Translations under genes and position numbers: made by a program
Notes under the pieces: model-generated
Database searches by the model: none
What the model was told of the DNA's origin: nothing
The model's input: only the letters and a program-made list of their open reading frames with translations
Part shown: in pieces, positions 1 to 64,000 of the stretch
How the letters are laid out: every line of letters begins with the position of its first letter
Numbering within the stretch: position 1 is the stretch's first letter
Source of the DNA: an uncultured Maricaulis sp.
GTDB taxonomy: Bacteria; Pseudomonadota; Alphaproteobacteria; Caulobacterales; Maricaulaceae
DNA: 64,000 nucleotides
Direction: 5' to 3'
Assembly (NCBI RefSeq): GCF_947259345.1
Contig: NZ_CAMYLS010000001.1
Coordinates: 1 to 64,000 of the forward strand

Positions 1-70
1 CCCGCCTGCCATCCGGGCATTCCAGTCTGGCGCTGTTGCGTCGCCAGGCGGGCGGGAAGGCCGCTGAACG

Positions 71-120
71 GGGGACAGGTAGAATTAACGCGCATGGCGA
101 CGTTAATTCTACCTGTCCCC
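71..120. repeat. REP-like perfect hairpin
   Basis: Two perfectly complementary 20-base arms (71-90 and 101-120) flank a 10-base loop. The outer ends read GGGGACAGGTAG and CTACCTGTCCCC and the inner ends carry AATTAACG/CGTTAATT. Sequences of this style (AATTAACG next to ACCTGTCCCC) resemble REP palindromes mobilised by IS200-like RAYT transposases; that link is from general knowledge. No transposase lies beside it and no second copy was noticed in the window. It ends 62 bases before the chosen lepA start, so it may sit in the lepA leader. Confidence 0.75.
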
Positions 121-182
121 ATTTCGGCCAAACAGCCTATCCCGCTTGGCCAAACGGCTTGGCGATGCTACCTGCCCGCTCC

Positions 183-1991
183 ATGACCATAGATCCGTCC
201 CTCATCCGCAATTTCTCCATCGTGGCCCATATCGACCACGGCAAATCAACGCTGGCCGACCGCCTCATCCAGGTGACGGGCGGGCTGACCCAGCGCGAGA
301 TGAAGGAGCAGGTGCTCGACAATATGGAGCTCGAGCGCGAGCGGGGCATTACGATCAAGGCCCAGACCGTGCGTCTGGACTATACGGCGAAGGACGGGAA
401 GACCTATGTCCTCAACCTGATCGACACGCCCGGCCATGTCGACTTCGCCTATGAGGTCAACCGCTCCCTGGCCGCCTGCGAAGGCTCCCTCCTCGTCGTC
501 GACGCCTCCCAGGGCGTGGAAGCCCAGACCCTGGCCAATGTCTATCAGGCCATCGAGGTCAATCACGAAATCGTCCCGGTTCTCAACAAGATCGACCTGC
601 CGGCCGCCGAGCCGGAGCGGGTCAAGGAACAGATCGAGGATGTGATCGGGCTGGACGCGTCTGATGCCGTTGAGATTTCCGCCAAGACGGGCCTCGGCAT
701 CGAGGATGTGCTGGAGGCGGTGGTGAAGCGTCTGCCACCGCCCAATGCCGGCAATCCGGACGCGCCGCTCAAGGCGATGCTGGTCGACAGCTGGTATGAT
801 GCCTATCTCGGCGTGATCTGTCTGGTCCGCGTGATCGACGGGACGCTGAAGAAGGGCATGAAAGTCCGCCTGATGGGCACCGGCGCCGCTTACCCGGTCG
901 ACGGGGTCGGCGTCTTCCGGCCCAAGAAGGAAGCCATCGACAGTCTCGGCCCGGGCGAGATCGGCTATCTCAATGCCTCGATCAAACAGGTGCGGGATGC
1001 GCGGGTCGGTGACACGGTCACTGATGACAAGCGCCCGGCCGACAAGGCCTTGACCGGCTACAAGCCGGCCCAGCCCGTGGTCTTCTGTGGCCTCTTCCCG
1101 GTCGACAGTGCCGAGTTCGAGGATCTGCGCGAAGCGATCGAGAAGCTGGCCCTCAATGACGCCTCCTTCTCCTACGAGATGGAGACCTCGGCGGCGCTCG
1201 GCTTCGGTTTCCGCTGTGGCTTCCTCGGCCTGCTCCATCTCGAAGTCATCCGCGAACGTCTCGAGCGCGAATACAATATCGAGCTGATCACCACGGCGCC
1301 GTCCGTGGTCTATCGCATCATCATGAATGATGGCTCCGAGATCGATCTGCACAATCCGGCCGACATGCCCGATCCGGTCAAGATCGACACCATTGCCGAG
1401 CCCTGGATCAAGGCCACCATTCTGGTGCCGGACGAGTATCTGGGCGGGGTTCTCAAACTCTGCCAGGACCGGCGCGGCAACCAGGTCGAGCTGACCTATG
1501 CCGGCAATCGCGCCTTGGTCGTCTATGAGCTGCCGCTCAATGAGGTCGTGTTCGACTTCTATGACCGCCTGAAATCGGTCACCAAGGGCTATGCCTCCTT
1601 CGATTATCAGTGGATCGAGGATCGCGTCGGCGACCTGGTGAAGATGTCGATCCTGGTCAATGACGAGCCGGTTGATGCGCTGTCCATGGTCGTCCACAAG
1701 GCCCGCGCCGACATGCGGGGTCGGTCCATGTGTGAAAAACTCAAGGATCTGATCCCGCGGCACATGTTCAAGATCCCGATCCAGGCCGCCCTCGGTGGCC
1801 GCATCATTGCCCGCGAAACCCTGTCCGCCCTGCGCAAGGACGTGACCGCCAAATGTTATGGCGGCGACGCCTCGCGCAAGCGCAAGCTTCTCGACAAGCA
1901 GAAGGCCGGCAAGAAAAAGATGCGCCAGTTCGGCAAGGTCGAAATCCCGCAGGAAGCCTTTATCGCCGCGCTCAAAATGGATGATGATTGA
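183..1991 (+). CDS. lepA: Elongation factor 4 (LepA)
   Basis: Translational GTPase that acts on the ribosome and is thought to back-translocate or remodel stalled elongation or initiation complexes. The 602-residue protein matches the usual LepA length. The G1 loop AHIDHGKST is at residues 15-23, followed by the switch region with RGITIK, the DTPGH motif and NKID. The C-terminal third ends in the lysine-rich LepA-specific tail ([13 protein letters not shown]). The frame stays open upstream to position 36, but the ATG at 183 gives the standard N-terminus ([18 protein letters not shown]). An ATG at 165 would add six residues. It stands alone on the plus strand. Confidence 0.97.
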
Positions 1992-2059
1992 TCGGGGCTT
2001 GCCTTCGGCTGATCACGCGCCATCTTCTTGACCAAGACACGCATGCCTCAGGGAGATTG

Positions 2060-2593
2060 ATGATGCGCCGCCATATCGCTGCCAGCCTTGCTGCCCTTGC
2101 CCTCACCGCTTCTCCGGCCCTCGCCGAGCTTGATGCCGGTGATGCCGCCGCCGATTTCACCGTCTCCGGCTTCCAGGCCGGTGAGCCGGTTTCCTTCCAC
2201 CTCGCCGAGGCGCTGGAAGAGGGGCCGGTCGTGCTCTTCTTCTTCCCGGCCGCCTTCACCTCGGGCTGCGAGGCCCAGGCCGCGGCCTTTGCCGAAGCGA
2301 TCGACCAGTTCACGGCCGAAGGCGCGCGCGTCATCGGTGTGACCGGCGGCAATACGGACCGCCTGGCCGAGTTCTCGACCCAGCATTGTGCCTCGGCTTT
2401 TCCGGTCTTTGCCGTCGAGGACGGCATGGCCCGAGACTATGATGCGCGCATGATGATGCGTCCGGGCTGGACCAATCGCACCTCCTATGTGATCGATCAA
2501 AATTCGACGATCGCGTTTTCCTGGTCCGATATGAGTCCTTACGAGCATGTCGATCAGACACTTGCCGCCGTTCGTGCGCTCAACATCGAATAA
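2060..2593 (+). CDS. Exported peroxiredoxin (AhpC/TSA, thioredoxin fold)
   Basis: Thiol peroxidase-like protein of 177 residues with a cleavable signal peptide (hydrophobic stretch 8-22 ending ALA), so it probably works in the periplasm. The peroxidatic cysteine is expected at Cys70 in FFPAAFTSGC, which fits the P-x(3)-(T/S)-x-x-C pattern of BCP/AhpC enzymes. Cys110 (STQHC) is the likely resolving cysteine, an atypical two-Cys arrangement. A good ribosome-binding site (GGGAG) precedes tandem ATGs at 2060 and 2063. Substrate and reductant are not evident. It follows lepA by 68 bases and is probably separately expressed. Confidence 0.85.
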   Translation: MMRRHIAASLAALALTASPALAELDAGDAAADFTVSGFQAGEPVSFHLAEALEEGPVVLFFFPAAFTSGCEAQAAAFAEAIDQFTAEGARVIGVTGGNTDRLAEFSTQHCASAFPVFAVEDGMARDYDARMMMRPGWTNRTSYVIDQNSTIAFSWSDMSPYEHVDQTLAAVRALNIE

Positions 2594-2727
2594 TCTTGCG
2601 CGCCGACCGGTCGGGGCCGGGGCGCGGTAGCGATATCATGCAGTGGACAAGCGCGTGGACATCGTGTTGCGGTGCGCCATGAAGGGAGGCGATTCTGGCC
2701 GCCTCGATGTCCTTGGGAAGCTGCGTG

Positions 2728-3933
2728 ATGTCCGACACTGTCGTTCTGTTTGAAAATGTCCACCCGGTCGCCGATATCGCCTTCAAGGCCGACGGCTATG
2801 CCATCGAGCGCCACACGGCGGCGCTGGATATCGAGGCGCTGCATGCGGCCCTCGGGCCGGCCGTGCTGGCTGGCATCCGCTCGCGCACCAAGATGAACCG
2901 GGCCGCCTTCGATGCCGCGCCCAATCTGCGGGCTCTGGGTTGTTTCTGCATCGGCACCAATCAGGTCGATCTCGATGTCGCGGCGGATCGGGGCATTCCG
3001 GTCTTCAACGGTCCCTTCGGCAATACGCGGTCCGTGGCCGAGCTGACTCTGGCCTCGATCATCATGTTGATGCGCGGCATCCCCATGCGTTCCGGCGCGG
3101 CGATGCGCGGCGAATGGCAGAAATCGGCGACCAATTCGCACGAGGTCCGCGCCAAGAAGCTGGGCATTGTCGGCTATGGCAATATCGGCTCGCAATTGTC
3201 GGTGCTGGCCAGCGCGCTGGGCATGCATGTCTATTTCTACGACACCGAACCCAAGCTGGCGCACGGCAATGCGCGCTCCTGTTCGAGCCTGGATGAATTG
3301 CTGGAAGTCTCGGACGTCGTGACCCTGCACGTTCCCTCAACCGACCAGACGCGCAATATCATGAGCCGCGAGGCGATCGCCAAGATGAAAAAGGGCGCCA
3401 TCCTGATCAATCAGGCGCGGGGCGATCTGGTCGATATCGACGCGCTCGCGGCGGCGCTGGAAAGCGGTCATCTGATCGGCGCGGCGGTCGACGTTTTCCC
3501 CAAGGAACCAGCGTCCAAGGACGAGGCCTTCGTTTCTCCCCTGCAAGCTTTCCACAACATCATCCTGACCCCGCATATCGGCGGCTCGACGCTGGAAGCC
3601 CAGCAGGCCATCGGCGAGGACGTCTCCGGCAAGCTGGCCCGCTTTGTCTCGCTGGGCGCCACCAAGGGCGCGGTCAATGTCCCCGAGATCGAACCCGGTC
3701 AGATCAAGCCCGGCCGGACGCGTCTGTTGAGCTTCCACTCCAATGCGCCGGGCTTCCTGTCACGGCTCAATGATGCGGTCAGCGCGTCGGGCGCCAATAT
3801 CGCCGCCCAGCAACTCGAGACCCGCGGCCAGCTGGGCTATGTCGCCGCGGATCTCGAGGGCGATCTACCGGCCGGTTTTGTCGACCATATCAGCGCGCTG
3901 GACGGATCGATCAGCGCCCGGCTGATCCGCTAG
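2728..3933 (+). CDS. serA: D-3-phosphoglycerate dehydrogenase
   Basis: Catalyses the first committed step of phosphorylated serine biosynthesis, oxidising 3-phosphoglycerate to 3-phosphohydroxypyruvate with NAD. The 401-residue length is close to the E. coli type. The Rossmann motif GYGNIG is at residues 149-154, followed by the family NQARGDLVDIDAL segment and the catalytic HIGGST. The C-terminal ~80 residues look like an ACT domain, the usual serine-feedback site. The ATG at 2728 is preferred over the one at 2707 because GGGAAG lies 7-12 bases ahead of it. Its stop interlocks with that of the convergent DUF4386 gene. serB lies nearby on the other strand. Confidence 0.95.
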   Translation: MSDTVVLFENVHPVADIAFKADGYAIERHTAALDIEALHAALGPAVLAGIRSRTKMNRAAFDAAPNLRALGCFCIGTNQVDLDVAADRGIPVFNGPFGNTRSVAELTLASIIMLMRGIPMRSGAAMRGEWQKSATNSHEVRAKKLGIVGYGNIGSQLSVLASALGMHVYFYDTEPKLAHGNARSCSSLDELLEVSDVVTLHVPSTDQTRNIMSREAIAKMKKGAILINQARGDLVDIDALAAALESGHLIGAAVDVFPKEPASKDEAFVSPLQAFHNIILTPHIGGSTLEAQQAIGEDVSGKLARFVSLGATKGAVNVPEIEPGQIKPGRTRLLSFHSNAPGFLSRLNDAVSASGANIAAQQLETRGQLGYVAADLEGDLPAGFVDHISALDGSISARLIR

Positions 3934-4658
3934 GTCGACGGGGCGACCCGGGTCTCCCACCGGCGGCGGTTGAGGCCGACGATCAGCAGCCAGCCAGTGA
4001 ATACGAATTCCGGCAGGGCGGCGGGAATAAGCAGCAAACCGCCGACCCCGGACAGGGATGGCAGTCCGAAATGTACGATGCCGAGCGCCAGATAGCTCAG
4101 GCCTGACAGCCCCATGAGGATGCCAAGAAAGCGCGGAAAATAGCCGGACCGGACCAGCAGGATGCCGAGCGCGCAGCCATGCAGGCCGAACAGCATGAGT
4201 GCGAGGATATAGCCTTCATTGTGCAGGCCGAGGAAGGTGAGGGCGAGTGTGCCGGCGGCGCCCGGCTCGAGCTGGCCGGCAATGGCAGTTTCGCCGAGCA
4301 GGATCAGCGGCGCTGTCTGGGCGAGGAGGGCTGCAACCAGGACAGCACTCATCACCAGGCGAACCGACAGGGCCAGTAGTGCGAGGCCGCGGTCCACCGG
4401 GGCCAAGAGGCGGTAGAAGGTCACGGCCAGCACAATATCAAGCACCAGGACCAGGAAATCGGCGAGAAGGCCCAGGCGAAACAATCCGTTCCGGCTCTGG
4501 ATCAGTTCGGCGGTGGCGCCGGCATCCTGCCAGTCGATCAGGCTGCCGCGGACCGCCATCTGGGCGAAGATTCCGCAGAGGATGATCGCAAGATAGGCCA
4601 GGCCGGACAGGCGGGCGAGCGCGACAGGATGGCGGGGGGGTGCGGATGTGCTGGGCAT
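3930..4658 (-). CDS. DUF4386-like membrane protein
   Basis: Predicted inner-membrane protein of 242 residues with about six hydrophobic helices (for example LAYLAIILCGIFAQMAV and LLADFLVLVLDIVLAVTFY). The order of helices and the 'RNGLFRLGLLADFL' segment fit the DUF4386 family, whose function is unknown. The ATG at 4658 has GGAG upstream; longer in-frame starts would only add a charged, unlikely leader. Its stop codon shares the four bases CTAG with the serA stop. It sits between serA and serB, but nothing in the sequence ties it to serine metabolism. Confidence 0.75.
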   Translation of the reverse strand: MPSTSAPPRHPVALARLSGLAYLAIILCGIFAQMAVRGSLIDWQDAGATAELIQSRNGLFRLGLLADFLVLVLDIVLAVTFYRLLAPVDRGLALLALSVRLVMSAVLVAALLAQTAPLILLGETAIAGQLEPGAAGTLALTFLGLHNEGYILALMLFGLHGCALGILLVRSGYFPRFLGILMGLSGLSYLALGIVHFGLPSLSGVGGLLLIPAALPEFVFTGWLLIVGLNRRRWETRVAPST

Positions 4659-4771
4659 GTGTGCTCCGATGCGGATCTGGTTGTGGCGCCGATGCTCGCG
4701 GCCCGCGCGGCTCGCGTCTTGCCGATTTCCGAATCGGCGCATCTTCCCATGAAATGGGGCCGTCTGGTCCG

Positions 4772-5446
4772 CTAGACGCCCAGCGCCTTGGCCAGCCCGT
4801 CGACCGTCCGCACATAGCTGGCGCCGGACCATTCGCAGGCCGCGATCACCACATCGCGCTTGGCGATCAGGCCGAAGCCGATGAAGCGATCGGCGGCACC
4901 GGCCTCATAGGCTTCGAAATCCGTCATGCCGTCACCGACCATGATGGTCTCATCGGCCTGTCCGGAAATCGAGGTCAGGATTTCGGCCTTTCCGCCATTG
5001 CGCGAGAGCGGGTAGTCCGTATCCAGGCCGGCGACGCGGTCGTCCTCCCACACGAAGCGATTGGCGTGAATATCGCCCTGTCTGAAGCCGAGATCGGCCA
5101 GAACCGGTTCGAGCAGGTCGGCAAACCCGCCGGAGATCGCGTGCAGCGTATCACCCTTCTCCCGCAATCGCGCGAGGAGCGGGGTCATGCCCGGTGTCAC
5201 ACGCTGCCGCAAATGCTCCGCAACCGCCGCAACGCCGTCGCGGTCGAGGGCCGCGAGTTGCAGGCGCGCCTCCAGGCTGTCGCGCAGAGCCATGCTGCCG
5301 GACATGCCGGCCTTGGTGATCTCGTGCAGACGGGCCTTGGCCGCGGCCCGGTCCGCGCGATCGGCGAGGGCGGCTTCCAGCGCGGTATCCAGCGACTCCA
5401 CGCGCAGCAAAGTCGAGTCCACATCAAAGGCGATCAATCGTGTCAC
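4772..5446 (-). CDS. serB: Phosphoserine phosphatase
   Basis: HAD-superfamily phosphatase of 224 residues predicted to release serine from phosphoserine, the last step of the pathway begun by serA. HAD motif I FDVDSTLL puts the nucleophile at Asp8 and the acid/base at Asp10. The cap region carries the SerB-type GMSGSMALRDSLEARL segment. Motif II is ISGGF and motif IV is GDGMTDFEAY. It lacks the N-terminal regulatory extension of some SerB proteins. The gene is on the minus strand upstream of the DUF4386 gene, 113 bases away, so the two may be cotranscribed. Confidence 0.93.
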   Translation of the reverse strand: MTRLIAFDVDSTLLRVESLDTALEAALADRADRAAAKARLHEITKAGMSGSMALRDSLEARLQLAALDRDGVAAVAEHLRQRVTPGMTPLLARLREKGDTLHAISGGFADLLEPVLADLGFRQGDIHANRFVWEDDRVAGLDTDYPLSRNGGKAEILTSISGQADETIMVGDGMTDFEAYEAGAADRFIGFGLIAKRDVVIAACEWSGASYVRTVDGLAKALGV

Positions 5447-5498
5447 AGGCCTGTCCTGGTCTCGTCCGGCGCCAGATTAGAGAGACACGACACGCTTG

Positions 5499-6386
5499 TC
5501 AGTCTTCAAGCCAGCTTGCGGGCAGGATCACCGGGCCGGTCTCATTGGCCGGACTCGTCGTGAGGTTGGTGATGGCGCCGGAACCGAGGTCAATCCGGAA
5601 GATGTCGCGGGCCTCGCTGTCGGCGGGCAGGCCCGTGAAAACCAAGTGCTGGCCCGTGCTGGACCAGGCGGAGGCAAGGTCATGACCGGGACGTGCGGTC
5701 CAGCGCCGGGCCTCGCCGCTCGCAAGCTCGAGTGTGAAAATCTCGGCATCCCCGTCGACGAACATGTCAAAGGCGAGCCGGTCATTGTTAGGCGACCAGG
5801 CCGGATGACCAAGATAGGTCGCACCATCTAGATAGACCCGCTCCTGCCCGGTGGCCATTTCGTGCACGACCAAACTCCAGCCAGCCTCGGTCCTGCGGGC
5901 AAAGGCGAGGCGGGTCTCGTCGCCGGACCAGGCCGGGTAGCGCTCGATCGCGTCGGACATGATGACCGGGGCGGCCGCGGGGCGCCCAAGGGCGCTGGCG
6001 AGCGTGACATCACCGCTTTCGGCATTGCCGGCACTGACCCGGTCGCTTTGCGGCAACCAGACCGGCAAGGCCTCGCCGTCGAATGGACCCAGGCTTTCGC
6101 AGCCTGGCAGGCGGCGCGCCTCGGCCGGGTCGGTGGCGAAGTCGGCATACACACCGCTCTGCTGCGCCGGGCGGATCCGTGGGCTGCCCTGGGGGCCGGG
6201 CCCGGCGCAGATCATTTGCAGCGGTCCGCCCAGCAGGGGGACGGCAAGAATATCGCCGGCGTCATTCGCATCGCTGGCGAAGAGAACAAGGTCGTCATGC
6301 CCATCCGCAGGTGACGGGGTTGGTGCGCAGGCCCAGAGGACCAAGAAGAGCAGGCTTGATCCGGTTGCTGCGCGACCCGCGGGCAT
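5499..6386 (-). CDS. TolB-like propeller lipoprotein
   Basis: Exported protein of 295 residues with a lipoprotein signal (LLFLVLWAC; lipidation Cys about residue 20). It is built of repeated PD40/WD40-like blades, seen as [41 protein letters not shown] and the intervening D-I-F/E-I-F strands, as in TolB propellers. It is too short for TolB itself and lacks its N-terminal domain, so a role in binding a periplasmic partner is only inferred. Its ATG overlaps the msrA stop (TGATG at 6384-6388), so translation is probably coupled to msrA. Confidence 0.75.
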
Positions 6387-7039
6387 CAGGCCGGGGCGCC
6401 CGCGCCGATCGGGCAGACCACGCCGGTGCCGCCGATCCCGCAATAGCCGGACGGGTTCTTGGCCAGGTATTGCTGGTGATAATCCTCGGCATAGTAGAAG
6501 GGCCCGGCCGGTGCGATCTCGGTGGTGATCGCACCCAGGCCAGCCTTTGCCAGTTCTGCTTCATACGCCTTCGCCGACTGCCGCACCGTGTCGAGCTGCT
6601 CGTCCGCCGTCGTGTAGATGGCCGAGCGATACTGGGTGCCGCGATCATTGCCCTGTCGCATGCCCTGGGTCGGGTCGTGGGCTTCCCAAAAGCGTTTCAG
6701 GATGTCCTCAAGCGATATCAGGGTCGGATCGAATATCACACGAACAAGCTCGGCATGCCCGGTCGCGCCGGAACAGGTCTCTTCATAGGTCGGATTGGGT
6801 GTCGATCCGCCGCCATAGCCAACCGCCGTATGCCACACGCCGGGCGTCTCCCAGAAGATCCGCTCGGCGCCCCAGAAGCAGCCCAGGCCGAGATGCAATT
6901 CCACCATACCCTTCGGACGCGCCATGCGGATTTCGCGCCCGGTAATGAAATGCACCGGCGCGGTGGCAATGGGGGTCTCGCGACCGGGCAGGGCCTGGTC
7001 AGCAGGGATGATTTCGGATTTCCAGACAGGGTCTGACAT
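6386..7039 (-). CDS. msrA: Peptide methionine sulfoxide reductase A
   Basis: Reduces the S-epimer of methionine sulfoxide in proteins and free methionine. The signature GCFWGAER places the catalytic cysteine at Cys54 of 217 residues, and the C-terminal [16 protein letters not shown] supplies the two recycling cysteines of the three-Cys E. coli-type enzyme. The N-terminal ~45 residues before the catalytic core also match the long MsrA form. There is no obvious signal peptide, so it is cytoplasmic. It is followed with a one-base overlap by the propeller lipoprotein gene. Confidence 0.96.
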
Positions 7040-7123
7040 GCGGGGGCTCCAGCGCCACGGGATCGACCCTCAAAATAGGTGTCCCGCGCGCAAAAACCAG
7101 AGCCCCCGTCCGCTGAAACTGCG

Positions 7124-7717
7124 TCAGCTGCCGATCCGGCTCCGCTCGATGCGCTGGAAGGGCTGCCAGGTCTCGCCGGCATCGCCACTCGCTTCGATCA
7201 GCATGCTGTGATGGTCGCGGTCGGCGATCTCGATGGTGAGCCGGAAATGCGTGCGCGAGCCGTCCGCATTCACGAAGGGCGTGTCAGCGCGCAGATCGTC
7301 GACGACGAGGCGGTTATCGTCTTCCATCACGCCCTCGTACACATCCATATTGCCCCAGGTATCGTCCAGCGCCACCAGCCGGAAGACATCCCGGTTCTGG
7401 TCGTACTGGATCGTGGTTTCCAGGCGCCAGGGCTTGACCGGACGCTCGGGCACATCCTCGCGCAGGGCCATATTGTCGAGCAGATAGCGGATGGTGACGG
7501 TGTAGGCCGTCTCGCCACCGGTCCAGCCGCCCTCGCGGTCACTGTCATACTCCCGAACCGACCAGGCGCCGGCCAGCGGTGCCAGCCGGTCCATCTCCGC
7601 GCGGGCTTCTGCCCCCCAGCTGCGGCGCATGGCCTCATCCTGAGCGAGCACGGCCGACGCGGCTCCGGCGAGCAGGCCGAAGACCAGGCCGCAAGCGGCC
7701 CATTGTCTGATTGTCAT
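7124..7717 (-). CDS. Exported protein of unknown function (DUF1579-like)
   Basis: A 197-residue protein with a clear signal peptide ([26 protein letters not shown]). The mature part contains [21 protein letters not shown], which resembles the opening of DUF1579/lipocalin-like domains ('L..L.G.W.....'), followed by beta-rich segments with many acidic residues. The function is not known. The ATG at 7717 has AGGGGA upstream. It lies 84 bases upstream of msrA on the same strand and may be cotranscribed with it. Confidence 0.7.
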
Positions 7718-7836
7718 GAATTTCCCCTGTGACCAGACGTGAATGACGAATGGCCCCCTTTCGCCGTCAGATTGCCGTTCCGACCGGCGACTGACAAATG
7801 ACGTCTTCGAAAGGTGCGAAAGCTGCCCGAGACGCC

Positions 7837-7864
7837 TTGCAGGATGCGCCGCGATGGGTATAGT
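7837..7864 (+). promoter_or_regulatory. Sigma70-type promoter of tRNA-Ser
   Basis: TTGCAG at 7837-7842 and TATAGT at 7859-7864 are separated by 16 bases and end 12 bases before the mature tRNA 5' end, as expected for a housekeeping promoter. Inferred from sequence alone. Confidence 0.65.
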
Positions 7865-7876
7865 CCGCGCCTTCGC

Positions 7877-7966
7877 GGTGAGGTGGCCGAGTGGTCGAAG
7901 GCGCACGCCTGGAACGCGTGTAGGCGGGTAACCGTCTCGTGGGTTCGAATCCCACCCTCACCGCCA
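7877..7966 (+). tRNA. tRNA-Ser(GGA)
   Basis: A 90-base class II tRNA with encoded CCA. The acceptor stem GGTGAGG (7877-7883) pairs with CCTCACC (7956-7962), the discriminator is G and CCA is at 7964-7966. The anticodon stem CACGC/GCGTG encloses loop CTGGAAC with anticodon GGA at 7911-7913. A long variable arm precedes the T arm GTGGG-TTCGAAT-CCCAC. It lies at the left edge of the mobile island, and tRNA genes are frequent island boundaries. Confidence 0.97.
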
Positions 7967-8039
7967 CATATCTTCTTGAAATAATTAGATAAAACGGCGC
8001 CGCGCAATTCCCGCGGTGTCTCCGCGCCTTCGCGGAATT

Positions 8040-8292
8040 TTCCCTGCATGGAGACTTGGGTGTCTCGGCGATCCGGGCGCGATATGGCCCACCGGTCTCT
8101 GTTCGCGCTTTCGGGCAGATCGGGTAGGGCGATTTCCCTGTTCTCCCCAGATCGCAGGGAAATTGGCGCGAAATAGCCCCATATCCCCGATGCAGGGAGG
8201 AATTAATCGCGACAATTCAGTGGGTTGTGAGGTATTTCCCTGCGCCGAATAACAGGGAATTGGCTTTCCCTGTTACCGACAAGAACAGGGAA
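8040..8292. repeat. TTCCCTG/CAGGGAA repeat array beside the recombinase
   Basis: The 328-base gap between tRNA-Ser and the recombinase stop has no convincing gene. It holds seven exact copies of the 7-mer TTCCCTG or its complement: forward at 8040, 8134, 8236 and 8266; reverse at 8155, 8253 and 8286. One near copy (CAGGGAG) is at 8193. Pairs form hairpins, notably AACAGGGAA/TTCCCTGTT at 8251-8274 and ATTTCCCTG/CAGGGAAAT at 8132-8163. Similar repeats ('NREF' when translated) are often seen at the end of alphaproteobacterial serine-recombinase islands, so this may be the attachment or recombinase-binding region. The exact att core cannot be fixed from one end. Confidence 0.7.
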
Positions 8293-8294
8293 AA

Positions 8295-10028
8295 TTATTT
8301 CGCCGAACAGAGAATTTTGCCGTCGATAAATCCAAGCGTTCTGGCCTGCTCATGCCAGTCGAGCGCAATGGGATGGGTCAGGAGATATTGCAGTGTCAGC
8401 TCGGGCGGTTGACGGCCGTCGAGGATGGCGGTGGTTATCTCCGGCGAGAGGAAAGCCAGGCGGATGCGTTGTCTCACCGGACTGTCAGTCCATCCGTAGC
8501 GCCTGCCGATCGCGGCCAGGGAGATCCCGCGCCGGGTTTCTGACATCCACTGGCGGGCCTTGGCGATGGCGTTGATCAGCGTCTGGTCGGGCGCGCGTTC
8601 GAACTGACCGGTGATGATCTTGATCTCGACGCCGCGCCGGCGCAGCTCAAAGCCGGTCTCGATCCGCAGCTTGTCGGGGTCGATTGAATCGGGAGCAATC
8701 CCGAGTGCGCGGGCCATGCCCGTGCCCGAGAGCTGGATGGTGAGATGTCGAGGTGCGATCAAGACCCGCTCCACGAGGGCCCGAACCACCTCGCCGTCGC
8801 GGGCGCGCAGCCGGTCATGGATGCTGCGCATACCATCTTGCGCCCTGTAAAGCGCGATGGGATCGGCATCGTGAAAAAGCGTATCGCCGGCTTCGGCGAG
8901 GTGGTCTGCGATCGCGCCACACACGGCCCGCTCCATTTTGAGGGCGGGCAGGCGCCAGCCGGAGGGGTCATCCTTGCTACCTTGCATCAGGCGTCGTGAG
9001 ACATAGTAGCGAATGCGCTTGTGCCCGGTTTGTGTTGCTCGCCGAGAGTGGCTGGGCGTCAACCGGTCACCCGTCTCATCGAAGAGCTTGCCGGCCAGCA
9101 GTGACTTGGCATCAGGCTGTTTGAGTTTCCGGGTGATCGGGTCCCGCACCCGCGGCCGGGCCGCGTGCGCCTGGAGCTTGTCTTGAACCCGGCTCCAGAG
9201 CTCGTCGCTGATGATTGCCTCGTGCTGGCCGTCATGGACCAGATGCTTGTGCCGGATGCGCCCGACATAGATCGGATTGGTCAGGATATTGTGGACCGCG
9301 CCGTGCGACAGGACCGCGCCACCAAATTCGCGGCCTGACGCGAACACCCGGTGCTTGGATCGGATGCCCTGGTCCCTGGCCTTGGCGGCAACGGCAGAGA
9401 GGCATTCGTGCTTATCATAGAGCGCGAAGAGCGTGCTGATGTGTCCCGCCTCGGCAGGATTGATCAACAGGCCCCTGACCTTCGGGTCGGGATCGACATC
9501 GTATCCCATGGGCACCATCCCGCCCATCCACAGACCCTTCTTCTTGGAGGCAGCGATCTTGTCGCGAATGCGCTCGGATGTGACCTCGCGTTCAAACTGG
9601 GCAAAGGACAAAAGCACGTTCAAGGTCAGCCGGCCCATCGAGGTCGAGGTGTTGAAGGCCTGGGTGACCGAGACGAAGGAGCAGTTGGCGGTATCGAGCC
9701 GATCGATCAGGCGGGAGAAGTCCGCGAGGGATCGGGTCAGCCGGTCGATCTTGTAGACCACGATCATGTCGACACGGCCGGCATCCACGTCCGCCATGAG
9801 CCGCTGGATGCCCGGGCGTTCCAGCGTACCGCCGGAGATGCCGCCATCATCATAGCGCTCCGGAACCATCTTCCAGCCTTCCGCCTTCTGGCTGGCGATA
9901 TAGGCGGCGCAGGCTTCGAACTGGGCATCGAGCGAGTTGAATTCCTGATCCAGGCCCTCCTCGGATGATTTGCGGGTGTAGATCGCGCAGCGGATCGTGC
10001 GGCGCTCGCGGCTTAAGGGCGTCTCCAT
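8295..10028 (-). CDS. Large serine recombinase (integrase)
   Basis: Site-specific recombinase of 577 residues expected to integrate and excise the island. The N-terminal resolvase domain has the nucleophile motif YTRKS (Ser21), DDGISGGTLERPG and the VYKIDRLTRS segment. A Recombinase domain follows (GMVPMGYDVDPD, about 165-290), then a C-terminal region with GKLFDETGDRL. No clear CxxC zinc pair is seen in the segment usually holding the zinc ribbon. The ATG at 10028 overlaps the DUF2924 stop (TGATG). It is the last gene of a coupled operon and ends at the repeat array next to tRNA-Ser. Confidence 0.93.
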   Translation of the reverse strand: METPLSRERRTIRCAIYTRKSSEEGLDQEFNSLDAQFEACAAYIASQKAEGWKMVPERYDDGGISGGTLERPGIQRLMADVDAGRVDMIVVYKIDRLTRSLADFSRLIDRLDTANCSFVSVTQAFNTSTSMGRLTLNVLLSFAQFEREVTSERIRDKIAASKKKGLWMGGMVPMGYDVDPDPKVRGLLINPAEAGHISTLFALYDKHECLSAVAAKARDQGIRSKHRVFASGREFGGAVLSHGAVHNILTNPIYVGRIRHKHLVHDGQHEAIISDELWSRVQDKLQAHAARPRVRDPITRKLKQPDAKSLLAGKLFDETGDRLTPSHSRRATQTGHKRIRYYVSRRLMQGSKDDPSGWRLPALKMERAVCGAIADHLAEAGDTLFHDADPIALYRAQDGMRSIHDRLRARDGEVVRALVERVLIAPRHLTIQLSGTGMARALGIAPDSIDPDKLRIETGFELRRRGVEIKIITGQFERAPDQTLINAIAKARQWMSETRRGISLAAIGRRYGWTDSPVRQRIRLAFLSPEITTAILDGRQPPELTLQYLLTHPIALDWHEQARTLGFIDGKILCSAK

Positions 10029-10465
10029 CACGCGGCCTTCTTGCGGGTGATGAGGCCGAAGAAGCGCGGGCCGGACCAGTGGGTGCCGGTTATCATCCTG
10101 GCGATGGCGGAAAGCGAAGCGTATGTCTCTTCCTTGTATCGATAGCCCTCTTCCACAACATCAACCCGGTGGGTGACGCCATTCCATGTTCGCATCAGCT
10201 GCGCGCCGGGTTTGAGTTTGGGGGCGGCGGGCTTGGGTGTTTCGCCAGCGGCCATGGAAAGCAGGCGCTTTTCGAGGCGCGGGCTGATCCCGCCCCTGGC
10301 GTCGGCCTGAAGGTCATAGGCCACAAGGCGGGCGAGGAAGGCCTGGCTGAGACCGCGCGGGGGCTTGCTCGCAAAGCTCGCCATCCAGATCGCCACCAGC
10401 TCGTCGCGTGACTTATCCAAGAGACCCTCAAGATCGACCACGATCTTGCGATTGCGCCGGGCCAT
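10028..10465 (-). CDS. DUF2924 domain protein
   Basis: Basic protein of 145 residues that matches DUF2924: the N-terminal 'L..L...W' helical part (SFASKPPRGLSQAFLARLVAYDLQ) and the C-terminal G-x-x-HRVDVVEEGYRYKEETYASLSAIARMITGTHWSGPRFFGL segment. This family is almost always next to large serine recombinases in alphaproteobacterial mobile elements. A role as a recombination accessory or directionality factor is an inference; the biochemical function is unknown to me. It overlaps by one base with both neighbours, implying translational coupling. Confidence 0.88.
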   Translation of the reverse strand: MARRNRKIVVDLEGLLDKSRDELVAIWMASFASKPPRGLSQAFLARLVAYDLQADARGGISPRLEKRLLSMAAGETPKPAAPKLKPGAQLMRTWNGVTHRVDVVEEGYRYKEETYASLSAIARMITGTHWSGPRFFGLITRKKAA

Positions 10466-10938
10466 CAGGCCGCCTCGACGAGTTTGTAGCGCGAGGACCG
10501 GCTTCCTTCGAACGGGGGCAGTTTGTCGATCTCGTAGCCGGATTTCTTGAGCCCGGTCAGCGCCGCCCGCGTCGTATGGGGGAGCCAGTCGAGTGCGGTG
10601 GCCAGGTCGGGCACGGTGGCGCCGGTGTCGGATTTCAGGAGTGCGACCAGGCGGGACTTTTTGGTTGGCGGGGCGCCAGGCTCCTTCGCCGCGGGCTTGG
10701 GCGTCTTCTGATCCGCTATCGTGGGCGGCGCATCGGTCAGGGCCGCCTTGCCGACCTCGGTGAGCGCGATCGCCTTGCCGGTCCTGGTGACAAAACCCCG
10801 GCTGGAGAGGTGTTCGAGATGGGAACTGAGTGCCGGCCCCGCGGCCGGAAGGCCTGAGAGTTGATCAATCGGGATCGGGCCGTCCTTACCGCTGAGCGCG
10901 TCGAGAATAGTGATATGGGCTTTGGTGAGTTTGGACAT
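10465..10938 (-). CDS. DUF3489 domain protein
   Basis: Protein of 157 residues. The N-terminal half looks like a winged-helix segment (KAHITILDALSGKDG...SSHLEHLSSRGFVTRTGKAIALTEVGKAAL). After a Pro/Lys-rich linker comes the DUF3489 core (KKSRLVALLKSDTGATVPDLATALDWLPHTTRAALTGLKKSGYEI). A DNA-binding accessory role is likely but inferred. The ATG at 10938 follows a GGAG-like site, and the stop overlaps the DUF2924 start. It is a regular companion of DUF2924 and serine recombinases. Confidence 0.85.
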   Translation of the reverse strand: MSKLTKAHITILDALSGKDGPIPIDQLSGLPAAGPALSSHLEHLSSRGFVTRTGKAIALTEVGKAALTDAPPTIADQKTPKPAAKEPGAPPTKKSRLVALLKSDTGATVPDLATALDWLPHTTRAALTGLKKSGYEIDKLPPFEGSRSSRYKLVEAA

Positions 10939-11079
10939 GATGGGTCTCCGGCGTGGACCCCGCGCGGGATGCGAGGGGCTGCACTGAGACGAGCCCGGGA
11001 CCTGCAGGGAAGGTGTGACCGGGCGTGATCCGCATGCATGCTCGGGTCGCGGGCCAAGTCCAGTCTCCAGATACACGCC

Positions 11080-11106
11080 GGCCCGCCCTGGAGAGCAGGA
11101 CGGGCC
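11080..11106 (-). terminator. GC-rich hairpin in the DUF5681-DUF3489 gap
   Basis: GGCCCGCCCT (11080-11089) and AGGACGGGCC (11097-11106) pair with one mismatch. It lies just downstream of the DUF5681 stop on the minus strand, in the only sizeable gap (217 bases) of the recombinase operon. There is no clear U-tract, so termination, attenuation or mRNA processing all remain possible. A further CAGGGAA copy lies at 11005-11011. Confidence 0.35.
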
Positions 11107-11155
11107 GCGGCGATGTCACTATTATTGTCCTGTTTGCCGCCCTGGGGCGTTAGGC

Positions 11156-11674
11156 CTAGAGGCCCGGTTCGTCGGTGTCCCCTTCTGTTCCCTTTTCAGT
11201 ATTCGCGTCCTCGTCCGGCAGATATCCATCCCAGGTTTCAATCACGCTGGGCTCGCCATCTTCATGGTAAAGTATCCGCTCGCCGGGCTTTTTGTAGCAC
11301 TCCTCTTCCGGAATTTTCGCGTGCACAAGTTTGACGACAATCTCCTTGTTCGCACTCTCCCTATCGGCACGGCGTTGTTCGGCTTCAAGGTGTTGAGCCT
11401 TGAGCTGATGCACTTTCTCGAACGCCTTGGCATCGCCTTTCATGGCCTTTTCCATAAGTCGCCGGGCCATCAGCTCATCACCTGTCATCACGACGGTCTT
11501 CCCGTTCATCCGGACGGTCTGCTTTTCATCAAGCAGGTCAGCCATGTGGGCGGCCACGTCCTTGGGCTGCTTTTTCGGCCGGCCTCGCGGATTTCCACTC
11601 TGTCCTTTCTTGAAGCGCGTGTCCTCCGGCGGTTTGCCATATCCAATATCGTAGTCGGCAGCATCCTTGCTCAT
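11156..11674 (-). CDS. DUF5681 domain protein
   Basis: Hydrophilic protein of 172 residues. The N-terminus has the DUF5681 signature (DIGYGKPPEDTRFKKGQSGN then PRGRPKK), a motif common in small phage- or island-encoded proteins, followed by a charged helical region. The RGRPKK stretch resembles an AT-hook and suggests nucleic-acid contact, which is inferred. The ATG at 11674 overlaps the methyltransferase stop (ATGA) and has GGAGGG upstream, so the two are coupled. Confidence 0.8.
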   Translation of the reverse strand: MSKDAADYDIGYGKPPEDTRFKKGQSGNPRGRPKKQPKDVAAHMADLLDEKQTVRMNGKTVVMTGDELMARRLMEKAMKGDAKAFEKVHQLKAQHLEAEQRRADRESANKEIVVKLVHAKIPEEECYKKPGERILYHEDGEPSVIETWDGYLPDEDANTEKGTEGDTDEPGL

Positions 11675-12981
11675 TCCAGACCCTCCCACTCAAGACGGAT
11701 CTCGCTCACAAACGAAAAGCGCTCGCCGGTCTGCTCAAGACGAGCGTCCTCACCCGCTGCCGCTTCAAAACGCCGGACGATGAGGTCGCAATAGCGCGGA
11801 TCCAGTTCGATCAATCTTGCCGACCGGCCGCATCCCTCAGCGGCCAGAAGCGTTGAGCCGGACCCTCCGAACGGATCAAGCACCAGACCCTCCAGCGGCG
11901 TCACATCCTTGATCGCATCAGCCACCATGGCGGTCGGCTTGACGGTCGGGTGCATCGCCAACTCGTCGCGCCGGCCTGCTACCCCTGGATAGTCCCAGAC
12001 ATTGGTCCGGTTGCGGCCAAACCTGCCCAGCTGGACATTATTCGTGTGCCGGCCGCCGCGCTTGGCAAACACCGCGACAAGCTCATGCTTTGACCGATAG
12101 AGCGACCCCATGCCGCCCACCTCCTTGTTCCAGACGCAAATGTTCTTCAGCTCACCAATCTCGCCCTCGCCAGCAGCCACAAGCTCGCAGATATGACGCC
12201 AGTCCATGCAGGCAAACGTGATCCCGCCAGGTCTCAGGGCAGCGCTGATGCGCGCGGCCATGGTCTGGAGAAAGCCCGAGAATTCCACATCAGTCATCTC
12301 ACCCGACGCCATGACGAACTCGTCGTGAGTCTTCTTGCCCAGCCCGCTGACATGTCCGGCGATCGGCACGTTGTACGGCGGATCCGTAAAACACGTGTCC
12401 GCGATCTCATCGCCCAGCAGAGCATGATAGGTCGCGGCATCGAGCGCGTCTCCGCAAACCAGGCGATGCCGACCCAGCAGCCAGACATCACCAAGCCGGC
12501 TGACAGGCGGCCCGTCGTCTGGCGGCGGCACCTCCTCGGCCTCCTCCGGCGTCTCTTCACCGGCCAGGATCACATCGATCTCGCCAGTCTCGAAACCGAT
12601 CGTCTCGATCTGGAAATCCAGATCCATCTCGATCAGCCCGCCGATCTCCAGTTTCAGGAGTTCATCGTCCCAACCGGCTGTCTCGGCCAGACGATTATCC
12701 GCAATGACATAGGCGCGCTGCTGCGCCTCGCTCATCCCGGACAGCCGCATCACCGGAACCTCGGTCAGGCCAAGAGACTTTGCGGCCTCCAGACGGCCGT
12801 GACCGGCAATGAGATCAAGCTCGTCACTGACCAGGATCGGGTTAGTCCAGCCAAATGCCTGGATGCTGGCAGCGACCTGCTCGATCTGACGTTTCGAATG
12901 AGTGCGAGGATTATTCGAGTAGGGCTTGAGTGCGCGAATCGACACCGTCTCTACGCGGAGGTCCCGGATCGGAGCGGTCAT
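11671..12981 (-). CDS. ParB-like domain fused to N6/N4 DNA methyltransferase
   Basis: A 436-residue two-domain protein. Residues ~1-150 form a ParB/Srx-like domain (NNPRTHSKRQIEQVAASIQ, then DLIAGHGRLEAAKSLG). Residues ~165-410 form a methyltransferase with DPPYN first and the SAM-binding DPFGGSGST later, the order of beta-class amino-methyltransferases (adenine-N6 or cytosine-N4). Such fusions are common on phages and integrative elements and are usually orphan enzymes without a partner nuclease. The start overlaps the stop of the upstream 75-residue gene (ATGA) and the stop overlaps the DUF5681 start. Confidence 0.9.
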   Translation of the reverse strand: MTAPIRDLRVETVSIRALKPYSNNPRTHSKRQIEQVAASIQAFGWTNPILVSDELDLIAGHGRLEAAKSLGLTEVPVMRLSGMSEAQQRAYVIADNRLAETAGWDDELLKLEIGGLIEMDLDFQIETIGFETGEIDVILAGEETPEEAEEVPPPDDGPPVSRLGDVWLLGRHRLVCGDALDAATYHALLGDEIADTCFTDPPYNVPIAGHVSGLGKKTHDEFVMASGEMTDVEFSGFLQTMAARISAALRPGGITFACMDWRHICELVAAGEGEIGELKNICVWNKEVGGMGSLYRSKHELVAVFAKRGGRHTNNVQLGRFGRNRTNVWDYPGVAGRRDELAMHPTVKPTAMVADAIKDVTPLEGLVLDPFGGSGSTLLAAEGCGRSARLIELDPRYCDLIVRRFEAAAGEDARLEQTGERFSFVSEIRLEWEGLE

Positions 12982-13205
12982 GATGCGCCTCCGAAAACGG
13001 GCAGTGGAAAGTGTGCGACAACCTCGGCGGCAAGGAAATCGAACTCCGGCTCACAGGCGTAGTAGGTCCGGCCGTTTGCCATGTTTGCCAGGCAGTAGAT
13101 CCAGAACCAGGATTGCTTGCCGTCGAGATGATCATCGATATCGATCAAACGGTTTGCGAAGTGAATGTGGCCCGGTTGGACCACAGGGGGATTGAATTTA
13201 GTCAT
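12978..13205 (-). CDS. Small hypothetical protein heading the recombinase operon
   Basis: A 75-residue protein with no recognised family. Visible features are HIHFANRLIDIDDHLDGKQSWFWIYCLANMANGRTYYACEPEFDF and few basic residues. The ATG at 13205 is chosen because AAAGAGG lies just upstream and longer starts only read into the leader hairpin. The stop overlaps the methyltransferase start (ATGA), so it is the first gene of the coupled operon ending in the recombinase. Confidence 0.65.
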   Translation of the reverse strand: MTKFNPPVVQPGHIHFANRLIDIDDHLDGKQSWFWIYCLANMANGRTYYACEPEFDFLAAEVVAHFPLPVFGGAS

Positions 13206-13210
13206 TGTTA

Positions 13211-13234
13211 CCTCTTTTGGTTTGCTAAAAGAGG
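13211..13234 (-). promoter_or_regulatory. Hairpin that can hide the ribosome-binding site
   Basis: On the minus-strand mRNA CCUCUUUU (13234-13227) can pair perfectly with AAAAGAGG (13218-13211) around an 8-base loop. The AAAGAGG arm is the Shine-Dalgarno sequence of the gene starting at 13205, so the hairpin would sequester it. Regulation of operon entry by this fold is inferred. Confidence 0.5.
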
Positions 13235-13269
13235 TCGTTAGTTGGAGCACTCAGGCAGGTCTGGTTAGC

Positions 13270-13299
13270 AAAACAAGTGTACTGGTCGTCAAAACAAGT
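13270..13299. promoter_or_regulatory. Direct repeat AAAACAAGT, 21-base period
   Basis: AAAACAAGT occurs at 13270-13278 and again at 13291-13299, exactly 21 bases (two helical turns) apart, upstream of the recombinase operon. The spacing suits a regulator binding one DNA face. The complementary CTTGTTTT could also supply -35-like TTGTTT elements for the minus-strand promoter. Function inferred only. Confidence 0.4.
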
Positions 13300-13304
13300 A
13301 TCCG

Positions 13305-14024
13305 CTAGATGATATTGCGCTTTTTCACATAGCTCTCGATCGCAGTCCGCGTGCGGGAGGACCAAGATGCGGACGTCAACTTTATGATGACTTGCGTGAC
13401 CCAGGCCCCGCTCTTTGATGTGGCAGTAACGCTATATTTGGGGTCCGAGCGCGCCCCGATTGTCACCGGCTCACCCGTCAAATATTCCCAAAGCTTACAG
13501 AGCTCCTCGACGGCCCAGGGCAGCGTTGCATCGCGTTGACGGCTGAGCTTCTTGCCCGGATTTCCAAACCGGTCGTTGGGCGGGGTATTGAGATGGTCAA
13601 TGGCGCGCCAGGCTGCGTCTCTCAGGGAGGCTTCGCTTACCTGGCCTGCGGCTAGGGCCTCTACGACGCTGGGCGAGCGTTGCAACTCGGGCGCATCCAT
13701 CATCAAGAGCTGATCCAGCAGGGCCTCATGGGCTCGCCCATTAAGGTCCAACACGAGAGCGCAATCGATGACCGGGTGCTCAAGCAGGGTTTCAAGCGCC
13801 TGGGTGGCCTGCCGGATTTTGAAGGATCGAGCGCCGCGACGATGGCCACATCGAAGCGACGTGCCGATTTCAGTCAACTCAAGGCGCAGCTGGCCTTTGT
13901 CGACTGGAACTTTTGACGGTGCGAGCATTTCCAGCCAGCCGTCCAGGTCCTCGTCCGTGAACTCTACTGGTTTAAAATCAGAAAACCCGTCATCGCTCCA
14001 CGCCTCATCAATTTTTCTGGGCAT
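13305..14024 (-). CDS. Hypothetical island protein, 239 aa
   Basis: A soluble protein of 239 residues with no recognised family. It starts with an acidic segment (SDDGFSDFKPVEFTDEDLDGWLEML) and ends with a basic one (RTAIESYVKKRNII). There is no signal peptide or membrane segment. It lies between the mobile-element operon and a small two-gene nuclease-like unit on the same strand. Codon use and GC content look like the host's, which favours a real gene. Confidence 0.6.
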   Translation of the reverse strand: MPRKIDEAWSDDGFSDFKPVEFTDEDLDGWLEMLAPSKVPVDKGQLRLELTEIGTSLRCGHRRGARSFKIRQATQALETLLEHPVIDCALVLDLNGRAHEALLDQLLMMDAPELQRSPSVVEALAAGQVSEASLRDAAWRAIDHLNTPPNDRFGNPGKKLSRQRDATLPWAVEELCKLWEYLTGEPVTIGARSDPKYSVTATSKSGAWVTQVIIKLTSASWSSRTRTAIESYVKKRNII

Positions 14025-14072
14025 GCTCTTCTTGCACTCCGTGATCTTTCCGGGCGCATCACGGCAAGCAAT

Positions 14073-14270
14073 CTAGGCTCGGTCAACTATTGTTTGGGCC
14101 GCTCTGATCAATGCCAGGGCGGCTTCGGTACGCCTGATCACAGGCCCAAGTGAATTCGGCAGAGGACCCGTTTGGTGCCGGACGGTCAGCGTGGCTGCGT
14201 CTTCCAGTTCGCCCGTCGCCTGCGCGGCGAGATGATGAAAGAGATCAATCTCATCCGGGGATGCTGTCAC
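14073..14270 (-). CDS. Small helical protein coupled to nuclease-like gene
   Basis: A 65-residue protein (EIDLFHHLAAQATGELEDAA... ALALIRAAQTIVDRA) that is probably all-helical, with no recognised family. It begins with GTG at 14270, overlapping the stop of the preceding gene (GTGA), which points to translational coupling. A role as partner, inhibitor or antitoxin of the upstream PD-(D/E)XK-like protein is possible, but it rests on position only. Confidence 0.5.
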   Translation of the reverse strand: MTASPDEIDLFHHLAAQATGELEDAATLTVRHQTGPLPNSLGPVIRRTEAALALIRAAQTIVDRA

Positions 14271-14761
14271 GCCTCGATTGCCGCGATGAGGGCATCCGCG
14301 ACCTGCGCCATGTGGTGCAGGCGGTAAGGTGTGTACCGATCCTTGCTCGTCGGGCGGTGATTAGGAACCAGACTCATTTTGCGTTTGCCCATATTGGCGA
14401 CAGTCTGCACCGTTCCGGAGGGCATCAGCCAAGCGCTCTCCAGCTTGGCATTATGGCCATCGATCGCGACCGCAAGCAGGTAGAGGCCCGGATCATCGCG
14501 CCAGGTTGATATCCCGACATCAAACTGGACGGTTTGTGGCCGCGTTTCATCCTGGAAGGTCCAGCTCTTGATCTGCAGGCCGATCGCGTGGTGTGTGACC
14601 TTGTCGTGGACCATCACGTCGATACCGTCAGCGTCGACCAGAGGCACGTAGCTCGACAGCCGCCCCTTTGATGCGATCATCAACTGGCAGGCCACAAGGA
14701 TTTCTGCGGCTGTTCCAAGCTGGCCAGACGTGGGCCGTGTGTATGTCGGTTGAGCTTGCAT
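14267..14761 (-). CDS. PD-(D/E)XK-like nuclease-fold protein
   Basis: A 164-residue protein whose N-terminal half has the layout of a PD-(D/E)XK nuclease fold: GQLGTAAE with Glu20, GIDVMV with Asp48 and LQIKSW with Gln63/Lys65 (the Q-x-K variant found in some DUF4365 and intron-associated nucleases). Cleavage activity is inferred. The ATG at 14761 is used; a GTG at 14770 would add three residues. It is divergent from a C-protein-like regulator, with C-box-like sites between them, and is followed by a coupled 65-residue gene. Confidence 0.55.
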   Translation of the reverse strand: MQAQPTYTRPTSGQLGTAAEILVACQLMIASKGRLSSYVPLVDADGIDVMVHDKVTHHAIGLQIKSWTFQDETRPQTVQFDVGISTWRDDPGLYLLAVAIDGHNAKLESAWLMPSGTVQTVANMGKRKMSLVPNHRPTSKDRYTPYRLHHMAQVADALIAAIEA

Positions 14762-14792
14762 GACATGCACACAAAGGCTTGGGCCCGAGGGG

Positions 14793-14827
14793 AAGTCAAC
14801 GCAAAAAGAGACTCATAGTCTGTAGTC
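14793..14827. promoter_or_regulatory. C-box-like operator (GACT-N3-AGTC)
   Basis: GACTCATAGTC (14810-14820) is a perfect GACT-N3-AGTC palindrome. It is followed by a further AGTCCG at 14824 and preceded by AGTC at 14793. This resembles operators of restriction-modification controller (C) proteins, such as the GACTTATAGTC element of C.Esp1396I. It lies 37 bases before the ATG of the XRE gene, where autoregulation would act. Confidence 0.55.
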
Positions 14828-14857
14828 CGAAAGTATGCGCCGGTGTCCGTTGCTTGC

Positions 14858-15061
14858 ATGGACATTCGCCAGCGGCTTGCAGACAACATGCGCAAATTCA
14901 GGCGCCAAAGAGGCTGGTCCCAGGAAGAGCTGGCCCATCAGGCCGGCGTGCACCGCACTTACATTTCTGGGGTGGAGCGGCTCGTGCGTAATCCGACAAT
15001 CACGATTGTTGGACGGATTGCGGAAGCGCTTGGAGTCTCTGTTGGCGACTTGGTGGACTGA
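14858..15061 (+). CDS. XRE-family regulator, C-protein-like
   Basis: A 67-residue single-domain helix-turn-helix protein (DIRQRLADNMRKFRRQRGWS, then QEELAHQAGVHRTYISGVER). Size, composition and the HRTYIS...ERLVRNPTI segment match controller proteins of type II restriction-modification systems, which activate their own gene and the nuclease gene with a delay. ATG at 14858 is chosen; GTG at 14843 is an alternative. The adjacent GACT-N3-AGTC element supports the C-protein reading. Here it is divergent from the nuclease-like gene instead of cotranscribed. Confidence 0.85.
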   Translation: MDIRQRLADNMRKFRRQRGWSQEELAHQAGVHRTYISGVERLVRNPTITIVGRIAEALGVSVGDLVD

Positions 15062-15108
15062 GGTCCGCTTTGGCGCAGGAGCGGACCCAGGAAACCACGC
15101 GCGTTGCC

Positions 15109-16206
15109 TCAACCCGACAAGATACGGGGCTCGGGGTGGCGGCTGGAGATCTGATCGCTGTTCTGATGGTTCAGCCAGTACTCGAACAGGTCGAGACCAG
15201 CATCAAGTTTCTCGACATGGACGACCTCCTTGGATTCCTCTTCGTCATATGGCGCGGCGAGTCCTTCGACAGTGGAGGCGTCGCCAACTACGACATAGCC
15301 GAAGCGCTTCAACTTCACCGCATCGACTGTTGCCCGGCCGCGCGCAAACTCAAGGGCAACTCCGGGCTGAACCCCTACGCGGTAGATCTCGGGGCCGATG
15401 ACCTCGTAATAGGCTTGATCGCCTATTGGGCGATGTATCAACAGGTGCGGCGGTGCCAGAAGGTCGCTCGCGACCTTTACCTGCAGCTTTGTTGTCCTCC
15501 CCGCCGTGTTTTCACGGTAGACCTCCAATTCGAGAGTCTCTTCGAGCGCACGGTAGGGGGTCGTCTGGAAGTGGATGACCCCGTTCGATGACATCGCGAT
15601 CCGGCGCAGGTCCTCCTCGGCTTCGATCGAGGGGAGGTTCGTCAAATACACGTAGGCGACGTTGGCCAATTCCCTCGTGCCCTGAAGGTTCCAACGAGAC
15701 GACCGTAACTCGCCGCTAGTGACTATGCCGGAGAAGGCTTCGGGACTCGTGATGTGGAACAGAAGAACGTCGTAGTCGTCGTCCGCGCGGCGCCAGCACT
15801 GCCCCGATGCATGCCGTGCCAGCCGCCTAGGGCCTTTGACCTCACACCGGTAGAGCTGTGCGCCGTCATCATGGCTTCTAACAAAACCATCGGACCGGAG
15901 CTCGAGAACGAGCCGGGTCAGCTTGCTCTCACGCGGACCGCCGACATCGACAGAGATTTGCGCGACATGAATTCCTGGTTCTTTGTTGAAGACCAAGATG
16001 GCCGGGCTGAAGAAGCTTGGTTGGTAGAACCGCCATTTGGAACCAAACTCGATGAACAGAATTTCGGGCAATAGCGTGCTGCCAAAGGCTGCGTGCCCGA
16101 GCCTCAGTTTTATAAGGCCGTCGAAGCGGTGGAGAACTTCGGCCCCGAGCCCTGCAGATTGCCTTTCCGGCGGCCTGGCAAGCCGTGAATTGTCTGACGT
16201 GTTCAA
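15109..16206 (-). CDS. Uncharacterised 365-aa island protein, possible ART-like core
   Basis: A soluble protein of 365 residues, family not recognised. The middle (about residues 145-205) reads LLFHITSPEAFSGIVTSGELRSSRW ... VAYVYLTNLPSIEAEEDLRRI. The pattern 'FH-hydrophobic-T, then helix, then GEL/GxL, then Y-V-Y-L' is reminiscent of ADP-ribosyltransferase-fold toxins such as DarT-like proteins, but no full H-Y-E triad can be assigned. No signal peptide or membrane segment is seen. Position among nuclease and methylation genes suggests a defence role, by inference only. Confidence 0.6.
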   Translation of the reverse strand: MNTSDNSRLARPPERQSAGLGAEVLHRFDGLIKLRLGHAAFGSTLLPEILFIEFGSKWRFYQPSFFSPAILVFNKEPGIHVAQISVDVGGPRESKLTRLVLELRSDGFVRSHDDGAQLYRCEVKGPRRLARHASGQCWRRADDDYDVLLFHITSPEAFSGIVTSGELRSSRWNLQGTRELANVAYVYLTNLPSIEAEEDLRRIAMSSNGVIHFQTTPYRALEETLELEVYRENTAGRTTKLQVKVASDLLAPPHLLIHRPIGDQAYYEVIGPEIYRVGVQPGVALEFARGRATVDAVKLKRFGYVVVGDASTVEGLAAPYDEEESKEVVHVEKLDAGLDLFEYWLNHQNSDQISSRHPEPRILSG

Positions 16207-16371
16207 ATGTTTGCTCCGTTCCGACAGACTCTCAATTCAAATGCGGGACCAAATGGGGCACAGGTCATGAAACCGCCCCCGATTGTTCAGATGGTGGAGC
16301 GGCTCGCAGAAACTTGGCGCTAGCCAACCAACTAAGGAGTTCGAACAAATAACTGACCGGATTGCAGAAAT

Positions 16372-17574
16372 TCAATCTAGAATAAGTTCTGAACGGAATA
16401 ATTCACCGATGTAAAATGTGGCAGAATGTTCATCGCTTTTTGCAGTGTTTTTCATTTCGTTCAGGGGCATTTCAATAAAGTTGCCGTAGTTCGGGTCTGG
16501 TACTGTTGGTTGTTCCCGTAGTCGCGCGAGAAAATCCCGGTTTATTGATTGGCGGATCATAACGCGCCCAACTTCTCGATCGCTAATGCGGACCGGCCGC
16601 GGCAAAGTGAAATTAACCTCGCGAATTTGAAAACTGCCATCACTGTGCAACTCCGCCTGATCGAGTTCAGTACGCGCCCGCTGATCTCTTTCATTTACAT
16701 ACTCTTGGCGTTCAGCCTCTGCCCTTTGGGCACGAGATCGTGTGACACCTGGATGTGCGCCAAGAGGAGCAGCAGTGGCTGCTGCAGTCGTTTCAAATCC
16801 CGATAGCCGAAGTGCTCGAGAGGCAACACCGCGGGCCGCCGCATCTTCCGCCAACTCTAGCTGTGAACTGCCCAAGCGGAAAGGTTCCTCCACCTTAGGG
16901 TCGACGACCGTCAACCGACTTGGTTCGCCATTCTCCATACCTATGCACAAACCGCAAACAAGGCGTTGTCCGCTGTGACCGGGCGGAAACTCAATTGATC
17001 TCTTTTGGGCAATGCCGCCCGAGGGCGGTGGCCCAGAATCACCAAGCTGTGCCTCCCCATATTTTCTTCCTGATTGGGTGCCTTTGCATTCGACGACATG
17101 CCAAATCCCATTTGTGTCGCGAGCCACGAAATCAGGGGTTTTATTAGGTCCACGTTTGGCGGTGCGGCGTTGAGAGGCACCCAAGGAGGCGGCGACCCGC
17201 TGCATAAAATATCGTCCATCGACGATATGGCTGAAGGTTAATCGCTGGCTCAGCCAGTGCATTGGAACGCCCATCCCAAAATCGTCACTCAGGATGGTCT
17301 TCTGGTGGGCATCAAGATCGGCAAAACTTTGTGTCAACCGCAAGTCATTGTCGTTAGTTACGGCGGCTAAGTAGCGAACCCAAGCCCAGAACTCACTCAG
17401 TGAAACTCCGGTGGATGATGTTGGCGTCGTCAGATAGCCGATCAGCAACAAAGTGGAGGGGATGTTGACTTGATGCGTTTCAACACCGCTGTGAAAAGTA
17501 GAAGGAAAGTCCGGAAGCTTTCCAGACCCTGGCCATGTATTCTCACGTACGTCAACGACAAGTGATCGATTCAT
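16372..17574 (-). CDS. Predicted PD-(D/E)XK nuclease of unknown family
   Basis: A 400-residue protein. Residues 147-164 contain TPDFVARDTNGIWHVVECK, a textbook PD-x(n)-ExK nuclease core (Asp148, Glu162, Lys164), which suggests a restriction-endonuclease fold. The C-terminal half has an Ala- and Arg-rich, probably coiled segment (RSRAQRAEAERQEYVNERDQ). The gene and its flanks are clearly richer in A+T than neighbouring genes, a sign of separate acquisition. No methyltransferase is directly adjacent; dcm lies 295 bases beyond its start. DNA cleavage is inferred from the motif. Confidence 0.65.
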   Translation of the reverse strand: MNRSLVVDVRENTWPGSGKLPDFPSTFHSGVETHQVNIPSTLLLIGYLTTPTSSTGVSLSEFWAWVRYLAAVTNDNDLRLTQSFADLDAHQKTILSDDFGMGVPMHWLSQRLTFSHIVDGRYFMQRVAASLGASQRRTAKRGPNKTPDFVARDTNGIWHVVECKGTQSGRKYGEAQLGDSGPPPSGGIAQKRSIEFPPGHSGQRLVCGLCIGMENGEPSRLTVVDPKVEEPFRLGSSQLELAEDAAARGVASRALRLSGFETTAAATAAPLGAHPGVTRSRAQRAEAERQEYVNERDQRARTELDQAELHSDGSFQIREVNFTLPRPVRISDREVGRVMIRQSINRDFLARLREQPTVPDPNYGNFIEMPLNEMKNTAKSDEHSATFYIGELFRSELILD

Positions 17575-17868
17575 GATCGCCTTCTTTTAATAGCTTAGAG
17601 CAGCGCGGCAAACGAACGGAACCGGATTCAGCATCATACGAGAACTATGGTGCAAATTTCGCTACCAGATCATTTGGCTCGCTCTAAATTAAGTAGTTGG
17701 GTGTCAGAGCTCAACCCAGAGGGGCAATCAGGATAGTGAGGCGCTGTTCATTAAAGCCCCCGCCGAAGCTTCAGAAGGTGGGATTTCGAAGCGGGCGAGA
17801 CGTAAAGAATAACCAACATTTGGCGCATCTTGGGCAGTATGGGAAGAGCGAACGATGGACTGTCGCGC
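17575..17868. other. Intergenic, possible decayed small gene
   Basis: No intact gene is seen in these 294 bases. On the plus strand an ATG at 17647 opens a frame (MVQISLPDHLARSKLSSWVS...) that stops at 17734-17736. A +1 shift at about 17732 continues as DSEALFIKAPAEASEGGISK to a stop at 17810-17812. The two halves read like one broken ~55-residue protein, but this is weak evidence. The stretch also contains the promoter region of the 16372-17574 gene. Confidence 0.25.
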
Positions 17869-19476
17869 CTACACCTCGACGCTTTGACCTATGCCAGCAC
17901 GCGAAGTCACAGGCGCCTGATCCAGCAATCCTCGCAGCACCGCTCCGACCTGCATCGCCAGATAGGGCGGCACCGCATTGCCGACCTGGACGAATTGCTG
18001 CGTCCGATTGCCCAAGAAGACGTAATTGTCAGGGAAGGTCTGAAGGCGAGCGGCTTCGCGAACCGTAAGGCTGCGGCATTGCGTGGGGTCAGGGTGGATG
18101 AAGTAGTGCCCGTCCTTGGATATGTGGCTGACGACCGTGGTCGAAGGCGCATCCCAGCACTGGACGCGGAAGCGGTCGGCAAACTTGCCTGACTTCCAGT
18201 TCTTGTGGTTCGGGGCCAGCGCCTCGGGAAAGTCCGAAGCCTTGGGCGGACGGCCGTTCGCCTGCGAGAAGGCCGAACAGAAGAAGTAGCGCGCCAAGTC
18301 GGACGGCATGTGTCCGCGGGACTCATGGCCGGTCAGATGCTCGAGCGCCGGGTCGGTCAGGAAGTCAACGAGCTTTTCCGACGCTGAGCGTGGCGCGGCG
18401 ACGGTGGTGTCGCTCCGATCAGCGATCCGGTTCTGACCGCGAAATCTGGACAGGGCTGCCTCGGCCGCGCGATTGGTTTTGCCGAGAGGGCTGTCGTCAT
18501 CGGTATTACGTGTCGCCTGCTCGACCCGTTCCATGCCCGCAACAGCCTGTTCGAACCAGGCGTCCTTGCTGTCCCCACGGCTCAGACCGCTGCGCAACGT
18601 CGGCAGCCCCTCCAGTACGTCGCGTACCGTGGCGCGATCGGCTTTTCCCGACGTCAGCGGCGTCCGCAAAAATCCGGGCGCGAGTTGTGCGAACAGGTCG
18701 TTCCGGATGCCGACGATGATCACGCGGTGCCGGGCCTGTGGAACGCCGTGCTGTTCAGCACAGATCAGGAAGTCCCGGTTCTCGTAGCACTCGCCCAGCG
18801 CGGCCTCTTCCCGATCGGACGGTGACAGGGCGATCAGGCGATACCCGTTGCCGCGACTGCCTGCCGCCTCGAGGTCGGAGCGCACCTGAGCGAAAATGCG
18901 TTTGCCGGAGACCGAGGAGGACAGCATGCCCTTCACGTTCTCCATCACGAAGGCTGCCGGGGAGAGGCGGTTCAGGATGCGGATGTATTCGCGATAGAGG
19001 AAATGGCGATCATCCTCCTCGGCGACATAATCCGACTTGCCCCGGTTTCTCGAACGGCCAACCAGCGAGTAGGCCTGACAGGGCGGCCCGCCGATCACGA
19101 CGATGTCGTCGCCGCACCCGGCTGCCAGGATGTCGTCCATCCGGCGGTCCATCTCGGCATTGCCGGCCTCGGTGCCCAGCTCGAGAAGAAGGGCTTCCTG
19201 CTCCGCGGCCGACCATCCCGCCGGGTGGGCAGCCTTGAGCGCGTCCAGCGCGATCTCGCCATGAGCAAACGCATAGTACGCCTTCGGCAGGCGACCGGCC
19301 GGGAATTGCCGCGTGAATGCGCGAAGGGTCAGTGTGCGATGGGCCGAGGCTTCCTTCTCGACCGAGAGTGCGATCTCGAATACACGTTCGCCGCTCTCGT
19401 CCAGCACCGACGAGAAGCCTTCAGCCAGCCCGCCCGGGCCGGCGAAAAGGTCAACCACTCGAAAACGGCGCGACAT
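17869..19476 (-). CDS. dcm: DNA (cytosine-5) methyltransferase
   Basis: C5-cytosine methyltransferase of 535 residues, expected to protect host DNA in a restriction system. Motif I is VVDLFAGPGGLAEGF, motif IV GGPPCQAYS has catalytic Cys133, motif VI is FVMENVKGM, motif VIII is GVPQARHRVIIVG, motif IX is LTVREAARLQTFPD and motif X is QVGNAVPP. The target-recognition region is unusually long (about 300-460). The recognition site cannot be read from sequence. The ATG at 19476 is used; longer starts are unlikely. It is divergent from vsr, 67 bases away. Confidence 0.95.
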   Translation of the reverse strand: MSRRFRVVDLFAGPGGLAEGFSSVLDESGERVFEIALSVEKEASAHRTLTLRAFTRQFPAGRLPKAYYAFAHGEIALDALKAAHPAGWSAAEQEALLLELGTEAGNAEMDRRMDDILAAGCGDDIVVIGGPPCQAYSLVGRSRNRGKSDYVAEEDDRHFLYREYIRILNRLSPAAFVMENVKGMLSSSVSGKRIFAQVRSDLEAAGSRGNGYRLIALSPSDREEAALGECYENRDFLICAEQHGVPQARHRVIIVGIRNDLFAQLAPGFLRTPLTSGKADRATVRDVLEGLPTLRSGLSRGDSKDAWFEQAVAGMERVEQATRNTDDDSPLGKTNRAAEAALSRFRGQNRIADRSDTTVAAPRSASEKLVDFLTDPALEHLTGHESRGHMPSDLARYFFCSAFSQANGRPPKASDFPEALAPNHKNWKSGKFADRFRVQCWDAPSTTVVSHISKDGHYFIHPDPTQCRSLTVREAARLQTFPDNYVFLGNRTQQFVQVGNAVPPYLAMQVGAVLRGLLDQAPVTSRAGIGQSVEV

Positions 19477-19543
19477 GCGTGATGGGTCCTTAACTTGACG
19501 GATATCCTGTGTACCAGGACCGTGGGCGATTGCCAGGGGGCAA

Positions 19544-19990
19544 GTGACATTGACCGATATCGTCGATCGCAAGACCCGGTCCCGCATGATGGCCGGCATT
19601 GGCGGGAAGGACACCAAGCCAGAGCTTGTTCTCAGGCGAGCGCTGCATGCCCGCGGGCTTCGCTACCGCCTTCACACGAAGAACCTGCCAGGCAAGCCCG
19701 ATATCGTCCTTCCGAAGCACAAGGCCGTAATCTTCGTGCACGGCTGCTTCTGGCATCGCCATCCCGGGTGCCGTTATGCGACGACGCCGGCGACTCGGGC
19801 CGAGTTCTGGGCGGAGAAGTTTCGCGGCAATGTCGAGCGTGATGCCCGAATCCTGGCCGATGTTCGATCTGCGGGTTGGCGCACCGCGGTTGTCTGGGAG
19901 TGCGCGCTCAAGGCTCGTGATGTCGATGCGGTTGCCGACCGACTCTCAGGCTGGCTCCACCGGGAGGGTGGTCACGTCGAAGTTGGCTAG
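19544..19990 (+). CDS. vsr: Very short patch repair endonuclease (Vsr)
   Basis: Vsr nicks next to T:G mismatches that arise when 5-methylcytosine deaminates, protecting the site methylated by the neighbouring C5-methyltransferase. The 148-residue protein has the family opening DIVDRKTRSRMMAGIGGKDT-KPE, the active-site stretch PGKPDIVLPKHKAVIFVHGC-FWHRHPGC (Asp and His residues plus zinc-binding Cys/His) and a terminal VVWECAL. The start may be GTG at 19544 or TTG at 19550; the latter has better spacing from AGGGGG at 19535-19540. Its stop interlocks with that of the convergent DUF6339-like gene. Confidence 0.93.
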   Translation: MTLTDIVDRKTRSRMMAGIGGKDTKPELVLRRALHARGLRYRLHTKNLPGKPDIVLPKHKAVIFVHGCFWHRHPGCRYATTPATRAEFWAEKFRGNVERDARILADVRSAGWRTAVVWECALKARDVDAVADRLSGWLHREGGHVEVG

Positions 19991-20790
19991 CCCACGCCGA
20001 GCGCGCTGGCGAGAGCACGCAGTCGGCGCGGTTTTACCTCGTGTTCACGGCAGGCCGCTTCGAACACGGCATCCATTTCAGCCGCGAGACTGGCGTCATC
20101 GAGACAGTCGAGGCGCCTGACCATGCTGGCCAGCCGGATCGCCTTGACCGCTGTCCGCATCACGGGTTCCATCCGCGATTTCCCGACCCGTTCGGCGCAC
20201 CGGTTCCAGGCCTCCGCGATAGCGAGGGCAAGTCGCGCATCTCCGGCGATTGCGGGCCGTTCCACGATCTGGACGGCGGCATCCTCGGTCAGTGCGCCAA
20301 GAAGGTCCCACCGAGCAGATGAACTTTCGCCACGGTCGAGACATTCGGCGCGCAACCAGAGGCGCTGGAAGGCATTCCGGGGGCCACCCCGGAAGCGATC
20401 CGCCGAAAGGCCCGGGAACCGCCAGGCCGTTATCGGTCCGAACAGGATTATCGAAAGGTAGGCCCAGACATCGTTTCGCAGGGTTTCTGCGGACGCCAGC
20501 AGAGCGTGGCCCGCGAGCAAGCGCGCGCAGGCGGCATCGAAGCCGGCCTGTTGCGCCTGGCTCGGTGCAGTCGGATATCCATGCTGGCTGGCAAGATCGG
20601 CCATGTTGCGCCGCAGGGCCTCGAGCTCGGCCGGTGTCGCGGGGGATCCGCCGGTCGGCGCAACGGTTACACCGGAGGGCATGACCTCCGCGAAGTCGGC
20701 GGCGGTGTCGCTCCCGGCCCGCTCGCGAAGCTCCGATACCTGGATATCGACGAGAGCCGCCGAAATGCGCGGCAGAAGAACAACACTCAT
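19987..20790 (-). CDS. DUF6339-like protein, last gene of Z1/GHKL operon
   Basis: A 267-residue, mostly helical protein (for example AELEALRRNMADLASQHGYP; LRNDVWAYLSIILFGPITAWRFPG; RGGPRNAFQRLWLRAECL). The arrangement fits DUF6339, a family I associate with Z1/DUF4420 restriction-like operons; the assignment is from memory. Molecular function is unknown. The ATG at 20790 overlaps the preceding stop (TGATG), so it is coupled to the upstream gene. It occupies the place where an AIPR gene might be expected in an MZA-type locus, but no AIPR signature is visible. Confidence 0.6.
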   Translation of the reverse strand: MSVVLLPRISAALVDIQVSELRERAGSDTAADFAEVMPSGVTVAPTGGSPATPAELEALRRNMADLASQHGYPTAPSQAQQAGFDAACARLLAGHALLASAETLRNDVWAYLSIILFGPITAWRFPGLSADRFRGGPRNAFQRLWLRAECLDRGESSSARWDLLGALTEDAAVQIVERPAIAGDARLALAIAEAWNRCAERVGKSRMEPVMRTAVKAIRLASMVRRLDCLDDASLAAEMDAVFEAACREHEVKPRRLRALASALGVG

Positions 20791-21686
20791 CAATCTGCTC
20801 CTGCATGATCGGCCGCGGCCTGGATTTGTGACCGGAAACTGCCGGGGCTCGTTTCGCGGATGCGCCGGACAGCGGCGAGAGTCTGACCTGGAAAGGCCTG
20901 GTCGAGCCAGCTGCGGATCTGCCCCCCGACGGTAGTTTCCTCGCAATCGGAAAGCAGGTCGGCCGCGCCGTCGTTGGCAAGCGTCGTGTCGATCATCTGT
21001 GTCATGACATCAGCCATTACCGTGTGAAGCGTCAGCGGGTCAGCCTCGAGGAACCGGGACGAGAAATCATCACTGTCACTGTTCACGTAGAGGCGCACAC
21101 AGCCGCCGAAATCCTGGTGCGGATCACCGGGCGCCCAGTGCAGCATCCACAGCGCGCCAGCCTCGCTTCGCCCCGGAAACATCTTGGAGAAACTTGCAAG
21201 TTCAATCGGGAAACGCGGTTCCTGACCTTCAAGCCGGGTATCGACCACGTCACTCCAGAGACGGGCGCCGCTTTCGTGAGGCGCAATCGGGCTGCCCTGG
21301 CCGCCCGCAGTATCCAGAACGATGTCGGTTTCCAGGCGCAGCCGGTGCGAGAGTGTTCGGCCCGGAAGGTCGATCGAGATTTCCGCCTTGCCCTTGATCA
21401 GCTGGCTAGGATAGCGCCGCACGCGCCTTGGCAGGCTGCCCTCGCCGGTGCCGACCGAGACGAGGACGCGAAACGCAGTCCCGGCGGGATCGAGACCGAG
21501 TGCCGCACAGGCCGCCTCGAGGTCGACCGACAGCGTTCTGCGCGCCACTATATCTGTACCGTAGTCCCAGTCCGGCAGATAGGCCGCGAGATCGCTGACC
21601 CGGCCGGCCGCATCCTGAAGAATCCAGTCCGATGCATCGACCTCGCCTGCCGGGATCGTCAGGTGGGGAAAGGCAATATGGGTCAC
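20790..21686 (-). CDS. Unrecognised component of Z1/GHKL operon, 298 aa
   Basis: A 298-residue soluble protein of no family I can name. The N-terminal two thirds look beta-rich (FRVLVSVGTGEGSLPRRVRR; KAEISIDLPGRTLSHRLRLETDIVL) and the C-terminus is helical (LLSDCEETTVGGQIRSWLDQ). A conserved-looking segment is GALWMLHWAPGDPHQDFGGCVRLYVNSD. It starts 3 bases after the GHKL ATPase stop and overlaps the next gene by one base, so it is an integral part of the operon. Its job, perhaps target recognition or scaffolding, is unknown. Confidence 0.6.
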   Translation of the reverse strand: MTHIAFPHLTIPAGEVDASDWILQDAAGRVSDLAAYLPDWDYGTDIVARRTLSVDLEAACAALGLDPAGTAFRVLVSVGTGEGSLPRRVRRYPSQLIKGKAEISIDLPGRTLSHRLRLETDIVLDTAGGQGSPIAPHESGARLWSDVVDTRLEGQEPRFPIELASFSKMFPGRSEAGALWMLHWAPGDPHQDFGGCVRLYVNSDSDDFSSRFLEADPLTLHTVMADVMTQMIDTTLANDGAADLLSDCEETTVGGQIRSWLDQAFPGQTLAAVRRIRETSPGSFRSQIQAAADHAGAD

Positions 21687-21689
21687 GGC

Positions 21690-23528
21690 CTACTCCTCCT
21701 CGATCAATTGGGCTTGCAGGGTGACGGCTCGGCCGGATACCACCGTGAGAAACACCTCAAGGTCCGTCTCCGTGTGAGAAACCGTCACCTCGGAGGCAAG
21801 CGGCACATTGTTTCCATCGCCGTTCAGGATCTCGAGGATCGCAATCGGCATGGTTGCGTCAGGGTCGAGCGAGCCGCCCTCGACAACGAATTCCGGGCGA
21901 AGCCGTATCCGCCGCCGCGTGCCTTCGTCAGCGCCGGGCACCGCAATAGTGAAGCGTGCAACTGGCTGGTCGCCGCGCACTTGCAGGCCAGCGAAAGTCG
22001 GCTGTGCCAGGCGGGCAGCCCGACGTGGCGTCGACTTTCTCGAGCGCCTCCTTTTCTGCGTTGACCGGGTCGGCGCGGCCAGCATCTGGCCAATCGCGGC
22101 GGAGACCTGCGCAAGCGGCGCGCCTTCCCCCGCGCCCTTCGCGTGTACCAATGCTGGATTGGCAAAGCCTGCTGCCGCCTCGCGGACACGGCGGATCGCG
22201 ACATTGACGAAGGTCTTGCCATTGCCGGGCGGCAGAATGGCCGGTTGCCAGTCATCGTGAGCGGGAGGTTCTGCAGCCGCAAAGGCTTCCTCGACCTCCG
22301 CATCGGCTGTTGTCACGAACGCGCCACCCCATTCGAGCACATCGGAAGAGAAGGGTTCGCCATCGTAATACCGGACAACGAGCTCGACCGGGCGCATGAC
22401 GGCGATGTGTGCGGAGTGCGCAGGAATGATGCTGAACTCGTCGGGCACCAGTTTGCGGCGCCGACCGCGCATGCCCGAGGCGATCTTCAGCTTGCCGAGA
22501 TCGCGGGCCGGGCGATGCGACCGGATAGTTTCGCACGCTCCGGGATCCCGGCGGATTTCCTTGAGCGCTTCCGCGTAAAGATCGAGAGGCGGGAAATCCT
22601 CCGGGCGCGGGATCGCGAACGCTCGGCCATCAAGTTCGATGGAAACGCGCATCCGCCGGTCTTCGGGCACGTCGTCGAGCATGCGTGGCCAGAAGTACCA
22701 CAGGATCGACTCCGCCAGCATGCCCGCAGCAACAGAGCCGTCACCGTCCACGAAACGTGGCATGACGATCATCAGTGACGTGCCGCTTGAAGCGGGATCG
22801 CGCGGCAGGAAGCCGAGCGTGTCCGCGAGCGTGGCGGCGGCTTCACCTTCAAGCGGATCAACGAAGTTTTCGCCCGCTTCGCTTACGCCCCACCAGTGTC
22901 GACCGGTGAAGCGCTGGATGTCGCCATCGTCCCGGCGACGTTCGAATGCCGAGCCGAGATGGCAGCCCATGAGCCTGCGGATCGGTTCTCCACCCGCCAT
23001 GGTCTGCGTGTCGACCACGAGTGTCGCGCATTCGCTGGACAGGTAGAGCGAGGTCTTCCCATACCCGTATGTTCCGCCGCCCTGGTGCGTATCGCGGCGC
23101 GAGCCGACATTGCGGAGAAAGTCGATGAAATCGGTTCTGGTCTCACCTTCCGGAATGCGATCCGCGCGGGTCGGTCCCGCGAGGCCGATCGTGCCGAAAT
23201 CGCAGATTTCCAGGACCCAGGGTGCGTCCGCCTCGGCCAGCCGACCGAAGGCGCTCTTCGGCTCTCCGTCCGCCAGCGGCGCAAGGTCGGTAAGCGTTCG
23301 TTCGAGCATGGCGGCCTTTTGCTGTGGGTCGAGCCGCCGCAGGCGCAGGTGGATATCCGGTCCGCGGCCCAGTTTCGCCGCATCGGTACTGTTCTGGATT
23401 GCCTCTCGCACGACGGTCGGCAGAAGATCGATGTTCGGCGTGCCGAGCAGCTTGCGAAAACCGTCCGCCGCCAGGTTGCCGGACGGAGAATAGGGCTCGC
23501 TGTATCGGATCAGTCGGGGCTCAGACAT
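21690..23528 (-). CDS. GHKL (HSP90/MutL/MORC-like) ATPase
   Basis: A 612-residue protein with a Bergerat-fold ATPase at its N-terminus: N box VVREAIQNSTDA (Glu42, Asn46, Asp49), G1 box EICDFG (Asp110) and G2 box GGTYGYGKTS (151-160), where the lysine loop resembles MutL/MORC ATPases. The remainder is beta-rich with a basic stretch (STQKRRRSRKSTPRRAAR, about 495-512). MutL-type ATPases in restriction-like operons were described by comparative genomics as coupling recognition to nuclease action. The ATG at 23528 overlaps the DUF4420 gene by 19 bases. Confidence 0.85.
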   Translation of the reverse strand: MSEPRLIRYSEPYSPSGNLAADGFRKLLGTPNIDLLPTVVREAIQNSTDAAKLGRGPDIHLRLRRLDPQQKAAMLERTLTDLAPLADGEPKSAFGRLAEADAPWVLEICDFGTIGLAGPTRADRIPEGETRTDFIDFLRNVGSRRDTHQGGGTYGYGKTSLYLSSECATLVVDTQTMAGGEPIRRLMGCHLGSAFERRRDDGDIQRFTGRHWWGVSEAGENFVDPLEGEAAATLADTLGFLPRDPASSGTSLMIVMPRFVDGDGSVAAGMLAESILWYFWPRMLDDVPEDRRMRVSIELDGRAFAIPRPEDFPPLDLYAEALKEIRRDPGACETIRSHRPARDLGKLKIASGMRGRRRKLVPDEFSIIPAHSAHIAVMRPVELVVRYYDGEPFSSDVLEWGGAFVTTADAEVEEAFAAAEPPAHDDWQPAILPPGNGKTFVNVAIRRVREAAAGFANPALVHAKGAGEGAPLAQVSAAIGQMLAAPTRSTQKRRRSRKSTPRRAARLAQPTFAGLQVRGDQPVARFTIAVPGADEGTRRRIRLRPEFVVEGGSLDPDATMPIAILEILNGDGNNVPLASEVTVSHTETDLEVFLTVVSGRAVTLQAQLIEEE

Positions 23529-24538
23529 GTACAGACCTCTTGAAGTGTCGCGTTGAGGGCATCCGCGGAGAGGCGGCAATCGCGGGCCTTGGCCAGATCG
23601 ATTTCGTAGCTGAGCCCCTCGACGCCATGGGGCAGCTTCCCGCCGACGAATGACGGCGCGCTGATCCGGGGAAAGTCGCCGGTGACCGCGTACAGGACCT
23701 CGGACACCATGCGGAATTTCAGCCGGTTCCAGACCGGGACATACGGATCCGGGCAGCCCGCCCTGTCCAGGATGCTCCGGATCGCGGGTGCGTCATCTGA
23801 CCGTTCAAACGCGGTTTCCGCCAGGCTCGCGATTGAAACCGGGCCTCCGGCGACGTCTTCGAAGGTGACGCGGAAGAGGTGGAGATCTCCCCCCGCGGGT
23901 GGATCCAGCTGGTCGATCGAGGAGATGGTCAGCCGGTCCGAGTTACGCGCGCGTGTCGCCTTGACCTCGATGGCATGATTGCCGGCCGTGAAGTCGTGGC
24001 GACCCCGCAGTGGTCCCTGCCAGGCGCGCCACGCATTGGGCGAAAGGTCCAGCAGGTGGTTTAGCAGACGAAGTTCGCCGGCGAGGCCGCAGATTTCCTC
24101 ATCGGGCACGGCATCGTCGCGCGCAAGAAGCAGGTCACGAAACTCGCGCAGCGAGTCCGTGAGCGCGCAGCGGCTCGGTTCACCGCGCTCGATCCGTCCG
24201 AGGATGTCCGACACGAATTCGGCAAATACGGTTTCCAGGGGCTTGTTGGTGCAAGTCACCGTGACATAGCAGACGGGACGGCCGTCGACGGGATAGGTGA
24301 TCTCGGAAATCGCGAGGGACGGCGTGGACTCAAAACCCCTCGCTCCGTCACGCGTATCGACGGGCAACATGATCGAGGCGGCATCGCCGGCGAGGCTGAA
24401 CCGCACCATGCCGTGACGTGTCTCGATGTCTGCCGGTCTGCTGATCGCGTCCCGAAGGCCGGTTTCAGCCAGTCCGCTCCGGAGCATCGCCCAGTGCTCC
24501 TGCGGGGACAGGATGAGGGGTTCCCTCGCCTCAGGCAT
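23510..24538 (-). CDS. PD-(D/E)XK motif protein (DUF4420), predicted nuclease
   Basis: A 342-residue protein of the DUF4420 type. The catalytic layout is visible as EEICGLAGELRLLNHLL (Glu155), RGRHDFTAGNHAIEVKAT (Asp182, Glu191, Lys193), a PD-(D/E)XK restriction-endonuclease core. In known operons of this kind it is the presumed DNA-cleaving subunit. It overlaps the Z1 gene by 8 bases upstream and the GHKL gene by 19 bases downstream, indicating a tightly coupled operon. Activity is inferred from intact catalytic residues. Confidence 0.85.
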   Translation of the reverse strand: MPEAREPLILSPQEHWAMLRSGLAETGLRDAISRPADIETRHGMVRFSLAGDAASIMLPVDTRDGARGFESTPSLAISEITYPVDGRPVCYVTVTCTNKPLETVFAEFVSDILGRIERGEPSRCALTDSLREFRDLLLARDDAVPDEEICGLAGELRLLNHLLDLSPNAWRAWQGPLRGRHDFTAGNHAIEVKATRARNSDRLTISSIDQLDPPAGGDLHLFRVTFEDVAGGPVSIASLAETAFERSDDAPAIRSILDRAGCPDPYVPVWNRLKFRMVSEVLYAVTGDFPRISAPSFVGGKLPHGVEGLSYEIDLAKARDCRLSADALNATLQEVCTCLSPD

Positions 24539-27260
24539 CTTCGTAACCGGCGGCCTGGCGCTGGGCGCGCTGTTCTGCCTCGTTTTCCTCGATCGCGTCG
24601 AGTTCGTTCGCGGACAGTTCCGTCAGCCTCACGTGGAGATAGACCTCCCGCCCACCGCTTGTGCCGGGGAAGACCATGCCGAGGCCGAGAATGTCCATCG
24701 GCGCGCCAAGGCTTGTTCTCACCGTGCTGGCACGCCTGGGATCCGGCGCGGAGTTTCTATCAATCGGATAGAGCAGGAGCTGCGGCTTTGCACCGACAGC
24801 GGCCTGCCGGGCAATTTTCAGACTGATCCAATCGTCCACTAGCGGCTTGCCGTCGAGTGCTTCCCGACAGTCGAACAGGACATCTCGGCGGGACATCAAC
24901 GCCTTGATATCCGCCATCGTCGGCGATTTCTGCTCACGTTCCGGATCGCCCAGTCGTGTGCGCCGGACGGTCTTTACGCGCCCGATCGAGCCGAGCGCAG
25001 CTTCTGATGGTGCGCCGTTGCGCCCCTCGATCACACCCACATTCCAGGTCGCCAGTCGCTCGCGCTGATTGTCGATGAAGTCGTGCAGGAAATCGGTCTG
25101 AAGCTCGCGATGGTCTTCATGGACGGAGTATTCGCGCAGAAAGGCGAGGATCTGCGAGACCGGGACATCGCGGTAGAGGATCCGATCGACGGAGGTATCG
25201 CGTAGCTTGAGCATCTCGCACTGCGAGACAAGGGCGCTGCCGGCGTCCCAGTTGCCCTTCAGCGTCGCTTCCGCGCCATCGCCGAGGGGGAAGCGGATCG
25301 TCTGGGGGTGTTCTCCCCAGTAGCCGATATTGCACACCTCGGCCGATCGCATCTTGTTGCGCGCGGTGATGGCCATGCCCGGGATGGAGCGAATGCGCAC
25401 CGCGAACTCGGTCGGTGTGACCGGTCGCTGACGATACTCCTCCATGTCCTCGCGGATTTCCGCCTCGATCCGGGCCAAGGACCGGAAGGCCAGCATGAGT
25501 TCCTCGGGCATCCACACGCGGGCAAGGTCCTCGTAGCCGCCGCGATAGCCGAACCAGCGCCCCATCTGGAGCAGGGTGTCGTATTGCTTCGACTTGCGCA
25601 GGAAGTAGCTGACGCACAGACCCTCCAGCGTCAGACCGCGAGCCAGGACCGTGCCGCCGACCACGATGTAGGTCTTCGGCCCCTGGTCGTAGTCGATGCG
25701 GTCATCGCTCTCGCCGTTCTCGACTGGGAATTCGAGGGCGTCCAGTACGCGGGGAATGTGTTCGGTCAAGGTGTCGAAGGTCACGGTGCTTGGCCAGCCG
25801 GGGCGGCGGCTCACGGCGGTGATTTCGTCTTCCCAGAGCGACCGCATGCGGTCGAAGGCTTCGCCACGTCTGTCGCGCAATGCCGCACGTCGCATGTCGA
25901 CCCAGCCCTCGATTGCGCGCGCCACGACATTGTGAAGTCCGACGCGATAGGAGGTATGAACCAGCATGGTCATGTGGGCGTCGACATGACCTCGCGCACG
26001 GCGCGCAGCGCAGGCGGCAATGTAATAGAGGATCGCGTCTTCCAGGCTGCCGGGCATGCCGGGCGTGAAATCGTCCGGATCCTCACCCCTAGCCGGTTGG
26101 AGCATGTCGAGCTCTTCCGGAGCGATGTCCCGGATAACGTTGAGACCTTCCTCCTCGGGCTGCTCGTCGTCGGCGTCCCGGGGTTCCACGCCGAAGAGAT
26201 CGGCTGCACCGAAATATCCGGCCGGTTTGGGCAGAGCGGTAATGAAGCTGCGCGGATAGAGATCGTCCAGTTTGCCGTCCGGGGCATACGGATCGATCAG
26301 TACATTGGCGAACGGTGTGGCCGTGTAACCGACATAGGACGAGCAGGGCAGCTGCTTGAGAAGCTGGCGAATGCAGTCGTTGATCGTCGCGATCTGCATG
26401 TCGTCCGGAGCGCCATTGGGAGACGCCTGATCGGCTTCGTCATCGATGATCAGAACCTTGAGCTGACGACGGGCCAATTCGCCGGTGCGGCGCGCTGTGT
26501 CCAGAAGTTTGCCGAGTGGGCCACCCCATTCGCCACCGTCCGACCTTGGTCGGCGTGCGATCTTCTTCACGACGGCATAATAGGTGGTGTCTTCCGAAGG
26601 GCTGGAAAAGCGGCCGCTCGGCCGGCCGGCAAAATCACCGTCGGGCGTCGGGGCGGTTAGCGCTTCCCAGTGGTGCTCGTAGCGCGAGATGATGTCCTTT
26701 TCCAGGCGCGCCTGCGTCTGGCTGCGCAGCTTGTCGGTCATGCCGGCAAGGACGATGACGAGATTGTAGCCGGCGTCGACCGCTTTCGCGATGACGGCGG
26801 TCATGTTGGCCGTTTTGCCGGACTGGACGTAGCCCACAACAAGCCCGCGACAATCGAACTCATCCCGATTGGGATTGCCGAGGAGGGAGACGACCTCGGA
26901 GGACGAGGCGTCGATCGAGTTGATCGTCGGGTCCTCTTCCCAGCCCTTTTCGTCGATCAGATAGGACCGAAGCGCCTGCCAGTGGAAGTCTTCAGGCCGG
27001 GGCCCGCTGTACCAGTCTTCCGGCCGGTCGAAGATCGAGTGCGAGGTTCGGACCTCGTTGCGTTCCTGCTCGGCCACCAGCACCGCCGTTGCCGCCTCGA
27101 AGTCGGCCAGCCCCTGACCTGCAAGCGCTCCCAGCATGGCCTCGATATTCTCGCGGCAGAGTTCGGCCGCGCGCTCTGCTCCGCCTTCGCATCCGGGCAG
27201 GAATTTGCGGATGTTCTCGAGAAAGGCACGGGCCTGAGGGTTCAGCGGTTCTGAGGTCAT
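24531..27260 (-). CDS. Z1 domain ATPase/helicase-like protein
   Basis: A 909-residue P-loop ATPase with Walker A GYVQSGKT (143-150), the Z1 hallmark, and Walker B VLIIDDEADQAS (269-280). The region YVGYTATPFANVLIDPYAPD and later VVGGTVLARGLTLEGLCVSY-F, QMGRWFGYRGGYEDLARVWM are helicase-like motifs typical of Z1 proteins, which act with GHKL ATPases and REase-fold nucleases. It probably moves on or remodels DNA. The ATG at 27260 begins the operon; the N-terminal 130 residues are helical and of unknown role. Confidence 0.92.
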   Translation of the reverse strand: MTSEPLNPQARAFLENIRKFLPGCEGGAERAAELCRENIEAMLGALAGQGLADFEAATAVLVAEQERNEVRTSHSIFDRPEDWYSGPRPEDFHWQALRSYLIDEKGWEEDPTINSIDASSSEVVSLLGNPNRDEFDCRGLVVGYVQSGKTANMTAVIAKAVDAGYNLVIVLAGMTDKLRSQTQARLEKDIISRYEHHWEALTAPTPDGDFAGRPSGRFSSPSEDTTYYAVVKKIARRPRSDGGEWGGPLGKLLDTARRTGELARRQLKVLIIDDEADQASPNGAPDDMQIATINDCIRQLLKQLPCSSYVGYTATPFANVLIDPYAPDGKLDDLYPRSFITALPKPAGYFGAADLFGVEPRDADDEQPEEEGLNVIRDIAPEELDMLQPARGEDPDDFTPGMPGSLEDAILYYIAACAARRARGHVDAHMTMLVHTSYRVGLHNVVARAIEGWVDMRRAALRDRRGEAFDRMRSLWEDEITAVSRRPGWPSTVTFDTLTEHIPRVLDALEFPVENGESDDRIDYDQGPKTYIVVGGTVLARGLTLEGLCVSYFLRKSKQYDTLLQMGRWFGYRGGYEDLARVWMPEELMLAFRSLARIEAEIREDMEEYRQRPVTPTEFAVRIRSIPGMAITARNKMRSAEVCNIGYWGEHPQTIRFPLGDGAEATLKGNWDAGSALVSQCEMLKLRDTSVDRILYRDVPVSQILAFLREYSVHEDHRELQTDFLHDFIDNQRERLATWNVGVIEGRNGAPSEAALGSIGRVKTVRRTRLGDPEREQKSPTMADIKALMSRRDVLFDCREALDGKPLVDDWISLKIARQAAVGAKPQLLLYPIDRNSAPDPRRASTVRTSLGAPMDILGLGMVFPGTSGGREVYLHVRLTELSANELDAIEENEAEQRAQRQAAGYEDA

Positions 27261-27569
27261 CGTGCTTGATCCTTATGGCATTCCACATTCGCGCGAAAGT
27301 CGTGTCGTCGGCCGACGCACGGCGAGGAGAGGTTCTATCCCTATCCCTTTGCGAGCATGGAGGAAAGCGTATGCACCTTGGCCAGTTGCTGAATGCTTAT
27401 AGAAATTGTGGATATCGAGGTGCGCCGACGGCCTCCCGGTTCGACTCTCGTGTTTTCAGGGATCTGCGCGGAAACGGGCGCATAATCTCCAGTATGGGAA
27501 ACCCGTATCCGGACCATCCGTTCGAGTGCGGCCCGCACCTTTGCCTGTACGGGATCCGCGGTTTTGGCG
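27261..27569. other. Intergenic: Z1 operon upstream region and island edge
   Basis: These 309 bases have no supportable gene. They contain the presumed promoter of the Z1 operon (minus strand), with AAGGATC upstream of its ATG. A local A+T-rich patch lies at about 27395-27420. The right end of the island probably lies here or within the Z1 operon flank, since the next genes belong to a metabolic cluster, but no copy of the left-end repeats or of the tRNA 3' end was found. Confidence 0.4.
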
Positions 27570-29519
27570 CTATTCCGTCTCGACGTAATGGTAGACGTGC
27601 TGGCTGTCGCGCGCGGTGAGCGTGCGGGCACCGTCTTCTTCGCCGACCTCGGCTTCCAGGTGAATCACGCCTGGTCCGACCGAGACGATCGAGACCGTCC
27701 CGTCCGGGTTGGCGCGGGTGGCCAGCGGCGCGCGTATGGATCCGGCCTCGACCCAGGTCTCGCCATCCTGCTCAAACACTGTGATCGTACCGGTGCCCGG
27801 GCTTTCATAGCGGGTGGCGAGATTGTCGAGGATCGCCGGGTCGCCGGGAATGTCCAGACCCTGGCGCCTGACCTGTGATTGAGCCTCAAGGCGGGCGGCC
27901 GCGGCCTCGACCTGGCTCATGGCTTCGGGATGGCCGTCATAGAGGACTTCGACCAGGCGTCGCAGGAATGGGCGCAACATGACAGCGCCGGTGTCGGCAT
28001 TGGTCAGGATGACTGCACCCACACCGGACTCGGGCAGCGCGTACCAATTGCTGTGATATCCCGATAGCGTGCCGCCATGGGTGACCACCGGGATGCCCCA
28101 ATGCTCTTCGTCGAACAGGCCCATGCCGTACCAAACGCCATCGGCAACCTCGACGCCCCGTTCGCGGCGCGCGAGGAGGTTTTCCTCGCTGACCAGGCGT
28201 TCGCCGTCAGGTGTCAGGCCGCGTGACAGTTCGAGCTGAACATAATGCGCCATGTCCGATGTGGTGGAGAAAGCGCCGCCGGCCGGGCGATAGGGGAAGA
28301 CCGCCTGGTTGAAATGATTGGTCATGACGGTTTGCTCGCCATTTACATTCAGACCGTGGGGTGGTGCCCAGTTCCCGGTTTCGCCGGTGTCGAAATCAAA
28401 GGTCGTGTCGAACATGGCGAGCGGCTGGAATATCAGCTCGTCCATGGCGCGGTCATAGGCCGCGCCAATTTCCATGTCCGGATAAGCCAGTGCGCCGCCG
28501 ACATAGCCAGCCGCCGCGGCCATGTTGTTATTGTACTGGAAGAGCTCGCCGAACGGGCTGGTCGGCTCGGTTTCCGACAATTGCCGGAATACATCCGACG
28601 CCGGCGTGTCCTGGTCGGCGAGAATAAAGCCCCAATCCTTGCGTGGCAGACCTGTGCAGGCGCAAAGGAGGTGGCGGACCAGGGTGGATTCGGTGGTGCT
28701 GTCTGATCCGAGGCGGAAGGACGGGTAGAGATCAACCACAGGCTGGTCCCAATCGAGCAGGCCCTGGTCGACCAGGATGGACAGGAGCAGGGTCGACATG
28801 CCTTTCGTGTTGGACGCAATCATGAAGCTGGTATCAGCGTCGACGGGTTCAGGCTGACCGAGCGAGCGGACGCCGACGCCGCCTTCATAGACGACTTCAC
28901 CCTGGTCGATGAGCGCGAAGCCGACCCCCGGCACGTCCAGCCGTTCAGCGGCCTCCTCAACGAAATCGCGTAGCAGGGCGATGCGTTCGGGTGTCAGGCG
29001 ATGGGCAGTCTGACCGGAAAAGTCCTCCGGCGCATAGCCTTCAGCCTGGACGGATTCGCGCGCCTGTGACACGGCGGCCGAGCGGATATTGGCGGTCGAC
29101 TGGGCCCCGTTGACGATCAGGACCGTCCAATCATCGCCCTGGCGTAAAGCCATTGCGTTTACGGTGGCCTGTTCGGAGGGCGAGGTCGCATAGCTGATGC
29201 TGACCCGCTGGTCCCAGCCATTCTCGGATGCGGCTGGCGTTGTCAGTTCGACCGTGCGCTGCGCGTCCGGGTCATAGACCTGCCAGGCGGCGCGGGCGGC
29301 CGCCAGGGCATTCTCGGCCTCGCCGACCGCGATAACAGCAATGTCGAGATTGCCTTCCGGGGCGGTGATCACGGCGAGGTTGCCGCGCTGATCCAGCGTC
29401 CACTCTTCCGGCTGGGCGATGGAGGGCGCATCGGCTGGCTGCGCCAGTGCCGGCCCGGCGAGCCCGGCCGTCATGAGGGCGATGGCAGAGACAAGTGTTC
29501 GAACGGTCGGCAGGGACAT
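27570..29519 (-). CDS. Exported serine hydrolase with N-terminal extra domain
   Basis: A 649-residue beta-lactamase/DD-peptidase-fold hydrolase with a signal peptide (residues 1-26, ending ALA). The catalytic SxxK is S236-NTK239 (FMIASNTKG), the YxN-like motif is QYNNNM and the third motif is THGGTLSG. About 180 residues precede the catalytic domain, an unusually long extension that may be a separate beta-rich domain. A C-terminal ~110-residue domain follows. Members of this family include D-aminopeptidases, DD-carboxypeptidases and esterases. Cluster context favours cleavage of D-residue peptides, by inference. GAGGAG precedes the ATG. Confidence 0.85.
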   Translation of the reverse strand: MSLPTVRTLVSAIALMTAGLAGPALAQPADAPSIAQPEEWTLDQRGNLAVITAPEGNLDIAVIAVGEAENALAAARAAWQVYDPDAQRTVELTTPAASENGWDQRVSISYATSPSEQATVNAMALRQGDDWTVLIVNGAQSTANIRSAAVSQARESVQAEGYAPEDFSGQTAHRLTPERIALLRDFVEEAAERLDVPGVGFALIDQGEVVYEGGVGVRSLGQPEPVDADTSFMIASNTKGMSTLLLSILVDQGLLDWDQPVVDLYPSFRLGSDSTTESTLVRHLLCACTGLPRKDWGFILADQDTPASDVFRQLSETEPTSPFGELFQYNNNMAAAAGYVGGALAYPDMEIGAAYDRAMDELIFQPLAMFDTTFDFDTGETGNWAPPHGLNVNGEQTVMTNHFNQAVFPYRPAGGAFSTTSDMAHYVQLELSRGLTPDGERLVSEENLLARRERGVEVADGVWYGMGLFDEEHWGIPVVTHGGTLSGYHSNWYALPESGVGAVILTNADTGAVMLRPFLRRLVEVLYDGHPEAMSQVEAAAARLEAQSQVRRQGLDIPGDPAILDNLATRYESPGTGTITVFEQDGETWVEAGSIRAPLATRANPDGTVSIVSVGPGVIHLEAEVGEEDGARTLTARDSQHVYHYVETE

Positions 29520-29529
29520 AACGGACTCC

Positions 29530-31017
29530 TCAATCAGTAACGCGGTGATAGGCCATGTAGGGTTGATAGCTGAAGGACAGGACGAGACCGGATCGCCCGG
29601 GATAGAATTGAACCCGGTCAAACGGGCCATCCTCGCCGGCGCCGGTGACTTTCTCAAAAGTCATTGGACCGATGCGCTCCCAATAGGAAACATCGTCCAG
29701 GAAACGAATTCGGATAGCATTCTCGCCGGCTCCGGTGACCTCGATATCGTATTCCTCGCGCGCAGGTTGGGCGTAGTTGCGTCGGTTCATGCGGTAGGCG
29801 CCGGTTGGCAGGACCTCGCCCTCGGCACGCGGCTCGCGGGGTGTGGGGGCTTGCGGGAAGACGCGCCCGATGATCGCGTTGGTCAGGTCCGTGCGCCCGA
29901 CCGAGCTTTCACTGCCCCCCGTGGTCGAGACGAAGAAGCCGAAATTCTCGCGCGGCGCGAGGATCAGGTTGGAATGGAAATCGCCGGTATTGCCGCCATG
30001 ACCGATCAGGCGCGGACCGTCTTCCTGCACGACGTAGAAGCCGTGCGCCATCCCGGGCAGGTCCGGCGCGTTGCGGATCGAATTGCTCATCAGCAGCTCG
30101 ACCGATCCCGTTCCGAGAATGCGGACATCCCCCAAAGCGCCGCCATTGAGCATGGCGCGCATGAAGCGGGACATGTCGTGCGCAGTCGCGGAGGCGGACC
30201 CGGCGGGCATGATCAGGCTGAACAGCTCAAAGGGCTGGGCGGTCAGCAGGCCGTCCTCGATCTCGTAGCCCGTGGCCATATGGGCGGCGAGATGCGCGGG
30301 CAGGGGTTCCCGAAAGCTTGTGGCGTGCATGTCCAGCGGTTCGAAAATATGGGTGTTGGCATAGTCGGCGAAGGCTTCGCCCGATAGGCGCTCGACAATA
30401 TAGCCGGCCAGCGCAACGCCGTAATTGGAATAGGCGATCTCGGTGCCCGGCGCCCAGACCCGTTCGGGAATGTGTTGTTGGATCCACTCGCCATAATCCA
30501 CCAGCTCATCCACTGTCGCGGCGGTAATCCCGCTGACATCGCTCATGCCTGGCGTATGCGAGAGCAGGTCACGGACCCGCACCGGCTGACCCTCGAAGTC
30601 TGGAATGTGGAAGTCGATATAGGCGTTTACATCCTCGTCGAGATCGACGTGCCCCTCCTCGACCTGCTGCATGAGGGCCGTCCAGGTGAAGAGCTTGGAG
30701 ACCGAACCTGGTCGAAACAACGTTCTGGCCGGGTCCACACGCGAGCCGTTTTCAATGTCTGCAAATCCATAGCCGGCGGAGAAAAGAAGCTCACCGTCAT
30801 GGACCACCGCGACGGTGGCGCCGGCGATCTCATGGCTCCTGATCTGCTGGGCCATGACACCGTCAATGAAGTCGGCCAGACCATCCAACTGCGGTTGGTC
30901 AGCGTCTGCTGATACCGTCGCCGGAGCCGCCTGACGGGCGTCGGCATGGGGCAGGCTCGCGACTGTGAGCAGGGCGAGGGCGGTCGTGGCACCAAGCCAG
31001 GCACGGTGATGTGTCAT
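29530..31017 (-). CDS. Exported beta-lactamase-family serine hydrolase
   Basis: A 495-residue SxxK hydrolase with signal peptide (ALALLTVASLPHADA). Motifs are S105-VSK108 (FRPGSVSKLFTW), YSNYG and GHGGNTG. A ~90-residue C-terminal domain typical of D-aminopeptidase-like proteins follows (about 395-495). It is closely similar to the gene at 43428-45425 around the active site and in the following LDEDVN-Y-DF segment, so the two are paralogues at opposite ends of the same locus. It is 10 bases upstream of the 27570-29519 gene and probably cotranscribed. Confidence 0.87.
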   Translation of the reverse strand: MTHHRAWLGATTALALLTVASLPHADARQAAPATVSADADQPQLDGLADFIDGVMAQQIRSHEIAGATVAVVHDGELLFSAGYGFADIENGSRVDPARTLFRPGSVSKLFTWTALMQQVEEGHVDLDEDVNAYIDFHIPDFEGQPVRVRDLLSHTPGMSDVSGITAATVDELVDYGEWIQQHIPERVWAPGTEIAYSNYGVALAGYIVERLSGEAFADYANTHIFEPLDMHATSFREPLPAHLAAHMATGYEIEDGLLTAQPFELFSLIMPAGSASATAHDMSRFMRAMLNGGALGDVRILGTGSVELLMSNSIRNAPDLPGMAHGFYVVQEDGPRLIGHGGNTGDFHSNLILAPRENFGFFVSTTGGSESSVGRTDLTNAIIGRVFPQAPTPREPRAEGEVLPTGAYRMNRRNYAQPAREEYDIEVTGAGENAIRIRFLDDVSYWERIGPMTFEKVTGAGEDGPFDRVQFYPGRSGLVLSFSYQPYMAYHRVTD

Positions 31018-31048
31018 GAGGCACGTTTCCTGTTGGCTGCGGGCGTGA

Positions 31049-32608
31049 TCAGTCGGGTTGCTCGATGCGGCGGACCGGCCGTCCTGGCAGAACGGCAGTG
31101 TCGAGTTCGCCGCCGCTGACCAGCACTTGTCCGCCGACGATCACATATTCAAAACCAACCGAGGTTCGGGCCGGTTCGGCATAGGTCGAGCGGTCGCTCA
31201 CCATCGCGAAATCGAAGATGACGATATCGGCGTCGGCGCCCTCCTGCAGGCGGCCCTTGAGCGCCATTTGCGGGACGGCGTCCTCAAGGATTTGGGCCGG
31301 GATCAGGCTCACCTTGGCGAGTGCGTCGCCCAGGCTGAGCGATTGGCTCTCCCGCACATAGATACGCAGAAACCGGGAGAACGTACCTGCACTGCGCGGA
31401 TGCGATTCCGCATCCGCCGGCAATGGCCAGACATTGTCGCCGACGGGGTCTCCATGCTGGCTCCATCCGCCGCCATCCGAAGCGATGGCACCGCCGGGAA
31501 ACAGGATGGACTGGGCGAGGATGGCCGCGTCTTCCGCATTATTGTCCGGGTCGATGAAGTGCACGACAATATCCGTATTCGGCTCCTCCGCCTGAAGGCG
31601 ATCGAACTCCGCATCACTCAGCGGCACACCGTCGAGGGTAAAATCGGATTTTTCGATATCACCCAGGCGTGCCTGCCAGGTCTCGCCTTCAAAAAGGGCG
31701 GTCCCGATGGCCGTCGAGCCCGCACCATAGGGGTAGGCCTCCACCGAGATATTCACGCCATTGGCCTGGGCGCCCTCGATCATTGGACGGATCTCGCCGA
31801 TATCGCGAATGCTGATACTGTTGAGGTGGGAGATGTGCATGTCGGCGCCTGTGGCGGCCGAGACGGCAACCATCTCCTGGAAGCCTTCCAGCGAGCTGTC
31901 GGGCTCGATATTCGACAGATAGCGGGCATGGGTGAAGGTCGGCACATCATGCGCGGCCGCCACCTCGTGAAGGGAATAGTACTCCATCCGCCCGGAGCCC
32001 GGCACGTAGCCAAGCAGGACGCCAATGCCCAGCCCGCCCTCTTCGAGGCCCGTCTCGACACGCTCCAGGACCTGCCGGGTTTGCGCCGGACTGGCGGGGG
32101 TATAGCGCCAATCCGGCGCATCCGGGTCCGGAGAGAAGGAGTCCCGGAATGAGAGCGGTTCATAGCCGGTCAATTCGGCAGAGCGCGCTCGCAACCAATT
32201 CACTGATGCACCGTAATTGATCGGCCGCCCTTCGGCTTCGGCGGTGTTGTAAAAGTCGGCGACCGGATAGACTCCGGATTCCAGTTCCAGCGCGGTCGTG
32301 ACGCCATCGAGCGCCTGGACGCGCCCGGCGAGCACGGACTGGCCATGGGCGTGCAGATCGATAAAGCCCGGCGCCACAACATGGCCCGATGCGTCGATCA
32401 TCTGATCGCCGTGGATCATGTCGCTCGTGATCTCGACAATGCGGCCATCGCGGATTCCGACATTGAGGACGGCGTCGAGCCCGCTTTCCGGATCGATCAC
32501 ACGGCCACCCATGATGGCGAGGTCGTGGCTTTCGTCCGTCGAGGCGGGCTGGGCGCACGCGGCGGACAGACCGGCAAGGATAAAGCAGAAGGGTAGCATC
32601 TTGATCAT
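31049..32608 (-). CDS. N-acyl-D-amino-acid deacylase-like amidohydrolase (lipoprotein)
   Basis: A 519-residue amidohydrolase-superfamily enzyme, similar to D-aminoacylases that release D-amino acids from N-acylated forms. The metal-binding HxH is at His86/His88 (GFIDLHAHG), with later THARYLS, HISHLNS and a final ASDGGGW acidic segment. The position occupied by the metal-bridging cysteine in D-aminoacylase (GNCG) reads ELESG here (Glu108/Glu110), so specificity may differ. The N-terminus (LAGLSAAC) looks like a lipoprotein signal, placing it in the periplasm. It is upstream of two serine hydrolase genes on the same strand. Confidence 0.82.
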   Translation of the reverse strand: MIKMLPFCFILAGLSAACAQPASTDESHDLAIMGGRVIDPESGLDAVLNVGIRDGRIVEITSDMIHGDQMIDASGHVVAPGFIDLHAHGQSVLAGRVQALDGVTTALELESGVYPVADFYNTAEAEGRPINYGASVNWLRARSAELTGYEPLSFRDSFSPDPDAPDWRYTPASPAQTRQVLERVETGLEEGGLGIGVLLGYVPGSGRMEYYSLHEVAAAHDVPTFTHARYLSNIEPDSSLEGFQEMVAVSAATGADMHISHLNSISIRDIGEIRPMIEGAQANGVNISVEAYPYGAGSTAIGTALFEGETWQARLGDIEKSDFTLDGVPLSDAEFDRLQAEEPNTDIVVHFIDPDNNAEDAAILAQSILFPGGAIASDGGGWSQHGDPVGDNVWPLPADAESHPRSAGTFSRFLRIYVRESQSLSLGDALAKVSLIPAQILEDAVPQMALKGRLQEGADADIVIFDFAMVSDRSTYAEPARTSVGFEYVIVGGQVLVSGGELDTAVLPGRPVRRIEQPD

Positions 32609-32652
32609 GAAGGGACTCCTCGCGGCGTCGAAATTCCGGCGTCGGTTGCTGT

Positions 32653-34212
32653 CTATTGTTTGGTGAAGTGCAGGTCGCCGAAGTCGAAGGAGAAATCGGT
32701 CGTGTCTGAGACCGGCTCCATGGTCATGCCTGTGACCTGACCGTCTACAATGATGAAGTCGGCATAGGCGTCGGCATTGAGGCTGCGGTCGGGCCAGCGG
32801 GCCACAAAGCGGTCCGGGGCGACCGGGACAAGCGGTGCGTCGAGGACCTCGGAGCGGCTCATATCGATGAAGAGCCCGCCATTCCTCATCTCGATCGACA
32901 CGGCACCATACCAGGGATCCATATAAATGCCGGTGTAGGCGGTGAGATCGCGAACCGGTTCGATCGCGACATCCGGCTGATCGCCCGCGCCGGAATCCTG
33001 AACCGCCATTTCCTGACTACGCGTATAAACACCGTGCAGCACACCGATCCAGTCAGCGGCCTCATCACCCGCTGCGGCTTCCGCCAGCAATTGGAGGGCG
33101 AGCGCTGACGACGCGTAAGTCGAGACATTGGAGCTGACGAAAACGGCAATATCCTCTTCCGGCAGGAGCCCGAAATAGGACGAGGCGCCCAGCAGGCCGC
33201 CGCTATGGCCAACCATCAGCTGGCCGTGGAAGTCGCGCAGCGTCCAACCCAGCCCGTAGAGCGAGAAATGCGTGCCGCCGAGCTGTTGCAGAAGTGGGCT
33301 CACGCCCTGTGGCGTAACGCCGGTCCACAACTCATTGACCTGAGCCTCGGAAAGCAGACGCGTGCCGTCCTCGGCAATCCCTTCATTGAGCCAGAACTGG
33401 GCCCAGATGGAGAGGTCGTCGATCGAGCAGCTGATGCCGCCGGCCGGCGATGTGCTGTCACCGATAATATAGCGCGGATCAATCGGCGCGGCGTCGGCAA
33501 CGCCCGGCGGCCGTGAGTGCTGGGTGATGGTGTTGTCATCAGCTGCCGCAACGCTCGGGCGGGCCTCGCAACTGTCCATCGCGAGCGGATCGAAAATGCG
33601 CGCGTCGAGTACATCGGCCCAAGCCTCGCCCTCGACACGGGCCACGACTTCGCCGGCGATGATGTACATCAGGTTGTCGTAGGCATATTCCGACCGGAAA
33701 CTGGTGGCCGGCGGGATATGGCGGATGGCGGCCAGAATGTCGCTGACTTCGGGCTTGCCGTCCGGGAAGACAAGAAGGTCTCCGGCGCCGAGCGGCAGGC
33801 CGGACCGGTGGGTGACCAGGTCGCGGACGCTGAATTCCGCCGTGATATAGGGGTCGGACATGGCGAATTCCGGGATGTAGTCGCGCACAGGTGCGTCCCA
33901 GTCGACACGACCCTCATCGACCAGCATGGCGAGGGCTGTCGTGGTGAAGGCCTTGCCGATCGATGCAAAGGGAAACAGCGTGTCGGTGTTGACCGCGGTG
34001 TCCGGGTCGCGAACATCGCGAACGCCATAGGTCCGGGTCAGGATGACATCATCGCCTGAGACGACGGTGACGGCCATGCCGGTGACATTGAAGGAGTCAA
34101 CAGCCTGGCGGGCTGCTTCGTCAATTCGTTCCGCTGTGAGTTCCTGGGCCGAGGCGGCTTGGCCGGCCAGCGCCATCAGGGTCGCGGCTGTCGCGAGCAG
34201 AATGCGTTTCAT
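32653..34212 (-). CDS. Exported beta-lactamase-family serine hydrolase
   Basis: A 519-residue SxxK hydrolase with signal peptide ending AASA. Active-site motifs are S84-IGK87 (FPFASIGKAFTT), YDNLMY and GHSGGLLG (HSG instead of HGG). The remaining ~150 C-terminal residues form a separate beta-rich domain. The ATG at 34212 has an excellent GGAGGG site. The gene lies between the dipeptidase and amidohydrolase genes on the minus strand with short gaps, so it is probably part of one operon reading from 35438 to 27570. Confidence 0.86.
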   Translation of the reverse strand: MKRILLATAATLMALAGQAASAQELTAERIDEAARQAVDSFNVTGMAVTVVSGDDVILTRTYGVRDVRDPDTAVNTDTLFPFASIGKAFTTTALAMLVDEGRVDWDAPVRDYIPEFAMSDPYITAEFSVRDLVTHRSGLPLGAGDLLVFPDGKPEVSDILAAIRHIPPATSFRSEYAYDNLMYIIAGEVVARVEGEAWADVLDARIFDPLAMDSCEARPSVAAADDNTITQHSRPPGVADAAPIDPRYIIGDSTSPAGGISCSIDDLSIWAQFWLNEGIAEDGTRLLSEAQVNELWTGVTPQGVSPLLQQLGGTHFSLYGLGWTLRDFHGQLMVGHSGGLLGASSYFGLLPEEDIAVFVSSNVSTYASSALALQLLAEAAAGDEAADWIGVLHGVYTRSQEMAVQDSGAGDQPDVAIEPVRDLTAYTGIYMDPWYGAVSIEMRNGGLFIDMSRSEVLDAPLVPVAPDRFVARWPDRSLNADAYADFIIVDGQVTGMTMEPVSDTTDFSFDFGDLHFTKQ

Positions 34213-34244
34213 TATGTCCCTCCGGGCGCCTGGGGCGCCCTCAT

Positions 34245-35438
34245 TCATGATGTCCAGATATTGCCCAGGGCGCGTCTGAAATTGCCGCCAAGGACCAACT
34301 CGATATCGGCATCGGAATAACCGCGCCGGATCAGGCCTTCGGTCAGATCGAAAATTTTTCTCGGGTGGTCAAAATCATCGGTGTCGATGCGTCCACGGAA
34401 GGCGTAGGACTCGTCATAGCCGCTGCGCAGGCGCTCATAGGCCGCTGGTGGCACGTCATCATAGCCATCCGCGTCCATGTCACTGCCGATGCCGACATGT
34501 TCGATGCCGACCAGATTGGCGACATGGTCATAATGGTCGAGCAGATGCTCGATCGTTGTGGGCTCGCGGTCGCGGACGAAATTGCGAACACCGGTTATCC
34601 CCATCACGCCGCCGGCCCGGGCCATGGCGCGGATGGCTTCGTCGGACTTGGCGCGAGGATGGTTGCCGGCCAGTGCCCGGACATTGGAGTGGGTGATCAA
34701 GGCCGGCGCGCTGGAAAGCTCGAACGCGTCCAACGTCGTCCGGTCACCACAATGCGATACGTCGACCGCCATGCCGACTTCGTTCATGCGTTCGATGATG
34801 GCGACGCCGAAGCGGCTGACCCCGCCATCCACGCGTTCGGTGGCGCCGCTGCCAATGCGGTTCTGGGAATTATAGGTCAGCTGGCTGACGCGCTGGCCGA
34901 GATTGTAGAATTCATTGACGTCGTTGGGTGAATTGAAGTGGTGAGCATTCTGGATTCCGACGATATAGCCGATCCGCCCCTCATCCTGGATTTGGTCGAG
35001 GTCCGATACGCCATCAATTCGCCGGAACACGTCCGGTCGCTCTGCCGCGTAGGCATTCATGCGCGCGACAAAGCTCAGGGCGCTTTCGCGGCCCCCCAAA
35101 CCTACGGCCGGATGGAAGACATTGATGCCCGAGGCGCGCAGCTTTTCGAGATGAGCGTCGGTGATGGCATAGCCGTCCTGCAACGCGGGCTGCGCGCTGT
35201 AGCCGGCTTCCAGCATGTCCCCGAGATCAGCGAGGATGGAGAGCATGTCGATCACCAGGCTGCGTTCGACGAGCTCCAACGTGCGCGTGGAATAGGTCGT
35301 CGCGGAGTCGGCGAACACTTTGAAATGTCCCGAATTCAGCATCGGAGCCGTGACCGCAGCGGCAAGCCCGCCTTTCAGGAGGCGGCGCCGGGTCGAGACT
35401 GGTTCACGCCTGGCTTTGGTTTGGTGATCCTGCTTCAT
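34245..35438 (-). CDS. Peptidase M19 (membrane dipeptidase) homologue, Tat-exported
   Basis: A 397-residue protein of the renal/membrane dipeptidase family, with a twin-arginine signal (STRRRLLKGGLAAAVTAP). Family segments present include VDVSHCG (His229), ITHSNVRAL (His250), RVSQLTYNSQN and GIGSDMD. However, the usual DGHND metal motif reads IDMLS (from Asp64) and the bridging-glutamate motif GIEGG reads GIQNA (Gln163). Two or three expected zinc ligands are therefore absent. It may bind metal differently or act only as a binding protein. It heads the minus-strand operon, divergent from the GntR gene. Confidence 0.82.
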   Translation of the reverse strand: MKQDHQTKARREPVSTRRRLLKGGLAAAVTAPMLNSGHFKVFADSATTYSTRTLELVERSLVIDMLSILADLGDMLEAGYSAQPALQDGYAITDAHLEKLRASGINVFHPAVGLGGRESALSFVARMNAYAAERPDVFRRIDGVSDLDQIQDEGRIGYIVGIQNAHHFNSPNDVNEFYNLGQRVSQLTYNSQNRIGSGATERVDGGVSRFGVAIIERMNEVGMAVDVSHCGDRTTLDAFELSSAPALITHSNVRALAGNHPRAKSDEAIRAMARAGGVMGITGVRNFVRDREPTTIEHLLDHYDHVANLVGIEHVGIGSDMDADGYDDVPPAAYERLRSGYDESYAFRGRIDTDDFDHPRKIFDLTEGLIRRGYSDADIELVLGGNFRRALGNIWTS

Positions 35439-35498
35439 GTTGACGGCTTCCTCACACGCGTTTTCGCGATTACGCTAGCCGAAAGGGATTGGACAATA

Positions 35499-35520
35499 CA
35501 GCCTTAATTTCTAATAAGGC
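35499..35520 (-). promoter_or_regulatory. Operator candidate: AATTAAGGCTG and GCCTTA-N8-TAAGGC
   Basis: The minus strand carries AATTAAGGCTG (35509-35499), 60 bases before the dipeptidase ATG. It overlaps an inverted repeat GCCTTA/TAAGGC with an 8-base spacer (35501-35520). The same 11-mer occurs on the plus strand ahead of the TonB-dependent receptor (36503-36513). The divergent GntR-type regulator gene starts 77 bases away and is the natural candidate to bind it. Inferred. Confidence 0.5.
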
Positions 35521-35596
35521 GTCCATAAATGACGGGCAAGCAGGCAGCAGGCGTGTATACGGCTGCATAAATGTCAGGAATGAGGCGGTTATCGGC

Positions 35597-36310
35597 ATGA
35601 GCAGAACTCCATCCAATCAGAAGGGCAGCCGGCAGAGCGGCGTCGATTCCGCCTCGGCCTACGACGTGATCATGGATGCGATTGTTACGCAGAAGCTCGC
35701 GCCCAGTCAGAAGGTCTCGGAAAATATCCTCACCGAGATGTTCGAGATCAGCCGGACCACTGCCCGTAACATCATGGAGCAGCTTACCGCCCAGCAATTC
35801 CTGGTCTCGGTGTCGCCGCGCATCACCCGCGTCGCGCCGCTCACCCTGCTTGACGTGAAGCAGAACTTTGCGATGCGGAAGATGTTGCAGCCCGAGATAT
35901 TTGCGATGGCCGCGTCCCAGGTGAACCATGCGCAGATCAGCAGGATGAACGAGGAAACGTCCCACAGCGTGCCGGTCGAGGACGACGCGCATGCGCTGCG
36001 GCTTCTGAAGGCGAACAAGCAATTCAACGTCTTCATGGCGCAGCAGGTGAAGTATCCGCTGCTGATCCACTGGATCCGTCAGCTCGAGGATACAACGATG
36101 CGGATCTACTGGCTGTATGTGAAGATGAACCGGACGATGCCCTATACATGGGAGCATCAGCGCGCGCTCGTCGAAGCCATCAAGCGCGATGCGTCCAGCG
36201 ATATCCGCGAACAGGTCCACAAGATCCTGTCGAGCTCTGAAGAGCGGCTACTGGACGCCATCTTCATGCATGATCAGATGTATATGCAGGACCTCAAAAT
36301 CCCTGAATAG
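35597..36310 (+). CDS. GntR-family regulator (FadR/FCD type)
   Basis: A 237-residue transcription factor. The N-terminal winged helix is YDVIMDAIVTQKLAPSQKVS ENILTEMFEISRTTARNIMEQL, with the GntR-typical 'L...F.ISRT..R..L' recognition region. The C-terminal ~150 residues are helical as in FCD ligand-binding domains (LLDVKQNFAMRKMLQPEIFA MAAS). It is divergent from the M19 operon and upstream of the receptor and D-glutamate genes, so it probably senses a D-amino acid or derived metabolite and controls both units. The ATG at 35597 gives the family-like length; earlier starts are poor. Confidence 0.85.
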   Translation: MSRTPSNQKGSRQSGVDSASAYDVIMDAIVTQKLAPSQKVSENILTEMFEISRTTARNIMEQLTAQQFLVSVSPRITRVAPLTLLDVKQNFAMRKMLQPEIFAMAASQVNHAQISRMNEETSHSVPVEDDAHALRLLKANKQFNVFMAQQVKYPLLIHWIRQLEDTTMRIYWLYVKMNRTMPYTWEHQRALVEAIKRDASSDIREQVHKILSSSEERLLDAIFMHDQMYMQDLKIPE

Positions 36311-36502
36311 CGGCCCGGGCGACGAGACTGTCCTGTCTGATCGCGGTCGATGTGGCCGCGGTCGGCGCGTGCTCGTGTTTCATTTAATGCTGCTCTTACA
36401 AAGCGTTATGGAGGGCGTGTGCCTTCGCGGCAACAAAATGCGCCGCTTCTGGAGAATGCGAGAACACATGACTTCCCAACTCGGTATGGCTGCGTTAGGG
36501 TG

Positions 36503-36513
36503 AATTAAGGCTG
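36503..36513 (+). promoter_or_regulatory. Second copy of AATTAAGGCTG before the receptor gene
   Basis: The 11-mer AATTAAGGCTG lies 47 bases before the receptor ATG and is followed at once by CTATACG, a possible -10 element. In the dipeptidase upstream copy the 11-mer is likewise followed by TATTGT. Either a common promoter element or a shared operator is possible. Confidence 0.5.
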
Positions 36514-36560
36514 CTATACGGATCCATTCCACAGCCATATCGGGGGACAGGGAGGAAGTT

Positions 36561-38900
36561 ATGTCTAGCCAATTCAAGATTGCTCTGCTTGCAAGCGTGG
36601 CGTTTACGGCGCCAATGGCCGCTCAGGAAGGTGACCAGGCCAGCGACGAGACGGACGTCATGCGCGATGTCATTACCGTGACCTCGCGTTTCCGCGAGGA
36701 GTCCGTGCAGGATATCGGGGCCAGTATTGCCGGTATCACCGGTGAGGATATGCGGGTACGAGGCATTCAGGATATTGAAGATCTCGCACGCGCTGTGCCC
36801 GGCATGCAAAATGTCAAAACGCGCCAGAACTCCAATGATATTGCCATTCGCGGCGTCCGCAGTGCCGGCAGCGGGTATGAAACCAGCACCGTCTTCAGCG
36901 TCTTTCTGGACGATGTGTCAGTTACCGGCTCTGGCAATATCCGGGACTTCAGCTCCGCCGACCTGAACCGGGTCGAGGTCATCCGCGGGCCGCAACCCAC
37001 CCTTTTTGGTGAGGGCGCTGTCGGCGGTGTGATCCGCTATTTCACCAATGACCCGGACCTTGATGGTCCTACGGTGACCGGCCAGGCCAATGCCCGCATT
37101 GAAACGATTGAAGATGGTGGCATGGCCTATGGCGTCGAGAATGCCACATCCTTCATCTTCGTTCCGGGCGAGCTCGGCCTTCGGGTCTCGGGCTTCCGCC
37201 GCGAGGATGACGGCTTCATCGACAATCCGAGTGAGGGCGAGGACGTCAATGATTTCGAGACCGTGGGTGGTCGCGCTGTTCTGCTGGCCCGCCCGACCGT
37301 CAATCTCGAACTCCGTCTCTCCGCCTTCCTGTCGCGCGATGAAATGGGCGAATCCACCCAGGTGGATCCGGGCTCCGACCCGGAAGACCTGACCTTCAGT
37401 GCCTCGCCGCGCTCGGGCAGCTATACCGATGATTTCGATCTCTATTCCGGTCGAATCTCGTACGATTTCGACGGGCTCGAACTGACTTCGGTCACAGGCT
37501 ATTACGAGCGCCGCAACGCGTCGGCCCTTTTCAGCGCGGGCAATTCATTCGGTCTCGCGCCCTTCTTCCCGACGGTCGACACCACAACCTTCTCGACGGG
37601 TTCCGGTGAGTTCGAGCAATGGTCCCAGGAATTCCGTCTGGTGTCCTTCCTCGATGGTCCGCTCAACTATACGGCGGGCGCCTATTACCGTGACCGGTCA
37701 GAAACCAGCGGCCAATTCCTGACCTGTGCCGGTTGCGTCACGGTCACAACGCCGCAAACGCCCAATCTGGCGACCCGCCTGGCGGAAACGCAGACCGAGC
37801 AATACTCGGCATTTGCGGAGTTCACCTATGATGTCAGTCCGGACCTCCGGCTGATTGGTGGCGCGCGCTACGTCAATGACACGGTCACGGCCACCCTTCT
37901 CCAGGATAATGTCGTGAACCTGGTCCCGCAGTTTGACGGTGGCGGCAATCTTGTCCCCTGGACAGAAGCCAATCCGATCGACTTCGTCAGCACGCTGGCG
38001 GTTCTGCAGGGCGCCGGCGTCGGCACCATCTTCGAATTCCAGCTCGAGGAATTCCTTCCGCGCTTTGGGGTCGAGTATAATCTCAATGATGACGTGCTGC
38101 TCTATGCCAATGTTGCCCGCGGCGCCCGTAACGGTGGCATCGGCAATGCCATCGCCGCGCTCGGCGCATCCGGCGGCAACCAGGATGTCTTCCTCGCCAA
38201 TCTCACCTTCGACGAGGACTCAGTGCTCTCGATCGATGGCGGTGTGAAGGCCGCCTGGCTGGGCGGTGACCTGATCACCAATGTCGGTGTTTTCAGGACG
38301 ACATATGAAGACACCCAGATCGGGGTCAACACACCGGCCAACAATACCATCAACGGACCCGAGCAGACCATTGTCGGCATGGAGCTGGAATCGTCCTATC
38401 AGGTGACTGACAGCCTCTCGGCCTTCCTCAACATGTCGGTGATTGATGCCGAGTTCGAGGACGGGATGGTCATCACGTCAGCTCCCGGGGGGGCGATCGG
38501 TCCGTTCGATCTCCAAGCTGGCAATCGTCCGGCCAATATTCCGGAATTCACCATGTCGATGGGCTATTCCTATTCCCGCTCTCTGGGCGCGAATGGCTGG
38601 ATGCTCAATTCAACCGGTTCTTTCCAGTATATCGGCGAGCGGTTCTCGAACGTTCAGAACTTCCAGTCGGCGGAACTTGATGCGCTGGAGAGCCTCAATC
38701 TGAACGTCGATATCTCGAACGATGTGTGGTCGATCGGCCTGTTTGGCACCAATCTGCTCAACGACATCGAAGCCGTCAGTCTGGCGTCCAACCCGCTGCA
38801 GCAATTCGTGACCGCGGGTGGAGCGCTCGATGCACCGATCATCGCGACGAGCGTCAATCGTCCGCGCACGATCGGTATGCGTGCGAGCCTTCGCTACTAG
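36561..38900 (+). CDS. TonB-dependent outer-membrane receptor
   Basis: A 779-residue TonB-dependent transporter with signal peptide (LLASVAFTAPMAAQ). A TonB-box-like DVITVTSR is followed by the plug domain (DIGASIAGITGEDMRVRGIQ; NDIAIRGVR; NRVEVIRGPQPTLFGEGAVG GVI), and then a beta-barrel ending in the aromatic RASLRY terminus. It energises uptake of a substrate across the outer membrane. The neighbouring peptidases and D-glutamate genes suggest peptidoglycan-derived or other D-amino-acid peptides rather than siderophores, which is inference. A GGGAGG site precedes the ATG. Confidence 0.93.
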   Translation: MSSQFKIALLASVAFTAPMAAQEGDQASDETDVMRDVITVTSRFREESVQDIGASIAGITGEDMRVRGIQDIEDLARAVPGMQNVKTRQNSNDIAIRGVRSAGSGYETSTVFSVFLDDVSVTGSGNIRDFSSADLNRVEVIRGPQPTLFGEGAVGGVIRYFTNDPDLDGPTVTGQANARIETIEDGGMAYGVENATSFIFVPGELGLRVSGFRREDDGFIDNPSEGEDVNDFETVGGRAVLLARPTVNLELRLSAFLSRDEMGESTQVDPGSDPEDLTFSASPRSGSYTDDFDLYSGRISYDFDGLELTSVTGYYERRNASALFSAGNSFGLAPFFPTVDTTTFSTGSGEFEQWSQEFRLVSFLDGPLNYTAGAYYRDRSETSGQFLTCAGCVTVTTPQTPNLATRLAETQTEQYSAFAEFTYDVSPDLRLIGGARYVNDTVTATLLQDNVVNLVPQFDGGGNLVPWTEANPIDFVSTLAVLQGAGVGTIFEFQLEEFLPRFGVEYNLNDDVLLYANVARGARNGGIGNAIAALGASGGNQDVFLANLTFDEDSVLSIDGGVKAAWLGGDLITNVGVFRTTYEDTQIGVNTPANNTINGPEQTIVGMELESSYQVTDSLSAFLNMSVIDAEFEDGMVITSAPGGAIGPFDLQAGNRPANIPEFTMSMGYSYSRSLGANGWMLNSTGSFQYIGERFSNVQNFQSAELDALESLNLNVDISNDVWSIGLFGTNLLNDIEAVSLASNPLQQFVTAGGALDAPIIATSVNRPRTIGMRASLRY

Positions 38901-38917
38901 GCAATCTGTTGGGCTTT

Positions 38918-38947
38918 GCCCGGCGAAACCTTCGTGTTCCGCCGGGC
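38918..38947 (+). terminator. Hairpin after the receptor gene
   Basis: GCCCGGCG (38918-38925) pairs perfectly with CGCCGGGC (38940-38947). A second small palindrome CCCGCTGAGCGGG follows at 38954-38966. There is no T-tract, so this may be a weak terminator or an mRNA-stabilising structure separating the receptor from the permease genes. Confidence 0.45.
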
Positions 38948-39030
38948 ATGCCGCCCCGCTGAGCGGGTGCGACGTCACCCGTGTGACTGCAGCCGCCTGA
39001 CTTCATTCAATGGGCCGCCCGGAAAGCGTG

Positions 39031-40149
39031 ATGAGCAGCTTTTTCAGAACATATCTATTGCCCGGACTGGTGTTCCAATCCGTCATTATCGGTGGCGGTT
39101 ATGGCACCGGACGAGAGATCGCCGAGTTCTTCCTGTCGCATGGCGCGGTGGGAGGCTTGGCCGGCTTTCTGGTAACCGCCGCGGTCTGGGCGGTGCTCCT
39201 GGCATTAGGTTTCGAGTTTGCCCGCCTGACCAAGGGGTATGACTACCGGACCTTCTTCAAGGCCTTGCTGGGGCCGTTCTGGCGCCTGTTTGAAATTCTC
39301 TACCTCCTGATCGCCCTGCTGGTCTTGTCGGTGCTCGGATCCGCTGCCGGTCACATGGTGGCCGAGGCCTTCGGTGTCCCGACCATGGTCGGGGCGCTTG
39401 GGCTGCTATTGGCGATCGGGACATTGGCCTTTTTTGGCAGCACGGCTATCGCCCGGATCATGGCGTGGTGGTCGGGGCTTCTTTATGCGCTTTATGGTGT
39501 TTTCTTCGTCTATGTCTCTGTCTCCTATGGCGATGCGATCACGACGGCGCTGGCGACCGGGCAAAGCGAAGGGGCCTGGTTGCTCGATGGTGTCCGCTAC
39601 GCCGCCTATAATCTGATCGCTTTCGCCGCCGTTCTGTTCGTCTTGCCGCAACTGAAGACGCGGCGCGAGGCGTTCACCTCCGGCGCGCTGGCCGGCTTGA
39701 TCAGTGTTGTGCCGGGCATCCTCGTCTTTCTGGCGATGCTGGCCCGTCATCCTGAGATCCAGGACCAGGCCGTTCCCGTCGTCTATCTCCTGCAGATGCT
39801 GAATGCGGTCTGGCTGAGCATGCTCTTTCAGATCGTCCTTTTCGGGACCTTTGTGGAAACCGGGGTCGGCATCATTCACGCCATCAATGAGCGGATCGAG
39901 ACCGCGCTGAAGGTCGGCGGCCGCCGCTTTCCGCCCCTGGCCCGCTTTGGCCTGGCGGTCGGATTGCTGGCAACCGCGATCTTCCTCGCGGAAGCGATCG
40001 GCATCATAGACCTGATCGCCAGCGGCTATGGCGTTCTGTCGTACGCGTTCATCGCGATCGTGGTGCTGCCCCTGCTCACGCTCGGTGTTTTCAAAATCGC
40101 AACGACCCCAAAAAATGAAGTGGAGGACTCCCATGTCGCTCGCCAGTAG
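39031..40149 (+). CDS. YkvI-family inner-membrane permease
   Basis: A 372-residue membrane protein with about ten hydrophobic helices. The N-terminal GLVFQSVIIGGGYGTGREIA EFF with conserved glycines is typical of YkvI/amino-acid-permease-like proteins (APC superfamily relatives of LIVCS and GerAB types). A role in importing D-glutamate or small peptides is inferred from the genes that follow. The ATG at 39031 has GGAAAG upstream; an ATG at 39010 would add seven residues. Its end overlaps dgcN by 17 bases, so the two are cotranscribed. Confidence 0.8.
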   Translation: MSSFFRTYLLPGLVFQSVIIGGGYGTGREIAEFFLSHGAVGGLAGFLVTAAVWAVLLALGFEFARLTKGYDYRTFFKALLGPFWRLFEILYLLIALLVLSVLGSAAGHMVAEAFGVPTMVGALGLLLAIGTLAFFGSTAIARIMAWWSGLLYALYGVFFVYVSVSYGDAITTALATGQSEGAWLLDGVRYAAYNLIAFAAVLFVLPQLKTRREAFTSGALAGLISVVPGILVFLAMLARHPEIQDQAVPVVYLLQMLNAVWLSMLFQIVLFGTFVETGVGIIHAINERIETALKVGGRRFPPLARFGLAVGLLATAIFLAEAIGIIDLIASGYGVLSYAFIAIVVLPLLTLGVFKIATTPKNEVEDSHVARQ

Positions 40150-41221
40150 AACTGAGGACCTTCCCAGCCCGGTCGCGCGCGATACCGGGCTCGCTGCCGT
40201 GCAGCTGCGCGCGCCCTATCTCATCTATTTCGGCGATGTGCAGGATACCGGGCACGCCAAGACGGGCCTCGGCCTGATCCAGTGGCGCCCGGAAGCCTGC
40301 GCCGGTCAGCTTCGTTCCGATGGGTGCCAGGTCGATGGCGGCCTGGTCGACTTGTCGATCAGCGAGGCGGCCCGAGCGGGTGTCGGATCGATTGTGATCG
40401 GTGTGGCGTCTGAGGGAGGGGGCATTCCGGACGCCTGGGTGGGCGATCTCGCTGCCGCGGCTCGGGCTGGTCTGGATGTTGTTTCGGGCATGCATGTCCG
40501 GCTGGGTGATTTCCCGGGGATCGCCGCTGCGGCCCGGGCCTCGGGCGCGCGGTTGATTGATGTCCGCACGCCGCCGCAACGCCTTCCAGTTGGCACGGGC
40601 GTGAAACGACCCGGAAAACGTCTCCTGACGGTCGGTACTGACTGTGCCGTCGGCAAGAAATACACGGCGCTGGCGATCGAGCGGGAAATGCGAAATCGCG
40701 GGCTGGATGCCGATTTCCGCGCCACCGGTCAGACCGGCATCATGATTGCCGGCAGTGGAATTCCGCTCGATTGCGTCATCTCCGACTTCCTGTCAGGCGC
40801 GGCCGAAATGTTGTCACCGGCTGCAGCCGAAACGCATTGGGATGTCATCGAAGGCCAGGGGGCGCTGTCCCACCCAAGCTTTGCCGGTGTGACCCTTGGC
40901 TTGCTGCACGGCTCCCAGCCGGATGCGCTGGTCCTGTGCCATGACCCGTCGCGGGAATTCCTGCTCGGGACCGGCGCAGGGGTCGATTATCCCGTCCTGT
41001 CGGTAACCGACGCGATGGCGCAATGCCTGCCCTTCGCGCGCCGGGTTAATCCGGATGCCTGCTTTGTCGGCCTTTCAGTGAACACCTCGATGTTCGCAGA
41101 AGCGGAACGACAGGCGTTGCTCGACCGGTATGAGCAGGAGACAGGCCTGCCAGCCGTCGATCCGATCAAGGACGGTGCCGGTCTGATTGTCGACAAGGTT
41201 TCTTCGGTAACGGGAGTATGA
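40133..41221 (+). CDS. dgcN: D-glutamate N-acetyltransferase (DUF1611)
   Basis: A 362-residue protein of the DUF1611 family. DgcN transfers an acetyl group to D-glutamate, the first step of the DgcN-DgcA catabolic route known from marine bacteria. The P-loop-like LTVGTDCAVGKKYTAL segment, the N-terminal YLIYFGDVQDTGHAKTGLGL and the C-terminal GLSVNTSMF segment are characteristic. The ATG at 40133 is preceded by GGAGGAC. It overlaps both the permease (17 bases) and dgcA (ATGA). The direct pairing with an epimerase-type enolase makes the assignment strong. Confidence 0.88.
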   Translation: MSLASRTEDLPSPVARDTGLAAVQLRAPYLIYFGDVQDTGHAKTGLGLIQWRPEACAGQLRSDGCQVDGGLVDLSISEAARAGVGSIVIGVASEGGGIPDAWVGDLAAAARAGLDVVSGMHVRLGDFPGIAAAARASGARLIDVRTPPQRLPVGTGVKRPGKRLLTVGTDCAVGKKYTALAIEREMRNRGLDADFRATGQTGIMIAGSGIPLDCVISDFLSGAAEMLSPAAAETHWDVIEGQGALSHPSFAGVTLGLLHGSQPDALVLCHDPSREFLLGTGAGVDYPVLSVTDAMAQCLPFARRVNPDACFVGLSVNTSMFAEAERQALLDRYEQETGLPAVDPIKDGAGLIVDKVSSVTGV

Positions 41222-42201
41222 GTATGCGTGTGAGCGTCCACCGCGAAAGCTGGCCCATGCTGGCGCCTTTCGTGATCACCGGTCATGTTTTTGACAGCCT
41301 TGAATCCGTTGTCGTCACCCTCGAGCAGGATGGCGTCGTCGGGCGCGGGGAAGGCGTGCCGGTTTACTATCTGGACGAGGACGCGCCGGGATTGCTGGAG
41401 CAGATCGAGGCGATCCGCCCGGCTCTGGAAGCAGGGCTGACGCGCGACGCGCTGCAGGACCTGCTGCCCGCTGGCGGTGCCCGCAATGCTGTCGATTGCG
41501 CTCTCTGGGATATTGAGACCCGCAAGACGGGCAAGTCCATCTGGGAGCTGACCGGGATCAAACCGGCTCCCCGGAAGACCGCTTACACGCTGGGCATCCA
41601 GGAGAAACCTGAAATGATGGCGGCCCAGGCGGCCGCAGCCAAGGGCTATTCGCTGATCAAAGTGAAGCTGAATGATGTCGACCCGGTCGAACGCGTCGCC
41701 GCAATTCGCAAGGCGCGCCCGGATGCCGAAATCATCATCGATGCCAATCAGGGCTTCACGATCGACTTGCTAAAATCGGTACTGATTCCCTTCGCGGAGC
41801 TTGGGGTGGCGATGGTCGAGCAGCCTCTGCCGCGTGGCGACGATGCGGCGCTTGAAGGCTTTGTCTCGCCCATTCCCCTGTGTGCGGACGAGAGCTGCCT
41901 TCATCGCGGTGAGCTTGCCACGGCGCTCAAGCGCTACGACATGATCAATATCAAGTTGGACAAGACGGGCGGCCTGACCGAAGCGCTGGCGCTTGCTCAA
42001 GCAGCGCGCCAGGCGGGCAAAGGCCTCATGGTCGGTAATATGCTCGGCACGTCCCTGTCCATGGCGCCAGCATTCGTGATCGCCCAATTGTGTGATTTCG
42101 TGGACCTGGATGGTCCGCTGAACCTTAAATCCGACCTGCCGACCGGCATGGTCTACAGCGGTGGAACGGTCAAAACTCCCCAATCCGGCTTCTGGGGATG
42201 A
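41218..42201 (+). CDS. dgcA: N-acetyl-D-glutamate racemase (enolase superfamily)
   Basis: A 327-residue member of the muconate-lactonising subgroup of the enolase superfamily, related to L-Ala-D/L-Glu epimerases. Catalytic lysines are in LIKVKLN (Lys148, Lys150) and NIKLDKTGG (Lys246). The metal ligands are Asp175 (IDANQG), Glu201 (VEQPLP) and Asp224 (CADES). Next to dgcN it is best read as DgcA, interconverting N-acetyl-D- and N-acetyl-L-glutamate; dipeptide epimerisation of muropeptides remains an alternative. ATG at 41224 has better ribosome-site spacing than the one at 41218. The start overlaps the dgcN stop. Confidence 0.87.
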   Translation: MSMRVSVHRESWPMLAPFVITGHVFDSLESVVVTLEQDGVVGRGEGVPVYYLDEDAPGLLEQIEAIRPALEAGLTRDALQDLLPAGGARNAVDCALWDIETRKTGKSIWELTGIKPAPRKTAYTLGIQEKPEMMAAQAAAAKGYSLIKVKLNDVDPVERVAAIRKARPDAEIIIDANQGFTIDLLKSVLIPFAELGVAMVEQPLPRGDDAALEGFVSPIPLCADESCLHRGELATALKRYDMINIKLDKTGGLTEALALAQAARQAGKGLMVGNMLGTSLSMAPAFVIAQLCDFVDLDGPLNLKSDLPTGMVYSGGTVKTPQSGFWG

Positions 42202-42256
42202 GTGATTGCCGCACCCTTCCTGTCCGGTGTTCCGACCCCGCTAACGAGCCGGGAAG

Positions 42257-43393
42257 ATGATCGCGCCCGACAATGTCTTCGGCCTGCTCGCGGCCCTGCT
42301 CGCCATCTGCGCGATGGCCGCCGGGCTTGAGCGGACGAATTGGGGCAAGCGCCTGTCCGGGGCCGGCATTATCCTGCTCGTCGCCCTGGCGGGAGCGCAG
42401 TTCGGCGTGTTGCCGCGCACCGCTCCGCTCTATGGGGCGATCTGGACCTATCTGGTTCCGCTGGCAATCGCGCTGTTTCTGCTGAAGGCAGACTTGGTCA
42501 AGGTGTTCAGCGAGGGTGGACGGGTCCTGATTGCCTTCCTGATCGGCATGGCCGGGACTGTATTCGGAGCCTGGCTGGCGACGCACCTTGTCGATCTGGG
42601 GGATAGTGAAGCCGCGATCGCTGCCGTCTTCACGGCAACCTATACCGGAGGCTCGCTGAACTTCGTGGCCGTCGCGGAAGCGGTCTCTTTCGATGACAGC
42701 TCACAGCTCTCGGCGGCGCTTGCCATCGACAATATTTTCGGTGTCGGCTTCATCATCATGCTCAATCTGGCGGCGGGCTGGTCGGTCCTTCAGCGCCGTT
42801 ATGGCTGGCGCATGGAGACGGTCCGGCGGGTCGAGCCAGTGGCGGATGCCGGGCCGGATACGCCAATCAGCCTGTTCGGCCTGACCACGGCCCTGGCTGT
42901 TGCGGCGGCCGCGGTGGCACTCAGCGGTCTGGCAGCCGAGGCACTTGGCATCCCGGAATACACGCTTCTCATCATCACGGTTCTGGTGACGGTTGTCGCG
43001 ACGGCCGGGCGGTCCTGGCTGGCGGGGCTGCGCGGTGAGGTCTTGCTGGCGATGATGTTCATGTACCTCTTCTTCGCGATTATCGGCGTTGGCGCGGATA
43101 TCGGTGCGATGCTGAGCGCGGCACCGGGCATGTTCGTGATGGTCGGATGCATCTTCGTCTCGCATCTCGCCTTCATGCTGATCGCCGGCCATGTCCTGAA
43201 GCTGAACTATGCCGAGCTGATTACCGCATCGCTGGCCTGTATCGCCGGTCCGCCCATCGCGGCGGCGATCGCCATCCTGTTCAAATGGCGCAATCTCGTT
43301 GCGCCTGGAATTCTCACCGGAATTCTCGGTTATGTGCTGGGAAATTTCGTCGGGATCGGAATGTTCGCCCTGTTGCAGGGTGGAGCACCGTGA
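42257..43393 (+). CDS. DUF819-family membrane transporter
   Basis: A 378-residue membrane protein with about ten to eleven helices, of the DUF819 (YjcL-like) family of predicted transporters. Characteristic segments are AAIAAVFTATYTGGSLNFVA VAEA and the C-terminal ASLACIAGPPIAAAIAI. It is 55 bases downstream of dgcA in the same direction, so import or export of an amino acid or dipeptide linked to D-glutamate metabolism is likely, but the substrate is unknown. The ATG at 42257 is close behind GGGAAG. Confidence 0.8.
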   Translation: MIAPDNVFGLLAALLAICAMAAGLERTNWGKRLSGAGIILLVALAGAQFGVLPRTAPLYGAIWTYLVPLAIALFLLKADLVKVFSEGGRVLIAFLIGMAGTVFGAWLATHLVDLGDSEAAIAAVFTATYTGGSLNFVAVAEAVSFDDSSQLSAALAIDNIFGVGFIIMLNLAAGWSVLQRRYGWRMETVRRVEPVADAGPDTPISLFGLTTALAVAAAAVALSGLAAEALGIPEYTLLIITVLVTVVATAGRSWLAGLRGEVLLAMMFMYLFFAIIGVGADIGAMLSAAPGMFVMVGCIFVSHLAFMLIAGHVLKLNYAELITASLACIAGPPIAAAIAILFKWRNLVAPGILTGILGYVLGNFVGIGMFALLQGGAP

Positions 43394-43427
43394 CCGTTGT
43401 TTTGGTATCCAAGAGAGGGAGGCTCGC

Positions 43428-45425
43428 ATGCCTTTCGGAACACAGTTGAAGTGGCTGACCGCTGCGCTGGCGGCGCTCAGTTGTGCCTCGGCCTTTGCCC
43501 AGGACACGCCGATCGATCCGGCCGATCCCGCCGTCATCGACGGCGCAGTCGCGACGCCGGAAACGGAGCCTGTCACAGCACCGACCGAAGCCGGTTCGCC
43601 CAGCCTGACCCGCAGCGATGTTGACGCCTGGCTGGACGGCTTCATGCCCTATGCCTTGTCGGAAGGTGATATCGTTGGAGCCCAGGTGACTGTCGTTCGC
43701 GACGGTGAAATCCTGACCAGCCGCGGCTATGGCTATGCCGATCTCGCTGAACGGCGCCCGGTTGATGGCTACGAAACCATGTTCCGGCCAGGCTCGATTT
43801 CCAAGCTCTTCACCTGGATTTCGGTCATGCAGATGGTCGAGCAGGGGCGTCTGGATCTCGACGAGGATGTGAACACCTATCTCGACTTCGAGATTCCCGC
43901 GACCTTCGGCGAGCCGGTTACCATGCGTCACCTGATGACGCACACGCCGGGTTTCCAGGAGCGCTTCCGCAATCTCATCATCGGTGATCCCGAGCTGGCC
44001 CTGCCACTGGAAGATTTCCTGAAGCAGGCGGCGCCGCCTTCGCAGATTTTCCCGCCGGGCGAAACGCCGGCCTATTCCAATTACGGTACGGCTGTGGCCG
44101 GCTATATAGTGCAGCGCCTCGCGGGCCAGCCTTTCGAGGACTATGTCGCCGCGCAGATCTTCGAGCCGATGGGCATGGATCTGGCGACCTTCCACCAGCC
44201 CCTGCCGGAGCGCTTCGAGCCTTACATGTCCAGCGGCTATATCAACGCAGCCGACGGCGAGGCCCAGTATTACGAGCTGGTGCCGATGGCTCCCGCCGGA
44301 TCGATGGCTGCCAGCGGTGAAGCGATGGGCCGTTTCATGATTGGTCTGCTCGAGCGCAATCCTGATGTGCTCGCGCCTGCGACCTGGGAGCAGATGTATG
44401 AGACGACCTACCAGCTGACACCGCCGCTGAATGCGATGGCACTGGGCTTCTGGGAGCTCGACAAGGGCGGTTTGCGCATTCGCGGCCATGGCGGCGATAC
44501 CGGCTTCTTCCACTCCGACCTCAACGTCATGCTGGACGAGAATGTCGGCATCTATGTCGTCGTGAATTCCTCCGGTGCCGGTGCCGGGCCTTTGCGCTTC
44601 GCCGTCACGGCGAGCTTTGCCGAACGCTATTTTCCGGAGACGGTCGAGCCGGTCGGTCCGCGCCTCGAAACGGCGATGGAGCACGGCGCGATGGTTGTCG
44701 GGGAGTATGAGAGCTCCCGCACGGTAGTGACCAATTTCGCCGCCATCCTGCGCTTTCTCGGCCAGGAAAGCATTTCCATGAATGCCGATGGCGATCTCGT
44801 CTACATGATGTTTGGCAAACCCACTGTGTGGCGTGAAGTCGAACCCTTTGTCTGGCGCCATGTTGATGGCTATGAGCAGCTCGCCGCGACCTTCGATGAA
44901 GACGGCACGCTCGCCTATGTCACCTTTGAACCGGTATCGCCGATCATCCATCTGATGCCGGCGCCCTGGTACCGGGCGGGTTCGCTGGTCACGCCGCTCT
45001 TGTTCCTGTCGCTTGGCCTCCTGCTGGTGACGCTGATCCTGTGGCCCGTGCGGGCGATTGTGCGCTGGCGCTACGGGAAAGCCTTTCCGCTCAGCGGTCG
45101 AGAAGCGATGTCCTACCGTTTGGTCCGTGTTGGTATCGCCCTGGTCTTCGTCTTCCTGACGGCCTGGTTCATGCTTTTCCAGACCCTGTTTTCGGATCTG
45201 GCAGGCTTGGGCTCCGGCTTCGGCACCCAGCTCTTCCTCACCATGGCGATGCAGCTTTTGCTCTATATCGCCGTCGCGGCGGCGGTCTGGAATACGCTGA
45301 CCGTCTGGCGCAGCCGCCAGAGCTGGTTCGCCAAGCTCTGGAGCGTCATCATCCCGCTCATGATCCTCTTCGTGATCCTGTTTGCCGGGCTGAATGGTTT
45401 GCTCAGCTGGGAGACGAATTTCTAG
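43428..45425 (+). CDS. Serine hydrolase with C-terminal membrane domain
   Basis: A 665-residue protein with signal peptide, a beta-lactamase/DD-peptidase-fold domain (S123-ISK126, YSNYG, GHGGDTG) and a middle beta domain. Its C-terminal part has four predicted membrane helices (LVTPLLFLSLGLLLVTLILW; VGIALVFVFLTAWFMLF; MAMQLLLYIAVAAAVW; VIIPLMILFVILFAGL). It would display the hydrolase on the periplasmic face of the inner membrane. It is a paralogue of the soluble enzyme at 29530-31017. GGGAGG precedes the ATG at 43428, 34 bases after the DUF819 gene, so it ends the plus-strand operon. Confidence 0.86.
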   Translation: MPFGTQLKWLTAALAALSCASAFAQDTPIDPADPAVIDGAVATPETEPVTAPTEAGSPSLTRSDVDAWLDGFMPYALSEGDIVGAQVTVVRDGEILTSRGYGYADLAERRPVDGYETMFRPGSISKLFTWISVMQMVEQGRLDLDEDVNTYLDFEIPATFGEPVTMRHLMTHTPGFQERFRNLIIGDPELALPLEDFLKQAAPPSQIFPPGETPAYSNYGTAVAGYIVQRLAGQPFEDYVAAQIFEPMGMDLATFHQPLPERFEPYMSSGYINAADGEAQYYELVPMAPAGSMAASGEAMGRFMIGLLERNPDVLAPATWEQMYETTYQLTPPLNAMALGFWELDKGGLRIRGHGGDTGFFHSDLNVMLDENVGIYVVVNSSGAGAGPLRFAVTASFAERYFPETVEPVGPRLETAMEHGAMVVGEYESSRTVVTNFAAILRFLGQESISMNADGDLVYMMFGKPTVWREVEPFVWRHVDGYEQLAATFDEDGTLAYVTFEPVSPIIHLMPAPWYRAGSLVTPLLFLSLGLLLVTLILWPVRAIVRWRYGKAFPLSGREAMSYRLVRVGIALVFVFLTAWFMLFQTLFSDLAGLGSGFGTQLFLTMAMQLLLYIAVAAAVWNTLTVWRSRQSWFAKLWSVIIPLMILFVILFAGLNGLLSWETNF

Positions 45426-45801
45426 CACCACGCAAATCTGGATCTGAAAGGCGGCGGGGAAGCTGGCATGCGTGCCCAGCTTCCCCGCCGTTCGTGTGTC
45501 GACGCCGAGATCTGGCTTTTATGGTCGAACGGGTGGACGCAGCCCGCAGCGGTCGCGCCGTGCTATTTCGACAGGTGCCGTCTCGACGAAGTTCCTGCGA
45601 GGGCTTGCCGCGAACCCTCAAAACGGGTGGTGCGAATCCGGACGCCCCGAGACTAGCGTCCCGCAACCTCCACCCCACCCCCTTCGAGACCAGTCAGGTT
45701 TTGTCTGACACCACCTCTTGGAGACTGGAGCGAACCTTCAAGACGGGTAGCCCGATCCTTGCCTTCCAGAGACCACCTCGCGCCAAACTCCGACCACCCT
45801 C
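45426..45801. other. Gene-free stretch with insertion-sequence debris
   Basis: No intact gene is seen. Two imperfect copies of a GCGAACC(C/T)TCAA(A/G)ACGGGT segment lie at about 45610-45627 and 45730-45747. TTCGAGAC...TTTTGTCTGACACCACC (45683-45715) matches, with differences, the sequence after the IS6-like fragment downstream (46236-46268). This suggests a second, older copy of the same element's right end followed by re-insertion or duplication. Confidence 0.45.
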
Positions 45802-46215
45802 TGGCGCGCGGTTGATCACGAAGGTGAAGTGCTGGAAGCCTATGTCACCAAGCGCCGGGATCGCAAGGCAGCATTGAGATTTTTGCGCAAAACGATGAAG
45901 CGGTATGGCAATCCCGATGTCGTCGTGACCGACCGGTTGCGCTCCTATCGGGCAGCGATGAACGTCATCGGTAATCCTGGCCGCCAGGAGACTGGCCGCT
46001 GGCTCAACAACCGGGCGGAAAACTCGCACCTGCCGTTCAGGCGAAAAGAACGAGCGATGAGCAAATTTCGCAGCTTCGAAACGCTCCAGAAATTCGTTTC
46101 CACTCACTCATCCGTCCACAACCATTTCAGCCACGAACGCCACCTAAACCGCAGAGGAACATTCAAGCAAAACCGATCCGCCGCCCTAGCCGAATGGCGC
46201 CAACTCGCCGCCTGA
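45802..46215 (+). pseudogene. IS6-family transposase, 3' fragment
   Basis: The frame reads LWRAVDHEGEVLEAYVTKRRDRKA... VVTDRLRSYRAAM...NRAENSHLPFRRKERAMSKF and ends with a TGA at 46213-46215. This is the C-terminal part of a DDE transposase of the IS6/IS26-IS240 group (second Asp in VTDRL, Glu in NRAEN). The N-terminal ~90 residues with the first catalytic Asp region and helix-turn-helix are missing; upstream sequence is unrelated. It cannot encode an active enzyme. It marks a past insertion between the D-amino-acid locus and the glycan genes. Confidence 0.85.
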
Positions 46216-46235
46216 TCGTCGGAGAAGGCGCTACG

Positions 46236-46268
46236 TTCGAGACACCTTCGCTTTAGTCTGACAGCACC
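46236..46268. repeat. Probable right end of the IS6-like element
   Basis: TTCGAGAC...TTTAGTCTGACAGCACC follows the transposase fragment by 20 bases. Its complement begins GGTGCTGTCAGACTAAA, the type of terminal sequence expected for an IS6-group end (GG-GCTGT-like). A diverged copy lies at 45683-45715 in the same orientation. No matching left end was found. Confidence 0.45.
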
Positions 46269-46338
46269 CCGTGCTTCGATATCCGTTCGCCTTTACCTGC
46301 CACCGCCGACTTGGCGAATTGTGGCATCGGCTGGCGAT

Positions 46339-48435
46339 CTAAGTCAGGTTGACGGGGATTCTTGGGCCGCGAGGCCTTCGTCCAGCAGCTTCCGCCGAAC
46401 GGCTCATGTCCAGAAGTGCCGTCTCGAGATTACGAGCGAACCGCTCGGCATTGCACAAGGGTGAAGCAGCCACTTCCTGGCGCAGCGATTGGCGTATTGC
46501 GCGCAGTGCATCGTGATCGCTGGCCAGAGTAACTGTTTTCTCAATGTATTCCGCGTCGCTGCAGGCGATCCACTCGGTGCGACCGATATTGGTCAGGTGG
46601 CTTGCCGAGTGTCGCCCGGCGAAGGTCGGGCCAGGAAGTGTGACCACGGGATTCCCCATCCAGAGCGCTTCGCAAGTGGTGAGACCGCCCGAGTACGGCC
46701 ATGTATCCAACGCAATGTCACAGTGATTATAGCTTTCCATCAGGTCGGCGTGCGGCGACGCCGGCTCCATCGAGATCCGATCGGCCCGGATTCCATGAGA
46801 TTCAAACCAGCCGCGCACCCGTTCACGGGCGTTTGATGAGGTAAAACCGCGGCCCTTCAAGCGAAGTCTGCTATCCGGAAGCTTCCGGAGAATCTCCGAC
46901 CAAAGACCGACGACCACCTCGTTGACCTTCGCTGGATTATTGAAGCTACAAAAGGTGATGTGCTGATTAGCGATGAAGGGCGATGACGCCACGGGCGCTG
47001 CATATTCGGGCGGCTCATAGACCACATAGCCGTCCGGCAAGCGGTATATATTTTCCGAAAAGCGAAACTCCTCCGCCGCGGGCACTTCAACGGTGTCAGC
47101 CAATAGCCAGTCAATGGCCTCCATCCCGGTCGTGTTGTACAGGCCCCCGACCCACTTGGCTTGAACCGGCGCCGGCGTTCTTGCGACAACGGCCGGCCGA
47201 CCTTGGTTTGTACCTGCCATATCGATAAGAATATCAAGGTCATCTGCCCGAATGACTTTGGCGACGTTATCATCGGAAGCGCCGCTGATGTCACGCCAGA
47301 CACTGCTGATCTCTTTGAGGCGATTTGTGAAATCGTCTCGGCGGCCCCCATTGCTGTACACGAAGAACTGAACGTTGAGCCTGTCTACCTTTTCAAGGCC
47401 AGCGAGCGATAGATACAGGGTCGGATGACGATGAAATGTCCCGGATAGAAGTCCGACTCGCAAAGGTTTGCTGACATTTGGGCGATGGCGGCGTCTTGAC
47501 TGCGTGATATCGCGCGAGATGGATTTGGCGTGTGAATCGATTTCCGCGCGGATATCCTCTGCAGTTGCGTCCGGTGCGTAGTGCATTGCCATAACAGCAT
47601 TGCCGATAAGCATCGGATCAGAGGACTCCAGTTCCGTTGCCTTTCTGAACTCCTGATAGGCCTCCGCAGGCCGACAGGTTTCCTGCATTATCAGGCCGAG
47701 TATATTCCTGGTCCGCCAGCTCGTTTCACCCAACCCGATGGCTTTTTGAACGCATTGTTCGGCTTTGTCATAGGAGCCGGCTGTGCGGTGTGCTGCCGAA
47801 GCGAGCGACCATAGGGTGCCGTCATGCGGAGCCAGCGCTTGTGCGCGTCGTAGCCATTCCAATGCGCGCTCAATTCGCTCTGCTGAGATGCATGATGTGG
47901 CGGCTGCCTTGAGCGCCGTGGCTTCGGCATCTGGCGTGTCGAGCCGCTTAAGCGCTTCTGCATACAGTCCCACATTCTGAGCGCTCGTGGGCCAGGCCGA
48001 CACCAAACTCCCGGCGGCCTCGATTGCGGCTTTATGTTCGCCCAACCGCATCAAGCACACGCAGAGCATATAGTAATCTGTTTCATTGTGGCGCCCCAAT
48101 CGACGCGCCATCCTCAGTGATCGCTTCGCATCAACAAGGTTGCCCAACGCAAACTGAACCGACCCCAAATGTGCATGGTAATCCGGATTTCGTGAATTGA
48201 CCTGGAGGGCGCGTTTGCAGCTTGTGCAGGCCGATCTGAGGTCGCCGGCCATTGCCTGGGCGGCAGCCAGGGCGGTCAAGGATTCAGCCAAAGCGCCAGC
48301 TTTTGGCGAGCCTCGATTTGCAATTGCTTCTGCACGCTGCAACTCCCTGTTGCGGCCGCAGTCCAAAATTGCCGTGACGTCGGGATTGTCATTGTTCAGA
48401 GTGAATTTGAAATTCAAGCTACTACGCTTTTTCAT
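46339..48435 (-). CDS. SPINDLY-type TPR O-glycosyltransferase (GT41)
   Basis: A 698-residue protein with TPR repeats over residues ~40-300 (for example YHAHLGSVQFALGNLVDAKR; LWSLASAAHRTAGSYDKAEQ; GLIMQETCRPAEAYQEFRKA) and a GT41 catalytic region from ~320 (RVGLLSGTFHRHPT; DILIDMAGTNQGRP; YSGGLTTCEALWMGNPVVTL-PG; GRHSASHLTNIG). Bacterial relatives, including FlmG-like proteins of Caulobacterales, glycosylate flagellin or other proteins in the cytoplasm. It is divergent from a nucleotide-sugar operon that could supply the donor. The acceptor protein is not in the window. Confidence 0.87.
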   Translation of the reverse strand: MKKRSSLNFKFTLNNDNPDVTAILDCGRNRELQRAEAIANRGSPKAGALAESLTALAAAQAMAGDLRSACTSCKRALQVNSRNPDYHAHLGSVQFALGNLVDAKRSLRMARRLGRHNETDYYMLCVCLMRLGEHKAAIEAAGSLVSAWPTSAQNVGLYAEALKRLDTPDAEATALKAAATSCISAERIERALEWLRRAQALAPHDGTLWSLASAAHRTAGSYDKAEQCVQKAIGLGETSWRTRNILGLIMQETCRPAEAYQEFRKATELESSDPMLIGNAVMAMHYAPDATAEDIRAEIDSHAKSISRDITQSRRRHRPNVSKPLRVGLLSGTFHRHPTLYLSLAGLEKVDRLNVQFFVYSNGGRRDDFTNRLKEISSVWRDISGASDDNVAKVIRADDLDILIDMAGTNQGRPAVVARTPAPVQAKWVGGLYNTTGMEAIDWLLADTVEVPAAEEFRFSENIYRLPDGYVVYEPPEYAAPVASSPFIANQHITFCSFNNPAKVNEVVVGLWSEILRKLPDSRLRLKGRGFTSSNARERVRGWFESHGIRADRISMEPASPHADLMESYNHCDIALDTWPYSGGLTTCEALWMGNPVVTLPGPTFAGRHSASHLTNIGRTEWIACSDAEYIEKTVTLASDHDALRAIRQSLRQEVAASPLCNAERFARNLETALLDMSRSAEAAGRRPRGPRIPVNLT

Positions 48436-48603
48436 GGCTATAATTATCGTTTTATATCTGACGGTTAATGGTGATCAGCTTGTGCTGCCCGCACGGACGT
48501 GATGCGCTGGCCGGATGCGAAAACCATTTGGGTTGTCACCTAAAACCATGCCTAGCTTCCCAATCAATCCAACGCCCTGATCAATCGATAGAATTTGTTT
48601 AAC

Positions 48604-49800
48604 ATGAACCAGCCGCTGCCTTTTCAAGCCCGGACCGGGTGTCCCGCCTGTTCGGGTGAAGCGGGTTCCTTGGGATACGCTATCAGCAATGTACCTGCCA
48701 ATAGCGTGCGCATTCACCGCTCTGAATCTGCAGCGTCCAGTATTCCAACCGGCGATATTGACCTCGCCGGATGTCTGTCCTGCGGCTTTATCTGGAACAC
48801 TGCATTCGATCCGGACCTGGTCGAATACTCGTCAGATTATGAGGCGACGCAGGCGTACTCCGAGACTTACAGGCGGTTTTTGCGCGCGCAAGCTGATGAA
48901 CTCGTTGAAGCCTATGGACTTCGCAATAAGCGGATTGTCGAAATCGGGTGTGGCCATGGAGAATTTCTGGCCGAGATTTGCGAAGCCGGCGAGAACTTCG
49001 GGATCGGGTTTGATCCGGCGTTCTCTGCAGATCGGGCGCCGTCCATAAAACGCGGCAGCTTCGAAGTCAGGGCCGAGCCCTTCGACGCAAATACGAAGCT
49101 TCCCGAAGCTGATTTCATCTGTTGCCGGAACACTCTGGAGCACTTGGCAGACGTTGGTGAATTCGTCTCGGGCCTGCGTGCGGTGATCGGTGAAAGCGGT
49201 GAGCCGCTCGTTTTCTTCCAGGTGCCTGCATGGGAACGCATTGCGGCAGAGGGTGCGTTCTGGGACATTTATTACGAGCATTGTTCCTATTTCACGGCGG
49301 CTTCATTGACCGCCCTCTTCGAGCGCAATGGATTCGACGTTCTGTCCTGCGAACGCAGTTATGGCGAACAGTATCTCTCCTTGCTCGCACGCCCGGCCCG
49401 GGATTCGGGACGCCCCCCGCTCGCCTGCGGGAGCGGTTTCGGAGACCTGATCGAAGCCGGCCATCGTCTGCAGCAAGAAGTCAAAGAGTGGACGACGCTC
49501 CTCTGCGACCACTCAACCGGCAGCGGGCCGACCATTCTTTGGGGTGGCGGCTCAAAGGCGGTCGCGTTGTTGACGACTTGCGACATCGCTGACGGTGTTC
49601 ACGGCGTCGTTGACATCAATCCATACAAGCAAGACGCCTACCTTCCGGGTTCCGGCGTCCGGGTCATGGCTCCCGAGGCGCTCAAATCGGTGAAGCCCGA
49701 GCGGGTTGTCGTCATGAACCCGATTTATGTGAAGGAGATCCGCGCCCGTCTTGCCCAGCTGGATGTGACGACTCAGGTCATCGGATTAGGCGTTGAATAA
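48604..49800 (+). CDS. SAM-dependent C-methyltransferase-family protein
   Basis: A ~398-residue protein with a zinc-binding N-terminus (CPACSGEAG ... CLSCGF), a class I SAM domain (IVEIGCGHGEFLAEI, about 115-130) and a C-terminal domain (PTILWGGGSKAVALLTTCDI) as in the NovU/TylC3 C-methyltransferase family acting on nucleotide sugars. The catalytic SAM glycine motif looks intact. ATG at 48604 is chosen. It opens an operon with a GT2, a nucleotidyltransferase, an epimerase and a second methyltransferase, and likely modifies a deoxy-sugar; the exact reaction is unknown. Confidence 0.82.
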   Translation: MNQPLPFQARTGCPACSGEAGSLGYAISNVPANSVRIHRSESAASSIPTGDIDLAGCLSCGFIWNTAFDPDLVEYSSDYEATQAYSETYRRFLRAQADELVEAYGLRNKRIVEIGCGHGEFLAEICEAGENFGIGFDPAFSADRAPSIKRGSFEVRAEPFDANTKLPEADFICCRNTLEHLADVGEFVSGLRAVIGESGEPLVFFQVPAWERIAAEGAFWDIYYEHCSYFTAASLTALFERNGFDVLSCERSYGEQYLSLLARPARDSGRPPLACGSGFGDLIEAGHRLQQEVKEWTTLLCDHSTGSGPTILWGGGSKAVALLTTCDIADGVHGVVDINPYKQDAYLPGSGVRVMAPEALKSVKPERVVVMNPIYVKEIRARLAQLDVTTQVIGLGVE

Positions 49801-49836
49801 ACTGCGGCAACGCGACGAATTGGATCGTTTAGGAAC

Positions 49837-50898
49837 ATGACTACGAAAATTGAAGTCTGCATACCGGCTTGGAATGAGGCCGAAAACATTGCCGCGACGA
49901 TCGACGCCCTGAACAAGCAGACTTTCAGGGATTTCCGCATCAGCCTGTTCGACAATAATTCCGATGATGCCACTATCGACATCGCTCGCGAGACCGTGCG
50001 CGACATCGATTTGCGTGTGTATGGGCGTACCCACAACATTGGGCAGAACGCCAATATCAACCGGATGGTGCTCAATACGGAGTGCGAATTCGTCGCGCTT
50101 GTGAGCGCCAATGACCTGGTTTCTGAGAACTATCTGGAAGAGTTGCACGGTGAGCTGGATCGCGATCCGGGTGTGGGCAGCGCCTACAGTCATGCAATCT
50201 ATGTCGACGACAATGGAGCGCCTTTCCCGAGCCAGCCGACCAACTGGGAATTCTTCTCGCTGCTCCACGACGATCCTGTCGTGCGGGCACGCGGCTCGAT
50301 TGAAAAGTACTGTCAGGCGACGAATTTCTTTGCCCTCTACCGCAAAAGCATTCTCGACCGGATGCAGCCGCAGCCCTTTTGCTATGGCGGTGACCACATA
50401 TTTGCCTGCGAGGCTGCGCTGTACGGGAAAGTGGTGTGCAACACGACCGCCAGCGTGCGCCGCAGTGTCCCGCCAGGGGCCGAGTCTGCCGGTAAACGCA
50501 TCGATCACTTGATCAGGCTGTTTTCAATGGATCAGCAGCGTGGCCTGCAAGGCAATTCGAAAATGGGTGCGTTTGACCGCATCACCCCGCTGTTCGATAT
50601 GTTCCATGGCTATCTGGAGATGCTCAGGTTATCCGATCTGCCGCATGATGACCGAGCACGGTTGGTGAACGCTGGCGGCGAGGCCTTTTTGCGGCGATAT
50701 GGCGGCGGGCTGGATAGCGACTTGAAACGTTTCAAGCCAATCGCGAAACAGATTGCAGAGGCGGTGCAATCGAATGATATCCTTACGCGGATGATGGCAC
50801 GCCATGCATTACGTAAGATAGATGAGTGCCTGTTCATCAAACACGATGCCGAACTCGTCGAGATTCGAACCCGCCTTTCAAACGTTTACTGCGTTTAA
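49837..50898 (+). CDS. Family 2 glycosyltransferase
   Basis: A 353-residue GT-A fold enzyme. The N-terminal VCIPAWNEAENIAATIDALN segment, the DNNSDDATIDIA nucleotide-binding region and the ...VALVSANDLVSENYLEELH segment (a variant of the DxD region, here SAND) match GT2 enzymes. There are no membrane helices, so it is a soluble or peripheral cytoplasmic transferase. It probably attaches the sugar made by the rest of the operon. The gap to the preceding gene is 36 bases. Donor and acceptor are unknown. Confidence 0.85.
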   Translation: MTTKIEVCIPAWNEAENIAATIDALNKQTFRDFRISLFDNNSDDATIDIARETVRDIDLRVYGRTHNIGQNANINRMVLNTECEFVALVSANDLVSENYLEELHGELDRDPGVGSAYSHAIYVDDNGAPFPSQPTNWEFFSLLHDDPVVRARGSIEKYCQATNFFALYRKSILDRMQPQPFCYGGDHIFACEAALYGKVVCNTTASVRRSVPPGAESAGKRIDHLIRLFSMDQQRGLQGNSKMGAFDRITPLFDMFHGYLEMLRLSDLPHDDRARLVNAGGEAFLRRYGGGLDSDLKRFKPIAKQIAEAVQSNDILTRMMARHALRKIDECLFIKHDAELVEIRTRLSNVYCV

Positions 50899-50961
50899 GT
50901 TGCTTGATTTCGCTCAGGATTGGCGCCATTCAACGGTGCCACGCAGTCAGCGAGTGAATTT

Positions 50962-51696
50962 GTGAAAGTAGTTATTTTGGCAGGGGGGCGGGGCTCACGC
51001 TTGGGTGAGGCAGCATCTGGCAGGCCTAAAGCGCTTGTTGAAATTGCTGGCGTACCGGTGATCGAGCGCGTCATGGCGATCTATGCTGCGTATGGGCATA
51101 CCGACTTTATTGTCGCCACCGGCTTCAGGGCCGATCAGATATCTAATCATTTCGAGGAAAGCCCGTCCATCGATGCCCGATGCGTAGGGTCGCGGGCGAA
51201 CTGGTCTGTCGACTGCGTCGATACGGGCGCACTGACTGCAACGGGCGGTCGGATCAAGCGACTAGCATCCCAAATCGGGGGCGAGCCTTTCATGTTGACG
51301 TGGACCGACGGGTTGGCGGATCTGGAGGTGGACCGCCTTCTGAGCTTTCATCGCAGCCATGGCAAGCTGGCAACCGTGACCGCCGTCCGTCCACCGCCGC
51401 GTTTTGGCCATCTATTGATTGAAGGAAGCCGGGTTTCGGCGTTTGAAGAAAAACCCGAAGCGAGGGAAGGGTGGATCAATGGAGCATTCTTTGTGCTCGA
51501 ACCTGGCGTGCTCGACTACATCGACGGTGATGATACCGCGTTCGAACGCGGGCCCCTCCCGGCGCTCGCACGCGACGGTCAATTGATGGCCTATCGGCAC
51601 GAAGGGCGCTGGAATTGCCTGGATACACCCGCTGATGTCGAAGCGATGGAAACGCTCGCTCATGACGGCATTCTGCCAGGCCCCGCAAGACAATGA
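50962..51696 (+). CDS. Sugar nucleotidyltransferase, RfbF-like (CDP-glucose type)
   Basis: A 244-residue nucleotidyltransferase. The opening [26 protein letters not shown] is the nucleotide-binding signature. The later [47 protein letters not shown] and [14 protein letters not shown] segments resemble glucose-1-phosphate cytidylyltransferase (RfbF), so a CDP-sugar is the likely product. The GTG at 50962 gives the family start (MKVVILAGG); a TTG at 50920 is possible. The stop overlaps the epimerase start (ATGA). No separate CDP-glucose dehydratase is recognised. Confidence 0.82.
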
Positions 51697-52748
51697 ACGG
51701 GGCTCGAATACTGGTAACAGGTGACCGTGGGTATTTCGGAAGCATTCTGGTCCCCATGCTTGTCGAACATGGGTATCGGGTCAGCGGAATCGACCAGCGA
51801 TACTATGATGGTTGTGCGTTTGGTGAATTTCAGCCTGTCGTGGACTCGCAGCGAAAAGACATCCGCGACATCACCGAAGACGATTTGTGCGGCGTCGACA
51901 CGGTTATTCATCTCGCTGCGCTTTCCAATGACCCGCTCGGCGACATCAATCCCCAGTTGACGCTTGCGATCAATCACGAAGCGTCCGTCCGACTGGCCCG
52001 GCTTGCGAAAGCGGCGGGCGTTCGGCGGTTTGTGATGTCGTCGAGCTGCAGCACTTATGGCAAGGCTGGCGATCAGGTGATCTCGGAAACGTCGCCACTG
52101 AATCCGGTCACACCTTACGGGTTGTCCAAGACACTGGCGGAGGTCGGCATTGCCGACCTGGCTGACGATTTCTTCTGCCCCGTCTTCCTGCGCCACGCCA
52201 CGGTATACGGCTTAGCGCCCATGTTAAGGTTCGATCTCGTGATCAACAATCTGGTGGCCTATGCGGTTGCCACCGGGCAAGTGTTTATGAAGAGCGACGG
52301 CAAAGCCTGGCGTCCACTCGTGCATATCGAAGATGTCTGCGCCGCCTGTATCGCGGCCGCGTCGGCCGATGCGAAACTCGTACGCAGCGAGGTCTATAAT
52401 ATTGGGCGAACGGAAGATAATTATCAGATATTCGAAGTCGCCGAGATGATTGCCGCGGCGGTTCCAGGGGCGCGAATTGAATATGCCGACGGCGCCAGCC
52501 ACGATGAACGTTCATACAATGTCGATTTTACCAAGGCGACAACGGAATTGCCCGGCTTCGAGCCGAGATGGACTGTTCGGCGGGGTATCGACCAGTTGGC
52601 TGATGCGTTTATCGGGGCGGGCTTGCGTAAAGAAGACTTCGAAGGCCGGCGCTATAGCCGTGTCGCTCGGATCACCGATCTGATGCGCACTGGCACCCTT
52701 GATGAAAAATTGTATTGGCAGGAACCCTCCACGCTCGCTACCGGCTAA
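51693..52748 (+). CDS. NAD-dependent sugar epimerase/dehydratase
   Basis: A 351-residue extended short-chain dehydrogenase acting on nucleotide sugars. The Rossmann motif is [10 protein letters not shown], the active site MSSSCSTYG with TPYGLSK supplies Ser/Thr, Tyr and Lys, and the substrate region [22 protein letters not shown] is typical of this class. Whether it performs 4,6-dehydration, epimerisation or reduction cannot be decided here. It overlaps the nucleotidyltransferase by four bases and precedes the second methyltransferase by nine, so coordinated expression is certain in layout. Confidence 0.86.
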
Positions 52749-52757
52749 GGTTGATCG

Positions 52758-53996
52758 ATGTTTGTGCCCGTTTCACGTTGCCGCTCTTGCGGCAGCGACA
52801 CGCTGTTCTCGGCCCTCACCCTCGGTACGACGCCTCTGGCGGACGGGCTCGTCAGCAGTGAACACGTTGATGCGGCGGATCCAACGGCGCCACTTGCCTT
52901 GGTCACGTGTGCAGACTGCAGCTTGGTTCAACTGTCCGGAACGATCGCGCCGGACATACTCTTCCCTGCCGACTATCCCTATTATTCTTCAGTTTCGCCA
53001 CGCCTGATGGCGCACTTCGCCGAAAGTGCGCAATCTCTAATCCAATCTCGTCAGCTGGGCGTGAACTCGATGGTGGTCGAGGCGGCGAGCAATGATGGAT
53101 ACTTCCTGAAGCATTTTCAGGCTTCCGGCATCCCAGTGCTTGGCATTGATCCTGCGCGCGGCCAGGCCGAACAAGCGCGTGCCCTCGGTATTCCGACCCT
53201 TGCATCGTTCTTCAATGCGAGCCTCGCGGCGACGCTCCGCCACAAGGATGGCGTCGCAGCTGACCTGTTTCTGGCGAATAATGTTCTCGCTCATGTGCCG
53301 GACATCAACGATTTCGTTGCGGGTATCGCTATCCTGCTGAAAGAGGATGGCGTGGCCGTTATTGAAACGCCTTACCTCTTGGACCTGATCGACAATGCCG
53401 AGTTCGACACCATCTACCATCAGCATGTGTTCTATTATTCAGTGACCGCGCTTGAACGCCTATTTCTAAGACATGGCTTGGTTATCAACCAGGTCGATCC
53501 AATCGGGATTCACGGTGGGTCAATTCGCATTTTCGTCTCGAAAAATGACAAGATGACTGACGGGTCAAAGGCGGCCTTCCTCGCGAGAGAAGCGGAACGC
53601 AGACTCAATGAACCGGCGCTCTATTCCGGCCTTCAGGCCAGCGCCGCACGAGTTCGACACGATCTTACAAGCCTGTTGGCGTCGCTCAAGGCGGATGGCG
53701 CCCGCATCGTCGGATATGCGGCTGCGGCAAAGGCCACGACGATGATGGCTTATTGCGAGATCGGGCGAGACCAGCTCGATTACCTTGTTGATCTTAGCCC
53801 GGCGAAGCATGGGAAGTTCATGCCTGGCAGCCGGATTGGAGTCTTTCCGACGGAAAGACTGCTCGAAGATCAACCGGACTATCTGCTTATCTTGGCGTGG
53901 AATTTCGCTGAAGAAATCATGCATCAACAATCTGAGTATCGACGTCGCGGCGGTAAGTTCATAATCCCGGTGCCGGAATTGCGCGTCATCAACTGA
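52758..53996 (+). CDS. SAM-dependent sugar C-methyltransferase (NovU/TylC3-like)
   Basis: A 412-residue protein with an N-terminal zinc-binding domain (CRSCGSDTLF ... CADCSLVQL), SAM domain (MVVEAASNDGYFLKHFQ; VLGIDPARGQAEQA) and C-terminal domain (IVGYAAAAKATTMMAYCEIG). This order is diagnostic of nucleotide-sugar 3-C- or 5-C-methyltransferases. HQHVFYYSVTALERLF matches the catalytic H-x-H...Y region of that family. With the preceding genes it suggests synthesis of a branched-chain methylated deoxysugar. It ends the five-gene operon. Confidence 0.87.
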   Translation: MFVPVSRCRSCGSDTLFSALTLGTTPLADGLVSSEHVDAADPTAPLALVTCADCSLVQLSGTIAPDILFPADYPYYSSVSPRLMAHFAESAQSLIQSRQLGVNSMVVEAASNDGYFLKHFQASGIPVLGIDPARGQAEQARALGIPTLASFFNASLAATLRHKDGVAADLFLANNVLAHVPDINDFVAGIAILLKEDGVAVIETPYLLDLIDNAEFDTIYHQHVFYYSVTALERLFLRHGLVINQVDPIGIHGGSIRIFVSKNDKMTDGSKAAFLAREAERRLNEPALYSGLQASAARVRHDLTSLLASLKADGARIVGYAAAAKATTMMAYCEIGRDQLDYLVDLSPAKHGKFMPGSRIGVFPTERLLEDQPDYLLILAWNFAEEIMHQQSEYRRRGGKFIIPVPELRVIN

Positions 53997-53999
53997 TCG

Positions 54000-54310
54000 A
54001 TTTAAGGCACTCTGTTTGTGACATCTGTCCGATGAACTTGCCGCCAGTTGATCGGCTTCCGGGGCGTGGACTGGACAAGGATGCGGGTCTGCAACTCAAG
54101 ACAAGGTCGGGCGCCGCCACCGCCCCTGATCGGCGAGGCCGGCCGGCAGGAGATTGTGGCTCTGGCCGGATGTCTCGGCCTTGAGGCCTGAGTTACGATT
54201 GACGCCCGACTTCGAATATCATCGCCCATTCGCCCAACAGCACCGTCTGGAATGCTCCCTTGTCTCGGACGGTTGAGTGTGGACGATGGTTCCATCGATG
54301 ACACCTAGCC
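54000..54310 (-). pseudogene. Possible decayed IS5-like transposase remnant
   Basis: No intact gene lies in this 325-base gap. Reading the minus strand, the segment from 54303 gives VIDGTIVHTQPSETREHSRR, which recalls the 'DGTIVRAHQ' region of IS5-group transposases. After a stop and frame change, ETSGQSHNLLPAGLADQGRW recalls the following 'LTPGQ.HD' block. Stops and shifts interrupt the frame. The match is by eye and weak. Confidence 0.35.
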
Positions 54311-54324
54311 CCCGGGAGGACGGT

Positions 54325-55008
54325 ATGAGCCAGCGGACGATCGTGATCACAGGGGGTGCCGGCGTGCTGGGCCAGGCTGTCGCCCGCCGGGCCTGCGCCA
54401 ATGAAGACAGGGTCGTCCTGCTTGATCGTGCGGAGATCAGTGAGTCTGCGGATCTGGCCGGGGATGTCCGCATTGGGGGTGTTGACTTGACCGACACCGA
54501 TTCCGCTGGCGAGGCCTTCGCGTCGATTGCCAAGAATTGCGGCGGTCTGGACGCGCTCCTAAACATTGCCGGCGGTTTCGCCTGGGAAACGCTTGAGGAT
54601 GGTTCTGTCGACAGCTGGGAGCGCATGTTTGCGATCAATCTGCGCACGGCCGTGACGGCCAGCAAGGCCGCCTTGCCCTGGTTGAAAGCCAGCACCTCAG
54701 GTCGGATCGTCAATGTCGGAGCCGCCGGGGCGGTCAAGTCGGACATGGGTATGGGCGCGTATGCAGCGTCAAAGGCAGGCGTGGCGCGTCTGACGGAAAG
54801 CCTGTCACGCGAACTGCTGGGCCGGGTCACCGTGAACGCGGTCCTGCCCTCCATCATCGACACCCCGGCCAATCGCGCCGACATGCCCGATGCAGACCCG
54901 TCTGACTGGGTGGCTCCGGATGATCTCGCGGCGGCTATCCTCTTCCTCGCCAGCGAAGACGCCCGCGCCATCACGGGAGCTTTACTGCCTGTGACAGGAC
55001 GTGTCTGA
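54325..55008 (+). CDS. Short-chain dehydrogenase/reductase lacking catalytic serine
   Basis: A 227-residue classical SDR. The cofactor motif GGAGVLG is at residues 10-16, NIAG at 80-83, and Tyr146/Lys150 (AYAASK) are present. The serine expected 13 residues before the tyrosine is alanine (Ala133, in NVGAAGAV), so catalysis may be altered. Substrate is unknown. The ATG at 54325 follows GGGAGGA; an in-frame GTG upstream is less likely. It stands alone between insertion-sequence debris and an exported protein. Confidence 0.85.
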   Translation: MSQRTIVITGGAGVLGQAVARRACANEDRVVLLDRAEISESADLAGDVRIGGVDLTDTDSAGEAFASIAKNCGGLDALLNIAGGFAWETLEDGSVDSWERMFAINLRTAVTASKAALPWLKASTSGRIVNVGAAGAVKSDMGMGAYAASKAGVARLTESLSRELLGRVTVNAVLPSIIDTPANRADMPDADPSDWVAPDDLAAAILFLASEDARAITGALLPVTGRV

Positions 55009-55109
55009 GGGCAGGCTGGCCTGATCACCTGATCCACCTAATCTGCGTGCAAAAGGGGGCTGTCGGAGCGGCCCGGCCCTGCAGCCGCAAGTCTGGGGTG
55101 GAGTCACCT

Positions 55110-55688
55110 ATGATCAATCGCATCGTATCCGGGCGGCACAGCTCGCTCGTCAGCCTGCTCATTGCCTGCTTGTCGGTGGCCGGCGCATCGGCCCAGTCCG
55201 CTGACCGACCGCCCCTGGCGACGGAGGCTGAGGTTCGCAATGCGTATCGCGTATTGCAGGAATGGGTCACAGCCTATGTTGAAGGCGATGACCTGGCCCA
55301 CCGTCAACTGACGCATGAGCGAATTCGCCAATGGTATGATCGCCGCCGCTGGCGCGACATCATGCGGGGCGCCCGGGCCCGGAATGGCGAGCTTGTCGCC
55401 TTTAACGTGACCATGGCCGGTCCGGTTGATGCTGAGCGTCTGCCCTGTACCGAGATGGGGCATTGCTATCGCCGCGGGCTGCAATATGCGATTTTCGCGA
55501 TCGAAACCGAATACGAAACGGCGAGCCCTCCGCAGCCGGAATTTGCTGTGATGGCGATGACCGATCAGGGCTGGCGCTTTGCCGGAGGGACGATTCTCAA
55601 CCGGCCCATGGGAGAAAGCCTGCTCATTCTCGACCGCGCCGATGAGCGCCGCTACCGGCCCAATCTCATGATGCTCGAGGATTTCTGA
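55110..55688 (+). CDS. Small exported protein of unknown function
   Basis: A 192-residue protein with signal peptide (LVSLLIACLSVAGASAQ). The mature part (EWVTAYVEGDDLAHRQLTHE; WRDIMRGARARNGELVAFNV; GWRFAGGTILNRP) has the look of a small alpha-beta domain similar to DUF4019/DUF4864 proteins, but I cannot assign a family. Two cysteines (LPCTEMGHC) could form a periplasmic disulfide. It lies just upstream of modA on the same strand with a 62-base gap; a link to molybdate is not evident. Confidence 0.65.
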   Translation: MINRIVSGRHSSLVSLLIACLSVAGASAQSADRPPLATEAEVRNAYRVLQEWVTAYVEGDDLAHRQLTHERIRQWYDRRRWRDIMRGARARNGELVAFNVTMAGPVDAERLPCTEMGHCYRRGLQYAIFAIETEYETASPPQPEFAVMAMTDQGWRFAGGTILNRPMGESLLILDRADERRYRPNLMMLEDF

Positions 55689-55750
55689 GGGCAGGCTTGC
55701 CGGGCAACCGGGCGCCTGCGAAATATTGGCCTTGGTGGAGGGCAAGGGCG

Positions 55751-56539
55751 ATGGGACGCATGGTTCGACATTTCCGGATCCTGGCGGGATGGGTGGTCTT
55801 TGCCACCGTCCTCCTCGCCGCAAACTCAAGCGCCCGCGCCGATGATGTGACCGTGTTCGCGGCCGCCAGCCTGCGGACCGCGCTGGACGAAATCGGGGAT
55901 GCCTTCGAGCGGGACACCGGCCACCGGCTCACACGGGTCTATGCCGGCACGCCAGTTCTTGCGCGGCAAATTGCGCAGGGGGCGCCGGCGGACGTTTTCA
56001 TTGCTGCGAACATCGACTGGATGGACTGGCTGGAGGCGCAGGGGCGGGTGGTTTCCGATACGCGCCGTGATCTGGCTGGAAATCAGCTTGTGGTGATTGC
56101 TCATGGCGCGGATTTGTCGCCCTGGAACGAACTTGGCGGGGAGGCGTGGGTGGACATTCTGGACGGTCGGCCGCTGGCCATGGCGCTGGTTGACGCTGTT
56201 CCGGCGGGTCTTTACGGCCGGGCGGCGCTCGGCTCTCTTGGGCTTTGGGACGAGGTCGGCGGGCATGTCGTCCAGACTGACAATGTTCGGGCCGCCCTGG
56301 CGCTTGTAGCGCTTGGCGAAGCGCGGCTCGGGATTGTCTACCGCAGTGATGCCCGCGCCGAACCTCGCGTTTCCATTCTTGGCGTCTTTCCCGAGGACAG
56401 CCATCCGCGCATTCGCTACCCTGCGGCACGGGTGGCGGGCCGCGAGCACGCGGCCAGCGAGGCCTTGCTCGATTATCTGCAGAGCGCGGCCGCGCGCGAG
56501 ATCCTGCGGCGACAGGGTTTCGTCGTCGATGATGACTAG
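55751..56539 (+). CDS. modA: Molybdate ABC transporter substrate-binding protein
   Basis: A 262-residue periplasmic binding protein with signal peptide (VVFATVLLAANSSARA). The mature start VTVFAAASLRTALDEIGDAF and later PADVFIAANIDWMDWLEAQG, NQLVVIAHG, DAVPAGLYGRAAL and ARLGIVYRSDA follow ModA order, supplying the Ser and Tyr residues that bind molybdate or tungstate. It feeds the ModBC transporter encoded next. ATG at 55751 with a GGAGGGC-rich site upstream. Operon modA-modB-modC is compact. Confidence 0.94.
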   Translation: MGRMVRHFRILAGWVVFATVLLAANSSARADDVTVFAAASLRTALDEIGDAFERDTGHRLTRVYAGTPVLARQIAQGAPADVFIAANIDWMDWLEAQGRVVSDTRRDLAGNQLVVIAHGADLSPWNELGGEAWVDILDGRPLAMALVDAVPAGLYGRAALGSLGLWDEVGGHVVQTDNVRAALALVALGEARLGIVYRSDARAEPRVSILGVFPEDSHPRIRYPAARVAGREHAASEALLDYLQSAAAREILRRQGFVVDDD

Positions 56540-56551
56540 CGGGGCAGGCGC

Positions 56552-57244
56552 ATGGATTGGCTAGGGCCGCAAGAATGGCAGGCCGTCCGCCTGTCGCTGC
56601 AGGTTGCGGCCTGGGCGACCCTGCTCAGCCTGCCGCCCGGGGTCTGGGTCGCTCACCTTCTGGCCCGGGGGCAGTTTCCCGGACGGTCTGTCCTCAATGC
56701 GCTGGTCCATCTTCCGCTCATCCTGCCACCGGTTGTCACCGGCTATCTTCTGCTCTGGGTCTTTGGAACACAGGGTCCGGTCGGGGCCGTGCTGGAACAA
56801 TTCGGACTGGTTCTGGCCTTTCGCTGGACCGGGGCTGTGCTGGCCGCCGCGGTGATGGCCTTCCCATTGCTTGTTCGCGCCATCCGGCTTTCAATCGAAG
56901 CGGTCGACCCGCGCCTGGAGCAGGCAGGGGCGAGCCTCGGTGCGTCCCCCCTGGCCGTCTTTGCGACCGTTACCTTGCCGCTGGCCCTGCCGGGTATTCT
57001 CGCAGGTATGGTGCTGGCCTTTGCCAAGTCGATGGGCGAGTTCGGGGCGACGATCACCTTCGTGTCCAATATTCCCGGCCAGACCCAAACCCTGCCCACG
57101 GCGGTCTATGCCTTCCTGCAAGTCCCCGGCGGTGAGGCGTCTGCCCTGCGCCTGGTCGTCATCTCGGTGGTGATCTCGATGGTGGCCTTGTTGGGGTCGG
57201 AATTTCTGGCCCGGCGCGTGAGCCGGCGAGGCAGGGTTTCATGA
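56552..57244 (+). CDS. modB: Molybdate ABC transporter permease
   Basis: A 230-residue inner-membrane permease with five to six helices. The cytoplasmic coupling loop (EQAGASLGASPLAVFATVTL PLALPGILAG) is the EAA motif, and KSMGEFGATITFVSNIPGQT QTLPTAVY is diagnostic of ModB. It forms the molybdate channel with ModC. It starts 12 bases after modA and its stop overlaps the modC start by four bases (ATGA). Confidence 0.95.
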   Translation: MDWLGPQEWQAVRLSLQVAAWATLLSLPPGVWVAHLLARGQFPGRSVLNALVHLPLILPPVVTGYLLLWVFGTQGPVGAVLEQFGLVLAFRWTGAVLAAAVMAFPLLVRAIRLSIEAVDPRLEQAGASLGASPLAVFATVTLPLALPGILAGMVLAFAKSMGEFGATITFVSNIPGQTQTLPTAVYAFLQVPGGEASALRLVVISVVISMVALLGSEFLARRVSRRGRVS

Positions 57245-58368
57245 CCCTTTCTGTCGATCTGCGGCACAGCTTTGGTGATTTCAGCCTCGACGCCCGCTTC
57301 GAGGCGCCCGCGGGCATCACCGTCCTTTTCGGTCGGTCCGGCGCCGGCAAGTCGAGCCTGGCCGGTGCCGTTGCCGGCCTGTTTCGGCCAGAGGCCGCGC
57401 GCATCAGCCTCGACGGCGAGACCCTGGTCGATACGCAGCGTCGTGTCTTCCGGCCGCCGCATCGCCGCCGCGTGGGGTGCGTGTTCCAGGATGGTCGCCT
57501 CTTCCCGCACCTCAACGTCCGCCAGAATCTGCTCTACGGCCACCGCTTTGCATCAGGCTGGCAGGCCGAGGCGCGCGACTTTGATCCCATTGTCGAGATG
57601 CTTGGCCTGGAGGCCTTGCTGGAAAGAGGCACGACCGACCTTTCCGGCGGTGAGCGTCAGCGTGTGGCGCTGGGGCGGGCGCTCTTGTCCAAGCCGCGTC
57701 TTCTGATTGCCGATGAACCCCTGGCTGCCCTGGATGAGGGGCGCAAGGCCGATATCCTTCCCTATTTCGAGCGCTTGCGGGACGAGCTTGGGATCCCGGT
57801 TCTCTATGTCAGTCATTCCGCCTCGGAAGTGGCTCGTCTGGCCAGCCGGGTCATTGTCCTGGAGGCTGGGCGTGTCATCGGCGAGGGGCGGGCGGAAGAT
57901 GTGCTGGCCGCGCCGGGCCTCTTGCCAGGCGGGGATTCTGGTGTTGCGAGCATTCTCGGCGGCCGCGTTCGGACTCGTCATGCCGATGGTGTGACGGAAG
58001 TCGAAGTCGGTGGCCTGCCTCTCTTCCTCTCCGGCATCGGCTTGCCTGCCGGCACCACGGTCCGGCTTCGGGTTCGGGCGTCTGATGTGATGATTTCGCT
58101 CACAAGGCCTGAGGGTTTGTCGGCTCTCAATATAATCCCGGGAATCGTCGAGCGTGTGATGCCGGGCGATGGCTCTGGCGCGATCGTGCGCCTCCGGGCG
58201 GCTGCCGGCACCATCCTTGCCCGCCTGACCCGGCGGTCAATCCGCGCGCTGAACCTGTCGGAAGGCACGGCCTGCCACGCCGTTATCAAGTCGCTCGCAA
58301 TTGCCGAGGCTGATATCGCCCGATCCGGGCCGCAGGTGAATGTCGCTCCGGAGCAGGAAGTCGGCTAG
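57241..58368 (+). CDS. modC: Molybdate ABC transporter ATP-binding protein
   Basis: A 375-residue ABC ATPase: Walker A GRSGAGKSS (31-39), signature LSGGERQRVALGRALL, Walker B LLIADEPLAALD and the H-loop YVSHSASE. The C-terminal ~75 residues form the TOBE/MOP-like regulatory domain typical of ModC (NIIPGIVERVMPGDGSGAIV RL). It powers molybdate import. No molybdate operator or ModE gene is visible in the window. Confidence 0.95.
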   Translation: MTLSVDLRHSFGDFSLDARFEAPAGITVLFGRSGAGKSSLAGAVAGLFRPEAARISLDGETLVDTQRRVFRPPHRRRVGCVFQDGRLFPHLNVRQNLLYGHRFASGWQAEARDFDPIVEMLGLEALLERGTTDLSGGERQRVALGRALLSKPRLLIADEPLAALDEGRKADILPYFERLRDELGIPVLYVSHSASEVARLASRVIVLEAGRVIGEGRAEDVLAAPGLLPGGDSGVASILGGRVRTRHADGVTEVEVGGLPLFLSGIGLPAGTTVRLRVRASDVMISLTRPEGLSALNIIPGIVERVMPGDGSGAIVRLRAAAGTILARLTRRSIRALNLSEGTACHAVIKSLAIAEADIARSGPQVNVAPEQEVG

Positions 58369-58377
58369 ATCACCCGC

Positions 58378-59514
58378 ATGACTGAAGCCGCAAAATTCGA
58401 GATTTTCCTGGCTGTTGCGCCCGGGCTGGAAGCCGTTCTCCGCGAGGAGCTGGTCGAGAAGGGCTTTCGCAAGCCCAAATGCGTGCCAGGCGGCGTTACA
58501 ATTGTTGGCGGCTGGCGTGAGGTGTGGCGCGCCAACCTCGAAATCCGTGGCGCCAGTCGTGTTCTGGCGCGCATTGCGAGCTTTCGGGTCGTGCATCTGG
58601 CACAACTCGACAAGCTGGCCCGGGAGGTCGACTGGGCGCATGTGCTGCGCGCGGATCGGCCGGTGCGGGTCGAGGCCAGCTGCAAGGGCTCGAAAATCTA
58701 TCATGCCGGCGCCGTCAGCGAGCGGGTCGGCAAGGCCATCGCCGGTGCCCTCGATGTGCCGATTGAAGAGGACGCGCGGGTCTGTGTTCGGGCGCGGATC
58801 GAGGACAATGTCTGCACCCTGAGTGTCGATACGTCCGGCGAGCTCCTGCATCGCCGCGGATTCAAGGCCGAGGTCAACAAGGCGCCGATGCGCGAGACGC
58901 TGGCGGCATTATTTCTGCGAGCCGCAGGCTTTGACGGCAAACAGGCGCTGGTCGATCCAATGTGTGGTTCCGGGACTTTCGTGATCGAGGCGGCCGAGAT
59001 GGCTGCCGCCCTTGTGCCCGGGCGGGGGCGATCCTTTGCCTTCGAGGACCTTGTGAGTTTCGACGCTGCCGCATGGCAATCCGTGCGGCAAGCCAGCATG
59101 CGGCGGGCCGGGGAGTTGCCAGCCCTGCGGATGGCATTCGGGTCGGACCGGGATCCCGGCGCGGTCCGGATGAGCGGGGCCAATGCTGAACGCGCCGGTG
59201 TTGCAGGCCATACCCGTTTCCTGCAAACCGATATCCGCGAGATCGAACCGCCGGACACCGATCCCGGCCTGGTCATCGTCAATCCGCCGTATGGAACGCG
59301 GATCAGCAACAAGAAAGCGCTCTACGACCTCTATGGTGCCTTCGGCGATCGCATGCGGTCGCATTTCGGCGCTTGGCGCATCGCGCTGATCACCACGGAT
59401 ACCGCTCTGGCCCGGGCGACGCGATTACCCTTCGAGGCGCCGGTCGGCCCGGTCGATCATGGCGGGCTGAAAGTCCGTCTTTACGTCACGCCGCCGCTGC
59501 CGATGGCGGGCTAG
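58378..59514 (+). CDS. THUMP-domain RNA methyltransferase (RlmL/YpsC-like)
   Basis: A 378-residue class I methyltransferase. The N-terminal ~150 residues form a ferredoxin-like plus THUMP RNA-binding domain. The SAM motif DPMCGSGTFVIEAA is at 193-206 and the catalytic NPPYG at 302-306, the signature of N2-guanine methyltransferases such as the N-terminal half of RlmL. It likely modifies 23S rRNA in the cytoplasm. It follows modC by 9 bases although functionally unrelated. Its stop interlocks with that of the convergent esterase gene. Confidence 0.9.
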   Translation: MTEAAKFEIFLAVAPGLEAVLREELVEKGFRKPKCVPGGVTIVGGWREVWRANLEIRGASRVLARIASFRVVHLAQLDKLAREVDWAHVLRADRPVRVEASCKGSKIYHAGAVSERVGKAIAGALDVPIEEDARVCVRARIEDNVCTLSVDTSGELLHRRGFKAEVNKAPMRETLAALFLRAAGFDGKQALVDPMCGSGTFVIEAAEMAAALVPGRGRSFAFEDLVSFDAAAWQSVRQASMRRAGELPALRMAFGSDRDPGAVRMSGANAERAGVAGHTRFLQTDIREIEPPDTDPGLVIVNPPYGTRISNKKALYDLYGAFGDRMRSHFGAWRIALITTDTALARATRLPFEAPVGPVDHGGLKVRLYVTPPLPMAG

Positions 59515-61544
59515 TCAGAACTGACGGCAATCTCGAAGGGGCCAACCGGCAGGCCGGCCTGGTCGTAGAGCGGGCAGAGCGGTGCATCGGCCCAGCAATA
59601 GCGAACATGGCTCACCGCTTCTCCGTCTTCGGCGAGATCGAGGATGATGCGGTTCTCGACAAGGCGTGCTGTCGCGAAGCGACATCCGGAGACGGTGCAG
59701 GTTTCGAAGCCGCCCGGCTGATCCGTGCTCATGGCGCGCAGGCTGCCCTCGACATCGGCAAAGCGCAGCATAATCCGCTCGTCTTCGATCCTGGCCGAGC
59801 GCGGACGGGCGCCCCAGGCGGTGCCGGGAGCGTCGTGCAGGACGTGCAGGGCGGCGCGGGCGGCCCGGCGTCCAACCTCTTGTTTGTTGGGCGGATGAAT
59901 GTCGAGCCGGTCACCGATATCGATCGTGACCACAAGACCGGCAAGTGGATCGGCTTCGGCGACCCGGCGCTGGGCATCGCGAACCCGGGCCCAGCCGGAC
60001 GCCACCGGCTGGTCCGCGAGGCTGCCGAAATTTGCCAGCTGGACGATCAGGGCTGGCATTTCGGCGCCAAATTGACCGCGCCAGTCTGCCAGCAAGGTAG
60101 TGAGCAGATCCTCATAGGCGTCCGCGCGACCGGTATTGGACTCGCCTTGATACCAGATCATCCCGGCCAGGCGGGTCTGCTCCAAGGGCGCAATCATGCC
60201 GTTATACATGCCGGTCAGACCGCCGACCGATTCCCAGGGCGCGCGGGGCGGTGAGCCGATCGAGGCGGGAACCCGCGCATAACGCCAACCACCTGAGAGC
60301 GGGACTTCGCTGCCATCCGAGAAGCGCAGCTTGACCGCCTCGTCCGGTCCGACCATTCCGCCCGCGCCCCAGCCGTTGAGCACATTGATCGCAATGGTAT
60401 TGGTGCCGGCGCGCAAGCCACCCTCCGGCAGCTCATAGGAGCGCCGGGACCCCCAGCCGAAGGTCGCGCCCACGAAAGTGCCATTGACCCAGCTGGCATC
60501 GACTTCGTCGATCCCGCCAAGATCGATCCAGGCATGCTGTGCCGCCTGGTCGGCAGTCAGCTCCACCTGCCGCGTGAACCAGACCATGCCAAGATAGTCC
60601 GCCATTTCCGGTACATCCCAGCTGCGCCAGTCGCCCATTTGCTCGGGGGCAGGCTGGCCCGGGTCCGCCAGAACGGCTTCGTCGGACCAGGGTGTCGTTC
60701 CGGCCGTGGACTGCCACCAGGCTTCCCATTGCGCTCCGAAGTCCGCGCTCGCGGCAGCGTGGTCGATGCCATAAAGCGCCAGGGCGTTCAGCGGGGCGTC
60801 GAAGCTGCCAAGTGTGGCCAGCCCTTCGGCGCTGATCCAGGCTTCGATTTGAGACCCGCCCCAGGACGCATCGATCAGGCCCATCGGGACGTTGACCCGG
60901 CTTTGAAGCTCGCGGGCGAAGAAGTAGCAGACCGCTGAAAAATCGCCCACGCTTTGGGGTGAGGCGACCTGCCAGCCATTCGCGTTGGCGTGGTCTGGTT
61001 GTGGGGTGACCCGGCTTTCATGCTCGATCGTGAGCAACCGGATCGCCGGATTGTGCGGCCCGGAAATTTCTCGCCCCGGATTGAGCGCCCGGGCGACTTC
61101 GAACTCCATGTTGGACTGACCTGAGCACAGCCAGACATCACCGACCAGTACATCGTCGACCCGCTGGCCGAGGCCGGCGGAGGTCATGGCTTCCAGGGTC
61201 AGGCGCTCTCCGGCGGCGTGCGGTGCGAACTCCGCTTGCCAGCGACCGTCATTGCCGGCTGTCGCGTCCTGGACATCCTCACCCAGCGTGACTCTCACCG
61301 TGCTACCTGGCTCGGCCTCGCCCCAGACCGCGACCGGCTGGTCGCGCTGAATGACCATGTGATCGGTAAAGAGGGGATCGAGCAGGCCCGTATGGGTCTG
61401 GACTGCCTGGCGTTCAGTGTCCCCGTCCGAGGCCCCCGTATCGCTGGATGAGCAGCCCGCCAGAGCGACGGCGAAAGCGAGAGCGAGGGCGGGCAGACGG
61501 GCGGAAGGCAGTCGGGCAGAGCACAGTGGGGTGTGGGCAATCAT
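59511..61544 (-). CDS. Sialate O-acetylesterase-family lipoprotein
   Basis: A 677-residue exported carbohydrate esterase. The N-terminus carries a lipobox (VALAGCSSS). The SGNH-type catalytic parts are WLCSGQSNMEFEV (nucleophile Ser), MIWYQGESNTG and DIGDRLDIHPPNK (Asp/His). A beta-sandwich insertion of about 200 residues lies between the first and second catalytic blocks, as in SASA-family enzymes. In the context of manD, kdgK and a uxuB-like gene it probably deacetylates hexuronic-acid-containing polysaccharide fragments rather than sialic acid. It is the last gene of a minus-strand operon. Confidence 0.87.
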   Translation of the reverse strand: MIAHTPLCSARLPSARLPALALAFAVALAGCSSSDTGASDGDTERQAVQTHTGLLDPLFTDHMVIQRDQPVAVWGEAEPGSTVRVTLGEDVQDATAGNDGRWQAEFAPHAAGERLTLEAMTSAGLGQRVDDVLVGDVWLCSGQSNMEFEVARALNPGREISGPHNPAIRLLTIEHESRVTPQPDHANANGWQVASPQSVGDFSAVCYFFARELQSRVNVPMGLIDASWGGSQIEAWISAEGLATLGSFDAPLNALALYGIDHAAASADFGAQWEAWWQSTAGTTPWSDEAVLADPGQPAPEQMGDWRSWDVPEMADYLGMVWFTRQVELTADQAAQHAWIDLGGIDEVDASWVNGTFVGATFGWGSRRSYELPEGGLRAGTNTIAINVLNGWGAGGMVGPDEAVKLRFSDGSEVPLSGGWRYARVPASIGSPPRAPWESVGGLTGMYNGMIAPLEQTRLAGMIWYQGESNTGRADAYEDLLTTLLADWRGQFGAEMPALIVQLANFGSLADQPVASGWARVRDAQRRVAEADPLAGLVVTIDIGDRLDIHPPNKQEVGRRAARAALHVLHDAPGTAWGARPRSARIEDERIMLRFADVEGSLRAMSTDQPGGFETCTVSGCRFATARLVENRIILDLAEDGEAVSHVRYCWADAPLCPLYDQAGLPVGPFEIAVSSD

Positions 61545-61558
61545 GGGACGTGTCCGGT

Positions 61559-62503
61559 TCAGCGGCTGACGGGAGAGGGCTCAGTCCTGGGTGGAATGGC
61601 GCCATGATGGGCAATGGCATGACTGGCCCGGCGGCAGGCGGCACCAAGCGCCGTCTCAAGCGGTGTGCCGGAGGCCAGCGCGCCAAGCAGGCCGGCATTG
61701 AAAGCATCGCCGGCACCGGTGGTGTCGACGACGCGCTGTGGTGGGAAGGCGGGAATATGGGTGGGTGACGCGCCTCCGGATACCGCGTGGCAACCCTCGG
61801 GGCCATCCTTGAGGATGACGGTTTCAACCCCCAATGCTTGCCAGCGCGCCAGATGGCCGGTGGTCTCCAGGCCGGGATGGAGCAAGTCTTCGTCCGAGCG
61901 GGTGGGCAGGGCGACATCGGTCACCGCGGCAAAGGCGTCAAAGGCGGCTTGTGCCGCGTCCGGGCCGGGCCAGCCGGCGGGTCTGTAATTGGGGTCAAAG
62001 GCGACTTTCCCACCGCCGGCCCTCACATCTTTTGCCAGCGCAATCAGGCGCTGACGGGCATCGCTCGGCAAAATGGAGAGTGTAATGCCGGACAAGTAGA
62101 GCCAATCGGCTTGTCCGGCCGCCGCAAGCGCGGTGGCGATGCCGGGCAGGCTGAACAGGTCGCGTGCCGCCGACTGGTCACGCCAGTAGTCGAAGCTGCG
62201 CTCGCCCGCTGTATCTGTGCGGATGGCATACAGGCCCGGCCGTCGATCGGGATGACGCAGCACATGCTCTGTCCCCAGGCCTTCATCGCGCCAGGCGGCG
62301 ACCATCGCATCGGACCAGGCATCGGTGCCAAGCGCAGTGATATAGTCGACGCGGCAGCTCTGGCGGGCCAGGCCGATTGCCGTGTTCAGTGTATCGCCGC
62401 CCTGGCCCAGCCGCACGGTTTCGCCAAGCACGACCGTTTCACCGGCGCCGGAGAGCTCAAGCATCGCTTCGCCGATGACGGCAATATGCGGGCGCCGGGT
62501 CAT
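61559..62503 (-). CDS. kdgK: 2-keto-3-deoxygluconate kinase (PfkB family)
   Basis: A 314-residue ribokinase-family sugar kinase expected to phosphorylate 2-keto-3-deoxygluconate (KDG) to KDPG, the entry to the Entner-Doudoroff aldolase step. The first PfkB signature GGDTLNTAIGLAR and the second DTTGAGDAFNAGLLG (catalytic Asp in GAGD) are present. The KDG-kinase reading relies on its place next to manD, whose product is KDG. It starts 2 bases after the manD stop and ends 14 bases before the esterase start, so all three are one operon. Confidence 0.88.
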   Translation of the reverse strand: MTRRPHIAVIGEAMLELSGAGETVVLGETVRLGQGGDTLNTAIGLARQSCRVDYITALGTDAWSDAMVAAWRDEGLGTEHVLRHPDRRPGLYAIRTDTAGERSFDYWRDQSAARDLFSLPGIATALAAAGQADWLYLSGITLSILPSDARQRLIALAKDVRAGGGKVAFDPNYRPAGWPGPDAAQAAFDAFAAVTDVALPTRSDEDLLHPGLETTGHLARWQALGVETVILKDGPEGCHAVSGGASPTHIPAFPPQRVVDTTGAGDAFNAGLLGALASGTPLETALGAACRRASHAIAHHGAIPPRTEPSPVSR

Positions 62504-62505
62504 GT

Positions 62506-63714
62506 CTACCAATTCCACATCGATCCGTCGGTCAGGCGGGCGACGGGGAGTTGTTTGGGGTCATAGGGGTATTTGGCCGCCAGGGTCTCGTCGATGTCGA
62601 CGCCATGTCCGGCTGTTTCGCCAGGGTGGAGATAGCCATCCGCGAAGCTGTAGGCGTGCGGGAAGACGGCATCAGTCTCCTCGGAGTGACGCATATATTC
62701 CTGAATCCCGAAATTCGGTACCCACAGGTCGAAATGCAGCGCCGCACCCATGCAGGCGGGCGACAGATCGGTGGCGCCATGGGCGCCGGTGCGCACCTGA
62801 TACAGAGCGGCCAGTCCGGCGATCTGTCGCAAATGGGTGATGCCGCCCGCATGGACCACAGTCGTCCGGATAAAGTCGATCAGCTGTTCCTCGATCAGGG
62901 TGCGGCAGTCATGTATGGAGTTGAAAATTTCGCCGACGGCCAGCGGTGTGGTGGTGTGCTGGCGGACAATCCGGAAGGCTTCCTGGTTTTCTGCTGGTGT
63001 GCAGTCTTCCATCCAAAACAGGCGATAGGGTTCGAGCGATTTTCCCAGGCGCGCAGCCTCGATCGGGGTCAGCCGGTGATGCACATCGTGCAGGAGCTCG
63101 ATTTCGGGTCCGTAATTGGCCCGCAGGCGTTCGAAGAGCCTGGGCGCATGATCAAGATAGGCCGGCGTTGACCAGACGGTTTCCATGGGCAGTGCGCTGT
63201 CGGCGGGTTCGTAATAAAGCCCGCCCATGCCGACGCCATAAGCGCCCTTCACGCCGGGCACACCGGACTGGGCCCGGACCGCCTTGTAGCCCATCTCCTG
63301 ATAGCGCCCGACCGCATCAACCGTTTCTTCAATGTCAGCGCCATTGGCATGACCGTAGACCAGCACGCCATCACGCGAGGCGCCGCCGAGCAATTGGTAG
63401 AGAGGCAGGCCGGCGGCCTTGGCCTTGATGTCCCAGAGCGCCGTGTCGACCGCAGCAATGGCCGACATGGTCACCGGTCCGCGACGCCAATAGGCTCCGC
63501 GATAGAGGAATTGCCAGATGTCCTCGACCCGGTGCGCATCACGGCCGATCAGGAGCGGGATGACGTGATCTTCCAGATAGGCGACGACCGCTTTCTCGCG
63601 GCCGTTGAGCGTGGCATCGCCTATGCCGTGAAGCCCTTGATCAGTCAGTATTTTCAGGGTCACAAAGTTTCGGCCGGGACAGGTTACGATGACCTTGGCA
63701 TCCGTGATCTTCAT
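62506..63714 (-). CDS. manD: D-mannonate dehydratase (enolase superfamily)
   Basis: Dehydrates D-mannonate to 2-keto-3-deoxygluconate. The 402-residue length equals that of characterised ManD enzymes, and all the known functional positions can be read off: Arg147 and Tyr159 (base dyad), Asp210, Glu236 and Glu262 (Mg2+ ligands), His212 and His312. The sequence around them ([48 protein letters not shown]) is typical of the high-activity ManD group. The ATG at 63714 is chosen from that length. It leads the minus-strand operon. Confidence 0.95.
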
Positions 63715-63735
63715 CGTGAGCTCCGACCTGTTTAC

Positions 63736-63746
63736 TTGTCGGACAA
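63736..63746. promoter_or_regulatory. Palindromic operator candidate TTGTCGGACAA
   Basis: TTGTC and GACAA are perfect inverted repeats around one G, 22 bases ahead of the manD ATG in the 146-base divergent region between manD and the uxuB-like gene. The form resembles GntR-type hexuronate operators (TTGT-N-ACAA). The regulator is not in the window. Inferred. Confidence 0.5.
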
Positions 63747-63860
63747 TTGATTGACGTGCCACTGCAGCTCTGTCAACTTCGTAGCCGATCCGAACATGAA
63801 GAGGGTGGTCGAAGAGGGGCGCGGGCGTGTGGTCGCATCATCTTTTCTGCCGGGGAGTGG

Positions 63861-64000
63861 ATGAGACTTACCAGGAAACAGCTTGACCATCTCCCGTCCG
63901 GCCTGGCGCGTCCGTCTTATGATCGTAGCCAGCCTGTCGGCGTGGTCCATCTCGGCCTGGGCGCGTTCCACCGCGCTCATCAGGCGGTCTATTTCGATGC
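63861..64000 (+). CDS. uxuB: Mannonate/mannitol oxidoreductase, 5' part (UxuB-like)
   Basis: The first ~46 residues of a gene running off the window. ATG at 63861 follows GGGGAG at 63852-63857. The translation begins MRLTRKQLDHLPSGLARPSY and continues to VGVVHLGLGAFHRAHQAVYF, the N-terminal NAD-binding signature of the mannitol dehydrogenase family. Beside manD it is best read as fructuronate reductase making D-mannonate, the ManD substrate; mannitol dehydrogenase or another polyol oxidoreductase cannot be excluded from this fragment. Confidence 0.82.
   Translation, partial: MRLTRKQLDHLPSGLARPSYDRSQPVGVVHLGLGAFHRAHQAVYFD

Follow-up and report, generated by a model that had tools for sequence, protein, structure and literature searches.

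A putative D-glutamate-peptide utilisation locus in an uncultured Maricaulis sp.

How D-glutamate peptides enter cells is, to our knowledge, poorly known. A DgcN–DgcA pathway for D-glutamate was reportedly described by Yu et al. 2023 (ISME J 17:537). In refractory dissolved organic matter of the deep sea, D-amino acids are described as important components in the available part of one source (PMC12363236). In the ong cluster for oxidised chitin, the available part of its description pairs a TonB receptor with the D-aminoacylase homologue OngB (PMC9537276), and the D-aminoacylases AfDam and BbDam are placed together with PpOngB in the amidohydrolase family in the available part of a further account (PMC12017989). 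Here we describe twelve genes that probably constitute a dedicated, self-regulated locus for the use of D-glutamate peptides. The earlier note on this DNA knew of no complete uptake-to-catabolism locus, and we likewise found no published account of one in the literature, judged from search results and with the original DgcN paper outside their scope. Like the DgcN–DgcA pathway, the locus holds adjacent DgcN and DgcA homologues, the latter above its curated cut-off; unlike it, the pair is set among a receptor, exported hydrolases, a YkvI-like protein and a GntR regulator, and DgcN scores below its cut-off.

Gene content and the DgcN–DgcA pair

The window (the whole 64,000-nt stretch of DNA that was analysed) carries all twelve genes intact at 27570–45425 (Table 1). 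Their order and short spacing bear out the two divergent operons claimed earlier: SH1–SH2–DAA–SH3–M19 on the minus strand and GntR–TBDR–YkvI–DgcN–DgcA–DUF819–SH4 on the plus strand, separated by 158 bp between M19 and GntR. Spacing within the operons ranges from −23 to 109 bp, except for the 250 bp from GntR to the receptor. Start codons were re-assigned for SH1 (at 29519) and SH4 (at 43428). The receptor, four serine hydrolases, GntR regulator, two inner-membrane proteins, DgcN and DgcA were confirmed where the earlier note had placed them, and none of the twelve genes gave a match to a lytic transglycosylase or amidase family. Scans for sigma-70 promoters and terminators returned fewer sites than in shuffles, and no island ends marked by a tRNA-derived repeat were detected.

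Table 1. Positions of the locus features in the window and the matches behind each assignment.
Feature	Coordinates	Strand	Evidence
SH1, exported serine hydrolase of the class-C beta-lactamase family, 649 aa starting at MSLPTV	27570..29519	-	PF00144 173.8 bits; SNTK, YNN, HGG
SH2, exported serine hydrolase, 495 aa	29530..31017	-	PF00144 210 bits; best solved relatives 2qmi, 7spn, 4gdn, 9sn1
DAA, apparently exported D-aminoacylase-like amidohydrolase	31049..32608	-	NF006560/PRK09061 643.9 bits, cut-off 340; PDB 3gip
SH3, exported serine hydrolase with DUF3471	32653..34248	-	PF00144 212 bits; PF11954 68 bits
M19 homologue, twin-arginine N-terminus, non-canonical metal site	34245..35438	-	PF01244 242 bits; alignment of 9; PDB 2i5g
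Operator-like site 1, GCCTTA-N8-TAAGGC	35501..35520	.	Divergent intergenic region; 0 mismatches
GntR/FCD-family regulator	35597..36310	+	PF07729 FCD 38.8 bits; GntR HTH 26.8 bits, slightly under the cut-off of 27
Operator-like site 2	36492..36511	.	Upstream of receptor gene; 1 mismatch
TonB-dependent outer-membrane receptor	36561..38900	+	PF00593 103.7 bits; PF07715 62.8 bits
YkvI-like inner-membrane protein, predicted APC/LeuT-fold transporter	39010..40149	+	AF2; Foldseek
DgcN homologue (D-glutamate N-acetyltransferase)	40127..41221	+	PF07755 231 bits; NF041892 445.5 bits; PDB 7xrj E 9e-101
DgcA (N-acetyl-D-glutamate racemase, enolase superfamily)	41218..42201	+	NF042940 420.3 bits, cut-off 400
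DUF819 inner-membrane protein	42257..43393	+	PF05684 181 bits; 11 hydrophobic segments
SH4, serine hydrolase domain with four hydrophobic segments C-terminal to it	43428..45425	+	PF00144 197 bits; AF2 model; Foldseek

By sequence, the adjacent dgcN and dgcA genes, which overlap by 4 bp, encode convincing homologues of the D-glutamate pathway pair, as had been claimed. DgcN matches the Pfam DUF1611 domains, with the reservation that it falls below the NF041892 equivalog cut-off of 480. The DgcN proteins of all four other loci tested (451.5–461.5 bits) also fall below that cut-off. DgcA passes the NF042940 cut-off, under which its homologues in three other DgcN-bearing loci lie (361.6, 399.1 and 393.1 bits); its KxK, DAN, E, ADES and KLDK motifs are intact, and the L-Ala-D/L-Glu epimerase model gives it 314.8 bits, under the cut-off of 343. 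Because DgcN and DgcA are present, D-glutamate is the expected end substrate. The DgcN tree, which omits L061 (a copy of L035) and L083 (too short), includes a 52-row clade of other DgcNs without a YkvI neighbour.

Receptor, transporters and hydrolases

The receptor lies under the curated cut-off of all 20 NCBIfam families listed, its top-scoring model being of siderophore type (TIGR01783, 102.5 bits against a cut-off of 223.5), and a search of plasmids with it at E 1e-60 gave no match. The product of 39010..40149, which we take to be YkvI, matched no Pfam or NCBIfam model. Its AF2 model (pLDDT 86.3, pTM 0.86) retrieved AdiC (E 1.2e-5) and also AgcS in Foldseek, with TM-scores by query length of about 0.65, and on this basis we predict an APC/LeuT-fold transporter.

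SxxK, YxN and HxG, the motifs of S12-like serine hydrolases, are kept in all four hydrolases. SH3 matches 7spn, ClbP and 9sn1 in the PDB, and the fold neighbours of the SH4 model include Lip3 DL-peptidase (9sn1), alkaline D-peptidase (4y7p), D-aminopeptidase (1ei5) and ClbP, with which it shares the catalytic fold and the three motifs. These fold matches are at 17–24% identity, and SH4 differs from all four in its additional C-terminal hydrophobic segments (residues ~517–664), with which it is probably membrane-anchored. The best matches also take in IS11 esterase and beta-lactamases, such that the SH4 model resembles D-peptide hydrolases and, likewise, esterases.

The structural closeness of SH4 to Lip3, SurE and ClbP, together with the siderophore-type (though below cut-off) top model of the receptor and an M81/MlrC-type gene beside a YkvI cluster in another genome (G107), would also fit a locus whose true substrates are D-residue secondary metabolites such as non-ribosomal lipopeptides or D-Glu cyclic peptides, which the hydrolases would disarm before D-Glu or D-Asn is salvaged. 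We consider this unlikely: the structural neighbours of SH4 are common to the S12-like fold generally, and DgcN and DgcA, with the POT transporter and DgcA homologue of a variant cluster described below, fit short stem peptides equally well or better.

DAA had been called a D-aminoacylase-like lipoprotein, of which the amidohydrolase assignment holds. A Cys near the likely signal-peptide cleavage site, read by eye, occurs in the window protein and in only 3 of 14 aligned homologues besides; it weakly suggests a lipoprotein here, and we rejected this as a conserved trait. The N-terminus indicates that DAA is apparently exported. DAA is homologous to BbDam, AfDam and PpOngB, and among solved D-aminoacylases (profile A2) it matches the N-acyl-D-glutamate deacylase 3gip best (4e-45), followed by 1rjp (2e-34). 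HxH, two further His, an Asp and the HPR-region Arg are invariant in an alignment of 15 sequences. The Cys metal ligand of D-aminoacylases (GNCG region) is missing, with LELE-x-G instead in a column that varies among the 15 sequences; the conserved Lys is Asn, and the position of BbDam Arg295 (gamma-carboxylate), counted by eye past the alignment end, is Leu. Measured against the available part of the account of AfDam, BbDam and PpOngB (PMC12017989), DAA has in common the amidohydrolase family and the invariant His/Asp/Arg set, but lacks the Cys ligand, has Asn for Lys and is apparently exported.

That homology, and the pairing of a TonB receptor with OngB in the available part of the ong description (PMC9537276), would suit a locus whose substrates are not peptides but N-acyl-D-amino acids or oxidised amino sugars, with the ong chitin-oxidation cluster as a parallel. 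Both are catabolic loci that hold a TonB receptor, a D-aminoacylase homologue, a transporter of the inner membrane and a regulator, whereas ong, in the same part of its description, has other enzymes, another regulator family and a sugar-acid substrate (PMC9537276). An ong-type sugar-acid cluster was rejected, because MurR/RpiR, kinase, RidA, deaminase and hexosaminidase genes are all absent among the twelve. With a GntR regulator instead, four S12-type hydrolases, and a DAA that looks exported and scores best to an N-acyl-D-glutamate deacylase, substrates of this kind are very improbable.

An HxD motif and a bridging Glu mark the binuclear metal site of M19 dipeptidases. The exported M19 homologue of the earlier note stands as to its Pfam match and its twin-arginine N-terminus, which is present in all nine aligned sequences, the window included. 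It shares with the renal-dipeptidase family that match, H229, H250 and D320, but HxD and the bridging Glu are absent from 9/9 sequences; Gln (Q163) is invariant at the bridging-Glu position, as it also is in the best PDB match, 2i5g. A canonical dipeptidase role was rejected on these grounds.

Conservation and the operator-like palindrome

The locus is accessory. Among 137 genomes of the family, YkvI occurs in 15, DAA in 15 and both in 14 (Fisher 4.7e-17, ignoring relatedness), and DgcN is in all 14. In 13 of these, DgcN, YkvI, DAA, a receptor and a serine hydrolase lie in one stretch; in the remaining genome (G011), YkvI, DAA and a fragment of DgcN come together where a contig ends. When 150 genomes of the order were searched with DAA as the starting point, there were 16 matches, nine outside the family. 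The five strongest of the nine (one of them, L152, probably the same record as L118) adjoin DgcN, a receptor, GntR and a serine hydrolase, with YkvI in three; four weaker homologues (36–48%) are not near DgcN. One of the five, G588, belongs to another family and keeps the twelve-gene order of the window, interrupted by a single insertion sequence that lies between M19 and GntR. A culturable relative, Marinicauda pacifica, also shows this gene order.

The named loci are the best 80 of at least 576 DgcN relatives, not a random sample, and 57 of the 80 are flanked on each side by 6 kb or more. In this set, loci with YkvI had the other genes near DgcN more often than loci without it: serine hydrolase 9/9 against 7/48, receptor 6/9 against 3/48, GntR 6/9 against 1/48, M19 4/9 against 1/48 and DAA 3/9 against 1/48. 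Other Alphaproteobacteria and Gammaproteobacteria carry rearranged or partial versions. Four genomes (G107, G150, G283 and G252) have YkvI but no scored DgcN, the last also without other locus genes nearby; in G107 an M81/MlrC-type gene adjoins the YkvI cluster. In a variant cluster without DgcN, a POT-family transporter adjoins a DgcA homologue.

Individual parts are missing and the order is reshuffled in some lineages, as might be expected of functionally unrelated chance neighbours. The named-locus counts, the co-occurrence in 14/137 genomes, the gene order shared by two families and the common site described below make this scarcely credible, and we rejected it.

The palindrome GCCTTA-N8-TAAGGC before both operons is new here. 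With at most one mismatch, it occurs at three places in the 3.25-Mb genome, two of them in this locus; at the third (G000 C1:74557), each strand carries long ORFs that overlap it. Site 1 is conserved in the window and four other aligned loci, and counterparts of site 2 with one or two mismatches precede the receptor gene in L032–L036. An initial count at ≤1 mismatch gave 10 sites in 275 kb of GntR-homologue loci against 1 in 1.82 Mb without, all ten in Maricaulaceae loci. That count alone is weak evidence, because the matches come mostly from motif-source loci (seven) or from L061 (two), which is of the same genome as L035. In loci outside the motif derivation, with L061 and L152 removed as copies of L035 and L118, the site is enriched: with ≤2 mismatches it precedes GntR in 4/13 (background 0.6% of windows) and the receptor in 4/11 (background 0.4%). 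Even with up to three mismatches allowed, it is missing before GntR in 5 of the 13 GntR loci tested; the site is therefore not universal.

The near confinement of the site to the locus suggests a dedicated, substrate-induced system. A cell itself releases D-Glu and muropeptides, so the locus could recycle products of its own peptidoglycan turnover. Such a role is highly improbable in view of this confinement, the accessory nature of the set and the TonB receptor, which is needed for outside material. The co-occurrence, the order kept in a second family and the common operator-like site give good support to the earlier proposal that uptake and catabolism are integrated in one locus.

Proposed function

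For D-glutamate-peptide utilisation, we propose a substrate, a direction of transport and an order of steps. The TonB-dependent receptor would carry short D-residue peptides across the outer membrane; the periplasmic S12-type hydrolases, M19 homologue and DAA would cut peptide or N-acyl bonds beside D-residues; and the APC-fold YkvI and the DUF819 protein would import D-Glu or small D-Glu peptides. DgcN would then acetylate D-Glu with acetyl-CoA, and DgcA would racemise the product to N-acetyl-L-glutamate. Both operons would be governed by the GntR protein, with a presumed effector, through its binding to the two palindrome copies.

The earlier note had led this route from peptidoglycan or other D-residue peptides to N-acetyl-L-glutamate. 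Its D-glutamate end stands through DgcN–DgcA; its peptidoglycan source was not confirmed. Its stem peptides are the likeliest source, which we only infer, because the hydrolase families also contain esterases and beta-lactamases, the DAA and M19 metal sites are altered and none of the twelve genes matches a lytic family.

More tentatively, the locus may represent a horizontally shuffled, self-regulated D-glutamate-peptide system resembling a polysaccharide-utilisation locus. If so, the YkvI family of transporters would gain a first class of substrate, the M19 homologue would stand for an atypical subfamily whose metal site is reduced, DAA would stand for a new clade of D-aminoacylase relatives that are exported, and one GntR regulator would have an operator common to Alphaproteobacteria and some Gammaproteobacteria. 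The locus suggests a function for YkvI, which has no Pfam match, and for DUF819, to which Pfam assigns none, and the uptake of D-Glu peptides becomes directly testable through its defined gene set, its predicted operator, and the receptor and transporter that it offers as candidates.

Gene layout and surroundings of the locus

The proposed D-glutamate-peptide utilisation locus comprises twelve genes, each intact, which we assigned to families with Pfam and NCBIfam models; export of their products was called by eye from the N-termini. As the earlier note had described, the genes form two divergent sets. Five lie on the minus strand, from M19 to SH1, and seven on the plus strand, from GntR to SH4. 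Intergenic gaps are short or negative, with overlaps of 23 bp for YkvI/DgcN and 4 bp for both DgcN/DgcA and SH3/M19. All four serine hydrolases carry SxxK, YxN and HxG, and the enolase-superfamily active-site motifs of DgcA are intact. DgcA scores 420.3 bits, above the NCBIfam cut-off of 400, and DgcN 445.5 bits, below the cut-off of 480.

Several neighbouring features were recorded. The MzaC- and MzaD-like proteins encoded directly to the left score 375.5 and 70.8 bits, under cut-offs of 1500 and 420, and a 629-aa protein that matched no family neighbours them. Further left, a region that looks like a defence-bearing genomic island ends before the locus; its serine recombinase gene adjoins tRNA-Ser, and a search for a repeat flanking it found none.

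Coordinates of the locus and of features discussed in the text (window positions unless a locus is named)
Feature	Position	Strand	Content
Putative island	7877-20946		includes ParB-N/N6-N4 methylase and C5 methylase
tRNA-Ser	7877-7966
Serine recombinase	8295-10031
MZA-like genes	21690-27260	-	MzaC- and MzaD-like proteins (MZA anti-phage system)
SH1, SH2	 	-	PF00144 serine hydrolases, SH1 outermost
DAA	 	-	D-aminoacylase-like amidohydrolase, between SH2 and SH3
SH3	 	-	PF00144 serine hydrolase, next to M19
M19	34245-35438	-	renal-dipeptidase-family homologue
GntR	35597-36310	+	GntR/FCD regulator
TBDR, YkvI, DgcN, DgcA, DUF819, SH4	 	+	in this order: TonB-dependent receptor, inner-membrane protein, two pathway enzymes, inner-membrane protein, PF00144 serine hydrolase
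Right flank	46339-48435	-	TPR protein with glycosyltransferase-41 domain, then methyltransferase gene
Insertion sequence	L150:7684-8912		two transposase-like ORFs
E1 genes	L036:13405-15658		two 2-oxoacid dehydrogenase E1 genes immediately 3′ of locus

Conservation of the gene set

Among 137 genomes of the Maricaulaceae (the window's family, which contains Marinicauda), DgcN was found in 26 (E 1e-20), YkvI in 15 (E 1e-10) and DAA in 15 (E 1e-60). YkvI and DAA occur together in 14 genomes, all of which have DgcN (Fisher 4.7e-17, kinship ignored). In 13 of these (the window and twelve loci), one stretch holds DgcN, YkvI, DAA, a TonB receptor and a serine hydrolase; the fourteenth, G011, has a DgcN fragment, YkvI and DAA at a contig edge (L147) and its scored DgcN on another contig without YkvI (L049). 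The exceptions are G107, with YkvI beside DUF819 and a distant epimerase and no scored DgcN, and G058, with a lone DAA homologue of 40% identity. Close orthologues of the receptor (E 1e-150) were found in 9/137 genomes, eight times in the locus and once (G059) about 47 kb from DgcN; in 5 of the 13 loci the receptor is another one, with an identity of about 27%. M19 (E 1e-60) is present in seven of the 137, six times in the locus and once (G011) on another contig. DUF819 accompanies YkvI in 4/12 family loci (window not counted); of these two membrane proteins, YkvI is found more consistently.

A DAA profile search of 150 genomes of the window's taxonomic order returned 16 matches, nine of them outside the family. 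The loci of the five strongest of these nine (56–71% identity) each contain DgcN together with a receptor, a serine hydrolase and a homologue of GntR; DgcN falls within the initial stretch of L151–L154 and within the added right flank of G588 (L150), and YkvI is present in three (L150, L151 and L154). In G588, which belongs to another family, all twelve genes recur in the order seen in the window, with an insertion sequence between M19 and GntR whose ORFs were named by reading their sequence. L152 is probably the same record as L118 (Hyphomonas beringensis). None of the four weaker out-of-family matches (36–48%) lies near DgcN.

Scanning named genomes, we examined the best 80 of at least 576 DgcN relatives; YkvI lies nearby in 17 of these 80. 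Neighbours were compared in the 57 of these best 80 that are flanked by 6 kb or more on each side, using identity limits set by hand. The nine loci with YkvI, compared with the 48 without, more often held a serine hydrolase (9/9 versus 7/48), receptor (6/9 versus 3/48), GntR (6/9 versus 1/48), M19 (4/9 versus 1/48), DAA (3/9 versus 1/48) and DUF819 (3/9 versus 0/48); DgcA was not enriched (8/9 versus 42/48). Carriers among the best 80 include Parahaliea, Microbulbifer, an Alteromonadaceae MAG, Kordiimonadaceae and Sphingopyxis; in Hyphomonas most of the genes are present, though not YkvI. Of 385 sampled Alphaproteobacteria, 101 have DgcN (E 1e-40) and five have YkvI (E 1e-10, window included). 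The other four speak against strict YkvI–DgcN pairing: in G150 and G283 no DgcN was scored, and YkvI is accompanied by S12-like hydrolases, weak DAA-like matches and a POT-family transporter (in G150 additionally by a DgcA homologue), G252 has YkvI alone, and G428 has YkvI and DgcN on separate short contigs. Variant clusters without DgcN (L141 and L142) combine YkvI with a POT-family transporter, S12-like hydrolases and DAA-like genes; L141 adds a homologue of DgcA and a regulator of the cupin-HTH type, and L142 a second beta-lactamase-like enzyme. An HTH-cupin regulator replaces the GntR homologue in the three GntR-less loci scanned (L039, L047 and L141).

On a DgcN tree of 108 rows, 28 labelled YkvI-linked, whose bootstrap was not fully settled, the label changes 11 times, at least eight of them forced by supported branches, versus 25 for shuffled labels. 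One 52-row clade has no YkvI-linked row, and at least two YkvI-linked groups in the window's family are separate on the tree. Within one genus, g6, loci L039 and L040 have receptors about 71–73% identical to the window's (DgcN about 52%), and L041–L043 have receptors 27% identical. The DgcN proteins of the two groups are nevertheless alike, which suggests that receptor genes have been exchanged.

A shared palindrome upstream of GntR and receptor genes

The divergent intergenic alignment (five loci including the window) contains a single conserved block, GCCTTA-N8-TAAGGC, and a degenerate copy lies 5′ of the receptor gene. These are the window's two best matches, and four sites with up to two mismatches were found versus 0.85 expected. 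Genome-wide, matches with at most one mismatch occur at three places, two of them at the locus; the reversed control pattern occurs at 15 places per strand.

Among 14 loci other than the window, a perfect site lies 5′ of GntR in five rows (four genomes, as L061 and L035 share one), all motif-deriving loci. Two mismatches were seen in L078 and L140 and three in L081, L083, L091 and L096; L036, L062 and L118 have no site 5′ of GntR at up to three mismatches. With motif-deriving loci excluded, up to two mismatches were found within 400 bp 5′ of GntR in 4/13 loci (L078, L140, L151 and L154; background 0.6% of windows, binomial 9e-7). For the receptor, the count within 250 bp 5′ of the gene was 4/11 (L036, L150, L151 and L154; 0.4%, 8e-8). 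These probabilities overstate the case, since kinship is ignored and most of the background is coding sequence, with an AT content probably below that of promoters. The L036 match is partly dependent, since its receptor-side sequence had entered the five-locus alignment; without it the receptor count is 3/10. At up to three mismatches, the counts are 8/13 for GntR (background 8.8%) and 8/11 for the receptor (5.3%). In L150, a one-mismatch site lies 5′ of M19, parted from GntR by the insertion sequence. The GntR protein may bind this palindrome.

Predicted proteins and proposed function

The first inner-membrane protein, YkvI, matched no Pfam or NCBIfam family; its AF2 model (pLDDT 86.3) resembles transporters of the APC/LeuT fold, with AdiC as the top match and AgcS as one of the best. 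SH4 ends in four hydrophobic segments, and its model (pLDDT 78.7) matches 2qmi (presumably Pab87), the IS11 esterase, Lip3 DL-peptidase, SurE, an FmtA-like protein, ClbP, D-aminopeptidase, alkaline D-peptidase and many beta-lactamases. Because these mix D-peptide hydrolases with an esterase and many beta-lactamases, D-peptide activity of the modelled SH4 is no more than plausible. The nearest PDB relative of DAA is N-acyl-D-glutamate deacylase; in alignment, DAA lacks the Cys ligand and a Lys of D-aminoacylases, the latter described in PMC12017989 as conserved. Neither HxD nor the bridging Glu is present in any of the nine aligned M19 sequences, which keep two later His and one Asp. This atypical M19 subfamily, with Gln for the bridging Glu, seems to include PDB 2i5g, a solved protein whose description is just 'amidohydrolase'.

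PMC10845958 discusses DgcN–DgcA in Shewanella, PMC11747546 reports a Rhodobacteraceae strain with both enzyme genes that grows on D-Glu and peptidoglycan, and PMC9537276 describes the ong cluster, which serves as a comparator. Searches of open-licence papers, judged by title and opening of the abstract, listed none on such a locus. The individual parts are familiar; the whole, conserved and co-regulated, seems not to have been described.

The earlier note had also read the locus as one unit from uptake to catabolism. Conservation of the set and the shared site support the unit, and the gene set, predicted folds and catalytic motifs are likewise shown by the analysis, while substrate, import and induction stay proposals. 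D-Glu peptides would be the substrate, imported through the receptor and then YkvI/DUF819, with induction through the GntR protein. Lipopeptides or cyclic peptides are a possible source. We favour peptidoglycan stem peptides because of D-Glu itself, the D-specific enzyme relatives and the variant cluster that pairs a POT-family transporter with DgcA.
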